This document shows, piece after piece, positions 1 through 46,037 of a DNA stretch of 46,037 bases; position 1 is the first letter of the stretch; every line of letters starts with the position of its first letter. This DNA is from Bacteroidota bacterium (GTDB lineage Bacteria; Bacteroidota; Bacteroidia; Chitinophagales; Chitinophagaceae), in NCBI GenBank assembly GCA_018268135.1, contig JAFDXD010000062.1, positions 1 through 46,037 of the forward strand, read 5' to 3'. A program made the position numbers and the translations under genes. Below the pieces are notes generated by a model. That model was given only the letters and a program-made list of their open reading frames with translations, was not told the origin of the DNA and did no database searches.

Positions 1-87
1 TCAAAAAGGCCTCATTGGGCTCTTAATTTAGAAACACCAAATAACATACATTTACAAAAAAACCGACCACCAGAGGCAATCGGTTAA
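1..87 (+). pseudogene. IS3 transposase OrfB, C-terminal fragment cut by window edge
   Basis: This is an open frame from base 1 to a TAA at 85-87. It gives the same 28 C-terminal residues as the OrfB at the other end of the window (SKRPHWALNLETP followed by the NRPPEAIG tail). It is cut by the window edge and not demonstrably broken; the catalytic part would lie to the left of base 1. Confidence 0.9.
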
Positions 88-123
88 TTATCTTAAACTG
101 TCAACCTATTTCAGGACTATTCA
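1..123 (+). mobile_element. Right end of a second IS3-family copy (partial)
   Basis: Bases 1-123 match, as reverse complement, the first 123 bases of the complete IS at 44711-46037. Bases 1-87 encode the last 28 residues of the transposase (ending PPEAIG and a stop) and bases 99-123 are the 25-bp right inverted repeat. Identity stops at base 123: the flanks of the two copies differ from there on. Only the end of the element is present because the window begins inside it. The copy lies in the opposite orientation to the one at the right edge. Confidence 0.93.
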
Positions 124-211
124 TAGTGAAAACATTTTTCCTGAGCCATTCCACTTAATTTTGTCGGGTGTTTTTCAATTAACAATGTAAAGAATACTCA
201 AAAATTACCAG

Positions 212-1435
212 GTGATTGCAGCAACTAAAAGTTTATACAAGCAGGCTTACTCAGGGCTTACGCATCGCATTTGGCTGCTTAGTTTGGTAATGCTTATCAA
301 TAGGAGTGGTACTATGGTGCTTGCATTTATGACATTGTATTGCACCCATCTTGGCTACAGCATACAGCAGGGTGGAGCCGTAGTTGCCATATATGGAATA
401 GGGGCTGTTACAGGCGCATTAATTGGTGGAAAACTAACCGATACTTTTGGATTTTATTACATGCAGTTTGGCGCATTGTTTTTCGGAGGTATTATGTTTA
501 TGGTATTGGGCCAAATGAATAGCTATTTGTCTATTTGTATTTGCACTTTTATTTTAAGTATGGTTAATGAGTCTTTTAGGCCGGCCAATGCTTCTGCAAT
601 AGCTCATTACAGCACAGTACAAAATCGTACACAATCTTTTTCGCTGGTAAGGCTTGCTATTAATATTGGCTTTGGCGTTGGTAGCGCTGTGGGAGGTTTT
701 TTGGCTTCTATTAATTATCACTTGCTCTTTTGGGTAGATGGGAGTACAAATATTACAGCATCATTTTTGTTATTATTGATTTTGCCAAAAGTTACTCTTG
801 CAGAGCAGCAAAATATTCTTAATGTAAAAAAAGCAGTAAAACCTTTGAGGGGTATAGTATTGAAAGATAAGGTGTTTCTATACTTTTTATTTTTTCAATT
901 ACTTTTTGCTATTTGTTTTTTTCAGTTGTTTACCACCATTCCTATATTTTTTAAAGAACATCTTCATTTGGATGAATTTCATATTGGAGCAATAATGGCA
1001 GGCAATGGAGTTATCATTGCAGTAATAGAAATGGTGTTGGTATTTAAATTAGAAGGCCGAAAACCATATCTTATTTTAATTAGAAATGGAAGCTTCTTGA
1101 TGGGTTGTGCTTTTTTAATGCTCAACCTACCTTTGCATAATGGCTTACTGGTGGCTGTTTTAGCCATGCTGGTTATTTCAGTTGCAGAAATGTTGTCTAT
1201 GCCTTTTATGAATTCATTTTACATTTCGTTAAGTACAGAGCAAACCCGTGGGCAGTATGCAGGGCTTTACACCATGACGTGGAGTGTAGCACAAGTAATT
1301 GGCAGCAGTGCAGGCTCTGTGATAGCATATCAATTTGGGTTTTCTAATTTATGGATAATTGTAATGCTGCTATGTGCATCTGCATCTGCAGGCTACTATT
1401 GGCTTCAGCAAAAAGGAAAAAGCAGGCTACTTTAA
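212..1435 (+). CDS. MFS transporter, 12-TM drug/metabolite exporter type
   Basis: The 407-residue protein consists almost entirely of hydrophobic helices, the size and pattern of a 12-helix major facilitator (MFS_1). The loop after the second helix (GGKLTDTFG, about residues 72-80) matches the MFS motif A region that gates the transporter. An MDR-like proton-coupled exporter is the best guess; the substrate cannot be read from the sequence. The start chosen is GTG at 212, because the frame closes at a stop at 188-190 and the N-terminal helix before TM1 looks complete. The IS end lies only 88 bp upstream, so native upstream control may have been displaced. It converges on the exported protein at 1464-2306 and its stop lies in the loop of a shared hairpin. 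Confidence 0.85.
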   Translation: MIAATKSLYKQAYSGLTHRIWLLSLVMLINRSGTMVLAFMTLYCTHLGYSIQQGGAVVAIYGIGAVTGALIGGKLTDTFGFYYMQFGALFFGGIMFMVLGQMNSYLSICICTFILSMVNESFRPANASAIAHYSTVQNRTQSFSLVRLAINIGFGVGSAVGGFLASINYHLLFWVDGSTNITASFLLLLILPKVTLAEQQNILNVKKAVKPLRGIVLKDKVFLYFLFFQLLFAICFFQLFTTIPIFFKEHLHLDEFHIGAIMAGNGVIIAVIEMVLVFKLEGRKPYLILIRNGSFLMGCAFLMLNLPLHNGLLVAVLAMLVISVAEMLSMPFMNSFYISLSTEQTRGQYAGLYTMTWSVAQVIGSSAGSVIAYQFGFSNLWIIVMLLCASASAGYYWLQQKGKSRLL

Positions 1436-1452
1436 AATCAGTTGCCTGCTTT
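1419..1452. terminator. Bidirectional hairpin between convergent genes
   Basis: A perfect 9-bp stem (AAAGCAGGC at 1419-1427, GCCTGCTTT at 1444-1452) has a 16-base loop that holds the MFS stop codon. On the minus strand it is followed by a T-rich run (complement of 1411-1420), and on the plus strand by a weaker T-rich stretch. It probably ends the minus-strand gene at 1464 and perhaps both genes. Confidence 0.55.
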
Positions 1453-1463
1453 GTATTGCATTT

Positions 1464-2306
1464 TTATTCAAAGGTTGTAGTAGTAGTTACAGTGCCATTT
1501 ACTGGTAGGCTTTGCCCCATTGCCATGATATTGCTGTTTACCGCAGTATTAGTTACACGGCTTTTAACCAAAGAGGTTAGTTTATCCATCACAATTGTAC
1601 CGGTAGTAGTAGTATTTAAGTCAATATCCAATTGGTTGCCTTGTATTTCCATAGTAGTATTACCACTCATTATTCCATTTAGAGAAATGGTGATAGTATT
1701 TTTATCTATGGATTGAATGGAATATTTATTTACAGATTTTATTTTATCAATAGTAGAAGAGTCAGCCCAACTGTCTCCCTGGTTTTTGCCGGCAGGTATT
1801 AAAAAAAATGTGCTGGAAATTGTAGCAATATTTGCATCACCTGATAAATTTCCCATCATGCTCATGAGGTCTTTTTTTTCATCTTTTGAAGTACTATCTT
1901 CCGAAGCTTGTTTTTCAGCAGTTATTGCAGAAGTTTTTTTATCTACAAAAAACAAATGAGGGATGTTTATTTCGCTTCCCAGGGCATTATTTATTGCTGA
2001 GTCACTGTCTTGCTTTTTATCCGAATCGTAGTGAATGGGCTGCATGGGATTATCACTATCCACTACAAGTTTAGTTAAGGTATTTTCTACAACATACCGG
2101 TTGGCAGATTCATCTTTTACTATAATCTTATGAGTACTAGCGCTATTATTTTTCATCGACATACCCATCATATCAGTGCTTTGAGAGATAGTAGTATTGA
2201 TAATAATTTGCTGTCCTTTTTTAAAAACTACATTTTGTGCGCTACATTGAAAGCTGGTGAATACTGCAAGAATAAAAAATCCTTTTCTCATGTTTTTTAT
2301 TTTCAA
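1464..2306 (-). CDS. Exported hypothetical protein, DUF6263-like
   Basis: The 280-residue protein has an N-terminal signal peptide (hydrophobic FFILAVFTSF, cleavage near CSAQ). The mature part is rich in beta strands, Thr and Ser, with a low-complexity acidic/Lys/Ser linker near residues 95-145 (DSDKKQDSD, then DSTSKDEKKD). The overall pattern resembles the DUF6263 family of Bacteroidota periplasmic proteins; I recall the family by pattern only and it has no assigned function. There is no lipobox and no recognisable catalytic motif. A second ATG five codons downstream (2291) begins directly at the signal peptide and is an equally good start. It is transcribed away from the csp gene and converges on the MFS gene. 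Confidence 0.65.
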   Translation of the reverse strand: MKIKNMRKGFFILAVFTSFQCSAQNVVFKKGQQIIINTTISQSTDMMGMSMKNNSASTHKIIVKDESANRYVVENTLTKLVVDSDNPMQPIHYDSDKKQDSDSAINNALGSEINIPHLFFVDKKTSAITAEKQASEDSTSKDEKKDLMSMMGNLSGDANIATISSTFFLIPAGKNQGDSWADSSTIDKIKSVNKYSIQSIDKNTITISLNGIMSGNTTMEIQGNQLDIDLNTTTTGTIVMDKLTSLVKSRVTNTAVNSNIMAMGQSLPVNGTVTTTTTFE

Positions 2307-2344
2307 AATTAGGGTGATTGGGTTAAAGATGTTGTAAAAAAAAT

Positions 2345-2368
2345 GGGTTACTGTTTTTGCAGTAACCC
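2345..2368 (-). terminator. Rho-independent terminator of the cold-shock gene
   Basis: A perfect 9-bp stem (GGGTTACTG paired with CAGTAACCC) with a 6-base loop is followed on the minus strand by one A and eight Ts. It begins 27 bp after the csp stop, a textbook intrinsic terminator. Confidence 0.85.
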
Positions 2369-2394
2369 GTAAGAAATTTTAAATAAAATAATAT

Positions 2395-2598
2395 TTATCC
2401 AACAACTGTTACATTAACAGCATTCATTCCTTTTTTACCATTTTGAAGTTCGAATTCTACTTTATCGCCTTCTTTAATGTCATTAATAAGCCCGCTTACA
2501 TGTACAAAGGTTTCTTTGTCAGAATCGTCATGCTTAATAAAACCGAAACCTTTTTCTGTGTTGAAAAATTTCACGGTACCTTGATTTTTTGTGTCCAT
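2395..2598 (-). CDS. Cold-shock domain protein, CspA family
   Basis: The 67-residue single cold-shock domain is the usual full length for CspA-type proteins. It carries RNP1 as GFGFI (about residues 17-21) and RNP2 as TFVHVSGL (about 30-37), the aromatic surfaces that bind single-stranded RNA/DNA; the start GTVKFFNTEKGFGFI is typical of the family. The expected role is an RNA chaperone during cold or growth transitions. It is monocistronic, with its own promoter (2627-2655) and terminator (2345-2368). Confidence 0.96.
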   Translation of the reverse strand: MDTKNQGTVKFFNTEKGFGFIKHDDSDKETFVHVSGLINDIKEGDKVEFELQNGKKGMNAVNVTVVG

Positions 2599-3032
2599 TT
2601 TTAAATTGTATTGTATTAATAATGCGCAAAGATATGGGTTTAGCCTATATTACAATGATAAAGTTGGCCTCTTGGCCTTATATTCCTCAAATATGTTTGT
2701 TATGGCATGATTACCAATACTATATAAAGTAGTAAATTTAAAAAAACTACTCTTCATTATTAAGTTTTGTAAATAAAATGTAAGCTTTAATTTTTTTTAT
2801 CATAGTACAAACTCTTTTCAAATATCAGAGTAGAATTCAATTTAATTAGCAATGCTACACCGATTGATTAGAATTGTTAAAAGAATTTATAATTATAAAT
2901 TTTTTTTATGAACAGTAAAAACAATGTATTGCATTTTAAATTTTTTTGCATTGTATTATTACAGTTGCTGTTACCATACCCGAAGAAATTAAGTAATTTT
3001 ATAGAACTTCTTCTTCATTTAAAAAATTACAA
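2599..3032. other. 434-bp AT-rich intergenic region
   Basis: Apart from the csp promoter at its left end, no gene or RNA is recognised. It contains long A and T runs, a perfect 18-bp AT-only palindrome at 2884-2901 followed by Ts, and no conserved open frame. It must hold the promoter for the KAS III gene at 3033, but no clean TAnnTTTG motif was found. Confidence 0.5.
2627..2655 (-). promoter_or_regulatory. Bacteroidota-type promoter of the cold-shock gene
   Basis: On the minus strand a TTG (2655-2653) and a perfect TAnnTTTG element (TATCTTTG, 2634-2627) are separated by 18 bases. This matches the Bacteroidota primary sigma factor consensus. The -7 element ends 28 bp before the ATG, leaving a short leader of roughly 20 bases. 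Confidence 0.65.
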
Positions 3033-4112
3033 ATGATAATACAGCAGCATGCAATAATTACAGGTACTGGAAGTTTTATTCCTCCCGTTGTAAAAACAAA
3101 TTCTGATTTTACGCAGCATAATTTTTATGGTGAAGACAGTGTAAAAATTGAAACAAACCCACAGGAAGTAGTAAAAAAATTTGAACAAATTACCGGCATA
3201 GCCGAACGCAGGTATGCTACAGCAGATATGCAATCATCAGGCATGGCTGCTATAGCTGCAAAAATTGCAATAGAAGATGCACACTGCGACCCTGAAACTC
3301 TGGATCAGATAATAGTGGCACACAATTTTGGAAATGTAATAAAGCATACCATACAAACTGATGTGCTTCCTGCGCTGGCAAGCAGGGTAAAGCATGAACT
3401 GCAAATTAAAAATCCCAATTGTGTACCCTACGATATTTTGTTTGGCTGCCCGGGATGGGTGCAGGGTTTGATTCAGGCAGATGCATTTTTAAAAGCAGGT
3501 GTGGCTAAAAAATGCCTTGTAATTGGTACTGAAACTTTAAGCCGTGTATTAGATATTTATGACAGAGATAGTATGATTTTTTCTGATGGCGCAGGGGCTT
3601 GTGTAGTAGAATCTAAGGAGGTTTCAGAAAATGGGCCCGGCATTTTGTCAACTGCAGTGCAGGCACATTGCCAGGAAGAAGTTTTTTATTTGAATTTAGG
3701 CAAATCAAATTTTCCTGACAGCGACCCACGCATCCGCTACATTAAAATGAAAGGAAGAAAAGTATATGAGTATGCCATGAAGCATGTACCTGAAGCTATG
3801 AAGCAATGCCTGGATAAAGCCTGTGTAAATATTAACGATCTTAAAAAAGTATTTATACATCAGGCAAATGAAAAAATGGATGAAAGAATTATTAAAGCCT
3901 TTTACAAATTATACAATGCTACAGCACCAAAAGATATTATGCCCATGAGTATTCATACATTGGGGAATAGTAGTGTGGCTACGGTACCTACACTATTTGA
4001 TTTGGTTTGTAAAAATAAATTGGAGGAGCACTCTTTATCGGAGGGGGATGTTATCATGTTTGCATCTGTTGGCGCCGGTATGAATATAAATGCGGTTTGT
4101 TACAGGATGTAA
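3033..4112 (+). CDS. 3-oxoacyl-ACP synthase III family protein (FabH-like)
   Basis: The 359-residue protein has the thiolase-fold condensing enzyme triad of the KAS III branch: Cys139 in FGCPGW, His276 in IHQANEKMD, and Asn312 in LGNSSVATVPT. These residues would form an acyl-enzyme and decarboxylate malonyl-ACP to start fatty-acid chains, or run a related Claisen condensation. It is longer than classical FabH (about 320-330 residues) because of inserts near residues 25-45 and 100-130, and it stands alone with no fab genes nearby. It is therefore probably a paralogue for a specialised acyl chain, not the main initiator. A long AT-rich leader precedes it. Confidence 0.85.
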   Translation: MIIQQHAIITGTGSFIPPVVKTNSDFTQHNFYGEDSVKIETNPQEVVKKFEQITGIAERRYATADMQSSGMAAIAAKIAIEDAHCDPETLDQIIVAHNFGNVIKHTIQTDVLPALASRVKHELQIKNPNCVPYDILFGCPGWVQGLIQADAFLKAGVAKKCLVIGTETLSRVLDIYDRDSMIFSDGAGACVVESKEVSENGPGILSTAVQAHCQEEVFYLNLGKSNFPDSDPRIRYIKMKGRKVYEYAMKHVPEAMKQCLDKACVNINDLKKVFIHQANEKMDERIIKAFYKLYNATAPKDIMPMSIHTLGNSSVATVPTLFDLVCKNKLEEHSLSEGDVIMFASVGAGMNINAVCYRM

Positions 4113-4458
4113 AATAACAGATTGTTTAAAACTTGTAGAAATAGGCATTTCTTTATTTACTTTTTGTGTTGGTACAAAAGGTAACAATGAAATAAAGGCT
4201 GCATAAAATGCTAAAAATTGTATGTCCGCTTAAAATAAAATTTGTAAGGGCAATAAATTATATCAAAGCTATAATGTGGACTTACCAACCATCTGCAATA
4301 TTCAGTTTTTTCAGCATTAAGTTTATTTCTTAAAGGCTGCTATTCAAATTTTCTAAAACCTTTTTTGAGGCTCAAGCCTCAAGTGTCACAAATTTGTATT
4401 GTGCTGATGCTACCTAAACCTAAAAACCTGGTTCGTATTTTTTTCAAATAATAATATC
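4113..4458. other. 346-bp intergenic region between convergent genes
   Basis: No coding frame or RNA is recognised between the KAS III gene and gcvP, which converge here. The only structure seen is a compact inverted repeat at 4365-4382 (TTGAGGCT, two bases, AGCCTCAA) with no T-tract in the usual place on either strand, so it is not called as a terminator. Confidence 0.45.
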
Positions 4459-7341
4459 TTATGCCATTTCTGCAAATGAGCTTGTAGGCTCGCAGGTGCA
4501 AATAAGGTTACGATCACCAAACGTATTGTTTACCCTGCTTACACTTGGCCAAAATTTATTTTGTTTAATATACTCTAAAGGAAATGCCGCCTGTTGCCTG
4601 CTATAGGCATGGTTCCATTCATTTGCAATAACTACCAATTGGGTATGGGGCGCATGTTTCAGAGGATTGTCTGCCTTATCAGCTTTGCCATCTTCTATGG
4701 CTCTTATCTCTTCCCGAATACTTATCAGTGCATCGCAAAAGCGGTCAAGCTCAGCCTTATCTTCACTTTCGGTTGGCTCTACCATGATGGTACCCGCCAC
4801 CGGAAAACTCAATGTAGGCGCATGAAAATTATAATCCATTAATCTTTTTGCTACATCCTCTGCTTCAATACCGGCGCTTTGTTTAAAGGGCCTTAGATCT
4901 ACAATAAATTCATGAGCACAAGTACCATTTTTGCCAGTGTACAATATTTTATAATCATTTTGCAATCTGGCCTTCATGTAATTGGCATTTAAGATTGCAT
5001 ACTCTGTACTTTTTTTAAGCCCGGCGGCTCCCAGTAATTTTATGTATGCATAACTAATGAGTAAAATACTTGCACTGCCAAAAGCCGCAGCACTTACAGC
5101 ATGTATTTCTTTATCGGTATTTATAAGCGATACATGACCGGGTAAGTAAGGCGCTAATTTTTCGTTTACACATATTGGGCCCATACCAGGCCCGCCGCCA
5201 CCATGTGGTATGGCAAATGTTTTATGTAAATTCAAATGGCATACATCTGCACCTATGCTTCCGGGTGAGGTAAGGCCTACTTGTGCATTCATATTGGCGC
5301 CATCCATATACACCAGTCCGCCATTGTTATGTATAATATCGCAAATGTCAATGATGCTTTCTTCAAACACACCATGTGTACTTGGATAAGTTACCATCAG
5401 GCCGGCAAGATTGTCTTTATATTTTTCTGCATTGGCTTTTAAATCTGCTACATCTATATTGCCAGCTTCATCACATTTTGTTACTACTACTTTAAAGCCC
5501 GCCATTACAGCACTTGCAGGGTTAGTACCATGTGCAGATATTGGGATGAGAATAATATTTCTATGCGACTCATTTCTGTCGGCATGATAAGCGCTGATGG
5601 TAAGCAGGCCGGCGTATTCGCCCTGTGCACCACTATTGGGTTGTAAAGAGGTGGCTTTAAATCCTGTAATTTCACTCAGCCAGTTTTCTAATTCTGTAAT
5701 TATTTGCCTGTATCCTTTCCATTGAGATGCTGGGGCAAATGGATGGATACAATTAAATTCAGGCCAGCTAACAGGTATAAGCTGCGTGGCAGCATTTAAC
5801 TTCATAGTACAACTGCCCAGCGATATCATAGATGTATTTAAGCTTAAATCTTTATTTTCTAAACTTTTTAAATACCGCATCATTTCACTTTCGCTTCTGT
5901 GGCTGTTAAATACCGGGTGTGTTAAAAATTCGGAAGTTCTTGTAAGTGTACCCGGTATGTTTTCTAATAGGGCATCGGCATCAAAATCTGCTACAGCCGT
6001 ATCCATATTTTGAAGATTTGCAAATAAGTGTAAAATGTTCACTACATCTCTTTGAGAAGTAGTTTCATCTAACGAAATACCAACTGCATCTTTGTAATAA
6101 TAAAAATTTATTTCATTTTTTTCGGCCAGGCCTTTAATCGCAGTGATATCTTTTACTTTGATTTTAATAGTATCAAAATAAAATTGGTTTTCATTTTCAA
6201 AACCAAGTACGGCTAATTCTTTACTTAGCGTTTGTGTAAGCTGGCTTACTCTTTTTGCAATATTGATTAAGCCGTTGGCGCCATGATATACAGCATACAT
6301 TGCACTCATGTTGGCTAATAATGCCTGAGCAGTGCAAATATTACTGGTAGCTTTTTCCCGGCGGATATGCTGCTCTCTTGTTTGCAGCGCCATGCGTAAG
6401 CACCTGTTGCCCTGGGCATCTACACTTACACCAATAATGCGCCCGGGAATATTTCTTTTAAAATCATCTTTTGTTGCAAAGAATGCAGCATGAGGCCCGC
6501 CAAAGCCCATTGGCACTCCAAAGCGTTGGGCATTTCCTACTGCTACATCGGCTCCAAGCTCGCCGGGAGGAGTAAGCAGGGTAAGGGCAAGTAAGTCTGT
6601 AGCCATTACCAGCATTGCATTTGCAGCATGTACTTTTTCTACAAATTTTTTATAGTCAGCAATAAGGCCATGGCTGTTGGGATATTGTACTAATGCGCCA
6701 AAATAACTATCATCTAATGTAGCAGTAGTATAATCGCCAAATATTAGTTCTATACCAATTGGCTTTGCCCTGGTAATTAAAATGTCTTTGGTTTGGGCAA
6801 AAACTGCTTCATCTACAAAAAATTTAGGAGCCGTAATATGATCGTGATTTTTATTTTTATGATTAAACAACATTGCCATTGCTTCTGCTGCTGCAGTACC
6901 CTCATCTAATAAACTTGCATTGGCAATAGGCAAACCGGTAAGGTCGCTTACCATTGTTTGAAAATTTAATAAACTTTCTAAACGCCCTTGTGCAATTTCG
7001 GCCTGGTAAGGAGTGTATTGTGTGTACCAGCCCGGGTTTTCAAATACATTGCGAAGTATTACACTGGGTACAATTGTATTGTAATATCCCTGGCCAATAT
7101 ATGTTTTAAACACTTTATTTAGCGAAGCTGTTTTCTTTAATTCGGTTAGGTATTCATATTCGCTCACTGGCCCCCCGGTATTTAAAGTTTTATTTACCCG
7201 TATTATGGAGGGAACTGTGTTGTCAATCAATTCATCTAAAGTAGCAACTCCAATAGTTTTAAGCATGGCTGTTGTTTCTTCAGCATTTGGCCCTATATGA
7301 CGTTGGGTAAATTCGTTTTGTTGTTGTTCAAACAGATTCAT
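4459..7341 (-). CDS. gcvP: Glycine dehydrogenase (decarboxylating), P-protein
   Basis: At 960 residues it is the full-length single-chain form, with the P1 and P2 halves fused. It decarboxylates glycine and transfers the aminomethyl group to the lipoyl H-protein of the glycine cleavage system in the cytoplasm. The N-terminal GcvP signature (FTQRHIGPNAEE) and the PLP site LNLHKTFAIPHGGGGPG, with the Schiff-base lysine near residue 707, are intact. The gcvT and gcvH genes are not in the window, so the system is scattered, as is common in Bacteroidota. A candidate promoter lies 126 bp upstream (7467-7498). Confidence 0.98.
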   Translation of the reverse strand: MNLFEQQQNEFTQRHIGPNAEETTAMLKTIGVATLDELIDNTVPSIIRVNKTLNTGGPVSEYEYLTELKKTASLNKVFKTYIGQGYYNTIVPSVILRNVFENPGWYTQYTPYQAEIAQGRLESLLNFQTMVSDLTGLPIANASLLDEGTAAAEAMAMLFNHKNKNHDHITAPKFFVDEAVFAQTKDILITRAKPIGIELIFGDYTTATLDDSYFGALVQYPNSHGLIADYKKFVEKVHAANAMLVMATDLLALTLLTPPGELGADVAVGNAQRFGVPMGFGGPHAAFFATKDDFKRNIPGRIIGVSVDAQGNRCLRMALQTREQHIRREKATSNICTAQALLANMSAMYAVYHGANGLINIAKRVSQLTQTLSKELAVLGFENENQFYFDTIKIKVKDITAIKGLAEKNEINFYYYKDAVGISLDETTSQRDVVNILHLFANLQNMDTAVADFDADALLENIPGTLTRTSEFLTHPVFNSHRSESEMMRYLKSLENKDLSLNTSMISLGSCTMKLNAATQLIPVSWPEFNCIHPFAPASQWKGYRQIITELENWLSEITGFKATSLQPNSGAQGEYAGLLTISAYHADRNESHRNIILIPISAHGTNPASAVMAGFKVVVTKCDEAGNIDVADLKANAEKYKDNLAGLMVTYPSTHGVFEESIIDICDIIHNNGGLVYMDGANMNAQVGLTSPGSIGADVCHLNLHKTFAIPHGGGGPGMGPICVNEKLAPYLPGHVSLINTDKEIHAVSAAAFGSASILLISYAYIKLLGAAGLKKSTEYAILNANYMKARLQNDYKILYTGKNGTCAHEFIVDLRPFKQSAGIEAEDVAKRLMDYNFHAPTLSFPVAGTIMVEPTESEDKAELDRFCDALISIREEIRAIEDGKADKADNPLKHAPHTQLVVIANEWNHAYSRQQAAFPLEYIKQNKFWPSVSRVNNTFGDRNLICTCEPTSSFAEMA

Positions 7342-7466
7342 AAAGAAGATTTTTTTATTGCCGGCTTAGGCAGATGTTGCATATTTACACCACTCAATGC
7401 GTATTTTTTTAGTACAAAAATTGCAAAGAGCATTGCCCTTTAAAGATGCCTTTTTTATAATTGGCG

Positions 7467-7498
7467 CAAATTTACGGTAAGCTATCTACATTTATCAA
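7467..7498 (-). promoter_or_regulatory. Candidate gcvP promoter
   Basis: On the minus strand a perfect TAnnTTTG element (TAAATTTG, 7474-7467) is preceded by a TTG at 7498-7496 with a 21-base spacer, slightly long for the consensus. It would leave a leader of about 120 bases before the gcvP ATG. No riboswitch fold was recognised in that leader. Confidence 0.4.
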
Positions 7499-7582
7499 TG
7501 TTTACTGCCTTTGGGCTGTTCTTGTGGAAAACTGGGGCATTTTTCTTGATTGTTTTCATCAAACAAGTAGGGTAGTAATGAA

Positions 7583-7607
7583 AAAGCCACTGTATTACAG
7601 CGGCTTT
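7583..7607 (-). terminator. Terminator of the universal stress gene
   Basis: The minus-strand hairpin AAAGCC-G-CTG, loop TAATA, CAG-T-GGCTTT has nine pairs around one mismatch and is followed by more Ts. It lies 20 bp after the stop of the gene at 7627. Confidence 0.65.
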
Positions 7608-7626
7608 AGCAATATTTAATCATTTT

Positions 7627-8409
7627 TTATTCATGCACTGCAAGCACCGGTACCTTGCTTTGGTAAATCATTTTTTTGGTATGCATGGTTTTAAATAATT
7701 TTTGATAAAAACTATGATGTTTGGGCTCAATTATTATCATATCAATATTTTTATCATTTACAAAAAGGTTTATAGACTCATGAAAATCAAAAAGCCTCAT
7801 AAAATAAAATTCGGGATTAAATTCTGCTAACAGGCCTTCCATTTTATCCCTTTCTTCTTTAAATTCTTTGGTGAGAGAAATATAATGGCTTTCATCTACA
7901 TTTAAAATATGGAGCGATGGTTTAAAATCGTGTAGTACTCTCTTAACTGCAAGTAAAACGGGTGTTTCATCAATCATTCTCATTTCAGATGCTATCAATA
8001 CATTTTTTACACCGTTATACCTGGCATCAGCAGGGATGATTAATACCGGGCATACATTCTTTTCCGACATTTTTAGTGTATTTGAGCCAGAAAAATATTG
8101 CGATAAAACTGACTTACCCGTAAGGCCCATAATAATCATATAGGCAGAGCGTACATGGGCAAAAGCAGACAGGCTATCAATAAAATCATCTCCCGATTCG
8201 CTTATTGTTTCTATTTTGCTACAGTCTGATAGTAATTCATTTCTCAGTGATGTAAGATAGTTATTGGCTACACTTACATCTTCTCCTTCGCTATAAAAAT
8301 GATATAAAATCAAAGTGGCATTTGTATCATTTGCAAACATTTTGGCTGCATAATGTGCAGCATTGAACGAGGTTTCAGAAAAATCTAATGGAACAATGAT
8401 TGTTTTCAT
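7627..8409 (-). CDS. Tandem universal stress protein (two UspA domains)
   Basis: The 260-residue protein has two Usp folds: residues 1-130, starting IIVPLDFSETSFNAA, and about 145-260, starting NVLIASEMR. The first domain has the ATP-binding signature G-x2-G-x9-G-S (GLTGKSVLSQYFSGS, about residues 95-109). The second lacks it, so only one nucleotide site is expected. Tandem Usps of this size are common in Bacteroidota and are linked to stress survival; the direct partner is unknown. It is divergent from the Cys-cluster gene at 8522 and has its own terminator. Confidence 0.9.
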   Translation of the reverse strand: MKTIIVPLDFSETSFNAAHYAAKMFANDTNATLILYHFYSEGEDVSVANNYLTSLRNELLSDCSKIETISESGDDFIDSLSAFAHVRSAYMIIMGLTGKSVLSQYFSGSNTLKMSEKNVCPVLIIPADARYNGVKNVLIASEMRMIDETPVLLAVKRVLHDFKPSLHILNVDESHYISLTKEFKEERDKMEGLLAEFNPEFYFMRLFDFHESINLFVNDKNIDMIIIEPKHHSFYQKLFKTMHTKKMIYQSKVPVLAVHE

Positions 8410-8521
8410 GTTAATTTTTTTGCGAAGCTAAATAAAAATAAACCCTAAAAAATAGTTTTTTCTAAAATCTTACTGAGGTGGATTACCCGCCTGTGAAAAT
8501 CAAAAATGCGATATTTGTAAA

Positions 8522-9001
8522 ATGGAGCATGAACTTTTGCATAATTGGCAAAAAAAATCGAACGATCATCAAAAAAAGTACAAACGTTTTTTGCAGCGTG
8601 CCGATAAAAATAAAGTGCTAAAACAATTGCCTGAATTGCATGAAGAGGCATTTAGCAATATTAATTGCCTGCATTGTGCTGCCTGTTGCAAAAATTATTC
8701 TCCCAGGTTTAAAACACCGGATATAAAACGTATTTCCAGGCATTTGAAAATGAAAGAAGGAGATTTTATTGAAAAATATTTGGTGCTGGATAAGGAGGGA
8801 GATTTTGTAGTAAATAAAAAACCCTGCCCTTTTTTGGGGGCTGATAATTTTTGTAGTATTTATGATGAGCGCCCATCAGACTGCGCCCGATTTCCATATA
8901 CGGATGAAGATGTAATTATTAAAAGACAAACGCTTACACTTAAAAATGCCAGCTTTTGCCCAGCGGTATATTTTGTGCTGGAAAAACTGAGTAGCACCTA
9001 A
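8522..9001 (+). CDS. YkgJ-type cysteine cluster protein (CxxCxxCC)
   Basis: The 159-residue soluble protein has two cysteine groups: CLHCAACC (about residues 49-56) and a second half with CPFLG, FCSIYDERPSDCARFPY (about 100-125). This is the pattern of the YkgJ/UPF0153 family, thought to bind zinc or an iron-sulfur cluster. The function is unknown, and no neighbour explains it. The Lys-rich N-terminus (residues 8-30) looks helical. It starts at the ATG at 8522, 112 bp from the divergent usp gene. Confidence 0.85.
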   Translation: MEHELLHNWQKKSNDHQKKYKRFLQRADKNKVLKQLPELHEEAFSNINCLHCAACCKNYSPRFKTPDIKRISRHLKMKEGDFIEKYLVLDKEGDFVVNKKPCPFLGADNFCSIYDERPSDCARFPYTDEDVIIKRQTLTLKNASFCPAVYFVLEKLSST

Positions 9002-9023
9002 AGATTGCTTACACAATTATTTT

Positions 9024-9524
9024 TTATTTCTTTTTTGGAATGCTTAGGCTTTTCCATTCGCCCTGCTTCAATATTTTGGCAAAGAAAATTATTTGGCCTA
9101 CATGGTATGGATAGTGTGCCAACTGCCGATTGATGGCATCTAGAACAGTATGTGCCTCTTTGCGGATATAAATAATATTTTGTAACTGAGTTGGTTTTAT
9201 TTCATTTAATGTTTTAAAAAAGCAATTCCAACCATTGTTCCAGGCATGCATCATTTCTTCTTTAGTATTTAAAATGGGTACAAATTCATCATCCCTGTTT
9301 CGCCATTCTTTTTCACCATCTGAAGTTAAAAAATCAGTCCATCGGCTAAGCATATTGCCTGCCATGTGTTGTACTATCATGGCAATGCTATTGGTATCAG
9401 CATTGGGTGTAATAAAAAGTTGTGAGGGCTCTACCTGCTCAATGGCTTTTTCAGCTATTTCTTTGTAATAAGCAAACCTTTTTTTTACACTTTCTAAAAA
9501 TATCTCATTAATATTTTGTGTCAT
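9024..9524 (-). CDS. DinB-like / DUF1572 four-helix protein
   Basis: The 166-residue protein is predicted all-helical. Histidines are placed as in the DinB/YfiT metal-binding fold: one in IVQHMAGN (about residue 52) and two in QLAHYPYHVGQI (about 136-140). The DUF1572 branch fits best (FLTSDGEKEWRNRDDEF). Members are presumed metal-dependent thiol-transferase-like or stress proteins, but the reaction is not established. Its ATG lies one base after the stop of the metallo-hydrolase gene, so the two are almost certainly co-transcribed. Confidence 0.8.
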   Translation of the reverse strand: MTQNINEIFLESVKKRFAYYKEIAEKAIEQVEPSQLFITPNADTNSIAMIVQHMAGNMLSRWTDFLTSDGEKEWRNRDDEFVPILNTKEEMMHAWNNGWNCFFKTLNEIKPTQLQNIIYIRKEAHTVLDAINRQLAHYPYHVGQIIFFAKILKQGEWKSLSIPKKK

Positions 9525-9525
9525 T

Positions 9526-10425
9526 TTATTTTGTTGTTAGTTCTATATAAGCGGCTGTCAATGGGCGTTCAATTCCGTCGCCTTTCCAATCTGGCGAGCC
9601 TGGAATTTCTGTAACTTTTAAAATTTCATCTTTTGTTTTGCCGGCTTTTATTTGCGCTTCTGTATATTTCATTACATTGGTTAAGTAATCTTTAAAAGCA
9701 AGTACGTCGTCTTTTTTCAATACAATATCATATCCATCGCCTGCATGGCCACATACGTAAGTAGTTTTGTTGCTAAATGTTTTTGTGGTTTTATCTAACA
9801 CATTAATCCAACTGGAAATATTGGCTCCTGCGGTTTTATCTACATAAGGATGGCGACGATTAAATACCAAATCGCCCATGTGTATAATATTGCTGTTCAT
9901 TAATTGCACTACACTATCTCCATCTGTATGCCCGGCTCCAAAATAATGAAGTGCAAATGTTTCTTTTCCTATCTTTTCACTCCATACATCACTATAGGTT
10001 TGGTCGGGATATAATTGTTTGTCTTCCGATTTATTTTTGATAGCAACATTTTGCTGATTGGTTTTTGAATTTTCATGAGCAAGCACATGGGGTACCAATC
10101 CTTTAAATGAAATATTGCCCGCTGTATGATCCATGTGGTGATGCGTATTTATCAACAAGCGAAAAGGCAGGCTGCTTCTTTTATTCAGCTCTTCTATCAA
10201 ATGATTTGCACTGTCCGGAAATTGAGCATCCACTATTACAGGCCCGTCTGTATTGAGCATAAATAAAATGGTGCCGCCCTTTTCTGTAAACACACCAATT
10301 GTATCCGTTAGCATTTTTATATTGTATGCAGGATTGTTTAAAAAAGAAGCAAGTGTGTATTTATTTAATACAGCAAGGCTTAAGAATGTAAGTGCTGAGT
10401 TTTTTACAAATTGTCTGCGTTGCAT
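9526..10425 (-). CDS. Exported MBL-fold metallo-hydrolase
   Basis: The 299-residue protein opens with a Tat-like signal (RRQFVKNS, then a hydrophobic stretch to about residue 28). The metal site is complete: HHHMDH at 95-100 (the HxHxDH motif), His166 in GAGHTDGD, Asp185 in MGDLVF, and a late His in YVCGHAGDG. It should be an active binuclear zinc hydrolase in the periplasm. The family includes lactonases, glyoxalase II-like enzymes and quinoprotein-relay proteins, and the substrate cannot be set from sequence. It is upstream in a tight pair with the DinB-like gene (one-base gap). Confidence 0.85.
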   Translation of the reverse strand: MQRRQFVKNSALTFLSLAVLNKYTLASFLNNPAYNIKMLTDTIGVFTEKGGTILFMLNTDGPVIVDAQFPDSANHLIEELNKRSSLPFRLLINTHHHMDHTAGNISFKGLVPHVLAHENSKTNQQNVAIKNKSEDKQLYPDQTYSDVWSEKIGKETFALHYFGAGHTDGDSVVQLMNSNIIHMGDLVFNRRHPYVDKTAGANISSWINVLDKTTKTFSNKTTYVCGHAGDGYDIVLKKDDVLAFKDYLTNVMKYTEAQIKAGKTKDEILKVTEIPGSPDWKGDGIERPLTAAYIELTTK

Positions 10426-10601
10426 AAAAATTATTTAGTCAATAAAATTACAATAAATACTAAGAAAGAAGAATGATTTGCTGCCTGCAAAAATCAGATT
10501 GAAAAAATATATAAGAGCAGGGGATAAAAGAGATAATGATAAAGCTTATAATGCTTTATCACAAGCACGATGCCAAACCATAAAATGCAGCCAATCAAAA
10601 A

Positions 10602-11816
10602 TTAATATTCTATTTTGCGTAAATGCGGAAATTTAACCCAGGTGCCAATTACCACCAGCATTGACATGGCGCCACCAAAAACTACCGCAGGCAGGGTGCC
10701 CATTATTTTAGATGTAATGCCACTTTCAAACTGCCCTAACTCATTTGAAGAATTTATAAAAATCATATTGATGGATGATACTCTGCCACGTAGCTCGTCG
10801 GGTGTTTCTAACTGGGAAATTGTGCCTCTAACAACTACACTAATGCCATCAAAAAAACCTGCACCTGCCAGCGCTAAAAAACTAAGCCAATAAACTTTTG
10901 AAAGGCCAAAAACAATGATGAAAAGGCCAAACCCCGCTACGGCAAGCAACATTTTTAAACCTTGTTTTTGCTTCATGGGTGTGGCCAATAATATTAAAAT
11001 GCTGATAAGGCTGCCAATATCCATTGCAGCATTTAAAAAGCCATAACCTATGGGGCCGGTATGCAATACATGCTCGGCAATTTCGGGGATAAATGCTACC
11101 GCCCCGCCAAATAATACGGCAAAAAGATCCAGAGAAATTACCCCCAGCAAAGTTTTATTGCTCCATACAAAAGTAAATCCATGTTTGATAGCCTGAATTA
11201 CTGGCTCCCGTATTTCAGTAAGATAGGGAGGCTTGGGCTTTATACGCAATGCAAAAATGGCTGCAATAAAAAGTAGTACAGCAGCTACAAAATAAGCATT
11301 GGAAATACCAAGAAATGCAATGACTAATCCTCCGGTGGCATGGCCGGCAATAGAAGATGAAAGGTAAGTAGAAGAATTGAGTGAAATGGCTTTTTGCAAT
11401 TGCTCACGGTCTACAATAGCCGCAATCATTGCATTTGCAGCAGGCTGGGCAAAAGAGCGAATAATGCCGGTAAAAAATACGGTGCAAAGTATAATTGAAA
11501 TTTTAGTATGAACTGCCAGGTTTAATGATGGCAAACTTACTATTGCCAGCGAAGCAGCACAAAGTATATAAAAGCCATAAGTGCTTACTAAAATATTTTT
11601 TTTATTGTGTGTATCTATATAATGCCCTGCATACATTGCAGTAGCTACCGCAGGCAAAAACTCTGTAAGCCCGGCAATACCCACCATGTAAGTGCTGGCC
11701 AGATTAAATACCTGGTAAATAACGATGGTAGAAATCATCCGCAAGCCCAATGTATAAAACAACCGGGCAGAGAGGAAATGCCAAAACTCTTTGGGTAATT
11801 TTTTTATACTATCCAT
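10602..11816 (-). CDS. MFS transporter, MFS_3 (enterobactin-exporter-like) type
   Basis: The 404-residue protein has 10-12 predicted transmembrane helices, including a marked cluster near residues 85-190 and another near 220-330. Motifs such as GHYIDTHNKKNIL (about residues 64-76) and FFDGISVVVRGTISQLETPDELRGRVSS (in the second half) are typical of the EntS-like MFS_3 branch. Proton-driven export of a small molecule is the likely role; the substrate is unknown. Its ATG begins three bases after the stop of the deoxynucleoside kinase gene, so it is the last cistron of that operon. Confidence 0.85.
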   Translation of the reverse strand: MDSIKKLPKEFWHFLSARLFYTLGLRMISTIVIYQVFNLASTYMVGIAGLTEFLPAVATAMYAGHYIDTHNKKNILVSTYGFYILCAASLAIVSLPSLNLAVHTKISIILCTVFFTGIIRSFAQPAANAMIAAIVDREQLQKAISLNSSTYLSSSIAGHATGGLVIAFLGISNAYFVAAVLLFIAAIFALRIKPKPPYLTEIREPVIQAIKHGFTFVWSNKTLLGVISLDLFAVLFGGAVAFIPEIAEHVLHTGPIGYGFLNAAMDIGSLISILILLATPMKQKQGLKMLLAVAGFGLFIIVFGLSKVYWLSFLALAGAGFFDGISVVVRGTISQLETPDELRGRVSSINMIFINSSNELGQFESGITSKIMGTLPAVVFGGAMSMLVVIGTWVKFPHLRKIEY

Positions 11817-11819
11817 TTT

Positions 11820-12452
11820 CTAAGGCAGTGTTATATATTGCTGGCCATTATCATATTCTTTATCCAATGCATCTATTATTACTTTTAAATGCAAATCATT
11901 GCCGAGAAAATCTGCATTTGAGGCATCTATAAAAAGCGTTTTGATATTATGTTGCTTTAAATATTGCGTATAAGTTTCCTGCAAGTTAAATAAATAATGA
12001 TTGGGAATACTTTGCTCATATTGCCTGTTGCGCTTCTTTATGTTTTCCTGAAGCTTTGTAACGGGCGAGTGTAAATAAATTAAAATATCCGGCTGTATGA
12101 TTTGTGGATTGATGATTTCAAATAATTTTTGATACAGTCTAAACTCTTCATCAGGCAGGTTTACTTTGGCAAATAACAGGCATTTGGTAAAGAGATAGTC
12201 TGAAATAGTAATGCTCTGAAACATATCTTTTGTTTGCAGCAATTCTTTAAGTTGCTTATAACGCTCTGCCATAAAAAATAATTCTAACGGAAAAGCGTAC
12301 TGTGCCGGGTTTTCGTAAAATTTTGGCAAAAATGGATTGTCTGCAAATTCTTCTAAAATTAGTCTTGCATTAAAATGCCTGCTGAGCAAATGTGCCAGGG
12401 TGGTTTTGCCTGCACCTATATTTCCCTCAATGGTTACAAAGTTATATTTCAT
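11820..12452 (-). CDS. Deoxynucleoside kinase family protein
   Basis: The 210-residue protein carries a P-loop GNIGAGKT at about residues 10-17 and the EEFADNPFLPKFY segment (about 35-47) seen in bacterial deoxyadenosine/deoxycytidine kinases. A lid-like region rich in Arg/Lys follows LHSPVTKLQENIKKRNRQYE. It should phosphorylate deoxynucleosides with ATP in the salvage pathway; whether dA, dG or dC is preferred is not visible. It lies between folK (33-bp gap) and the MFS gene (3-bp gap). The folK-dnk pairing recurs in Bacteroidota. Confidence 0.9.
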   Translation of the reverse strand: MKYNFVTIEGNIGAGKTTLAHLLSRHFNARLILEEFADNPFLPKFYENPAQYAFPLELFFMAERYKQLKELLQTKDMFQSITISDYLFTKCLLFAKVNLPDEEFRLYQKLFEIINPQIIQPDILIYLHSPVTKLQENIKKRNRQYEQSIPNHYLFNLQETYTQYLKQHNIKTLFIDASNADFLGNDLHLKVIIDALDKEYDNGQQYITLP

Positions 12453-12485
12453 TCAGCAGCAAAATTATAAGCAAAGATGGTACGG

Positions 12486-12968
12486 TTAATTATTTTTTTT
12501 CACTTCTAATTTATCAGGGCAGTATAGTAATAATTGATGAATGCTGCTTTTCAATACCGGGTGTTTTAAATGAGGCGACAGCTCATTTAACGGCACCAAT
12601 ACAAACCGTCTGTTTTTTATTTCAATATGTGGCACTGTTAATTCCTCAGTATGGATAATTTCTTTATTAAAAAATAGAATATCAATATCAATAATACGTG
12701 GGGCATTTTTAATGGTTCTGATACGGCCCATATCTTTTTCTATTTGCAAAATTTTTTGAATGGTTTGCTTTGCTTCTAAAGCTGAATAAACGATAAGTAC
12801 CTGGTTTAAAAAATCGGGTTGCAAAGTATTGCCCCATGCCGCTGTTTTGTACATACTGCTTTTTCGGGCAATAGTTCCAATATGTTTTTCAATTTTTTTT
12901 GCAGCCTGTAGCAGCATTTTTTTGCTATCGCCAATATTGCTGCCAAGTAGTAAATATATTGTATTCAT
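12486..12968 (-). CDS. folK: 2-amino-4-hydroxy-6-hydroxymethyldihydropteridine pyrophosphokinase
   Basis: The protein has 160 residues from the ATG at 12968, the usual HPPK length. It transfers pyrophosphate from ATP to 6-hydroxymethyl-dihydropterin in folate synthesis. The start LLLGSNIGDS and the magnesium-binding PRIIDIDILFF motif are intact. A longer frame opening at 12998 would add ten residues unlike the family, so the ATG at 12968 is preferred. That ATG overlaps the stop of the RES toxin gene by one base (TAATG), which implies translational coupling to the toxin-antitoxin operon upstream. Confidence 0.95.
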   Translation of the reverse strand: MNTIYLLLGSNIGDSKKMLLQAAKKIEKHIGTIARKSSMYKTAAWGNTLQPDFLNQVLIVYSALEAKQTIQKILQIEKDMGRIRTIKNAPRIIDIDILFFNKEIIHTEELTVPHIEIKNRRFVLVPLNELSPHLKHPVLKSSIHQLLLYCPDKLEVKKNN

Positions 12969-13423
12969 TAGATAGAAAACAGCCTTTGATCGGGCCAAAA
13001 TGATTTCGTTTTTTGAATTTTTATTTTTTTAAAATCTGTATGCAAGGGGTTGATAATGTAATTGTATTCTTCCTGTATCACTGCCGATGGTACCTGCAAT
13101 ACCAAAGAATTTTTTTGCCCAATAAATTCATCCCCAATAAATTTTGTGTATTCCGGATCTTCTTTCCAGCCAGATTTTATTTTTGCTAGTTTTATTTCTG
13201 TAGGTATGCAGTCATCGGGTATGCGAATGTAAATAAGGTCAAGCTCTATTGCATAATCTTTAAACTGTGTATTTACAAGCATTTCCAGCACGGCCAATGA
13301 AATATGTGCAGAAGTATAAAGCATGGGTACACCCTTACTGTTCCATCGGGCGCCATTCAATTTTGCACCGGTGCCCGATAAGTCATCACTATATGCTGCA
13401 TTACTTATTCTATACACTATCAT
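12968..13423 (-). CDS. RES-domain toxin (type II toxin-antitoxin)
   Basis: The 151-residue protein is a full RES domain. The signature residues are present: Arg26 in GARWNSKG, Tyr36 in MLYTSAH, Glu47 in AVLEMLV and Ser113 in LQVPSAVI, followed by YIINPLHTDF. RES toxins adopt an ADP-ribosyltransferase-like fold and act on NAD+, either degrading it or using it to modify targets. Its ATG overlaps the stop of the Xre antitoxin gene (ATGA, 4 bp), the standard layout for this system. Its stop overlaps the folK start. Confidence 0.93.
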   Translation of the reverse strand: MIVYRISNAAYSDDLSGTGAKLNGARWNSKGVPMLYTSAHISLAVLEMLVNTQFKDYAIELDLIYIRIPDDCIPTEIKLAKIKSGWKEDPEYTKFIGDEFIGQKNSLVLQVPSAVIQEEYNYIINPLHTDFKKIKIQKTKSFWPDQRLFSI

Positions 13424-13866
13424 GCAAAAAGGCCGTGTTGAATTCTTTGTAATTGTGTGAAAACTTTTTCAATGCCTTCGTAGGATGTTAGAGATTCAAA
13501 AGAGAGGTTTCCTTCAAGCATGTAAGGCTTTCTTTTTAGCCAGTTATAAAAATTTTCAATTTTGCCAAATGCTTTCCTGCCTTCTTCCATTAGCCTGGCT
13601 ATTTGTAATGCTCTTTCGGCATTGATGGCAGCAAATGAATTATTGCCTTTTGCATACCGCTGTAGTGTACGCTCACTCACATGCAGCATGGCCGCCCATT
13701 CCGCTTGTGTAAAAGGGGTATTATCAGAAATTTTTTTAAAATCGCTGTAAGTAAAATCTTTTAAAGAGGGCAATTTTTTAGTGGTATTATATTTTACTCC
13801 GGGCTCTTCTAATTGATTAAAATTGCCCTTATTTAATTTATTTTTTGAGGAAGATGTATTTTTCAT
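13420..13866 (-). CDS. Xre/MbcA/ParS-type antitoxin of the RES toxin
   Basis: From ATG 13866 the protein has 148 residues: a Lys/Asn-rich flexible N-terminus, an Xre-like helix-turn-helix (FTQAEWAAMLHVSERTLQRY, roughly residues 52-71) and a C-terminal MbcA/ParS toxin-binding domain (ALQIARLMEEGRKAFG through an end in HGLFA). The C-terminal residues of this family plug the RES active site. An upstream ATG at 13899 is in frame, but it would put the candidate operator repeats (13872-13903) inside the gene, so 13866 is preferred with moderate confidence. It is first in the operon and probably represses it. Confidence 0.88.
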   Translation of the reverse strand: MKNTSSSKNKLNKGNFNQLEEPGVKYNTTKKLPSLKDFTYSDFKKISDNTPFTQAEWAAMLHVSERTLQRYAKGNNSFAAINAERALQIARLMEEGRKAFGKIENFYNWLKRKPYMLEGNLSFESLTSYEGIEKVFTQLQRIQHGLFA

Positions 13867-13871
13867 TTTAC

Positions 13872-13903
13872 CGACATTTGTTACACTAATGTACGACATT
13901 TGT
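13872..13903 (-). promoter_or_regulatory. Candidate autoregulatory operator, two CGACATTTGT repeats
   Basis: Two identical 10-base direct repeats (13872-13881 and 13894-13903) are spaced 22 bp start to start, about two helical turns, just upstream of the preferred antitoxin ATG. The spacing suits binding of a dimeric HTH antitoxin to one face of the DNA. This is inference from position and repeat structure. Confidence 0.5.
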
Positions 13904-13937
13904 CATGATTGTCAAAATATTTATTGAATTTTTAGAA

Positions 13938-13945
13938 TACCTTTG
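13938..13945 (+). promoter_or_regulatory. TAnnTTTG -7 element of the ABC permease gene
   Basis: TACCTTTG is a perfect Bacteroidota -7 element, 23 bp before the ATG at 13969. No well-spaced -33 TTG was found. It shares the intergenic region with the divergent toxin-antitoxin operon. Confidence 0.4.
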
Positions 13946-13968
13946 CGTTTTTCAATAGCAGAAGATAT

Positions 13969-15078
13969 ATGAAATACAGCCAGTTTAGAGCCATGTGGGC
14001 CATTACAAGAGCAAGCCTTAAGTCTATCATGCGAAGCCCGTCTGCAGTAATTTTTGGGTTTGCTTTCCCCTTTATTTTTATCCTGGTATTTGGTTTTATT
14101 GGCAATAATGGCGGCATACAATCTTTTAAAATTGTAATAGATAAAAATGCTGATACAGCTAATGAATTTTACAGCGCTATAAAAAACACAAAGGGAGTAA
14201 AAATTATAGAATACCAATCTGATAAAGCATTATTACTGGATAAGCAAAAGGGGCGTATAGCCGGTATCATTAATATTACCAAAAACAAAGGTGGTATTAG
14301 CCCATACATTGTAACCCTTACCAGTACTACATCCAGCAATGATAAGTGGCCTCAGTTAAAATCTTTAATTGATGAAAAGATAAATGAAATAAGCAACAAA
14401 CTTTATAAAGACCGTCCCTCTTATGCTTCTTTTGATTTTGATTATAAAAGAGATATTACATCCGTAAGAGAATATAAAACCATCGATTTTATATTGCCCG
14501 GCCAGTTAGGCTTTTCGCTATTGAGCTCGGGGGTATTTGGTGTAGCCTTTATGTTTTTTAATTTAAGAAATACATTGGTTTTGAAACGCTTTTTTGCAAC
14601 GCCAATCAGCCGTACATTTATTGTATTGGGCGAGGGGCTTAGCAGGGTGCTTTTTCAAATGTTAACAGCCATCGTTATTATTCTGGTAGGCTATTATTTT
14701 TTCGGGTTTACATTGGTAAATGGGCTAAGCACTTTTTTTAATATGCTGGTATTGAGTTTTATTGGCCTTATAGTTTTTATGGGCTTTGGCTTTATAGTAA
14801 GCGGCCTGGCTACCAGCGATAATACCATCCCACCATTTGCCAATATTATTACCCTGCCTCAGTTTTTACTGGGCGGTACTTTTTTTAATATTGATGTTTT
14901 TCCTAAATGGCTGCAACCAATTTGCAATGTTATGCCCCTTACTCATTTAAACAATGCAATGCGTAGTGTGGCTTTTGAAGGGCAAAGTTTATGGGATGTA
15001 AAAAGCGAAATTGCCATATTATTAATTACAGGCATCGTGGTATATTTTATTGCCATAAAAGTTTTTAAGTGGGAGTAA
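13969..15078 (+). CDS. ABC-2 type transporter permease
   Basis: The 369-residue protein has an N-terminal TM helix (about residues 25-42), a large extracytoplasmic domain (about 45-170), then five TM helices in the C-terminal half. This is the ABC2_membrane_3 topology of NodJ/YhfP-like and drug-export permeases. The hallmark stretch around NVMPLTHLNNAMRS lies near residues 323-336. It would pair with a cytoplasmic ATPase to export a small molecule or lipid. No ATPase gene is adjacent, so the partner is encoded elsewhere. It is divergent from the toxin-antitoxin operon and followed by an SRPBCC gene after 40 bp. Confidence 0.85.
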   Translation: MKYSQFRAMWAITRASLKSIMRSPSAVIFGFAFPFIFILVFGFIGNNGGIQSFKIVIDKNADTANEFYSAIKNTKGVKIIEYQSDKALLLDKQKGRIAGIINITKNKGGISPYIVTLTSTTSSNDKWPQLKSLIDEKINEISNKLYKDRPSYASFDFDYKRDITSVREYKTIDFILPGQLGFSLLSSGVFGVAFMFFNLRNTLVLKRFFATPISRTFIVLGEGLSRVLFQMLTAIVIILVGYYFFGFTLVNGLSTFFNMLVLSFIGLIVFMGFGFIVSGLATSDNTIPPFANIITLPQFLLGGTFFNIDVFPKWLQPICNVMPLTHLNNAMRSVAFEGQSLWDVKSEIAILLITGIVVYFIAIKVFKWE

Positions 15079-15118
15079 ATGTTATTTCAAAATCATTATC
15101 ATTTTTTTAAAATTTCTT

Positions 15119-15643
15119 ATGCACAGAATTAAAGGATTTGTAATTATATTTTTCTTTTTATTTTTAATATTTACCCTGCTATCGCTGCTGATACCATCTA
15201 AGATAGCAACAGTAAATGCTTTGGTAATAAACGCACCTCAGCAAAATATTCTTACGCAGGTTACCGATTTTAAAAATTGGAAAAACTGGCACCCTGTTTT
15301 TAAAAACAATACTACGGCAGTATTTAGTAATCCATCTAATGCAGTAGATGCCAGCATCAATTGGGTATCAAATAGTACAACTAACAAGCTTCAAATAACT
15401 GAAATTACTCCACAGTCTGTAAGATTTATTTTATCTCGCCCGGGCGAAAAAGATGTAGAAAATATCATCAGGATATTACCGGTAGAAAATAGTATTGGCC
15501 TGCAGGTAGAGTGGAGGGTGCTTACAAGACTAAGATGGTACCCCTGGGAAAAATTTGCAGGAATATTTATTGAAAAGCTTGCCGGCCCTGCCAATCAGGA
15601 GGCATTAGAAAGCTTAAAAAAATACCTGGAAGGGCAACCTTAA
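15119..15643 (+). CDS. Membrane-anchored SRPBCC-domain protein
   Basis: The 174-residue protein has one N-terminal TM helix (about residues 7-27, very Phe/Leu-rich). It is followed by a START/SRPBCC-like domain: NAPQQNILTQVTDFKNWKNWHPVFK (residues 38-62) matches the entry of polyketide-cyclase-like domains that bind hydrophobic ligands. The anchor suggests the pocket faces the periplasm. The ligand is unknown. It may form a pair with the ABC permease upstream. Its stop overlaps that of anmK on the other strand. Confidence 0.75.
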   Translation: MHRIKGFVIIFFFLFLIFTLLSLLIPSKIATVNALVINAPQQNILTQVTDFKNWKNWHPVFKNNTTAVFSNPSNAVDASINWVSNSTTNKLQITEITPQSVRFILSRPGEKDVENIIRILPVENSIGLQVEWRVLTRLRWYPWEKFAGIFIEKLAGPANQEALESLKKYLEGQP

Positions 15644-16836
15644 CCCGGAAAACTGATTTTACCCATTGCTATCACAGGTGTAGCAGCATGACTCATAATT
15701 TTATAATTATTTTCTCCTGCCACACATTCATTGGCAAGTACCGCAAATAAGATGGCTTCTTTTGCATCGGGGTTAATGCCTAATTTTTTTGAGCTTTCAA
15801 TGATACAATTTGGCATACTATCTCTTAAATGCTGTACCAGCAAGGGGTTGTGCATACCGCCACCACTGATAAATATTTTAATTTTTCTGCCTTTTACATG
15901 CGTATTTATTGCATCTGCAATACTGTCTGCAGTAAATTTATTTAGCGTGGCTAATATATCTTCATTTAATAATTTCTTACTGCCTGATTTTTTTAAAGCT
16001 TTCTCTAAGTAAGCTAAATTAAACAACTCCGGCCCGGTTGTTTTTGGGTAGGGATGTATAAAAAAATCATTGTCCTTTAAAGCTGCAAGTAAGCCATGAT
16101 GTATGTTTCCTTTTTTGGCAATAGCGGCATTTTCATCAAAATTTTTTTCGGTATAATATTTTTGTACAAAAGCGTCCATCATGGTATTGCCCGGGCCGGT
16201 ATCTGTACACAGTATCTTGTTTTTTTTGCTGGCAGGCAGATAAGTAAAGTTTGCAATACCTCCAATATTCAGAAGCACCCTGTCTTCTCCTTCTTTTGAA
16301 AAAAGCAGGTAATCGCCATACAGTGCAAGAGGAGCTCCTTCGGCGCCTGCTGCAATATTTTTTTGCCTGAAATCACTAACGGTAATAATGCCGGTATCTA
16401 CTGCCAAATGATCGCCATCACCAATTTGTAAAGTAGCATTTCCAAATTTTTGTTGCCGGTGCAGGCTTTTGGGTGCATGATAAATTGTTTGCCCATGGCT
16501 GGCAATCAGGTCAACTTCTTCTCTCTTAATTTTCCATTTTTTTAAAGTTCTATTGATGATGGCTGCATGTTTTTTAGCAATCCAGGGATTTAAAAGGCAA
16601 AGTTTTTCTAGATCTATATTTTTTTTTGAAAAGACCGATTTTATTTCTGTTTTAAAATCTTCATCGTATAAAGCCGTTTCAAAATGCAGTAATGTTACAC
16701 TTGTCTTTTGTCCATGATTTTTTATTTCACATAGCGCCATATCAAGCCCGTCTAAAGAAGTGCCACTCATTAGGCCAAGTATATGTCTTTTGCCTTTTTG
16801 GGCAATTTTATACAACTGCTTAATATTTTGGTTCAT
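15640..16836 (-). CDS. anmK: Anhydro-N-acetylmuramic acid kinase
   Basis: The 398-residue protein belongs to the ASKHA sugar-kinase fold. It opens the 1,6-anhydro ring of anhydroMurNAc and phosphorylates it to MurNAc-6-phosphate in cell-wall recycling. The ATP-binding LMSGTSLDGLD (about residues 22-32), the catalytic-region NIGGIANFTYLP and DTGPGNTMMDAF, and the late FISGGGMHNPLL motif are all intact. It is divergent from a DeoR-family regulator across 124 bp that hold a 17-bp direct repeat. Control of anmK by that regulator is a reasonable inference. Confidence 0.95.
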   Translation of the reverse strand: MNQNIKQLYKIAQKGKRHILGLMSGTSLDGLDMALCEIKNHGQKTSVTLLHFETALYDEDFKTEIKSVFSKKNIDLEKLCLLNPWIAKKHAAIINRTLKKWKIKREEVDLIASHGQTIYHAPKSLHRQQKFGNATLQIGDGDHLAVDTGIITVSDFRQKNIAAGAEGAPLALYGDYLLFSKEGEDRVLLNIGGIANFTYLPASKKNKILCTDTGPGNTMMDAFVQKYYTEKNFDENAAIAKKGNIHHGLLAALKDNDFFIHPYPKTTGPELFNLAYLEKALKKSGSKKLLNEDILATLNKFTADSIADAINTHVKGRKIKIFISGGGMHNPLLVQHLRDSMPNCIIESSKKLGINPDAKEAILFAVLANECVAGENNYKIMSHAATPVIAMGKISFPG

Positions 16837-16865
16837 ACCATGTTATTATTTAATTTATAAGGGGT

Positions 16866-16914
16866 TGTGCTGCTTTTTGCAATAATGAATAAAATTATGT
16901 GCTTTTTTTTGCAA
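16866..16914. repeat. 17-bp direct repeat between anmK and the DeoR-type gene
   Basis: TGTGCTGCTTTTTGCAA (16866-16882) and TGTGCTTTTTTTTGCAA (16898-16914) match at 15 of 17 bases. They are 32 bp apart start to start, about three helical turns. They lie in the divergent regulatory region, a plausible paired operator for the adjacent DeoR-family regulator. The T-richness makes chance similarity possible. Confidence 0.45.
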
Positions 16915-16960
16915 CTTTAAAAACTTATATTTAACATTACATACCCAACCCGTTACTAAA

Positions 16961-17707
16961 ATGCTTAAAAAAGAAAGACAGGCTTTTATCCTTCACAAAG
17001 TTAACTTACACAATCGGGTATTAAGCAGCGATTTGTGTTTTGAAATTAATGTGTCAGAAGATACAGTAAGGCGTGATTTGCAAGAGCTGGCTGATAAAGG
17101 CAAATTAATTAAAGCACACGGCGGAGCACTTTCAAAATCTTTCTATAATTCCTTTAATTCTTCGCAGGTATATTCTTTAGAAAATAAAAAATGTATTGCA
17201 CAAAAAGCCGCTACACTTATTAAAGACGGCATGTTTGTACTTACTACCGGCGGCACTACTATCATAGAGTTGGCTAAAGCCCTTCCCGAAAATTTGCAGG
17301 CAACATTTATCACCGGTTGCATCCCTGTAGCATTAGAATATATGCATCACCCTAATATTGACATTATAATGATTGGGGATAAAATTGCAAAGAGCGCCCA
17401 GATAACAGTTGGTGGAGAAGCTATTTCTAAAATTAAACAAATAGAAGCAGATATATGTTTCATTGGTACTAATGCATTGGATGCAGAGTATGGACTTACA
17501 GATAATGATTGGGAAGTAGTGCAAATAAAAAAAGCCATGATAGAGTCGTCTAACAAAGTAGTATCGCTTACCATTGGCGAAAAAATAAATACTCATCAGC
17601 GCATTCAGGTTTGCAATATTGATGCTATTGATGTGCTGATAACGGAAATTCCCAAAGAATCAGAAATACTAAAGCCTTATATTGAAAAGGGGTTGGAGAT
17701 TATGTAA
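16961..17707 (+). CDS. DeoR/GlpR-family transcriptional regulator
   Basis: The 248-residue protein has an N-terminal winged HTH (residues 1-55; SEDTVRRDLQELADKGKLIKAHGGAL is the DeoR signature) and a C-terminal DeoR sensor domain with the sugar-phosphate loop TTGGTTIIELAKALP (about residues 89-103). Members usually repress sugar-phosphate metabolism genes and are released by a phosphorylated sugar. The neighbour anmK makes MurNAc-6-phosphate, so a role in wall-sugar recycling is plausible but unproven. Its end lies one base from the end of convergent queG. Confidence 0.9.
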   Translation: MLKKERQAFILHKVNLHNRVLSSDLCFEINVSEDTVRRDLQELADKGKLIKAHGGALSKSFYNSFNSSQVYSLENKKCIAQKAATLIKDGMFVLTTGGTTIIELAKALPENLQATFITGCIPVALEYMHHPNIDIIMIGDKIAKSAQITVGGEAISKIKQIEADICFIGTNALDAEYGLTDNDWEVVQIKKAMIESSNKVVSLTIGEKINTHQRIQVCNIDAIDVLITEIPKESEILKPYIEKGLEIM

Positions 17708-17708
17708 A

Positions 17709-18638
17709 TTATTTTTCTAAAAACTGCAGGTTCTTCTTTATGCCCGAAAATTTTGTACGCTTGATGGGTGAGTTTTTAAATATTATTTTAAAATTTTCTT
17801 CAGTCATTTCATCCCAGTCTTTTGCCGTATAATTTAATATTTCCGGCAAGGGGTCAAATCTTTTTTCATTAGTTGGTTTTGCAAAACTGTTCCAGGGGCA
17901 TACATCCTGGCATACATCACATCCAAAAAGCCAGTTATCAAATTGACCTTTTAGTTTTTCTGGTATTATTGCGTCTTTCAGCTCAATGGTGAAGTATGAT
18001 ATACATTTGCTGCCATCTATCACCTTGTCAGGCAAAATGGCCTGAGTAGGGCAATTATCAATGCAGCGAGTACAGCTACCGCAATAATCTTTTGCATAAG
18101 CATCATCTGCATGTAAGGCTACATCTAAAATGAGTGAGGCAATAAAAAAATAAGAACCCTGTTTTTTATTTATAAGATTTCCATTTTTACCTATCCATCC
18201 TAAGCCGCTTTTTTGGGCCCAGGCCCTTTCTAATACCGGGGCGCTATCTACAAAGCCTCTTCCGTTTATTTCGCCTATCTCTTCTTTTATGATATTAAAA
18301 AAAGTATTTAGTTTTTCTCTTATTACAAAATGGTAATCTTCTCCATAGGCATACTTTGATATTTTGGGTTGATCTGGCTTTTGTTGATGCTGTGGAAAAT
18401 AATTTAGGAGTAAGGTAATAACAGATTTGGCTCCGGGTACCAGTTTTTGGGGGTCTACACGCAGGTCAAAATAATTCTGCATATACGTCATGGTTCCATT
18501 CATTCCTTTATTAAGCCATGTTTCCAACCTTCGTGCATCTTCTTTTAAAAAAGCCGCCTTTGCAATACCACAATATTCAAAGCCAAGCATTGCAGCAGTT
18601 TCTTTAATAAGTAAAGTATGTTTATCTATTGTATTCAT
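17709..18638 (-). CDS. queG: Epoxyqueuosine reductase
   Basis: The 309-residue protein carries two [4Fe-4S] motifs, [12 protein letters not shown] (about residues 191-202) and [11 protein letters not shown] (about 239-249). The N-terminal cobalamin-binding QueG domain ([21 protein letters not shown] and [17 protein letters not shown]) is also present. It reduces epoxyqueuosine to queuosine at the tRNA wobble position using B12. It has the short form without a C-terminal HEAT extension, common in Bacteroidota. It follows the outer-membrane gene on the same strand but is separated from it by a transcription-start-sized gap. Confidence 0.95.
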
Positions 18639-18682
18639 TATTCTTTCTTATACAAAATGGAAAGCTGTTGCATAAAAATACA

Positions 18683-18706
18683 AAGCCCTGCATGATAGCA
18701 GGGCTT
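18683..18706 (-). terminator. Terminator of the outer-membrane protein gene
   Basis: A perfect 9-bp stem AAGCCCTGC / GCAGGGCTT with a 6-base loop is followed on the minus strand by a T-rich tail (TGTATTTTTAT). It lies 18 bp after the stop of the gene at 18724 and before queG. Confidence 0.65.
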
Positions 18707-18723
18707 AACGTGAAAATATTTTT

Positions 18724-19527
18724 TTAAAACCTGATATCGTACCCGATTGTTGCAATGGCTTCTGCATAGCCAAACCCTTGCCTTACCCTGTTTCCTTTTA
18801 GCTGTGTGGTATTGGCAAGTGCATTTACATACCGTACATAACCAGTTTTACCAGTAAGTTCAAAAAATAATTTTTTAGTGGCATATATTCTTGCACCTGC
18901 TTCTGCAGCTACATTGTAGCCTGCAATATGAAAATCATTGTTCAGCCTGTCGCCACGCCAGGTAAAATCTGTACGGGGTATATTAATACCGGCGCCTGCT
19001 TTCCATAGCAGCGTTATCAACTGCCTCGATTTGTCTTTGGTAGTTAGCAATGTTTTTTGCTGCACATAATTTATATGTAATAGGTTGCCACCGTCAGTAT
19101 GTTCAAGATGTAAAAAATTGTATTTATTTAAAACACTGTCGCCATCTGCCTGCACCCCATCTATTTTTCCGGTTACATGCACAGTTTGCCCATCTGTAAC
19201 TACATATTTAATGTGATCAAAGTTTATTTCAAGCGCCCTGGTATGTGAGGTATTTAAATAAAAGCCAAACCTATAATTGTATTGTGGAATAGAAATTTGT
19301 GAAGGCTCTTTATAAATGGCATCAAAATCGGGTTTGTCATGTGCTTTGGCATGGTTCAGCATAAAATTATTTCCATTGGCCATTATGATGTGTACATTGC
19401 TTTTCGTGTATGCTTCACGGTTATAACCCCATTGTAAATACATTCCCTTAAACAATTTTTCTTTTTTCTGTGCAAATCCTGCGCATGCAGTACTAATACA
19501 TACAAGGAGTATTAAATATTTCTTCAT
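18724..19527 (-). CDS. Predicted outer-membrane beta-barrel protein
   Basis: The 267-residue protein has a signal peptide (YLILLVCISTACAGFA, cleaved near FAQ) and alternating hydrophobic/polar strands throughout the mature chain. It ends in GYDIRF, a terminal Phe as required by the BAM machinery. It looks like an 8- to 10-strand OmpA/OmpW-like barrel. No specific family was recognised. A Cys near position 15 of the signal is probably not a lipobox because FAQ cleavage fits better. Confidence 0.7.
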   Translation of the reverse strand: MKKYLILLVCISTACAGFAQKKEKLFKGMYLQWGYNREAYTKSNVHIIMANGNNFMLNHAKAHDKPDFDAIYKEPSQISIPQYNYRFGFYLNTSHTRALEINFDHIKYVVTDGQTVHVTGKIDGVQADGDSVLNKYNFLHLEHTDGGNLLHINYVQQKTLLTTKDKSRQLITLLWKAGAGINIPRTDFTWRGDRLNNDFHIAGYNVAAEAGARIYATKKLFFELTGKTGYVRYVNALANTTQLKGNRVRQGFGYAEAIATIGYDIRF

Positions 19528-19548
19528 TAAAAATTAGCTTTATGGCTG

Positions 19549-19556
19549 CAAAACTA
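19549..19556 (-). promoter_or_regulatory. Candidate -7 element of the outer-membrane protein gene
   Basis: On the minus strand TAGTTTTG fits TAnnTTTG and lies 21 bp before the ATG at 19527. No TTG is found at the expected -33 spacing, so the call rests on one element only. Confidence 0.3.
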
Positions 19557-19776
19557 AAGTATTGCCATTAATAGTTGCTTAATTGTTTGTTATAGGGCCG
19601 CTCTAAAAAATTTTACCCAATATTGTTAATGCTTAAAGCCTGAAATTTTAGCATAATGGCTATCAAATAGCAGTAATAGAGGCAGGATTGATATATTTTG
19701 TATGTCATTTTTTCTTTTTTCTTGTTTGGTTAAAAATTTGCAACCAATTCGTAAAAATTGAAAATCCTTATTAATT

Positions 19777-22371
19777 ATGAATCTAAATAATTTTACTATT
19801 AAAGCGGCTGAAGCTATACAACAGGCTCAGCAGTTAGCTTTTAATCATAAGAATCCTAATATCGAAACAGAGCATATCCTTAAAGCTCTGCTTGATATGG
19901 AGGATTCTCCCATAGATCATCTGTTGAAAAAGAATAATGTTACCGTTAATCTTGTAGAAAGTAAATTAGATGAACTTATAAATAAATTACCAACTACCTC
20001 AGCCGATGGTGGCCAGGCAATTGGCAGAGATGCTAATGCTGCTATCTTAAGAGCAACTTCTTCGTTAAAATCTTTTGGAGACGAGTTTGTAACGCCAGAA
20101 CATTTGCTGCTGGCTGTATTGCAGGGCAACGATGCTACTGCAAAATTATTAAAAGATGCAGGCCTTACAGAAAAAGGATTAATTACAGCAATTAAAGATT
20201 TAAGAAAAGGCGAAACCATTTCTTCTCAAACTCAGGAAACACAGTTTAATGCATTAAATAAGTATGCAAAAAACCTAAATGAAATGGCACGCTCCGGCAA
20301 GCTGGATCCGGTTATTGGCAGAGATGAAGAAATTCGCCGCACTTTGCACATTCTTAGCAGGCGTACCAAAAATAATCCAATACTGGTAGGCGAGCCTGGC
20401 GTAGGTAAAACCGCCATTGCAGAGGGGTTGGCCATGCGTATAGTAAATGGTGATGTGCCCGAAAATCTCCGCTCAAAAGTGATATATGCTCTCGACATGG
20501 GGCAGCTAATTGCAGGAGCAAAATACAAAGGTGAGTTTGAAGAAAGATTAAAATCTGTAGTAAAAGAAGTAACATCGGCAGATGGAGAAATTATATTGTT
20601 TATTGACGAAATACACACCCTGGTTGGCGCCGGCGGTGGCGATGGGGCAATGGATGCTGCTAATATTTTAAAACCTGCACTTGCTCGTGGAGAGTTAAGA
20701 GCTATTGGTGCTACTACCTTATCTGAGTATCAAAAGTTTTTCGAAAAAGATAAAGCTCTTGAAAGACGATTTCAAAAAGTAATGATAGATGAGCCAACAG
20801 TAGAAGATGCCATTTCTATATTGCGTGGATTAAAAGACAGGTACGAAACCTATCATCATGTGCGCATAAAAGATGAAGCCATAATAGCCGCTGTAGAATT
20901 ATCTAACAGGTATATTACCGATCGTTTTTTGCCCGATAAGGCCATAGACCTTGTAGATGAGAGCGCCGCAAAACTAAGGCTTGAGATGAATTCGATGCCC
21001 GAGGAGTTAGATAAATTAGAGAGACAAATAAGGCAGCTTGAAATTGAAAGAGAAGCCATTAAAAGGGAGCATGATGAAGCAAAGCTAAAAGAGCTCAATA
21101 CAGATATTGCAAACTTATCTGTAGAAAAAGATACTTACATGGCCAAGTGGAAAGATGAAAAAGAATTGGTAGATAAAATTCAAAATGGAAAAGCTGCCAT
21201 AGAGCAATTAAAACTTGAAGCAGAGCAGGCAGAGCGAAATGGGGAATATGGCAGAGTGGCTGAAATTCGCTATGGCAAAGTAAAAGAACAGGAAACAAAA
21301 ATAGAAGAGTGGAGCAGCCAGCTTACAAGTATTTCAGAAAAAAGATTGCTTAAAGAAGAAGTAGATGCAGAAGATATTGCAGAAAGTATTGCAAAAGCTA
21401 CCGGCATACCTGTAGCTAAAATGTTACAAAGCGAGCGTGAAAAACTCCTCAACCTCGAAGATGAACTGCATAAGAGGGTGGTAGGTCAGGATGAAGCCAT
21501 AGAAGCGGTGGCAGATGCCATTAGGCGCAGTAGGGCAGGCTTGCAGGATGCTAAAAAACCAATTGGCTCATTTATATTTTTGGGCACTACAGGTGTTGGT
21601 AAAACTGAGCTTGCAAAAGCCCTGGCCGAATATTTATTTGATGATGATAATATGATGACCCGGATAGACATGAGTGAGTATCAGGAAAAACATTCTGTAA
21701 GCAGGCTGGTAGGAGCGCCTCCCGGCTATGTAGGCTACGATGAAGGCGGGCAACTAACGGAAGCGGTTAGACGTAAACCATATTCGGTAGTATTGCTGGA
21801 TGAAATTGAAAAAGCGCATCCTGATGTGTATAACATTTTGCTTCAGGTATTGGATGATGGAAGGCTTACGGATAACAAAGGCCGTGTGGTGAATTTTAAA
21901 AACACCATCATCATCATGACAAGTAACCTGGGCAGCCAAATAATTCAGGAAAATTTTGAAAAAGTAACCGAAAAAAATAAAGCTGCAATTGTAGAAAGTA
22001 CAAAAGCTGAAGTAGTCCTTTTATTAAAACAAACTATTCGTCCGGAGTTTTTAAACAGGATAGATGAAATCATTATGTTTCAACCATTAATGAAGGATGA
22101 AATAAGGGGCATTATTAATATACAATTGCAGGGCTTGCAAAAAATGGTAGCACAAAATGGTATAGAACTTCAGTTTAGTGATTATGCTTTGGATTTTCTG
22201 GCCGAAAACGGATACGATCCACAATTTGGCGCCCGACCTTTAAAAAGGCTAATTCAAAAAGAAATTGTAAATACACTAAGCAAAAGAATACTTGCCGGAG
22301 ATATTGATAAAACTAAACCGGTATTGGTAGATGTGTTTGATGGTACGGTTGTATTTAGAAACGGAGAATAA
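19777..22371 (+). CDS. clpB: ATP-dependent chaperone ClpB
   Basis: The 864-residue protein has the complete Hsp100 layout: an N-domain with two Clp repeats (1-145), AAA1 with Walker A GEPGVGKT at 205-212 and Walker B ILFIDEIHTL, the coiled-coil M-domain (about 400-525, Glu/Lys-rich), and AAA2 with GTTGVGKT near 603-610 and LLDEIEKAHPDV. The M-domain and the absence of an IGL/F ClpP loop identify it as the disaggregase ClpB and not ClpA/C. It works with DnaK to rescue aggregated proteins. No CIRCE element was seen upstream. Confidence 0.98.
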   Translation: MNLNNFTIKAAEAIQQAQQLAFNHKNPNIETEHILKALLDMEDSPIDHLLKKNNVTVNLVESKLDELINKLPTTSADGGQAIGRDANAAILRATSSLKSFGDEFVTPEHLLLAVLQGNDATAKLLKDAGLTEKGLITAIKDLRKGETISSQTQETQFNALNKYAKNLNEMARSGKLDPVIGRDEEIRRTLHILSRRTKNNPILVGEPGVGKTAIAEGLAMRIVNGDVPENLRSKVIYALDMGQLIAGAKYKGEFEERLKSVVKEVTSADGEIILFIDEIHTLVGAGGGDGAMDAANILKPALARGELRAIGATTLSEYQKFFEKDKALERRFQKVMIDEPTVEDAISILRGLKDRYETYHHVRIKDEAIIAAVELSNRYITDRFLPDKAIDLVDESAAKLRLEMNSMPEELDKLERQIRQLEIEREAIKREHDEAKLKELNTDIANLSVEKDTYMAKWKDEKELVDKIQNGKAAIEQLKLEAEQAERNGEYGRVAEIRYGKVKEQETKIEEWSSQLTSISEKRLLKEEVDAEDIAESIAKATGIPVAKMLQSEREKLLNLEDELHKRVVGQDEAIEAVADAIRRSRAGLQDAKKPIGSFIFLGTTGVGKTELAKALAEYLFDDDNMMTRIDMSEYQEKHSVSRLVGAPPGYVGYDEGGQLTEAVRRKPYSVVLLDEIEKAHPDVYNILLQVLDDGRLTDNKGRVVNFKNTIIIMTSNLGSQIIQENFEKVTEKNKAAIVESTKAEVVLLLKQTIRPEFLNRIDEIIMFQPLMKDEIRGIINIQLQGLQKMVAQNGIELQFSDYALDFLAENGYDPQFGARPLKRLIQKEIVNTLSKRILAGDIDKTKPVLVDVFDGTVVFRNGE

Positions 22372-22575
22372 GAGTAAATCAATTTTGAACCTTAACAATT
22401 AATTAATGTATTGATTATCAATACGATAATTCAAATTTTATAGAATATTTTAAGGATGGTTTCATATAAAAATTAAAAAATACTACCTTCACCAGATTCT
22501 AAGGACTAAAGTATTAAAGAAACAAAGGCATTTTAAGCTAAAATTAAATCCAATTTTACTTGCAATGCATTAAAT

Positions 22576-22583
22576 AAAAGGAG
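22576..22583 (+). promoter_or_regulatory. Strong Shine-Dalgarno sequence (AAAAGGAG)
   Basis: AAAAGGAG lies seven bases before the ATG at 22591. Such strong complementarity to 16S rRNA is rare in Bacteroidota, where initiation mostly relies on unstructured A-rich leaders, and no other gene in this window was seen to have it. It fixes the start codon. Confidence 0.5.
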
Positions 22584-22590
22584 ATTATAT

Positions 22591-23157
22591 ATGGCATTTA
22601 AGAAAGAAGTGGTTGAAATAATAGAACCCAAAGATGTATTTGTAGGAAATGCAAAAGCTGAAGTAACTCTTGAAGAATTTGGAGAATATGAAAGTGAGGC
22701 TTGTGCAAAGGCAAATGAAATTGTAAAAAAATTATTAGATGAATATGATGGTAAAATCAGGTTCAACTTCAGGCATTTTCCATTAACCAATGTTCATCAG
22801 CGCAGCCTTAAGGCTGGCGAAGCAGCAGTTGCTACCGCTCAGGAAGGTAAATTTTGGGAAATGCACAATATACTTTTTGCCAATCGTAAAAACCTGGGTA
22901 CTACCAGCCTTAAATTACATTCAAAAGAAGCTGGCGTAAACAGCAAAAGATTTTTAGACGATCTGGTAAATGCTACCTACGGATGGCAGGTACAGGGAGA
23001 TTTGAGAGAAGGCTTAAACAGAGGTGTAAAAGATGTACCAACCTTTTTTGTAAATGGCGAAAAAATAGCAAGGCCCACGTATGATGAACTCAAAAAAGGC
23101 ATTGATGCCGCACTAAAAAAGGTTAAGAAAAAAGTGCCTGCAAAACAAAGAGCTTAA
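22591..23157 (+). CDS. DsbA/thioredoxin_4-like protein lacking the CxxC
   Basis: The 188-residue protein has a thioredoxin fold with the DsbA-type helical insert. FEEFGEYES-type entry, RFNFRHFPL, and the cis-proline loop VKDVPTFFVNG are all recognisable. The redox site, usually CPYC after a Tyr-Glu, reads YESEAC, so the first (nucleophilic) cysteine is Ser and only the second remains (about residue 35). There is no signal peptide; the N-terminus is charged. A classical dithiol oxidase is therefore unlikely. It may act in the cytoplasm as a monothiol or binding protein, as in the NhaA-associated thioredoxin_4 group. A terminator follows. Confidence 0.8.
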   Translation: MAFKKEVVEIIEPKDVFVGNAKAEVTLEEFGEYESEACAKANEIVKKLLDEYDGKIRFNFRHFPLTNVHQRSLKAGEAAVATAQEGKFWEMHNILFANRKNLGTTSLKLHSKEAGVNSKRFLDDLVNATYGWQVQGDLREGLNRGVKDVPTFFVNGEKIARPTYDELKKGIDAALKKVKKKVPAKQRA

Positions 23158-23165
23158 ATTTAATT

Positions 23166-23188
23166 CCCCGGTTTATCCGGGGTTTTTT
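23166..23188 (+). terminator. Rho-independent terminator after the DsbA-like gene
   Basis: The stem CCCCGG/CCGGGG (23166-23171, 23177-23182) with loop TTTAT is followed by six Ts. It lies 8 bp after the stop at 23157, and it rules out the TTG at 23192 as a natural start for the next gene. Confidence 0.88.
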
Positions 23189-23209
23189 ATTTTGCATAAA
23201 ATTTTTTTT

Positions 23210-23725
23210 ATGCCAACTGCAATCAGCTTTAGCGCCACCCTAAAAAAATTTGCTTCAAAAGGCGAAAAAACAGGCTGGACTTATATTGACATTTCTCAGA
23301 AAATAGCCGAAGCCCTAAAACCGGGTTGCAAAAAATCATTTAGAGTAAAAGGAAGCATTGATGATTATGCCATAAAATACATTGCTTTACTGCCCATGGG
23401 CGATGGCAATTTTATTATGCCGGTAAATGCTGAAATACGCAAAGCCATCAAAAAACAAAATGGGGCAGAAGTACTACTTAAAATATTGCCAGACAGCAGT
23501 GTAATTAAAATATCAGAAGAATTTTTGGACTGCCTCAAAGATGAACCCAAAGCGTGGAAGCAATTTGAAAAAATGCCCCCATCGCATCAGCATTATTATT
23601 CTAATTGGATAACAAGCGCAAAAACCGAACCCACCAAAATAAAGCGGATAGCCCTAGCCGTTAATACTCTTGCAAATAAAATGAGTTATTCGGAAATGAT
23701 TAGGTCGCAAAAAAAAGAAAAATAG
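23210..23725 (+). CDS. YdeI/OmdA-family protein with DUF1905 domain
   Basis: From ATG 23210 the protein has 171 residues. The N-terminal half (about 4-95) matches DUF1905: TGWTYIDISQKIAEAL, then FRVKGSIDD, then PMGDGNFIMPVNAEIRKAI. The C-terminal half is an OmdA/YdeI-type helical domain (AWKQFEKMPPSHQHYYSNWITSA). The family is linked to OmpD/bacteriocin protection in enterobacteria, but its role here is unknown. The TTG-started frame six codons earlier begins almost on the terminator T-tract, so the ATG is chosen. Confidence 0.82.
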   Translation: MPTAISFSATLKKFASKGEKTGWTYIDISQKIAEALKPGCKKSFRVKGSIDDYAIKYIALLPMGDGNFIMPVNAEIRKAIKKQNGAEVLLKILPDSSVIKISEEFLDCLKDEPKAWKQFEKMPPSHQHYYSNWITSAKTEPTKIKRIALAVNTLANKMSYSEMIRSQKKEK

Positions 23726-24201
23726 TTACCCATATTTCATACTGGGTTTAGCCTGAATAATCAGTACACTTTCCTCCTAAAGTATATCTGCTACATAGTA
23801 ATTTATTTGACCGGGAGCTAAGTTTTATTAGCTCCTGTATGCAATGCAACCTAAGGGCAATGCTTTTTTAAAATGTAGCAGGGGCAAAGGATTGCCTTAT
23901 ATAAAAATGCAGTATTAAAAGCATTAAAATATAGTTAGCATTTTACATTCATACAAAAATGGCGCAAACGTTTGCATGTTTGTTTGTGTAAATAATTGTT
24001 AATATTTGAAAAACATTTGTGCCAAACAATGTTACCAAAAACTAAACTTAATAATAATTAATTAGATATTGTTTAAGAGAGTACAGTTGCAAATAATTGA
24101 TTTCTTAAGCTGTCAAAAGCAAAGCCTAAATCTGAGCCTGTATTATAAAATAATCCGGCTTTGCTAAAAAAACATAACATTTAAGATTAAACCAAAACTA
24201 C
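23726..24201 (+). other. 476-bp regulatory leader of the two-SusCD operon
   Basis: There is no coding frame. It holds a perfect 8-bp inverted repeat at 23814-23835 (GGAGCTAA, loop, TTAGCTCC; possibly terminating the previous gene although no T-tract follows). It also holds the LacI-type palindrome at 23964-23975 and a cluster of TTTG-containing sequences just after it (23976-24020). No clean TAnnTTTG -7 element was found, so the transcription start is not fixed. Confidence 0.5.
23964..23975. promoter_or_regulatory. Perfect LacI-family-like operator GCAAACGTTTGC
   Basis: The 12-bp perfect palindrome has the central CG flanked by AAA/TTT that is characteristic of LacI/GalR-family operators. 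It lies 227 bp before the first SusC ATG, in the only long intergenic region upstream of the operon. No LacI-family gene is in the window, so the regulator would act in trans. Confidence 0.55.
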
Positions 24202-27165
24202 ATGATTAATCTCTTTGCCAGGAAAAATGTTTTAAAAAAACAATTACTTTTCGTGATTGTTTTTTACTCATCAAATCTTTTTGCTCAAACCGATTCTGCT
24301 TCAAAAAAAGAGCACCAGGATACTTTGCAGGTAGTTGTAACCAATGGCCTCGAGATAAAAAGGCAGTCTCAGGATTTTAAAGGGCTTTTTAATAATCTTC
24401 CTCTTCAATACGTAAGTTCGCAACCTTATATCTCTTTGCAACAATTATTAAAAGGCAATGCTGCCGGAGTATATGTGCAAGAGCCAAGTGGCGAGCCGGG
24501 TACAGAGCAAAACATTTTTATTCATGGTATTTCGTACCCACTGCTCAATAAGCAGGCTTTATTTGATCAGCAGGCAGCAGTTTTTGTAAACGGTATTCCC
24601 GTAGCTCTGGATAATCCATTTGCTTATGATATTCAGAAGTATGATTTTAACAGGATAGGCCCTGCCACCAACTTATTAGCAACTATTGACCCTGCCAATA
24701 TTGAATCTATTGAAATTGTAAAAGACCCTTTAACGCTGGCTTCCTTAGGGCCCATTGCTGCAAAAGGTGCAATTTTAGTAACTACCAAAAGCGCCCATTC
24801 AGGTTATAGGGATATTAACGTAAATACTTATTTTGGCATTTTACAAAAACCCAATATTACCCCTGTAAATGCTGCGTATGAAAATAATTTTCGTCAGCCT
24901 TTTTATAATAAATACAGTACGCCATTAGATAGATTAAATTATCCTCCATATCTCAGAGATTCTACTAACAGCGATTATTATGGCCCTGCCAACTGGACGG
25001 ATGTATATTTTAAAAATGCTCCCGTTTACTCCATTAACCTTAGCCTCTCTGGTGGCTCCGACAGGGCTAATTTCCGTTTTTTTGTAGGAGATACTAAAAA
25101 TAATGGTAACGCCGATAATACCGCTTTAGACCGTTACACCGGAGCATTTTCTATTAATGTGGCTCCTCTAAAATGGTTGATGGTATCAAGTAATATTACT
25201 TACAACAGACTAGATCGTACCGGCAATCGAAACATACGGGACAGGTTAGCCGAAGAGCGTTATCTGCCCGACCTTACAAACCCTCTTACCCCAAATAAAA
25301 ATGAGTACAACAAATACCTGGCAGAGTTTGATAAATCAATAGATAAAAATGTAACCAATGTAATACAAGGATATATAGCACTAGCGGCAGATTATAAAAA
25401 ATTTCATTACAAATCACGTATTGGCTTTGACTATAATGAAGGGCTTAGAGATGTGTTCTTCCCTCTTACACTTTTAGAAAACAATAATTTTGTTTCTACT
25501 TACTTTGGATACAACCAACGTTTTATATTAAGCAATTCATTAGGCTATCAATTTAATCTGCCTAACAAACAAAAAATTTCTTTAGAGGCTGCCCAAAGTT
25601 ATATGGCAGATATTTATAAATATGATTATGCCTATGCCTACAATGGCCCCAACGATTTTATTAAAATAAATGTAGTAGATGGTAACCCCGGCGCCAGCGA
25701 TTATTTAGACCCGAGAGGCTTCACCGTTTATTATTTTCCTGATAAGATGCAGTCTAATCTTGCTTCTTTTTCTGGCAATGTATCTTACTCTTACAATGAT
25801 GTTTTAAAAGTTTCAGGTTTGGTAAGAAGAGATGGATCATCTAACATGCAACCAGACAACAGATGGTTTACCAGCTTTTCTGCCGGTGCAGATTGGGATA
25901 TTAAAAAATCACTTTTAAAAAATGCTGCAAATAAAATAAGCACTTTAAGCCTCAGTACATCATGGGCACGTATAGGTAAATTATTAAGCGATGACCGCTT
26001 CTCTGCCGGGCCTCAATACAGGGTAGATTTAGGATGGTCTGGCGAACCAACCATTGGCTCTTATGCTGGTTTTCCGGGCATATCAAGACCTTATACCGGT
26101 GGTTGGGTAGGCTATGGTATCCCATGGTCTTACAGCGATCAGCTCAATGTTGGTGCAAGGGTTGGTGCATTTAATGACAGGCTTAAACTGGACATTGGTT
26201 TTTATAATAGAAATGATAAGCAAATGCTTTTTGCAATACCTGTTCCTACAGAGTGGGGATACACAAGCGCTTACGAACCCGGCCTGGAAGTAAATAATAA
26301 AGGAATGGATATTTCTATTGCCACTGATATTATTCCTGCAAAGCAAAATAAAATCAGTTGGACATTTACCGCAAATTCTAATTTTAATAGCAATAAATTA
26401 ATAGCCTTACCAGGCAATCTGCAGGAATTAATTGTAAGCACTACCAAATTAACTGTAGGGCAACCAATAGACGCATTTTGGGTGTATAAAAACAACGGTA
26501 TTTATAATACTGATGCAGAAGTACCGGTAAACCCAACTACCAATCAGAAACTTAATTTTCAGGGAGTAGCTTTAAAAGCAGGAGACCCACGCTGGGCAGA
26601 TATGAATGGCGATTATGTAATAAATGATAAAGACAAAGTATCAATGGGGCATTACCTGCCAAAAGTTACTGGTGGCTTTGGTAGCACCCTTGCTTACAAA
26701 GCATTTTCGCTCAACTTCCAGTTTTATTTTGCTCTTGGCCAAAAAGTATTAAACCAGTATGCAGCTTCTCATCTCGACTTTATTAACACCGAAGCTAATA
26801 ACGATATTAACTCTGTAAAAGAAATTACATTTTGGCAGAAAAAAATGGACTTATCATCCTATCCGAAGTATAACCCCTGGAGCCCTGTAGTACCTTACAG
26901 GCTTGGGCAGGATATGTTTATAGATAATGCTTCTTTTTTAAAACTGCGTACCCTTTCAGTTAATTACGATTTATTAAAAGGCACTTCAAAAAAATGGAAT
27001 AAATCTTTTAAATCATGCATAGTGTATGTAACAGCTACTAATTTGTTTACTATCACTCCGTTTAAGGGTGATGATCCTGAGTTGTCCACTTACAACGGTA
27101 TTTATAACGGGTATGGGTTGCCCATTCCAAGGTCTTTAATTATAGGGTTAAAATTAAATTTATAA
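24202..27165 (+). CDS. SusC/RagA-like TonB-dependent receptor (module A)
   Basis: The 987-residue outer-membrane pump has a signal peptide cleaved near LFAQ (about residue 29), a TonB-box-like DTLQVVVTNG, a plug domain (about 45-200, with QQLLKGNAAGVYVQEPSGEPG and IESIEIVKDPLTLASLG) and a 22-strand barrel ending in IIGLKLNL. It lacks the N-terminal carboxypeptidase-regulatory-like domain that most SusC proteins carry and that its partner at 30701 has. It should import ligands captured by the SusD lid encoded 43 bp downstream. First gene of the operon. Confidence 0.95.
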   Translation: MINLFARKNVLKKQLLFVIVFYSSNLFAQTDSASKKEHQDTLQVVVTNGLEIKRQSQDFKGLFNNLPLQYVSSQPYISLQQLLKGNAAGVYVQEPSGEPGTEQNIFIHGISYPLLNKQALFDQQAAVFVNGIPVALDNPFAYDIQKYDFNRIGPATNLLATIDPANIESIEIVKDPLTLASLGPIAAKGAILVTTKSAHSGYRDINVNTYFGILQKPNITPVNAAYENNFRQPFYNKYSTPLDRLNYPPYLRDSTNSDYYGPANWTDVYFKNAPVYSINLSLSGGSDRANFRFFVGDTKNNGNADNTALDRYTGAFSINVAPLKWLMVSSNITYNRLDRTGNRNIRDRLAEERYLPDLTNPLTPNKNEYNKYLAEFDKSIDKNVTNVIQGYIALAADYKKFHYKSRIGFDYNEGLRDVFFPLTLLENNNFVSTYFGYNQRFILSNSLGYQFNLPNKQKISLEAAQSYMADIYKYDYAYAYNGPNDFIKINVVDGNPGASDYLDPRGFTVYYFPDKMQSNLASFSGNVSYSYNDVLKVSGLVRRDGSSNMQPDNRWFTSFSAGADWDIKKSLLKNAANKISTLSLSTSWARIGKLLSDDRFSAGPQYRVDLGWSGEPTIGSYAGFPGISRPYTGGWVGYGIPWSYSDQLNVGARVGAFNDRLKLDIGFYNRNDKQMLFAIPVPTEWGYTSAYEPGLEVNNKGMDISIATDIIPAKQNKISWTFTANSNFNSNKLIALPGNLQELIVSTTKLTVGQPIDAFWVYKNNGIYNTDAEVPVNPTTNQKLNFQGVALKAGDPRWADMNGDYVINDKDKVSMGHYLPKVTGGFGSTLAYKAFSLNFQFYFALGQKVLNQYAASHLDFINTEANNDINSVKEITFWQKKMDLSSYPKYNPWSPVVPYRLGQDMFIDNASFLKLRTLSVNYDLLKGTSKKWNKSFKSCIVYVTATNLFTITPFKGDDPELSTYNGIYNGYGLPIPRSLIIGLKLNL

Positions 27166-27208
27166 AAATAGAAGTAAAAGATTTCTTTTATTCACAAAAG
27201 GCATTTGT

Positions 27209-28777
27209 ATGAAAATAGTTTTTTTTAATTTTCTTAAAAAGTTTAAAGTACTTGCCATAATATTTTTGCTGGCAATTGTAGCATCATCCTGCAATAAGCA
27301 ATTAGACATCAACTCTACCCGCCAGGCTAATGAAGCAGGCCATTGGAGTACTTATGAAGATGCCCGTGCAGGACTAATTGGATTTTATGGTTTATTTAGG
27401 GCAGCAGTAGCTGACGATAATGGTCATTGGCTTTGGGGCGAATTAAGAAATGGTGATTTTAAGTCGGTAACCCGCCCCGACCTAAAAGCAATTATTGATG
27501 GTAACCTAAAAGCATCCTACCCGGTAATACAAACCATCACTAACTGGCGCAGGTTTTATGCAGTAATCAATGCTTGCAATCTTTTTATAGAAAGAGCAAA
27601 TGGTTGCCTAAAAGATAAACGTTATACAGAATCTTATTATAAACTGGATATTGCCCAGGCAAGAGCAATAAGGTCTTTCGCCTATTTTTATATGGTTCGT
27701 ATTTGGGGAGATGTGCCTCTTATTACCACTTCAAATGATGGTGGCAACTTTGATGCCCTGCCACGTACAAACCAGGATGTAGTGCTTTCTTTTGCCCGGC
27801 AGGAATTAGTGGAAGCCGCACAAAATTTACCTTATTTATATTCCGGCAACGATCCTGATCAGTTATTTCCATCCAACTATTATGGCGGTACACAAGATCA
27901 ATGGTTAAATACTCCTATTAATAAACTTGCAGCTTATGCTTTGCTGGCACATATTGCAGCCTGGCAGGGCAAGTATATTGATGTAGAAGTATATACTTCA
28001 TTTATTGTAAACAATTTTGATAAAAGCAATTTATCGTTAGTAGATATTGATGGCCTGGTAAGCCCAAATGGTTTGTTCTTAGCGGGCAATGGCAATTACA
28101 ATCAGTTAATTGGATTCAATTTTATAAAAGGCAATGGAGAAACTACTTCATCAGGCCACATTGAACAATTAACGCTTGCAAATACTACGCTATATCCCAT
28201 GTCAAAGCAACTGCCCGACATTTATGTACCTAAAGAAACAATCTCTCAATTATTTCCTTTATCAAATGGCAATGATACCCGTTTTGGATTAGATAATCAA
28301 TATACTCCGCCACTAAATTACACTACATACTTTGAAAATTACAATGCAGAAATACCTGTATTTAAGAAAATACGCATTGTAAATGGTGGAAGTAGTACCG
28401 GAAATTTTGCAGTCTATAATTCATCCATTGTTTTTACAAGGTTAGAAGAAATAAAATTACTGTATGCAGAAGCGCTTGCTGTATTGGGTCAGCAAGATCA
28501 GGCAGCAGAACAATTAAATAGCATAAGAAACAACAGGGGCATCAATTCAATTTCTCCGGGGCCAAATGTAGATATAGTAGATGAAGTATTTGCAGAAAGA
28601 AGAAGAGAATTAATGGGAGAAGGATGGAGATGGTATGACCTGGTTCGGTATAATAAAATTAAAAGAAACAATGCAGCATTTAACGAACTTTTAGACAAAG
28701 GAGGAATTTACTGGCCCATTGCTCAGGATGTAATAAACAGGAATCCCAAAATTGTTCAAAATGCTTATTGGCAGTAA
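27209..28777 (+). CDS. SusD/RagB-like surface lipoprotein (module A)
   Basis: The 522-residue lipoprotein has its lipobox Cys at residue 28 (VASSCNKQLD). The SusD core is clear: the TPR segment RAIRSFAYFYMVRIWGDVPL (about residues 150-169) and the C-terminal EVFAERRRELMGEGWRWYDLVRY. SusD proteins sit on the SusC barrel as a hinged lid and bind the incoming ligand. The partner is the SusC-like receptor immediately upstream. The specificity, glycan or peptide, cannot be read from the sequence. Confidence 0.95.
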   Translation: MKIVFFNFLKKFKVLAIIFLLAIVASSCNKQLDINSTRQANEAGHWSTYEDARAGLIGFYGLFRAAVADDNGHWLWGELRNGDFKSVTRPDLKAIIDGNLKASYPVIQTITNWRRFYAVINACNLFIERANGCLKDKRYTESYYKLDIAQARAIRSFAYFYMVRIWGDVPLITTSNDGGNFDALPRTNQDVVLSFARQELVEAAQNLPYLYSGNDPDQLFPSNYYGGTQDQWLNTPINKLAAYALLAHIAAWQGKYIDVEVYTSFIVNNFDKSNLSLVDIDGLVSPNGLFLAGNGNYNQLIGFNFIKGNGETTSSGHIEQLTLANTTLYPMSKQLPDIYVPKETISQLFPLSNGNDTRFGLDNQYTPPLNYTTYFENYNAEIPVFKKIRIVNGGSSTGNFAVYNSSIVFTRLEEIKLLYAEALAVLGQQDQAAEQLNSIRNNRGINSISPGPNVDIVDEVFAERRRELMGEGWRWYDLVRYNKIKRNNAAFNELLDKGGIYWPIAQDVINRNPKIVQNAYWQ

Positions 28778-28870
28778 GGGTTTTGAATAATCAGATTTAA
28801 GAATAAAAATATATCCCGTTTTAAAATTCAATAGTAGTAAACCGAACAAAAAAATATTAAATAATAACTA

Positions 28871-29566
28871 ATGAAATATAAAAGCTTTGCAAATTTCAGA
28901 TGGCTGGCATTGGTAGTTTTTATTGTAACTGTGGCCATAAGTAGCTGCAGTAAAACCGATAAAACTTATTATCATTATACCAATAACCTGGCTACATTTA
29001 ATGGCAATGCCGTGGTGTATCTTCAGTCTCAACCTGCCGGTATTTATGATTCCATGCTATTAGTAATAAACCGGTTAACGGGTATAAAAGATACCCTTAG
29101 CAGCGGCAATATTACTTTGTTTGCTGTAAGCAACAATAGTTTTAGCCTTGCGCTGCAAAATATTAATCAGGCAAGGATGGATTCAGTACCACAAATGCCA
29201 CCAGTATCATTCAGCACAATTGATTCTGCCGTGCTCGATACATTTTTCTGCAGGTATATTATTCAGGGTCAGCATTTAAGCGATAGCCTGGTAGGATTTA
29301 CCGATGGGTTATTATTTCCCTCTATCAGGTATAATTATAATATGCAGATGCAATTTATCCGTACCAATGCATCAGGATTTTTGGGAGGTGGGCCCAAAGC
29401 AATAATTTTTAGTGATCCCAAAAATTCAATTTTTACAAGAAATTGGATAAGAGTAAACACAGTAACGGTAGATATCAAAACTAAAAATGCGGTGATAGAT
29501 GTTTTGCCACCGGGGCACGACTTTGGGTTTGGCGACGATTTTATTAAGAGCGCCAATTTTAGATAA
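28871..29566 (+). CDS. Fasciclin-like lipoprotein (module A)
   Basis: The 231-residue lipoprotein has its Cys at residue 26 (AISSCSKTDK). The body is a divergent fasciclin (FAS1) domain: the H1-like ITLFAVSNNSFSLAL (about residues 80-94) and a late VDIKTKNAVIDVLPPGHDFGFGDD. FAS1 domains mediate adhesion or protein-protein contacts. Its place directly after susD is repeated in module B (35466), so it probably is an accessory surface subunit of the import complex. The leader of 93 bp is the longest gap in the operon. Confidence 0.75.
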   Translation: MKYKSFANFRWLALVVFIVTVAISSCSKTDKTYYHYTNNLATFNGNAVVYLQSQPAGIYDSMLLVINRLTGIKDTLSSGNITLFAVSNNSFSLALQNINQARMDSVPQMPPVSFSTIDSAVLDTFFCRYIIQGQHLSDSLVGFTDGLLFPSIRYNYNMQMQFIRTNASGFLGGGPKAIIFSDPKNSIFTRNWIRVNTVTVDIKTKNAVIDVLPPGHDFGFGDDFIKSANFR

Positions 29567-29616
29567 AAGTTCAAAAGAGATAAAAATATTTTTTTTAACC
29601 AGAAGAGAAAGACAGA

Positions 29617-30660
29617 ATGAATACTAAAAAAATAAATAAGAAACCAGTAACCTTAATACTCTTTTTGAGTGTATTAGTATTGTTTCTATCCTGCAAAAAA
29701 TATCTGCCTCAAGAGCGTGAAACAGTAGGAGCCGACTCACAATTTAATCTGGACTTGTACCAACCGGTTTTAGGCCGGACTACAGTTTTTTCCGACAATT
29801 TTTATGTAGGCAGCACTACCTATCCTTCGGATTTTAAAATAGTGAACCCTCGAAAAAGAAACGGGGATCCAGCTCCGGAATTAACGGATGTATTTCCGGT
29901 AATGGTATGGAAAAAAGCTTATGATGGTACAGAAAAATCCATTGCTGAAATAGAAGCTAAGCGTGAAAAACAATATAGGCCTTTGTTTGAAATAGGGCCT
30001 CACTCGGGCGAGTTTACCATGTGGGCCGAAGCTAGCTCTGCATTTATAAAAACACAGCCTGACTCCGGCTATTTATTTGATGTAGAATTGAGCAACTCAG
30101 GTGGCAGGCGTTTTTTTAGAAATATGAAATTAATGCCATTAAAAGAAAGGCCATTTGAACCCTCTAATTATGACCCCATTAGCGGACAGTCAGTATCTAA
30201 CGGAGTTTATCCAAGTGTAGTATCCTCTATTAAGGGTGTCAATACCGGGCGTTATCTTTCTGGTGGTGATATTGATGTATTTATCAGAAAAGTTACCACT
30301 GCTGCTACACCGGGCAATACCATTACATTTAAATTTTTAGATACTTTATACAACCCCATCAATCCTGCATTATTTGCTACCACTGATTGGGCACATCTTG
30401 TTCATGGCTTCAATATGCAAATGACCAATACGGGAGTTACTTACAATGTTGCTTTCCCGGTTCCGTTGGCACAGTTCCCTACCAGGTACACCACTAGTGA
30501 TGGTAGCATGGCCAAAGTTTTATTTACCTATTCAAGGCTTGGATTTGGCGGGGTTCGTGAAGATGCAGTGTTAGGGTTAAATTTTGCTATTTACCAACCC
30601 GGCGATTGGGAAATTGTTTTTGCTTTTAAAAATGATAACCCAAAGTTTGGAAATGACTAA
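29617..30660 (+). CDS. DUF5007-like lipoprotein (module A)
   Basis: The 347-residue lipoprotein has its Cys at residue 26 (LFLSCKKYLP). It is predicted mostly beta, with PLFEIGPHSGEFTMWAEAS, a Gly-rich SGGRRFFRNM and a final YQPGDWEIVFAFKND. It resembles the DUF5007 family found next to SusCD genes in Bacteroidota; I recall that family from gene order and overall pattern, and its function is unknown. No catalytic motif is visible. It is probably a surface binding protein for the cargo of module A. Confidence 0.65.
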   Translation: MNTKKINKKPVTLILFLSVLVLFLSCKKYLPQERETVGADSQFNLDLYQPVLGRTTVFSDNFYVGSTTYPSDFKIVNPRKRNGDPAPELTDVFPVMVWKKAYDGTEKSIAEIEAKREKQYRPLFEIGPHSGEFTMWAEASSAFIKTQPDSGYLFDVELSNSGGRRFFRNMKLMPLKERPFEPSNYDPISGQSVSNGVYPSVVSSIKGVNTGRYLSGGDIDVFIRKVTTAATPGNTITFKFLDTLYNPINPALFATTDWAHLVHGFNMQMTNTGVTYNVAFPVPLAQFPTRYTTSDGSMAKVLFTYSRLGFGGVREDAVLGLNFAIYQPGDWEIVFAFKNDNPKFGND

Positions 30661-30700
30661 ACAATTAAAGTACAATTAAAAAATATTAAAACATACTGAT

Positions 30701-33700
30701 ATGAGATTTGCTTTTTTAATCATTGCGCTTTCTACTCTTACTTTATGCAGTAACAAAGTGCATGCGCAAACCAAAATAACTGTAAAAGGGGTGGTAAGAG
30801 ATAAAGCCAATCACAACGGTAAGGCCGGTGTTACTATTTCTACTGGTAAACCTTTAAGGGCTATTGCCAATACAAATGATAATGGTAGCTTCTCAGTAAC
30901 AGTTGATGCCGGTGCTGAGCTACAGTTTACTTTTGTAGGGTACGAAACCATACACCGTACAGTATCTTCGAGTCTTTCTAATTTAGATATCAATATCGGG
31001 GTAAAAGATAACCCTATGAAAGAAGTGGTAGTGCAGGGTTTTAAAAGCAAAACTCGTGAAACTTCTACAGGATCCAGCACGGTTATTAGCGGCAAAGTGT
31101 TGCAGAATGTACCGGTATCTAATGTTATAGAATTATTACAGGGTAAGGTTGCGGGCCTCAATATTCAAAATAATACCGGCTCTCCGGGTGGTATGGGTAC
31201 TATTAATTTACGTGGTATTTCCAGTGTGCAAATAAGCAGTGATGGATTTCTTACTCCTACGTCACCACTATTTGTAATAGACGGTGTACCGGTAGACCTG
31301 AATACAAATTATGATTATGGATTTCAAAGTGGAGGCCCTGGTATCAGTCCATTGGCATTGATACCACCGGAAGATATTGAGCAAATGGATGTGTTAAGAG
31401 ATGCAGCCGCTACTTCACAATATGGCTCAAGGGGCGCCTATGGTGTAATTTTAATAACCACCAAGCGAGGACAGTCTAAAATTCCGATTGTACAATATTC
31501 TACAAACTTTTTTATGAACACCCCTCCCAAACTGAGGGAAGTGATTGGAGGTAAAGAAGAAAGAGAAAAAAGGATCAATGCTATTCTTGCATTTGATACC
31601 TCTTTACTTTCTGCTCAGGCATTAATTAATCAAACTTCATTTCTTTCTGACAGCTTAAACCCATTTTATAATAATGCTACTAACTGGCAGAACTATTTTT
31701 TCCGAACTACATTTAACCAACAGCATAATATCAGCATTTTAGGCGGCGATAGTAAGTTCAATTATAAAACCAATATGAACTATTATCAACAGGATGGTAT
31801 TATACAAAATACAGGCTTTAAAAGATATTCACTTAGCATGAATGCCTTATACCAGCCAACCAATGTTTTCAGAATGTTGGTATCACTTTCGGGCCAATTG
31901 GGGCAAAAACAAAATGGAAGTGGAGTAGGCCTTGTACAAACCGGGCTTGCAAGCACAGCTAATACTTCATCATTATTACCTTCACCCTCATTATTTTCTG
32001 CCAATAACCAGGCACTAGCATCTACAGATGTTGCTAACAATAATAAAACTACCAGCATATCTTCTAGCCTCGATTTACAGTATGAACCCATCAAAGGCAT
32101 CCGGTTTGGAAATGTGCTGAGCTATAATTTTAACTCAGGTACATCCGATATTTTTACACCCTCTTTTTTACAAAATGGTATTTCCAACTCTTATAGTTAT
32201 AATGACCATACTTATACTTTGTATGACCGGTCTACCATCAGTTTTGTAAAAACAGTAAACGATGTACATAACTTTAGCGGCTATTTGTTTAACGAATTAA
32301 ATTCTACAGGATTTAGAGCCAATGTAATACAGCTAAAGCAAACTGCAAATGATCAAATATCCGGCCCAATAGGTTATAACGCTGGCCTATCTGGCGGTGG
32401 TACTTTAAATAATACAAACGATTTTCGCCAGCACGGATATGGAGCTTCATTTTCGTATAACTATGACCGTAAGTACATTCTTGATCTCAACTACCGGTTA
32501 GATGGAACTTCTACCAATGGCCCATCTCAAGGGTATTCTCAAAACCCTGCAGTGAGTGTAAGATGGAATTTTAATAAAGAAAAAATATTTGATAAAGCTG
32601 ACTGGTTGAGCTATGGTTCTTTAAGAGCAAGCTGGGGCCGCAATATTACACCTACCGGCAACATCTTTGATGTATATGGTAAATATATTGTGGGTTTAAA
32701 TTATAATAATAACCCTACCGTTGATATTGATTATACCAATGTTCCCAACGTAAATTTCAAACCTCAAACTCAAACCGAATCAAACTTAGGTTTTGAATTA
32801 GGCCTTTGGAATAACAGCCTCGAAACTACTTTTGAAACATACTACCGCTCCATTGACAATCAGGTTTTAGCCTTGCCTCTTGCAAATATTAATGGCTTTC
32901 AACAACTAAAGGCAAATGCCATCAGTCTTGTAGATTATGGGGTAGAATGGACAGCCAAACTAAGGCTATTAAAACCTTCCAATCCATTGCAATGGACAGT
33001 ATCGGTAAATGGTGCACTCAACAGAGATGTACTTACCCAACTACCTCAGGGGCTACGTCAAATGACTTTACAAATATCAGATAATGGCGGCAATGTACCC
33101 GTAGTTTATAAAATTGGGCGCAATGCAATATCTAATCTAATGTACTATACACAAGGGGTATATGCCAGCACTGCAAATGTACCTGTAGATATTGCAACAG
33201 GTAAAAGGCAGCAGTTAGGATCAGGCACTGGTTATTATTTTCAGGGTGGCGATCCACACTGGACAGATGTAAATGGTGATTATATCATTGATCAAAATGA
33301 CCTGCTACCCATTGGAAACCCGATACCTAAAGTTACAGGTGGTATTAGCTCTCTCAACTCTTACAAAAATTTTCAGTTAACTGTAAATGTAACTTATACT
33401 TTACTTAGAGATTTATTGAATACATCCTTAGCTAATATGTTCCAAAATTATTCTAACCCCACAGCTTTAACTGCTATGCTGCCTATTAATAATTATAACT
33501 ATTGGCAGCCCATTAGCAACGGAAAATTAGATGGTACTGCAAATGCACGCTATCCCAATCCTTTTGATTTTAGAAGGTCACCTGTATTCCAGCCATTTAG
33601 AACCAATCAGACCCTCTTTATGGAAGATGGCTCATATTGGAAAATAAACAATATTGTATTGACCTATAATGTTGATAAAAAATTCTTATCACGCTTTGGT

Positions 33701-33859
33701 ATGTCCTCTTGCAGATTTTCTTTATCAGCAAATAATGTGTACACTTTTTCAAAATATAGTGGCCCCGATCCCGAATTGGTAACTCAGCTTGGGCGTGATA
33801 ATTCAGGTGGTTACCCTAATGCAAGAAGTTATGCTGTAGGAATAAGCATTCAATTTTAA
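30701..33859 (+). CDS. SusC/RagA-like TonB-dependent receptor (module B)
   Basis: The 1052-residue receptor has a signal peptide cleaved near VHAQ (about residue 23), then a carboxypeptidase-regulatory-like domain (about 26-100: VKGVVRDKANHNGKAGVTI, FVGYETIHRTV). A TonB-box/plug follows (MKEVVVQGFKSKTRE, LLQGKVAGLNIQNNTGSPGG, MDVLRDAAATSQYGSRGAYG; about 108-265), then a 22-strand barrel ending in GISIQF. It is the full-domain counterpart of the shorter SusC in module A and pairs with the SusD encoded 23 bp downstream. Confidence 0.97.
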   Translation: MRFAFLIIALSTLTLCSNKVHAQTKITVKGVVRDKANHNGKAGVTISTGKPLRAIANTNDNGSFSVTVDAGAELQFTFVGYETIHRTVSSSLSNLDINIGVKDNPMKEVVVQGFKSKTRETSTGSSTVISGKVLQNVPVSNVIELLQGKVAGLNIQNNTGSPGGMGTINLRGISSVQISSDGFLTPTSPLFVIDGVPVDLNTNYDYGFQSGGPGISPLALIPPEDIEQMDVLRDAAATSQYGSRGAYGVILITTKRGQSKIPIVQYSTNFFMNTPPKLREVIGGKEEREKRINAILAFDTSLLSAQALINQTSFLSDSLNPFYNNATNWQNYFFRTTFNQQHNISILGGDSKFNYKTNMNYYQQDGIIQNTGFKRYSLSMNALYQPTNVFRMLVSLSGQLGQKQNGSGVGLVQTGLASTANTSSLLPSPSLFSANNQALASTDVANNNKTTSISSSLDLQYEPIKGIRFGNVLSYNFNSGTSDIFTPSFLQNGISNSYSYNDHTYTLYDRSTISFVKTVNDVHNFSGYLFNELNSTGFRANVIQLKQTANDQISGPIGYNAGLSGGGTLNNTNDFRQHGYGASFSYNYDRKYILDLNYRLDGTSTNGPSQGYSQNPAVSVRWNFNKEKIFDKADWLSYGSLRASWGRNITPTGNIFDVYGKYIVGLNYNNNPTVDIDYTNVPNVNFKPQTQTESNLGFELGLWNNSLETTFETYYRSIDNQVLALPLANINGFQQLKANAISLVDYGVEWTAKLRLLKPSNPLQWTVSVNGALNRDVLTQLPQGLRQMTLQISDNGGNVPVVYKIGRNAISNLMYYTQGVYASTANVPVDIATGKRQQLGSGTGYYFQGGDPHWTDVNGDYIIDQNDLLPIGNPIPKVTGGISSLNSYKNFQLTVNVTYTLLRDLLNTSLANMFQNYSNPTALTAMLPINNYNYWQPISNGKLDGTANARYPNPFDFRRSPVFQPFRTNQTLFMEDGSYWKINNIVLTYNVDKKFLSRFGMSSCRFSLSANNVYTFSKYSGPDPELVTQLGRDNSGGYPNARSYAVGISIQF

Positions 33860-33882
33860 ATAATAAATTATTTACCAACGTT

Positions 33883-35433
33883 ATGAAACGAATAATATAT
33901 TTAACTTTTTTAATAGCCACCACATTGGGGCTAAATAGTTGTAAAAAATTCCTGAATGTTAACCCGCCAAGTGACCTCTCGGGCAACAACTATTGGCAAA
34001 CAAAAGCTGATGTGGAAAATTTTACCAACGGGCTATATCAGTTGTTTCGGCAAGCGACTTTTCGAATGGATATGACAGCACCACCGGGTAATGATGAATT
34101 CCCATTTTTTGCATGGGGTGGCGATATGCGTGGTGCACCTGTACGTGCTAATTCTGGCAGTTTCCTTTTTAGGGATTACATTAATTTTTTAGCTGCTAAT
34201 AATATACCTACAGTGGTTAATAGCCTTCCTAATGGATTCTCTGACTATTTTAATGCCCCAAGATTTACGAAATGGGATAGGTTCTATAAGGTTATAGCCG
34301 CTGCTAATATAGCTTTTGACAGAATAGATGGTGTGCCCGACCCTACGCTAACGGCCGCCGATAAAGCCAGATATAAAAGTGAAGCTGTATTTATGCGCTG
34401 TATCACTTATTTCTTTTTAGTGAGGCTTTATGGAGATGTTCCTTATTATACCAATGCATATAATACTACTCCTCTAAAAAGGATGAAGATGGTAGAGGTT
34501 TTAAAGAATTGTGCAGCAGATATGAAACAGGCAAAAGATGGTTTACCATGGACTTATGATGACCCCGCAAAGGTAGCTGTAAGAGCAATGAGAGGGTCTG
34601 CACTGGTTTTATTAATGCATATCAATATGTGGCTGGCTTCTTTTGACGACACTAATGCAACTGCTTATTATAAGGAAGTAGATAGTTTAGGCGATGAACT
34701 GAAAGATAAGAACGGAGGAGCTTATACGCTATTACCCCTTAGCAGTACACACCAGATTTTTAAAGGCAGAAGTAAAGAGGGATTATTTGAAATACCCCAG
34801 AATGTGAATTATGGCGAATCATTTGGCTACTCCGCTTTTTCAGATAATGTATTGTACGCACCTTATAAAAATAAGGCCATTACCGGCAGCTATTTATCTT
34901 ATGTTACAGACTTTATGGACAAATTATACCCTCCAGGAGTAGCAGACAAAAGAATAACTACATGGTTTAAAGCGGGTACTTATGATAAGGGCGACCAAAC
35001 TTTCCTTATGCTAAAGTTTACGAACGTATATGCAAATCAAAATGCAGAAGATGCTAATCCGGATGATAACCAGACTGTATTTCGCCTGCCGGATGCTTAT
35101 TTATTACAGGCAGAAGCCAATGCAAACCTGGGCAATGATACTAAAGCGCAGCAATTAGCTAACCTGGTAAGAGCAAGAGCCGGGGCTGCTAACCTTACAA
35201 CTACCGGAAAGGATCTGGCTGACGATATTTTTTATGAACGTTGCCGTGAGCTAATGGGAGAAGGCCAATATTGGTATGATGTAGTACGTACCAAAAGAAT
35301 TATTGATGTAACGTACAAATTTGGCTACCACTGTACAGTAGAGCAATTTAAGGCCGGGGCATGGACATGGCCAATTGACAAATCTGCACTTATAAATAAT
35401 CCGGGAATAACACTTAACACTTACTGGCAATAG
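33883..35433 (+). CDS. SusD/RagB-like surface lipoprotein (module B)
   Basis: The 516-residue lipoprotein has its Cys at residue 20 (LNSCKKFLNV), followed by the classical SusD N-terminus (LNVNPPSDLSGNNYWQTKADVENFTNGLYQLFR). The TPR segment (EAVFMRCITYFFLVRLYGDVP) and the C-terminal FYERCRELMGEGQYWYDVVR are intact. It should form the lid of the SusC-like receptor directly upstream. Low similarity to the module A SusD by eye suggests that the two pairs take different ligands or diverged long ago. Confidence 0.96.
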   Translation: MKRIIYLTFLIATTLGLNSCKKFLNVNPPSDLSGNNYWQTKADVENFTNGLYQLFRQATFRMDMTAPPGNDEFPFFAWGGDMRGAPVRANSGSFLFRDYINFLAANNIPTVVNSLPNGFSDYFNAPRFTKWDRFYKVIAAANIAFDRIDGVPDPTLTAADKARYKSEAVFMRCITYFFLVRLYGDVPYYTNAYNTTPLKRMKMVEVLKNCAADMKQAKDGLPWTYDDPAKVAVRAMRGSALVLLMHINMWLASFDDTNATAYYKEVDSLGDELKDKNGGAYTLLPLSSTHQIFKGRSKEGLFEIPQNVNYGESFGYSAFSDNVLYAPYKNKAITGSYLSYVTDFMDKLYPPGVADKRITTWFKAGTYDKGDQTFLMLKFTNVYANQNAEDANPDDNQTVFRLPDAYLLQAEANANLGNDTKAQQLANLVRARAGAANLTTTGKDLADDIFYERCRELMGEGQYWYDVVRTKRIIDVTYKFGYHCTVEQFKAGAWTWPIDKSALINNPGITLNTYWQ

Positions 35434-35465
35434 GTCAGGAATATTAGAAAAGAAATTTTAAAGAA

Positions 35466-36185
35466 ATGATAATAACAAACATTAAAAAAATTATTACAAC
35501 CGGTGCACTGGCAACTATGTTATTGGCAATGGGCTGTAAAAAAAATAGTTATTTTGATAATACCGGCTTAACGGATCCCAGATTTCAAGGTACTGTATTG
35601 GATTACCTGAAATCGAAACCTGTTTATTTTGACTCCATTGTTAAAATAATTCATATTGCCGGGCTTGATGATGCATTTACAAAAGAAGACATCACTTTTT
35701 TTGCGCCAGCAGACTCATCCGTTAGGCGTACACTTATGGCTCTCAACCAGGAGCTTCGCCTTGAGGGTAAGAATGAAGTAACCCGCCTGGAGCAGATAAA
35801 ACCGGCTGTATGGCGTGCCCAGCTCACACGCTACCTCTTTAAAGGTAAAAAATCATTGAATGATTATCCACAGTTGGATGGGCAGAACATTTCTGCCTAC
35901 CCGGGTCAGATATATGCAGCTTATGATGGACAGATAATGAATATAGGGGTCGTTTATAATGATGCAGGTGGCGTAAAGTATGCAGGCTACAGGCAATTAT
36001 TTTTATCTTATATACCATCTCCTACTTCACCCCGTGATTATAACACATGGTTTTCTGTTCCTGTGGCATCGGTAAACATACAACCTACTAACGGGTATGT
36101 GCATGCGCTTGTGTACGTTAATCATTATTTTGGATTTGAACCAAACCAGTTTATTGAAAATGCAATTGCCGCAGGTATTGATTAA
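35466..36185 (+). CDS. Fasciclin-like lipoprotein (module B)
   Basis: The 239-residue lipoprotein has its Cys at residue 24 (LAMGCKKNSY). The FAS1-type H1 motif is clearer here than in the paralogue at 28871: DDAFTKEDITFFAPADSSVRRTL (about residues 68-90). The later part has a divergent H2 region and the ending VHALVYVNHYFGFEPNQF. It has the same operon position after susD as in module A, which marks it as a fixed partner of the SusCD pair. A surface scaffold or adhesion role is inferred. Confidence 0.78.
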   Translation: MIITNIKKIITTGALATMLLAMGCKKNSYFDNTGLTDPRFQGTVLDYLKSKPVYFDSIVKIIHIAGLDDAFTKEDITFFAPADSSVRRTLMALNQELRLEGKNEVTRLEQIKPAVWRAQLTRYLFKGKKSLNDYPQLDGQNISAYPGQIYAAYDGQIMNIGVVYNDAGGVKYAGYRQLFLSYIPSPTSPRDYNTWFSVPVASVNIQPTNGYVHALVYVNHYFGFEPNQFIENAIAAGID

Positions 36186-36239
36186 TAAATTAATCCTGTA
36201 AGTAAAAACTATTATAAATTTTAGCAAAAAAAAGCTATA

Positions 36240-37901
36240 ATGAAAATAAAAAAATATATCAAAACAATCTTTACTTCAACCCTTATCACGGGCATAGCAG
36301 CATTGGCTATTTCATCCTGCTCTAAACAAAAACTTGAGCCGGTAGAAACTTACCCTGATTCGCCAAAGCCACTTGTAAAATTTTTGGATGGCAAGCCTTT
36401 GCCTGCACAGGGTACGGTAGGTTCTGTTGTTACATTTAAAATAACCGGCTTACAAGGTAAAGATACCAGCCAATTCAAATTTTTTATCAATCAAACCCCG
36501 GCTTTAGTAGTATCTGTAGATAGTACTTCTATAAAAGTAATTGTACCACCTAATGCAAGTACTGGCGGATCTTCGGTATTGATAAATGGAGAATATTATT
36601 TTGGCCCAAGTTTTATTGTAAAAGGTAATGTAGCAATAGCTTCTGATTTTGACCCTTCTGTTTGCAATTCTAATAATATTATTAACGGCATTTTCTTAAA
36701 TGATAATAGCCGCTACCTTGTTTATGGCTCCTTTACTGATTATGGTGCAAAAGCATCTGTAAACAATACCATTACAGGCCTTGCAGAATTAAATTCAAGT
36801 TGCGTATATCAAACTACCAATGCTTCTTCAGGAATTGGTACCATCAGTGTTGGCAAACTTGGGCTAAATGGTTACCTGTCAGATGTGTTACAATTGCCTT
36901 CTTCAGATTATATAATTGGGGGGTTGTTTTCTACCTATAATTCTTTTCAAAACATCAGGAATATTACACAAATTGGCAGTGATGGTTCTTTGCAAACCAT
37001 GGTAGTAAATGTAGTAAACCCCGACCCTGCCAACTTTCCGGATAATGGAGTAGATACCGTGCCTGTATTTAATGGAGGTGTGAATAGTAATATTGTAAAA
37101 CAATTTTATAGTAGCAGCACAGGAGCCATTACTACTATTAGCAATTGCACCAATTACAGCAGTACTTTTTATGAGCGTTCTACTAAAGGCGGCCCTTACT
37201 TAGATATTGCAAAAATGCACCAGGTAGTTCGTATGAATGCAGATGGTAGCCTCGATTCTACTTTTAACTTTAATATGGCAACCAAATCGAGCTATGATGC
37301 TGGCAATGGATATATTTATGACGCCATACAATTGCCCGATGAAAGTATAATTTTAGTTGGAAGTTTTACCAGCTTCGATGGAATTTCAGTTAACCATATT
37401 GTAAGAATTGATGCTACTACCGGCTTGATAGATCCTACATTTAATACTGCCGGTACAGGTACAGATGGAGATATAAAAGTAGCTACTTACAATAGTAACA
37501 CCGGAAGTATTTTACTTACCGGAAACTTTAAAAATTATAACGGGCAACCAGCCAATGGGGTGGTGATGATTGATACAGACGGAAACATAGATCCTTCATT
37601 TAAATTTAGAAATACAGAAAGCGGCATAGCCAATTATGCAGGGCAAATGGATGATGGAAAAATCATTGTATCCGGCACATTTAATAAATACGATGGTATA
37701 GTAAGGCCCGGTTTACTTATATTAAATCAGGATGGCAGCCTTGCCAGTGGTTATAATAACACGGGACTTTTTAGAGGTGCAATAAAAGGATTTGCAGAGC
37801 TTACTTACAATGGTCATCAGCAGGTAATACTTGTAGGTAGCTTCGATAGATTTGATGCACAAACAGTGAAAAATATTGTGAAATTCCAATTAAATAATTG
37901 A
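36240..37901 (+). CDS. TIG-domain lipoprotein with delta-60 beta-propeller (DUF5008-like)
   Basis: The 553-residue lipoprotein has its Cys at residue 27 (AISSCSKQKL). Residues about 45-130 form an IPT/TIG immunoglobulin-like domain. The C-terminal part (about 325-550) has four delta-60-type propeller blades, recognisable by RMNADGSLDSTF, RIDATTGLIDPTF, MIDTDGNIDPSF and ILNQDGSLASGY, each followed by a short VGSF/TGNF/SGTF/VGSF strand. Propellers of this type are binding platforms, not enzymes. It takes the same slot in module B as the DUF5007-like gene in module A, probably as a cargo-binding surface protein. Confidence 0.78.
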   Translation: MKIKKYIKTIFTSTLITGIAALAISSCSKQKLEPVETYPDSPKPLVKFLDGKPLPAQGTVGSVVTFKITGLQGKDTSQFKFFINQTPALVVSVDSTSIKVIVPPNASTGGSSVLINGEYYFGPSFIVKGNVAIASDFDPSVCNSNNIINGIFLNDNSRYLVYGSFTDYGAKASVNNTITGLAELNSSCVYQTTNASSGIGTISVGKLGLNGYLSDVLQLPSSDYIIGGLFSTYNSFQNIRNITQIGSDGSLQTMVVNVVNPDPANFPDNGVDTVPVFNGGVNSNIVKQFYSSSTGAITTISNCTNYSSTFYERSTKGGPYLDIAKMHQVVRMNADGSLDSTFNFNMATKSSYDAGNGYIYDAIQLPDESIILVGSFTSFDGISVNHIVRIDATTGLIDPTFNTAGTGTDGDIKVATYNSNTGSILLTGNFKNYNGQPANGVVMIDTDGNIDPSFKFRNTESGIANYAGQMDDGKIIVSGTFNKYDGIVRPGLLILNQDGSLASGYNNTGLFRGAIKGFAELTYNGHQQVILVGSFDRFDAQTVKNIVKFQLNN

Positions 37902-37922
37902 TTTATTTTTTAAACCAATCGT

Positions 37923-39689
37923 ATGATTTCAACATCATTTTATAAAAACAAAATAATTACTGCTTGCATTGTAGTAGCAGTGGCAATGATTACAGCGCTT
38001 TCATGCAACAAACCTTTTCCTAATACTTTGCAGGGAAGCAATAATCCCGGCGCTCAAAATCCGGCTATTGTAAATAAAACACTGGTGATAGTAGTAGATG
38101 GGGCGGTAGGGGAAGAAGTACAGGCAGCCACTCCTCCGGTATTAAATAGTTTGGTAGATTTTTCTATCTACTCCTGGGATGGCTTAAGTGATTTTAAGAA
38201 CAATACCATTACCAATCAATATGCATGGTCAACCTTGCTTACCGGGGTAAATAGTGCCAAGCATAATGTAACCGGTACAGATTTTTCGGGAAATAATTTT
38301 GCAACTTACCCCACTATATTCAGCAGGCTAAAACAGGTAGCACCACAATTGCGTACCAGCGCATTTTGCTCTTCTGATGAGGTAGCTACTAACCTGGCAT
38401 CTGATGCTACTGTAAAAAATTCTTATGCAGGAGATGATGCAGCTACAAAAGAAGGAGTAAAAGCAGAGTTAAATACCAATAACCCCTCGTTTGTATTGGC
38501 ACAGTTTCATAGTGTGGATGCAGCAGGTATGGCAGGCGCCTATTCGGCTGGAGACCCCGGCTACAAAAATGCTATTTTAACGGTAGATGGGTATATAGGA
38601 GAAATATTAACAGCAATGCGTAACCGTTCAAATTTTAAAAATGAAAATTGGATGGTAATTATTACCTCTAATAAAGGTAGCAATACTGCCTACAATGTAC
38701 CGGCTGCTTTATGGAGCGCTTTTAATGATCAGCGCCATAATACTTTTTTCTTTTGTTACAATCCAAGATTTAATAGTATCAATCCAACCAAACCTGGCTC
38801 TATTATTCCATATTTAGGTACAAGCCCTTATTATAATGGAACCCAATCTCAAAATAAAAGAGCAAAAGTATTAAGCGGAGGTACTACTTATGATATTGGC
38901 TCATCTGGCAGCTATACCATTCAATGTAAAGTAAAAATTCCACCCGGGGGTTATTACTATCCTGCAATTTTATCAAAGCGTGCATCATTTTCTGGAGGTG
39001 TGGTAGGATGGGTATTTTTTCTGGAAGGAAATTATTGGCAGGTAAATTTTGGCCAAAGCGGAAAAGGAAACAGGCAAATAAGAGGTGGTGTAATTTGTGA
39101 CGGCCAATGGCATACCCTTACTGTAGTTATTAGGCAGGTAGATGCAAGTACAAGAAATGTTTACACTTATACAGATGGTGTTTTATACACTTCGGTATCT
39201 CCCTCTACCAGAAATATTAATAGCTATGGAAACCTTAATAGCCCACAACCTCTTACAGTAGGAAACCTTCCTCCGGATAACGTTACAAACCTGTCCAATT
39301 ATCTTGTAACAGATATCAGGATGTATAATACTGATTTGTCTGATAACTATGTTGTAAATAATTACTGCCAGACAGATGTGGCTAGTTCAGATCCATATAA
39401 AAGTAATTTAATTGGGTATTGGCCATGCACTAGTGTTAATACAGATAATACAATGTCTGACTTAAGTGTAAACAATCACAGTTTAGTATTGGATTCTTAT
39501 TCTCCCGGAAGTTTTAATGATATGAGCACACTGGTTTGCCCTACCATTACTGATGGAATTTATAAAACAGTGCCCAATGCTGTAGATGTGGTGTTTCAAA
39601 CTTACCAATGGATGGGTATTTCAGTACTCTCATCATGGGGGCTTGATGGGAAAACCTGGGTACCTACATACTCAGACCTGGGAGGATAA
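37923..39689 (+). CDS. Lipoprotein with degenerate alkaline-phosphatase-like and LamG-like domains (1)
   Basis: The 588-residue lipoprotein has its Cys at residue 28 (ITALSCNKPF). Residues about 52-260 follow the alkaline-phosphatase/phosphodiesterase fold (VIVVDGAVGEE with Asp59; WSTLLTGVNSAKHNV), but the metal site is eroded: the usual D-x-x-G-H is DAAGM (199-203) and the usual SDHG reads SNKG (249-252). Residues about 328-490 are a LamG/concanavalin-like domain (PAILSKRAS, DGQWHTLTVVI). A C-terminal DUF4983-like region closes the protein. It is most likely a non-catalytic glycan- or protein-binding protein. A paralogue lies beyond the M60 gene (41802). Confidence 0.75.
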   Translation: MISTSFYKNKIITACIVVAVAMITALSCNKPFPNTLQGSNNPGAQNPAIVNKTLVIVVDGAVGEEVQAATPPVLNSLVDFSIYSWDGLSDFKNNTITNQYAWSTLLTGVNSAKHNVTGTDFSGNNFATYPTIFSRLKQVAPQLRTSAFCSSDEVATNLASDATVKNSYAGDDAATKEGVKAELNTNNPSFVLAQFHSVDAAGMAGAYSAGDPGYKNAILTVDGYIGEILTAMRNRSNFKNENWMVIITSNKGSNTAYNVPAALWSAFNDQRHNTFFFCYNPRFNSINPTKPGSIIPYLGTSPYYNGTQSQNKRAKVLSGGTTYDIGSSGSYTIQCKVKIPPGGYYYPAILSKRASFSGGVVGWVFFLEGNYWQVNFGQSGKGNRQIRGGVICDGQWHTLTVVIRQVDASTRNVYTYTDGVLYTSVSPSTRNINSYGNLNSPQPLTVGNLPPDNVTNLSNYLVTDIRMYNTDLSDNYVVNNYCQTDVASSDPYKSNLIGYWPCTSVNTDNTMSDLSVNNHSLVLDSYSPGSFNDMSTLVCPTITDGIYKTVPNAVDVVFQTYQWMGISVLSSWGLDGKTWVPTYSDLGG

Positions 39690-39700
39690 TCTGAATTGAC

Positions 39701-41743
39701 ATGAGCAGAAAATTTAAAAACAAAAGATTTAAAAAAATGTATATGAAAGACATTTTAAATGTAAAAAAAGCAGGCAGTATATTTCTATTGGCTTTAATTG
39801 CTCTATCCTGCAAAAAAACATTGGATCATCCTATTGGCGATGGCACACCTGGAGATGGCGCATTGGTACCTGATATCACGGTGGATACAAGTATTAAAAA
39901 AATTGATGTAAGCAAGTATGCCCAGGCCAGGGTATTTCCCGGATTGGTTTGTGCTACTGAGCCACGATTAAATAATGTGCATGTTTTAATGAATTTGAAT
40001 TATAACTATGTAGAAAGTAACCTTCATCAAAGCGTACCACCACAGCCATTATTTAGTACAGGCCTTTATGCAGCGCCTGGCGAGTTAGTAATAATAGACG
40101 TACCCGGCAATTATTCTCTTGCTGTGCAAATAGGAGCATGGACAGATAATCTTTCAAGTGTTGTAAACGCTCCAAGAGACCCTGTAATTTTTTCAAAAAT
40201 GCAATTGGCACCCGGAAGAAATTATATTCGCAATTTGTACGGAGGCCATATCTATATTAATGCAGCAAGACCTGTTGCCAATCCGGTAGATTTGGTTTTT
40301 ACCAATGTAGTTAAATCTCCCGATTTTATTTTAGGGGTTACTTCTAATGCAGACTGGCAGGCAGCCATCAATAACTCATGTGTGCCATGGTTAGAATTAC
40401 GAAGTAAAAACATGATTTTTACCGTACCCAGAGATTACTGTGTTGCACATCCAATTGCAGACCCTACTGCATTAATGCAAGAATGGGATGATGCAATTAA
40501 TCTTGATTATTACCAATGGGAAGGGCTTTCTGCTACACCCGCCGATTCATTTGATTTAGCTCCATTATTACCCTGGAGAGTAGTGCAAGACATAAAACCA
40601 GTAGTAGGATATGGGCATAGCGGCTACCCTGTAGTTACTCAAAATGATTATGGATGGTTTAATGAATTTACAGATATTACGCAGATAAGAGGAGGCGGAT
40701 GCTGGGGTACTTTACATGAATTGGGGCACAATAATCAACAAACCAGATATTGGAGTTGGACTTCTTTAGGCGAAACTTCTAATAATCTTTTTAGCTTTAA
40801 GGTAGCTCACAGGCACGAAACTACCAATCCTGCAGCCTGGCCACCAAGTCACCCAGCTTTACCAACCGACTTTCCGAAAGCGCTGGATTTTGCAGATGCT
40901 CCTGGCACAAAAAACTTTGATGGCTCAGATAGCCGTATTAATACACCATTTGCCAGGCTGGTACCTTTTGTACAAATTTTTGATAAGGTAAAAGCAAATA
41001 AATTTTATCCCGGACAGCCCGGTGGTTGGGAGTTTATGGGTTTCTTATATTCAAAGGCAAGGCACGCTACCCGTATTTCACAAAACGATCAGGATTGCAG
41101 AGATTTCTTTTTTGAAGCAATATGCGATTTTACTCATGTAAACTGGATTTACTTTTTTAATGCATGGGGAATACAGGTAAGCAATATTTCATCTAATAAA
41201 ATGAAATTGAAATACCCGGTGGTTATGAATCAAAAAATTTGGGAATATAATCCGCTTACCCGTACAGGTGGTGATGATACTTTTAGTACCGATCCTTATG
41301 ACAGGAGTAACTGGTCAATTACTGCAAGTTCAGAAGAAGCATTAGGTAGTGAGCCAGACCCAAGCGGCCCGGCACAAGCTGCAATTGATGGAGATATTAA
41401 TAGCTACTGGCATTCTGATTATGATGTTTTTCAGCCGTTTCCTTATACCTTAACTATTGATATGGGCTCGTCATTACCCATCAATGGTTTTAAAATTATT
41501 CAACGCCAAATGCAAAGGAGAGACATTAAAAATATTAAAATTGAAACAAGTACAAATGGCACTTCCTGGACGGTGGTATCGGGTAGCCCTTTTGCATTGG
41601 CACAATCTGATGCATTGCAAGAATTAACTATACCACTAACTACTTGTAGATATTTCAGGCTATCTGTTTTGAGCGCTGCAGATTTGTATGATACAGATTG
41701 CCCATGTGCTTGCTTAGCCGAAATAGATGTTAAGCATCCATAA
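39701..41743 (+). CDS. M60-family (enhancin/mucinase-like) metallopeptidase lipoprotein
   Basis: The 680-residue lipoprotein has its Cys at residue 37 (LIALSCKKTL). The zinc site is complete: HELGH at 339-343 and Glu358 in LGETSNNLFS, the M60 gluzincin pattern with its characteristic NN after the third ligand. M60 enzymes cleave O-glycosylated proteins such as mucins. A C-terminal F5/8 type C (discoidin, CBM32-like) domain (about 540-680: AAIDGDINSYWHSDYD, then YTLTIDMGS, then the CRYFRLSV strand) probably binds sugars. In-frame ATGs at 39737 and 39743 follow an A-rich run and shorten the long n-region of the signal peptide; either may be the true start. It is the only predicted active hydrolase in the operon. 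Confidence 0.9.
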   Translation: MSRKFKNKRFKKMYMKDILNVKKAGSIFLLALIALSCKKTLDHPIGDGTPGDGALVPDITVDTSIKKIDVSKYAQARVFPGLVCATEPRLNNVHVLMNLNYNYVESNLHQSVPPQPLFSTGLYAAPGELVIIDVPGNYSLAVQIGAWTDNLSSVVNAPRDPVIFSKMQLAPGRNYIRNLYGGHIYINAARPVANPVDLVFTNVVKSPDFILGVTSNADWQAAINNSCVPWLELRSKNMIFTVPRDYCVAHPIADPTALMQEWDDAINLDYYQWEGLSATPADSFDLAPLLPWRVVQDIKPVVGYGHSGYPVVTQNDYGWFNEFTDITQIRGGGCWGTLHELGHNNQQTRYWSWTSLGETSNNLFSFKVAHRHETTNPAAWPPSHPALPTDFPKALDFADAPGTKNFDGSDSRINTPFARLVPFVQIFDKVKANKFYPGQPGGWEFMGFLYSKARHATRISQNDQDCRDFFFEAICDFTHVNWIYFFNAWGIQVSNISSNKMKLKYPVVMNQKIWEYNPLTRTGGDDTFSTDPYDRSNWSITASSEEALGSEPDPSGPAQAAIDGDINSYWHSDYDVFQPFPYTLTIDMGSSLPINGFKIIQRQMQRRDIKNIKIETSTNGTSWTVVSGSPFALAQSDALQELTIPLTTCRYFRLSVLSAADLYDTDCPCACLAEIDVKHP

Positions 41744-41801
41744 AAAATATAATTAGCAGGGCATAAAATGCTCAAAAAATATAAATGAAAAAATAATTAA
41801 G

Positions 41802-43529
41802 ATGACAAAAAAATTAAGCATCGGTTTCACAGGAATATTGGCAGGCATTTTATTCTTAGTAGTGCCATCGTGTAAAAAATATACCGATCCGCCACCCTAT
41901 TTTGAAGACTCTACAGTTGCTCCAAAACCCATTGGGCGCAAAGTATTGGTAATAGCAATTGATGGAGCACAGGGAACTGCCTACAAAGCAATAGCGCCAC
42001 CGGTACTTACAGCAATGGAAGCACATAGTAAGTTTAGTTGGGAAGGTTTTTCTGATGAAAAAACTACTGATGCTGCAAGCTGGGAAACCCTGATGACTGG
42101 TGTATCATATAGTAAGCATGGTATTTTTGACAGTAGTTTTATTTTCTCACAATCTACTACAGGCGATGGGCCAGCTACTATTGCCAATTATTCTTCCATG
42201 TTTTCTTATGTACTTTCTTCAGCAAGGGCCGATATGAAAACCTCATTCATTAGCCAATGGAATAACCTGTTGTTAAAATTAGTGCCACAAGTACAAGATC
42301 CGGTATTAGCAACGAGTGATGCTGCTGTAAAAGATTCTGCAATCTCACGGATTAAAAACCCTAAGTCAGACTTCATTACGGTTGATTTTAATAGCGTTGC
42401 CATTGCAGGAAAGGCCGGAAGTTTCTCTGACACAGACCCTGGGTATAAAGCTGCTGTATTAAAAATAGATGGATACATTGGAGAATTAATGGCTGCTTTA
42501 AAAAGCCGCCCTGAGTACAATAAATCTGAAGAATGGCTTGTAGTAGTAACCGGAACCCATGGAGGTGTAAACAATACTTATGGTGGCCCAACCCAGCCTG
42601 AAACAAATGTGGTATCATTTTACTATAATGAAAATTTTAAACAAATAGAGTTTGTAAAGTCCGGTTCTTTTTCCGGAGTGCAGATAACAGGTACTGGCAA
42701 TCAGACAATAAAAGGGCAGGTATTAAATGACGGCGGTATTTACGACCCCGGAACCGGAGAACAAACAATACAACTCAAGGTAAATGGATCTGCAGGGTAC
42801 TATCCCCATTTTTTCTCTAAAATGGCAAGCTGGCCTTCCACACCAGGCTGGTCAATGTTTTCATCAGGCGGTAATTGGAACATTTCTGTTATATCAACTA
42901 CCAGCTCCGAAAGAAGGATACAAGGCTCTAACCCAATTGTTTTTGACAATACATGGCATACTATTACCGTAGTTTTTGCCGATAGTGCATCTAAAAAATG
43001 GGTAAGAAGATATACAGATGGAAACAGAATAGATCAAACGGATATCACATCTTCTTACAACTCTTCAGGTTCTATTACCTCCACCTCGCCTTTAACCGTG
43101 GGATGGGGAGCAGACCCTGGAATGCCTGCCGTTACATTTTATACAGCAGATATTATGATATTTAATTCTGCTCTAAATGATTCTGAAATTAAAAATAATA
43201 TTTGCCTTACGGATATTACCAAGCATCCTGAATATGCCCATTTAATTGGATACTGGCCTGCAAATGATGGATATGGTGGGCAGTTTCAAAATAAAGCTCC
43301 TGGCCAAAATGCCGGATTTACATTGACGGGATCTTATAAATGGAACACCCTGTCTAATTACCCTTGTACTACTACGCCATCTAGTAACCCCTCAGTTACA
43401 TCAATGGTTGTAAAAAATGTGGACTTATTTACCAATTTATTTTACTGGCTAAAAATACCCACTAACTCCAGTTGGAACTTAGAAGGCGCAAACTGGCTGC
43501 AACAATATGAAATTGAATTTGTAAAGTAG
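41802..43529 (+). CDS. Lipoprotein with degenerate alkaline-phosphatase-like and LamG-like domains (2)
   Basis: This 575-residue paralogue of the gene at 37923 has its Cys at residue 24 (VVPSCKKYTD). The phosphatase-like domain (about 46-260) keeps the first Asp (IAIDGAQG, Asp54) and WETLMTGVSYSKHGI. The D-x-x-G-H site is AIAGK (200-204) and SDHG is GTHG (251-254), so most metal ligands are gone. A LamG-like domain (about 325-480: ASWPSTPGWSMFSSGGNWNIS, DNTWHTITVVF) and the C-terminal region match the first copy, ending in a Trp-rich block (NSSWNLEGANWLQQY). The two copies flank the M60 peptidase, suggesting duplication within the operon. It is the last gene before the terminator. Confidence 0.75.
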   Translation: MTKKLSIGFTGILAGILFLVVPSCKKYTDPPPYFEDSTVAPKPIGRKVLVIAIDGAQGTAYKAIAPPVLTAMEAHSKFSWEGFSDEKTTDAASWETLMTGVSYSKHGIFDSSFIFSQSTTGDGPATIANYSSMFSYVLSSARADMKTSFISQWNNLLLKLVPQVQDPVLATSDAAVKDSAISRIKNPKSDFITVDFNSVAIAGKAGSFSDTDPGYKAAVLKIDGYIGELMAALKSRPEYNKSEEWLVVVTGTHGGVNNTYGGPTQPETNVVSFYYNENFKQIEFVKSGSFSGVQITGTGNQTIKGQVLNDGGIYDPGTGEQTIQLKVNGSAGYYPHFFSKMASWPSTPGWSMFSSGGNWNISVISTTSSERRIQGSNPIVFDNTWHTITVVFADSASKKWVRRYTDGNRIDQTDITSSYNSSGSITSTSPLTVGWGADPGMPAVTFYTADIMIFNSALNDSEIKNNICLTDITKHPEYAHLIGYWPANDGYGGQFQNKAPGQNAGFTLTGSYKWNTLSNYPCTTTPSSNPSVTSMVVKNVDLFTNLFYWLKIPTNSSWNLEGANWLQQYEIEFVK

Positions 43530-43608
43530 AAAAAATATTTCGGCTAAGTAAAATATTACGAAGACCCTAATATACCCTTAATAAATTAAGAGCAACGGGA
43601 AGTATGAC

Positions 43609-43641
43609 AGCTCATTCCATTTGGTTTATATGGAGTGAGCT
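43609..43641 (+). terminator. Terminator of the two-SusCD/M60 operon
   Basis: The 12-bp stem AGCTCATTCCAT / ATGGAGTGAGCT (one G-U pair) with a 9-base loop is followed by TTTCTTTT. It lies 80 bp after the last stop codon and is the first clear terminator after 24202. Confidence 0.8.
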
Positions 43642-43728
43642 TTTCTTTTAACTCATACCTGATTCTTTATAAATGATGTTGTCAAAATAATTTTCACTCA
43701 GAAAAAAGAAAAAAATATTGCAGCACTA

Positions 43729-44688
43729 TCATTCAGAAGCTTCTACAAAATAGGAAACTAATTTTTTACCATCTATCAAAATGCTCACGGGGTACTCATC
43801 TTCTTTTTTGAACTGGTAGCTAAAGGTTAATAATTTACCAGTAGCCGAAAAATTCATTGGCTCGGTTTTACTGCCTTTATTATTTTCATCAATTTCTAAT
43901 ACTACACTCGATAAATCTTTTCCATTATAGTTAAAACTAAAATTGACCATATTACTAGTTTTTACTTTTAGGTAACCATTCAATGGTTGCATTTTTTGCA
44001 ATCCGTATTCGTAAGCCGCAGATGAAATAACCGGTAGGGCATAAAAATCTTTAAGTGATTTTGGCCCGGGGCCTAATTGCCATGCGCTGTTTTTGGGGTA
44101 ATGGTCAATATTAAATAAACCTCTGTCTGCAAAAAAATATTCACTGGTAAATTGTTTGGTAAAAATCTTCATCCTGTTATCAGCATATCCACTTGCTTTT
44201 GCAGCATCAATATAATACCAAAGGTCGGGGCTTTGGCCAAGTTGCACCACATTCCACGAGTGGTTTATTTCATCTGGCCTGTTGTTTATATCTTCCGGAA
44301 AATATTTGGTATAGCCATCTACAGATAAACACCTGATACCTGCATCACTGCACATTTCCTGTACAAGTAGCGAGTAGCCAAGTGGCGTAGCCTTGCGATA
44401 ATGAATGACATCTACAGGATCATTTTTTTTGCTACTGCCTGCTTTTATTGCTTGCAAATCCCAATCAATATTATTGGCTATCCAATAAAAAATAGCCCTT
44501 GCTTTATCTTCCTTATTAGCAAAGGGCCTTGTAATTGTATCGGCAATGGTAGCAACATTTGCATTATTCAATGCGCCGAGTGTTGCTACATATTCATCTA
44601 CCTTGTGTAACGATAAACTTTGCTGTGCCTGAGCAATTGAAGTGGCTCCGGCAAAAATCAGTAGCAGGAAATAATATGAAATTTTCAT
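43729..44688 (-). CDS. Exported transglutaminase-like protein, catalytic Cys replaced
   Basis: The 319-residue protein has a signal peptide ending near AQAQQ (about residue 22). The transglutaminase-like core is recognisable: KARAIFYWIANNIDWD (62-77), LGYSLLVQEMCSDAGIRCLSVDGY (103-126), NHSWNVVQL with His143, and YYIDAA with Asp161. The position of the nucleophilic cysteine (normally G-V-C-x-G-Y) reads A-T-P-L-G-Y, with Pro102. His and Asp remain but the protein should not have protease or crosslinking activity. The C-terminal third is an immunoglobulin-like beta domain. It is convergent with the big operon; its start is 23 bp from the IS. Confidence 0.8.
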   Translation of the reverse strand: MKISYYFLLLIFAGATSIAQAQQSLSLHKVDEYVATLGALNNANVATIADTITRPFANKEDKARAIFYWIANNIDWDLQAIKAGSSKKNDPVDVIHYRKATPLGYSLLVQEMCSDAGIRCLSVDGYTKYFPEDINNRPDEINHSWNVVQLGQSPDLWYYIDAAKASGYADNRMKIFTKQFTSEYFFADRGLFNIDHYPKNSAWQLGPGPKSLKDFYALPVISSAAYEYGLQKMQPLNGYLKVKTSNMVNFSFNYNGKDLSSVVLEIDENNKGSKTEPMNFSATGKLLTFSYQFKKEDEYPVSILIDGKKLVSYFVEASE

Positions 44689-44710
44689 TTCATAAATATA
44701 GAAAAACCTC

Positions 44711-44735
44711 TGAATAGTCCTGAAATAGGTTGACA
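44711..44735 (+). repeat. Right inverted repeat (IRR) of the IS
   Basis: It begins TGAATAGTCCTGAAATAGG and ends TTGACA. The same 25 bases occur as reverse complement at 99-123 in the left copy. It marks the end downstream of the transposase stop. Confidence 0.9.
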
Positions 44736-44746
44736 GTTTAAGATAA

Positions 44747-45652
44747 TTAACCGATTGCCTCTGGTGGTCGGTTTTTTTGTAAATGTATGTTATTTGGTGT
44801 TTCTAAATTAAGAGCCCAATGAGGCCTTTTTGAATTGTATAGTTCCACCGCTTCTGCTGCCAATAGGAAGGCTTGCTGCCTTGTGGGCAGCAGTCTCCCT
44901 AACCCAAACTCTTCTTTTAAGGTTCTGTTCATCCTTTCTGCTAAAGCATTTTCATAAGGATCTCCATTTTCTGTCATACTAACGCTTCCTTCCATATCCA
45001 GCGTTAATTGCACATATTCTGCGCTACAGTATTGCAAACCTCTGTCGGAGTGATGTACCAATTTTCTATTCGGATAGCTGCGTTGAGCAATTGCCATTTC
45101 ATATGCCTTTTTCATTTCTTCCGTATTCATTGTTTTGGCTATGCTGTAGCCCATAATTTTTCTGCTGTAAGCATCTGTAACCAAGTTTAAGTAACAGTTT
45201 CCTTCATCTGTTTTTATATAGGTAATATCGCTTACCCATACTTGCTCCGGTTGAGTAATTTCTATATCTTTTATAAGGTTTGGGTACTTTCTCAACCAGT
45301 GTTTACTATTGGTGGTTGTTACATATCTACGCTTAGGTTTTATTAGTAAACCATTATAACGAAGCAGGGCAAAAAGCCCGTCCCTGCCCATTTTTAAGCC
45401 CCTGCTTGTCATTTCTTCACGAATGCTGTAATGCACTTTCCTAGTCCCTGATGCAGGAAGGGTTTTCCTATGCTGGTGCACTAGGTTCAAGACGGACCTA
45501 TCCCTAATACGGCGTGCTTCAAGCTCTCTGGAATGTTTGTAAAAATATTGCCTGGAAAAGCCCAATGCAGCCGCTATGGATCCGGTTGTATAGTATCCTC
45601 TGGTAGGGTAGCCTGCTGCTGCTCTTGCTTGCTCAACAACAGGCTTAAATAC
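44747..45652 (-). CDS. IS3-family transposase OrfB (DDE, rve domain)
   Basis: The frame is open from the slippery site at 45658-45652 to the TAA at 44747. From a TTG at 45565 it gives 272 residues. The retroviral-integrase-like catalytic triad is complete: Asp113 (WVSDITYI), Asp174 (HHSDRGLQY) and Glu210 (NALAERMN), with 35 residues between the last two. An HTH_21-like region (HYSIREEMTSRGLKMGRDGLFALLR) precedes it. There is no good ATG at the beginning, and about 28 sensible codons lie upstream of the TTG, so the protein is made as an OrfAB fusion (415 residues) by -1 frameshifting. Confidence 0.95.
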   Translation of the reverse strand, partial: VFKPVVEQARAAAGYPTRGYYTTGSIAAALGFSRQYFYKHSRELEARRIRDRSVLNLVHQHRKTLPASGTRKVHYSIREEMTSRGLKMGRDGLFALLRYNGLLIKPKRRYVTTTNSKHWLRKYPNLIKDIEITQPEQVWVSDITYIKTDEGNCYLNLVTDAYSRKIMGYSIAKTMNTEEMKKAYEMAIAQRSYPNRKLVHHSDRGLQYCSAEYVQLTLDMEGSVSMTENGDPYENALAERMNRTLKEEFGLGRLLPTRQQAFLLAAEAVELYNSKRPHWALNLETPNNIHLQKNRPPEAIG

Positions 45653-45993
45653 TTTTTTCTGATATCAGTATTAAGCGTTTCATCGGCCACATCAATGGCC
45701 ATATTTAAGATTACCTTTTCTGCTTCGAGCCGTTTTATCTTCTTCTCCAGCTCTGCAATTTTTCGGTTTGGCGTAGATTTTTTACCCATTTGTTTGGCTT
45801 TTGGGCTCCAATCTAACCTACCATACTTTCTTAACCAAAGTAAAATTGTAGTATTTCCTTGAATACCGTACTTGCGCTGCGCTGCATCTTGTGAAAGCTG
45901 GCCACTTTCCACTTCTTCTACCACCTGTAATTTAAAGGCTAATGTGTAATCTTTTTGAGTCCGTTTACGCAATCGAAACTGTCCTTTGTTCAT
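45574..45993 (-). CDS. IS3-family OrfA (HTH and leucine zipper)
   Basis: The 139-residue protein has an HTH_Tnp_1 domain (KRTQKDYTLAFKLQVVEEVE to TTILLWLRKYG, residues 10-57) that recognises the IS ends. A heptad-rich coiled coil (KIAELEKKIKRLEAEKVILNMAI, about 78-100) serves for multimerisation with the fusion protein. Its C-terminal 25 residues overlap orfB in another frame. OrfA alone typically represses or modulates transposition. Confidence 0.93.
   Translation of the reverse strand: MNKGQFRLRKRTQKDYTLAFKLQVVEEVESGQLSQDAAQRKYGIQGNTTILLWLRKYGRLDWSPKAKQMGKKSTPNRKIAELEKKIKRLEAEKVILNMAIDVADETLNTDIRKKYLSLLLSKQEQQQATLPEDTIQPDP
45652..45658 (-). other. Programmed -1 frameshift site A_AAA_AAG
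   Basis: On the minus strand orfA codons read AGA-AAA-AAG, so the heptamer A AAA AAG is in the exact phase needed for tandem -1 slippage. The shifted frame is open through to the orfB stop. The fused product joins the OrfA HTH and zipper to the OrfB catalytic domain. Confidence 0.85.
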
Positions 45994-46012
45994 AATGGTG
46001 ACATTGTTTTTG

Positions 46013-46037
46013 TGTCAACCTATTTTAGGACGAGGCA
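46013..46037 (-). repeat. Left inverted repeat (IRL) of the IS
   Basis: Read on the minus strand it begins TGCCTCGTCCTAAAATAGG and ends TTGACA, matching IRR at 21 of 25 positions. It lies 20 bases upstream of the orfA ATG. Confidence 0.88.

Follow-up and report, generated by a model that had tools for sequence, protein, structure and literature searches.

A window of 46,037 nucleotides from a member of the Chitinophagaceae carries an operon of eleven genes, all on the + strand and read in one direction between positions 24202 and 43529, which is a conserved unit across many soil and water Bacteroidota. The reading we favour, with a probability of roughly one half, is that this operon serves the uptake of O-glycoprotein fragments as a surface machine that would capture, clip and import them. 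The original prediction had proposed such a machine for glycoproteins or glycopeptides and we retain this as the best reading, although its layout centred on an M60 peptidase is dropped. The features of the operon are as follows.

23964-23975, no strand: GCAAACGTTTGC, perfect palindrome of presumed LacI-family operator type, in the leader; sole copy in the window even at one mismatch
24001-24008, +: AATATTTG, possible Bacteroidota-type promoter -7 element, found by eye, one base off TAnnTTTG
24202-27165, +: SusC1, TonB-dependent transporter (Plug 5e-10; PDB SusC 8aa4, 3e-33)
27209-28777, +: SusD1 lipoprotein (SusD_RagB 6e-25; best PDB match 3hdx, E 4e-141)
28871-29566, +: FAS1a lipoprotein, short form (Fasciclin 0.006, under cut-off)
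29617-30660, +: DUF5007 lipoprotein, beta-rich (PF16398 1e-85; AF2 model pLDDT 92)
30701-33859, +: SusC2, TonB-dependent transporter with CarbopepD_reg_2 (Plug 8e-19, CarbopepD_reg_2 7e-9)
33883-35433, +: SusD2 lipoprotein (SusD_RagB 4e-25; best PDB match 3iv0, E 8e-105)
35466-36185, +: FAS1b lipoprotein (Fasciclin 0.005, under cut-off; place conserved in relatives)
36240-37901, +: TIG/DUF5008 and delta-60 (DUF5122) repeat lipoprotein (Pfam; delta-60 NCBIfam model below its own cut-off)
37923-39689, +: AP1, degenerate phosphodiesterase/phosphatase-fold, LamG and DUF4983 lipoprotein (Pfam; metal ligands lost)
39701-41743, +: M60 metallopeptidase lipoprotein with C-terminal F5/8C, CBM32-like (M60, PF13402, 6e-40; F5_F8 3e-17; HELGH...E)
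41802-43529, +: AP2, degenerate phosphodiesterase-fold and DUF4983 lipoprotein, paralogue of AP1 (Pfam; metal ligands lost)
43609-43650, +: intrinsic terminator, 12-pair stem and U-run (-17.6 kcal/mol, z -3.93, 0/200 shuffles as low)

The eleven same-strand genes with gaps of 11-93 bp and the terminator described in the original prediction were all confirmed in the window, the successive gaps from gene 1 to gene 11 being 43, 93, 50, 40, 23, 32, 54, 21, 11 and 58 bp. Pfam likewise called the two SusC plugs and two SusDs of the predicted SusC/SusD pairs, with no call of a CarbopepD_reg_2 N-terminal domain in SusC1, as well as the DUF5007 and TIG/delta-60 cargo-type lipoproteins. A lipobox Cys, examined by eye, is present in all nine predicted lipoproteins (C28 in AP1), and the M60 protein, with domain order M60-like_N, M60 and F5/8C, has the expected catalytic residues. 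Two assignments held in part: the FAS1 matches of the window proteins are weak, although four CBM-fused FAS1a relatives pass the cut-off (1e-6 to 2e-8) and FAS1b cross-matches the FAS1a of relatives at ~27%, and of the two phosphatase-like/LamG paralogues both have Phosphodiest and DUF4983 domains, but LamG was called in AP1 only. The DUF5007 model gave no meaningful PDB match (TM ~0.2), with no solved relative found, and the TIG protein, which is probably a surface binding protein, had no PDB relative at E 0.1. Pfam also detected no glycoside hydrolase (GH), sulfatase or hybrid two-component regulator among the 28 distinct window ORFs scanned, the remaining ORFs being mostly short or overlapping, so that two adjacent SusC and SusD pairs are found as in a polysaccharide utilisation locus (PUL), but no linked carbohydrate-active enzyme.

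A genome search for the ordered gene set, the check proposed with the original prediction, found 203 relatives and showed that the order recurs across two families, the Chitinophagaceae and Sphingobacteriaceae. The first ten genes were contiguous and in order in 68 of the 80 loci kept, and all eleven in 8 of the 13 strongly matching loci of a second set; the two sets overlap, with at least two genomes, both Lacibacter, in both. This recurrence is given as plain counts of loci. In one relative (L105) FAS1a sits beneath an overlapping antisense ORF. DUF5007-family matches were confined to two family codes (f1 and f23) in partly overlapping samples of 395 (phylum), 86 and 395 (class) genomes, in which no Bacteroides members were identified, and M60 searches aimed at Bacteroides returned 0 matches in a sample of 40 and 1 in a sample of 80. 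Among 108 flank proteins chosen around the second-set loci, 171 Pfam families were represented, the 25 commonest of which included no GH. Within the parts seen of CC-licensed PMC papers, we found no description of this operon family.

The view that the operon is built around one M60 peptidase, and with it the M60 as core of the operon, was abandoned after comparison of these loci, as an eight-gene core (two SusC-SusD-FAS1 sets, DUF5007 and the TIG/propeller protein) persists in 13 loci without M60 or without HExxH. M60 is absent from L029-L033, L173 and L175, while in six Niabella loci it is full length but has lost HExxH. FAS1a is enlarged to 379-544 aa in all 13, and CBM6/35 or F5/8C domains were detected in 9/9 scanned (under cut-off in L164). 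Conversely, wherever HExxH could be read, in 59 loci (the window, 8 and 50 others), FAS1a is short, and window-type catalysis therefore looks selected for. The motif HExxH...E, expected of an M60 O-glycopeptidase and present in the window as HELGH...GE, is intact in 8/8 full relatives. A further 76 M60 sequences were mostly truncated at the end of the locus; the motif was reached in 45 of them, and HExxH was retained in 39 of those 45. Solved M60 relatives include PDB entries titled O-glycopeptidase BcM60K, F, C and B. A FastTree tree of 70 of the 80 loci (10 were dropped because SusC2 was short or near the locus start, and there was a long-branch warning) needs only two switches, and the link between CBM-bearing FAS1a and M60 exchange thus rests on two independent events; as a statistical law it was set aside, since with two events a sign test cannot reach 0.05.

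AP1 and AP2 are very probably not phosphatases but predicted pseudoenzymes. At five aligned metal-ligand positions, whose Asp/His roles we take to be those of an NPP-type site, AP1 keeps at most two in 84/84 sequences and AP2 keeps two in 9/9, and the SDHG Asp is missing from all 93, although these proteins align only weakly with solved enzymes (best E 4e-9). On this loss of ligands, the possibility that AP1 and AP2 are real phosphatases was rejected.

We presume the leader palindrome GCAAACGTTTGC to be of LacI type and have assumed the -7 consensus TAnnTTTG for the nearby promoter element. The operator core, AAACGTTT, is enriched in orthologous leaders, with presence in 33/83 relatives' leaders versus 56/3287 non-leader windows, in 17/41 leader clusters after similar leaders were collapsed, and in 1.8% of shuffles in the leader comparison; it is missing from 50/83 leaders. 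The leader itself contained short imperfect inverted repeats only when searched for an invertible promoter, and no Rfam match at gathering thresholds. Four exact copies of GCAAACGTTTGC occur in the window's genome. One, on another contig, lies 65 bp upstream of a gene assigned by family to GH109 (GH109_C 6e-90), the alpha-N-acetylgalactosaminidase family, with activity predicted; this gene thus has its operator in common with the operon. A third sits at the edge of contig C27 and points towards that edge, not towards a readable gene; C27 also encodes a LacI regulator, a kinase of the phosphotransferase family (PF01636), a DUF3472/DUF5077 protein and what remains of an M60. As one exact site is inside an aconitase gene, and nine sites were found at one mismatch versus eight for a reversed control pattern, the putative regulon rests on three sites.

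No regulator lies beside the operon in the window, as had been claimed in contrast to a normal PUL, but this does not extend to all relatives. In L098, L100 and L176, each of which has the operator core, a LacI relative of the C27 protein (51-55%) is found next to the operon; a distant one (23%) lies beside L159, which is without the core. In six relatives a divergent gene of HTCS size lies upstream (4/4 scanned are HTCS), and since none of the six has the operator core, one unit seems to be regulated in alternative ways. The C27 kinase has relatives in G201 (51%), where the gene follows AP2 on its strand after ~230 bp, and in L148 (48%), where it is upstream of the operon; with no NCBIfam model match at E 1e-5, this kinase resembles the GalNAc kinase BT4240 by domain class only. 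The leader palindrome, the ligand loss in AP1/AP2 and the regulators beside the operon in relatives were all absent from the original prediction. The operon is probably transcribed as one unit under a LacI-family repressor, which would act at GCAAACGTTTGC and control the GH109-family enzyme alongside it. Both the operator common to the operon and the GH109 gene and the kinase of BT4240 domain class in G201 add support to the glycoprotein reading.

Among solved structures, SusD1 and SusD2 are closest, in order and with large margins, to two SusDs of Bacteroides thetaiotaomicron (B. theta) PUL5: 3hdx (474 bits, next 90) and 3iv0 (355 bits, next 73), respectively. PDB titles give these as B. theta NP_809182.1 and NP_809186.1, four accessions apart, which equals the four-gene spacing of window genes 2 and 6; from the numbering and from recall, we take them to be BT0269 and BT0273. 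The operon layout therefore has a known but little-studied relative in PUL5 (BT0262-BT0290; part BT0268-BT0279). In the portion available of a table in PMC10434189, the products of BT0269-75 are SusD, hypothetical, DUF5007, SusD and DUF5124, and those of BT0277-79 a carbohydrate-binding protein, an alkaline phosphatase family protein and a hypothetical protein. Thus, as in the window, DUF5007 lies between two SusD genes four apart, with carbohydrate-binding and alkaline-phosphatase-family proteins after the second pair; this compares annotated products, with M60 and FAS1 outside the comparison. Because no Bacteroides members of the DUF5007 family were identified, the link rests on the PDB sequences and this table.

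The main rival substrate is arabinogalactan protein. The operon would then be the Chitinophagaceae form of PUL5 and use plant arabinogalactan (protein), with M60 cutting the AGP core protein or freeing arabinogalactan chains and the two SusCDs importing arabinogalactan oligosaccharides or glycopeptides. We regard this as possible but rather unlikely. Besides the SusD matches and shared products, it draws on the sections available of PMC6874557, PMC5061871 and PMC3243724 (Table 2), in which BT0268, the PUL5 susC, is induced by arabinogalactan and PUL5 is under the HTCS BT0267; that this nearest studied locus responds to larch arabinogalactan also counts against the glycoprotein reading. Enzymes of plant-glycan type lie upstream in some relatives (GH127 in L170, PL11 in L105, GH36 in L110, GH95 in L106); of 159 upstream proteins listed, 93 were scanned and 4 of these had GH29. 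However, the available text of PMC13088901 gives the PUL5 substrate as unknown, and PUL5 is HTCS-controlled whereas in the window no HTCS was found and the operator is of LacI type, leading to GH109 and not to any recognised arabinogalactan enzyme. In the window's genome GH127 gave no match and GH43 gave three, two of them above cut-off. GH127 was rejected as a marker of arabinogalactan use, being present in 12/13 DUF5007-bearing genomes tested and 16/20 others and so not discriminating. The BT0269/BT0273 correspondence is moreover our assumption.

The loss of M60, or of its HExxH, from the 13 core-bearing loci weighs against the glycoprotein reading as well, as do the 50 leaders without the operator core, the LacI relative beside coreless L159 and the absence of GHs from the commonest flank families. 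These M60 losses, the enlarged CBM-bearing FAS1a that accompanies them and a parallel reuse of enzyme folds in AP1/AP2 would suit a polysaccharide or oligosaccharide importer in which the M60 and phosphatase folds are all binding scaffolds and peptide cutting is incidental, but we consider this improbable given the short FAS1a in 59/59 readable-HExxH loci, where catalysis looks selected for, and the two independent events behind the exchange. A surface set for adhesion, predation or processing of own glycoproteins, instead of nutrition, seems very improbable: M60 is the sole recognised catabolic enzyme in the operon and binding-type folds dominate, yet two SusCD pairs and the sugar-type LacI/HTCS regulators of some relatives fit nutrient uptake better.

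The operon also has likenesses among other known systems. Utilisome-type complexes likewise contain SusCD pairs, in some cases together with surface lipoproteins, and PDB titles describe RagAB as a peptide importer; to our knowledge these have one SusCD type per complex, and we know of no M60 or pseudo-phosphatase subunits. According to the portion available of PMC11992087, BT4244-M60 acts as an O-glycopeptidase, and the SusCD PUL to which it belongs also encodes a GH109 and a GalNAc kinase. This mucin PUL (BT4240-50, with BT4244-M60L) resembles the window in having a lipoprotein M60 with CBM32 beside SusCD and a binding lipoprotein, and its GH109 and phosphotransferase-family kinase are of classes also found in the window's putative regulon or close to it. 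Unlike the window, it has GHs inside the PUL and, in the same portion, one SusCD; FAS1 and DUF5007 are unmentioned there, and the word phosphatase has 0 occurrences in the text. The B. theta BT3013/BT3015 PUL, described there as a SusD and an M60-like peptidase without CAZymes, upregulated on porcine mucosal glycans and with no second SusCD mentioned, is likened to the window by description, and a CAZyme-free SusCD and M60 locus is thus not a novelty.

In the glycoprotein reading, O-glycosylated proteins would be captured by a surface and outer-membrane machine whose binding surface may comprise SusD1, SusD2, the TIG/propeller protein, DUF5007 and the two dead phosphatase-fold/DUF4983 proteins. 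The lipid-anchored M60, held to sugar by its CBM32-like domain, would cut the backbone next to O-glycans, and the glycopeptides would be imported by the two SusCD pumps, with the two FAS1 proteins as proposed accessory subunits, one per pair. More speculatively, and with considerable doubt, the eight-gene core could be one fixed double-transporter assembly for branched O-glycoproteins, in which each of two different SusCD pumps has a FAS1 and a binding lipoprotein of its own. Aiming and cutting would fall to parts that can be swapped, an active M60 with CBM32 or else, in two lineages, a CBM grafted onto FAS1a as the peptidase dies or leaves, and retired enzyme folds (phosphatase-like; Niabella M60) would be lectin-like surface subunits.

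If the glycoprotein reading is true, environmental Bacteroidota of two families keep a dedicated glycoprotein uptake operon and O-glycopeptidase biology extends past mucosal hosts. DUF5007, DUF4983 and SusCD-linked FAS1 proteins would then be explained as parts of one machine, providing a testable case of two SusCD pumps cooperating and of enzyme folds recruited as binding subunits. In addition, a comparative frame is gained for B. theta PUL5.

ORF calling and comparison with relatives confirmed the predicted eleven-gene co-directional unit with a terminator, and the case for it is stronger than first stated. The features are:

24202-43529, + strand: operon of eleven genes (SusC1, SusD1, FAS1a, DUF5007, SusC2, SusD2, FAS1b, TIG/propeller, AP1, M60, AP2), from ORF calls, gaps 11-93 bp
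after AP2: intrinsic terminator, 12-pair hairpin and U-run
44747-45993: transposase genes (integrase core and HTH), ~1.2 kb past the operon end, right contig edge

The scanned flanking genes look housekeeping or general (ClpB, DsbA-like, OmdA), with glycine dehydrogenase, AnmK, a DeoR-type regulator and others further left. On the 3' side, the opposite strand carries a transglutaminase-like gene and, at the contig edge, the transposase genes, which we take to be IS3 type or IS3-like. The assembly comprises 3.27 Mb in 166 contigs. A confident AF2 model (pLDDT 92) was obtained for the DUF5007 protein (29617-30660); comparison with the PDB gave no meaningful match, and the fold arrangement may possibly be new.

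Within the order, 15 of 298 genomes carried DUF5007, the window's own among them, but none of the eight other genomes listed for the genus did, so its distribution is patchy. Among the 17 order-level regions around DUF5007 matches, eight (L021-L028) carried the complete set of eleven with its order unchanged. In three (L029-L031) the first nine were joined by a protein of ~470 residues whose C-terminus bears a carbohydrate-binding-type domain (under the cut-off in L029), and two (L032, L033) had the first eight only; the four weak regions held smaller relatives, such as one SusCD-FAS1-DUF5007-like set plus an AP-like gene in L035. A DUF5007-alignment scan of one genome per species gave 203 relatives, and in the best 80 of these the ten genes from SusC1 to M60 were contiguous and ordered at 68 loci; AP2 was mostly out of view, with most loci ending inside M60. 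The other 12 were two short contigs (L104, L154), L105, where FAS1a lies beneath an overlapping antisense ORF, L138 with a split SusD1, six Niabella loci lacking AP1, and L173 and L175 lacking M60. Several copies each were seen in Niabella aurantiaca, N. pedocola and Pedobacter ghigonis within the best 80 of 203, and the order-level and per-species sets share at least two genomes, each a Lacibacter.

The original prediction had the operon built around the M60 peptidase. This was not borne out: the SusC1-to-TIG genes were present in 13/13 strong order-level loci and 78/80 per-species loci (the remaining two being short contigs), persisting where M60 is absent or without HExxH, and M60 is not an invariant part of the operon. 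Six Niabella loci (L155, L164, L165, L167, L170, L172) retain a full-length M60 homologue that has lost HExxH, an apparent pseudo-peptidase by its sequence. FAS1a was long (379-544 residues) in all 13 loci without an active M60 (eight per-species, five order-level), and carried a carbohydrate-binding domain in 9/9 scanned, namely CBM6/35 in L029, L032, L033, L173 and L175, and F5/8C in L155, L164 (under the cut-off), L165 and L170. The four Niabella proteins scanned gave no Fasciclin match, and were assigned as FAS1a by position and BLAST to the window protein. Wherever HExxH could be read in the per-species set (50 loci), FAS1a was short, as it was in the window and its eight full relatives; 19 more short-FAS1a loci, plus L105, stop before the HExxH position. 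In a SusC2 tree built with FastTree from 84 rows, FAS1a type and M60 state each switch twice, and while two events prove no rule, these data suggest that sugar-binding FAS1a capture and M60 cutting are alternatives on a common core. In our judgement, the M60-centred operon gives way to a conserved core of two SusCD pairs, on which the parts for cutting and aiming are exchangeable.

The two phosphatase-like proteins, AP1 and AP2, matched nucleotide pyrophosphatase/phosphodiesterases when their joint profile was searched against the PDB (E 4e-9 to 1e-7), with the D-EAG-H and SDHG motifs of the enzymes aligning with non-ligand residues. The SDHG aspartate was missing in 84/84 AP1 and 9/9 AP2, the SDHG histidine was retained in 8/9 AP2, and at most two of five ligand positions remained, the metal-ligand roles being those we assume from known NPP structures. 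Both proteins look catalytically dead.

Palindromes like that in the leader 5' of SusC1, GCAAACGTTTGC, are bound by LacI-family repressors. The operator core occurred in 33/83 leaders against 97/3444 sequence windows of the same loci (56/3287 with leaders taken out), and in 17/41 clusters once similar leaders were collapsed, with paired copies 21-22 bp apart in L098, L100, L132, L133, L171 and L021. Four exact copies of the leader's operator occur in the window's genome:

copy 1: window leader
copy 2, contig C22: 65 bp 5' of a GH109 gene, with an RpiB gene in divergent orientation
copy 3, contig C27, 153-164, contig edge: beside an M60 remnant
copy 4: inside an aconitase gene, probably by chance

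One-mismatch sites in this genome showed no excess (9 versus 8 for a control pattern), which weakens the putative regulon. The M60 remnant (C27:302-634; L002, L218), from a second M60 gene, has an in-frame stop, and the C27 stretch near the operator holds DUF3472/DUF5077, LacI and phosphotransferase-family kinase genes. At L098, L100 and L176, each of which has the operator core, LacI relatives (51-55%) flank the operon; L159 has a distant relative (23%) and no core, and the L032, L033 and L034 regions hold further relatives. The core was absent in all six loci with an upstream gene the size of a hybrid two-component regulator. A kinase relative lies ~230 bp after AP2 in genome G201, and another upstream in L148. 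The DUF5077+DUF3472 protein (L218:836-2155) adjoins the LacI gene in the window's genome, and its relatives (56-57%) adjoin the operon upstream of SusC1 in Mucilaginibacter loci L114, L128 and L148.

By wide margins among PDB sequences, the best solved relatives of SusD1 and SusD2 were 3hdx and 3iv0, titled B. thetaiotaomicron NP_809182.1 and NP_809186.1 respectively, which we take, also by numbering, to be BT0269 and BT0273 of PUL5. Product names for BT0269-75 and BT0277-79, as excerpted from a published table (PMC10434189), follow an order that fits the window operon, to which these genes appear to correspond; the same rows list negative fold changes, to -29.5, apparently on iron depletion, with p values of 0.007 to 0.18. 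Excerpts elsewhere describe BT0268 as the arabinogalactan-induced susC of PUL5 (PMC6874557, PMC5061871, PMC3243724), and another paper, also in excerpt, gives the PUL5 substrate as unknown (PMC13088901). From the SusD matches, table order and BT0268, the layout is not unprecedented; the conserved operon family and its parts appear undescribed in the literature searched.

This relation to PUL5 speaks for arabinogalactan proteins as the substrate. In the B. theta mucin locus BT4240-50, M60 is partnered by GH109 and a phosphotransferase-family GalNAc kinase (PMC11992087, in excerpt), and both partner classes recur in the window's putative regulon or relatives. By this analogy the balance tips to O-glycoproteins with GalNAc/Gal-type sugars, which we rank ahead of arabinogalactan proteins. 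The predicted glycoprotein capture, clipping and import machine is partly supported: it keeps its outline, favoured by the operator copy at GH109 and the kinase near a relative's operon, but loses its M60-centred build. Because both candidate substrates are O-glycoproteins, this outline is more secure than the identity of the sugar. All activities of the operon products are those we infer: they would capture O-glycoproteins, which M60 would cut, and the pieces would be imported.
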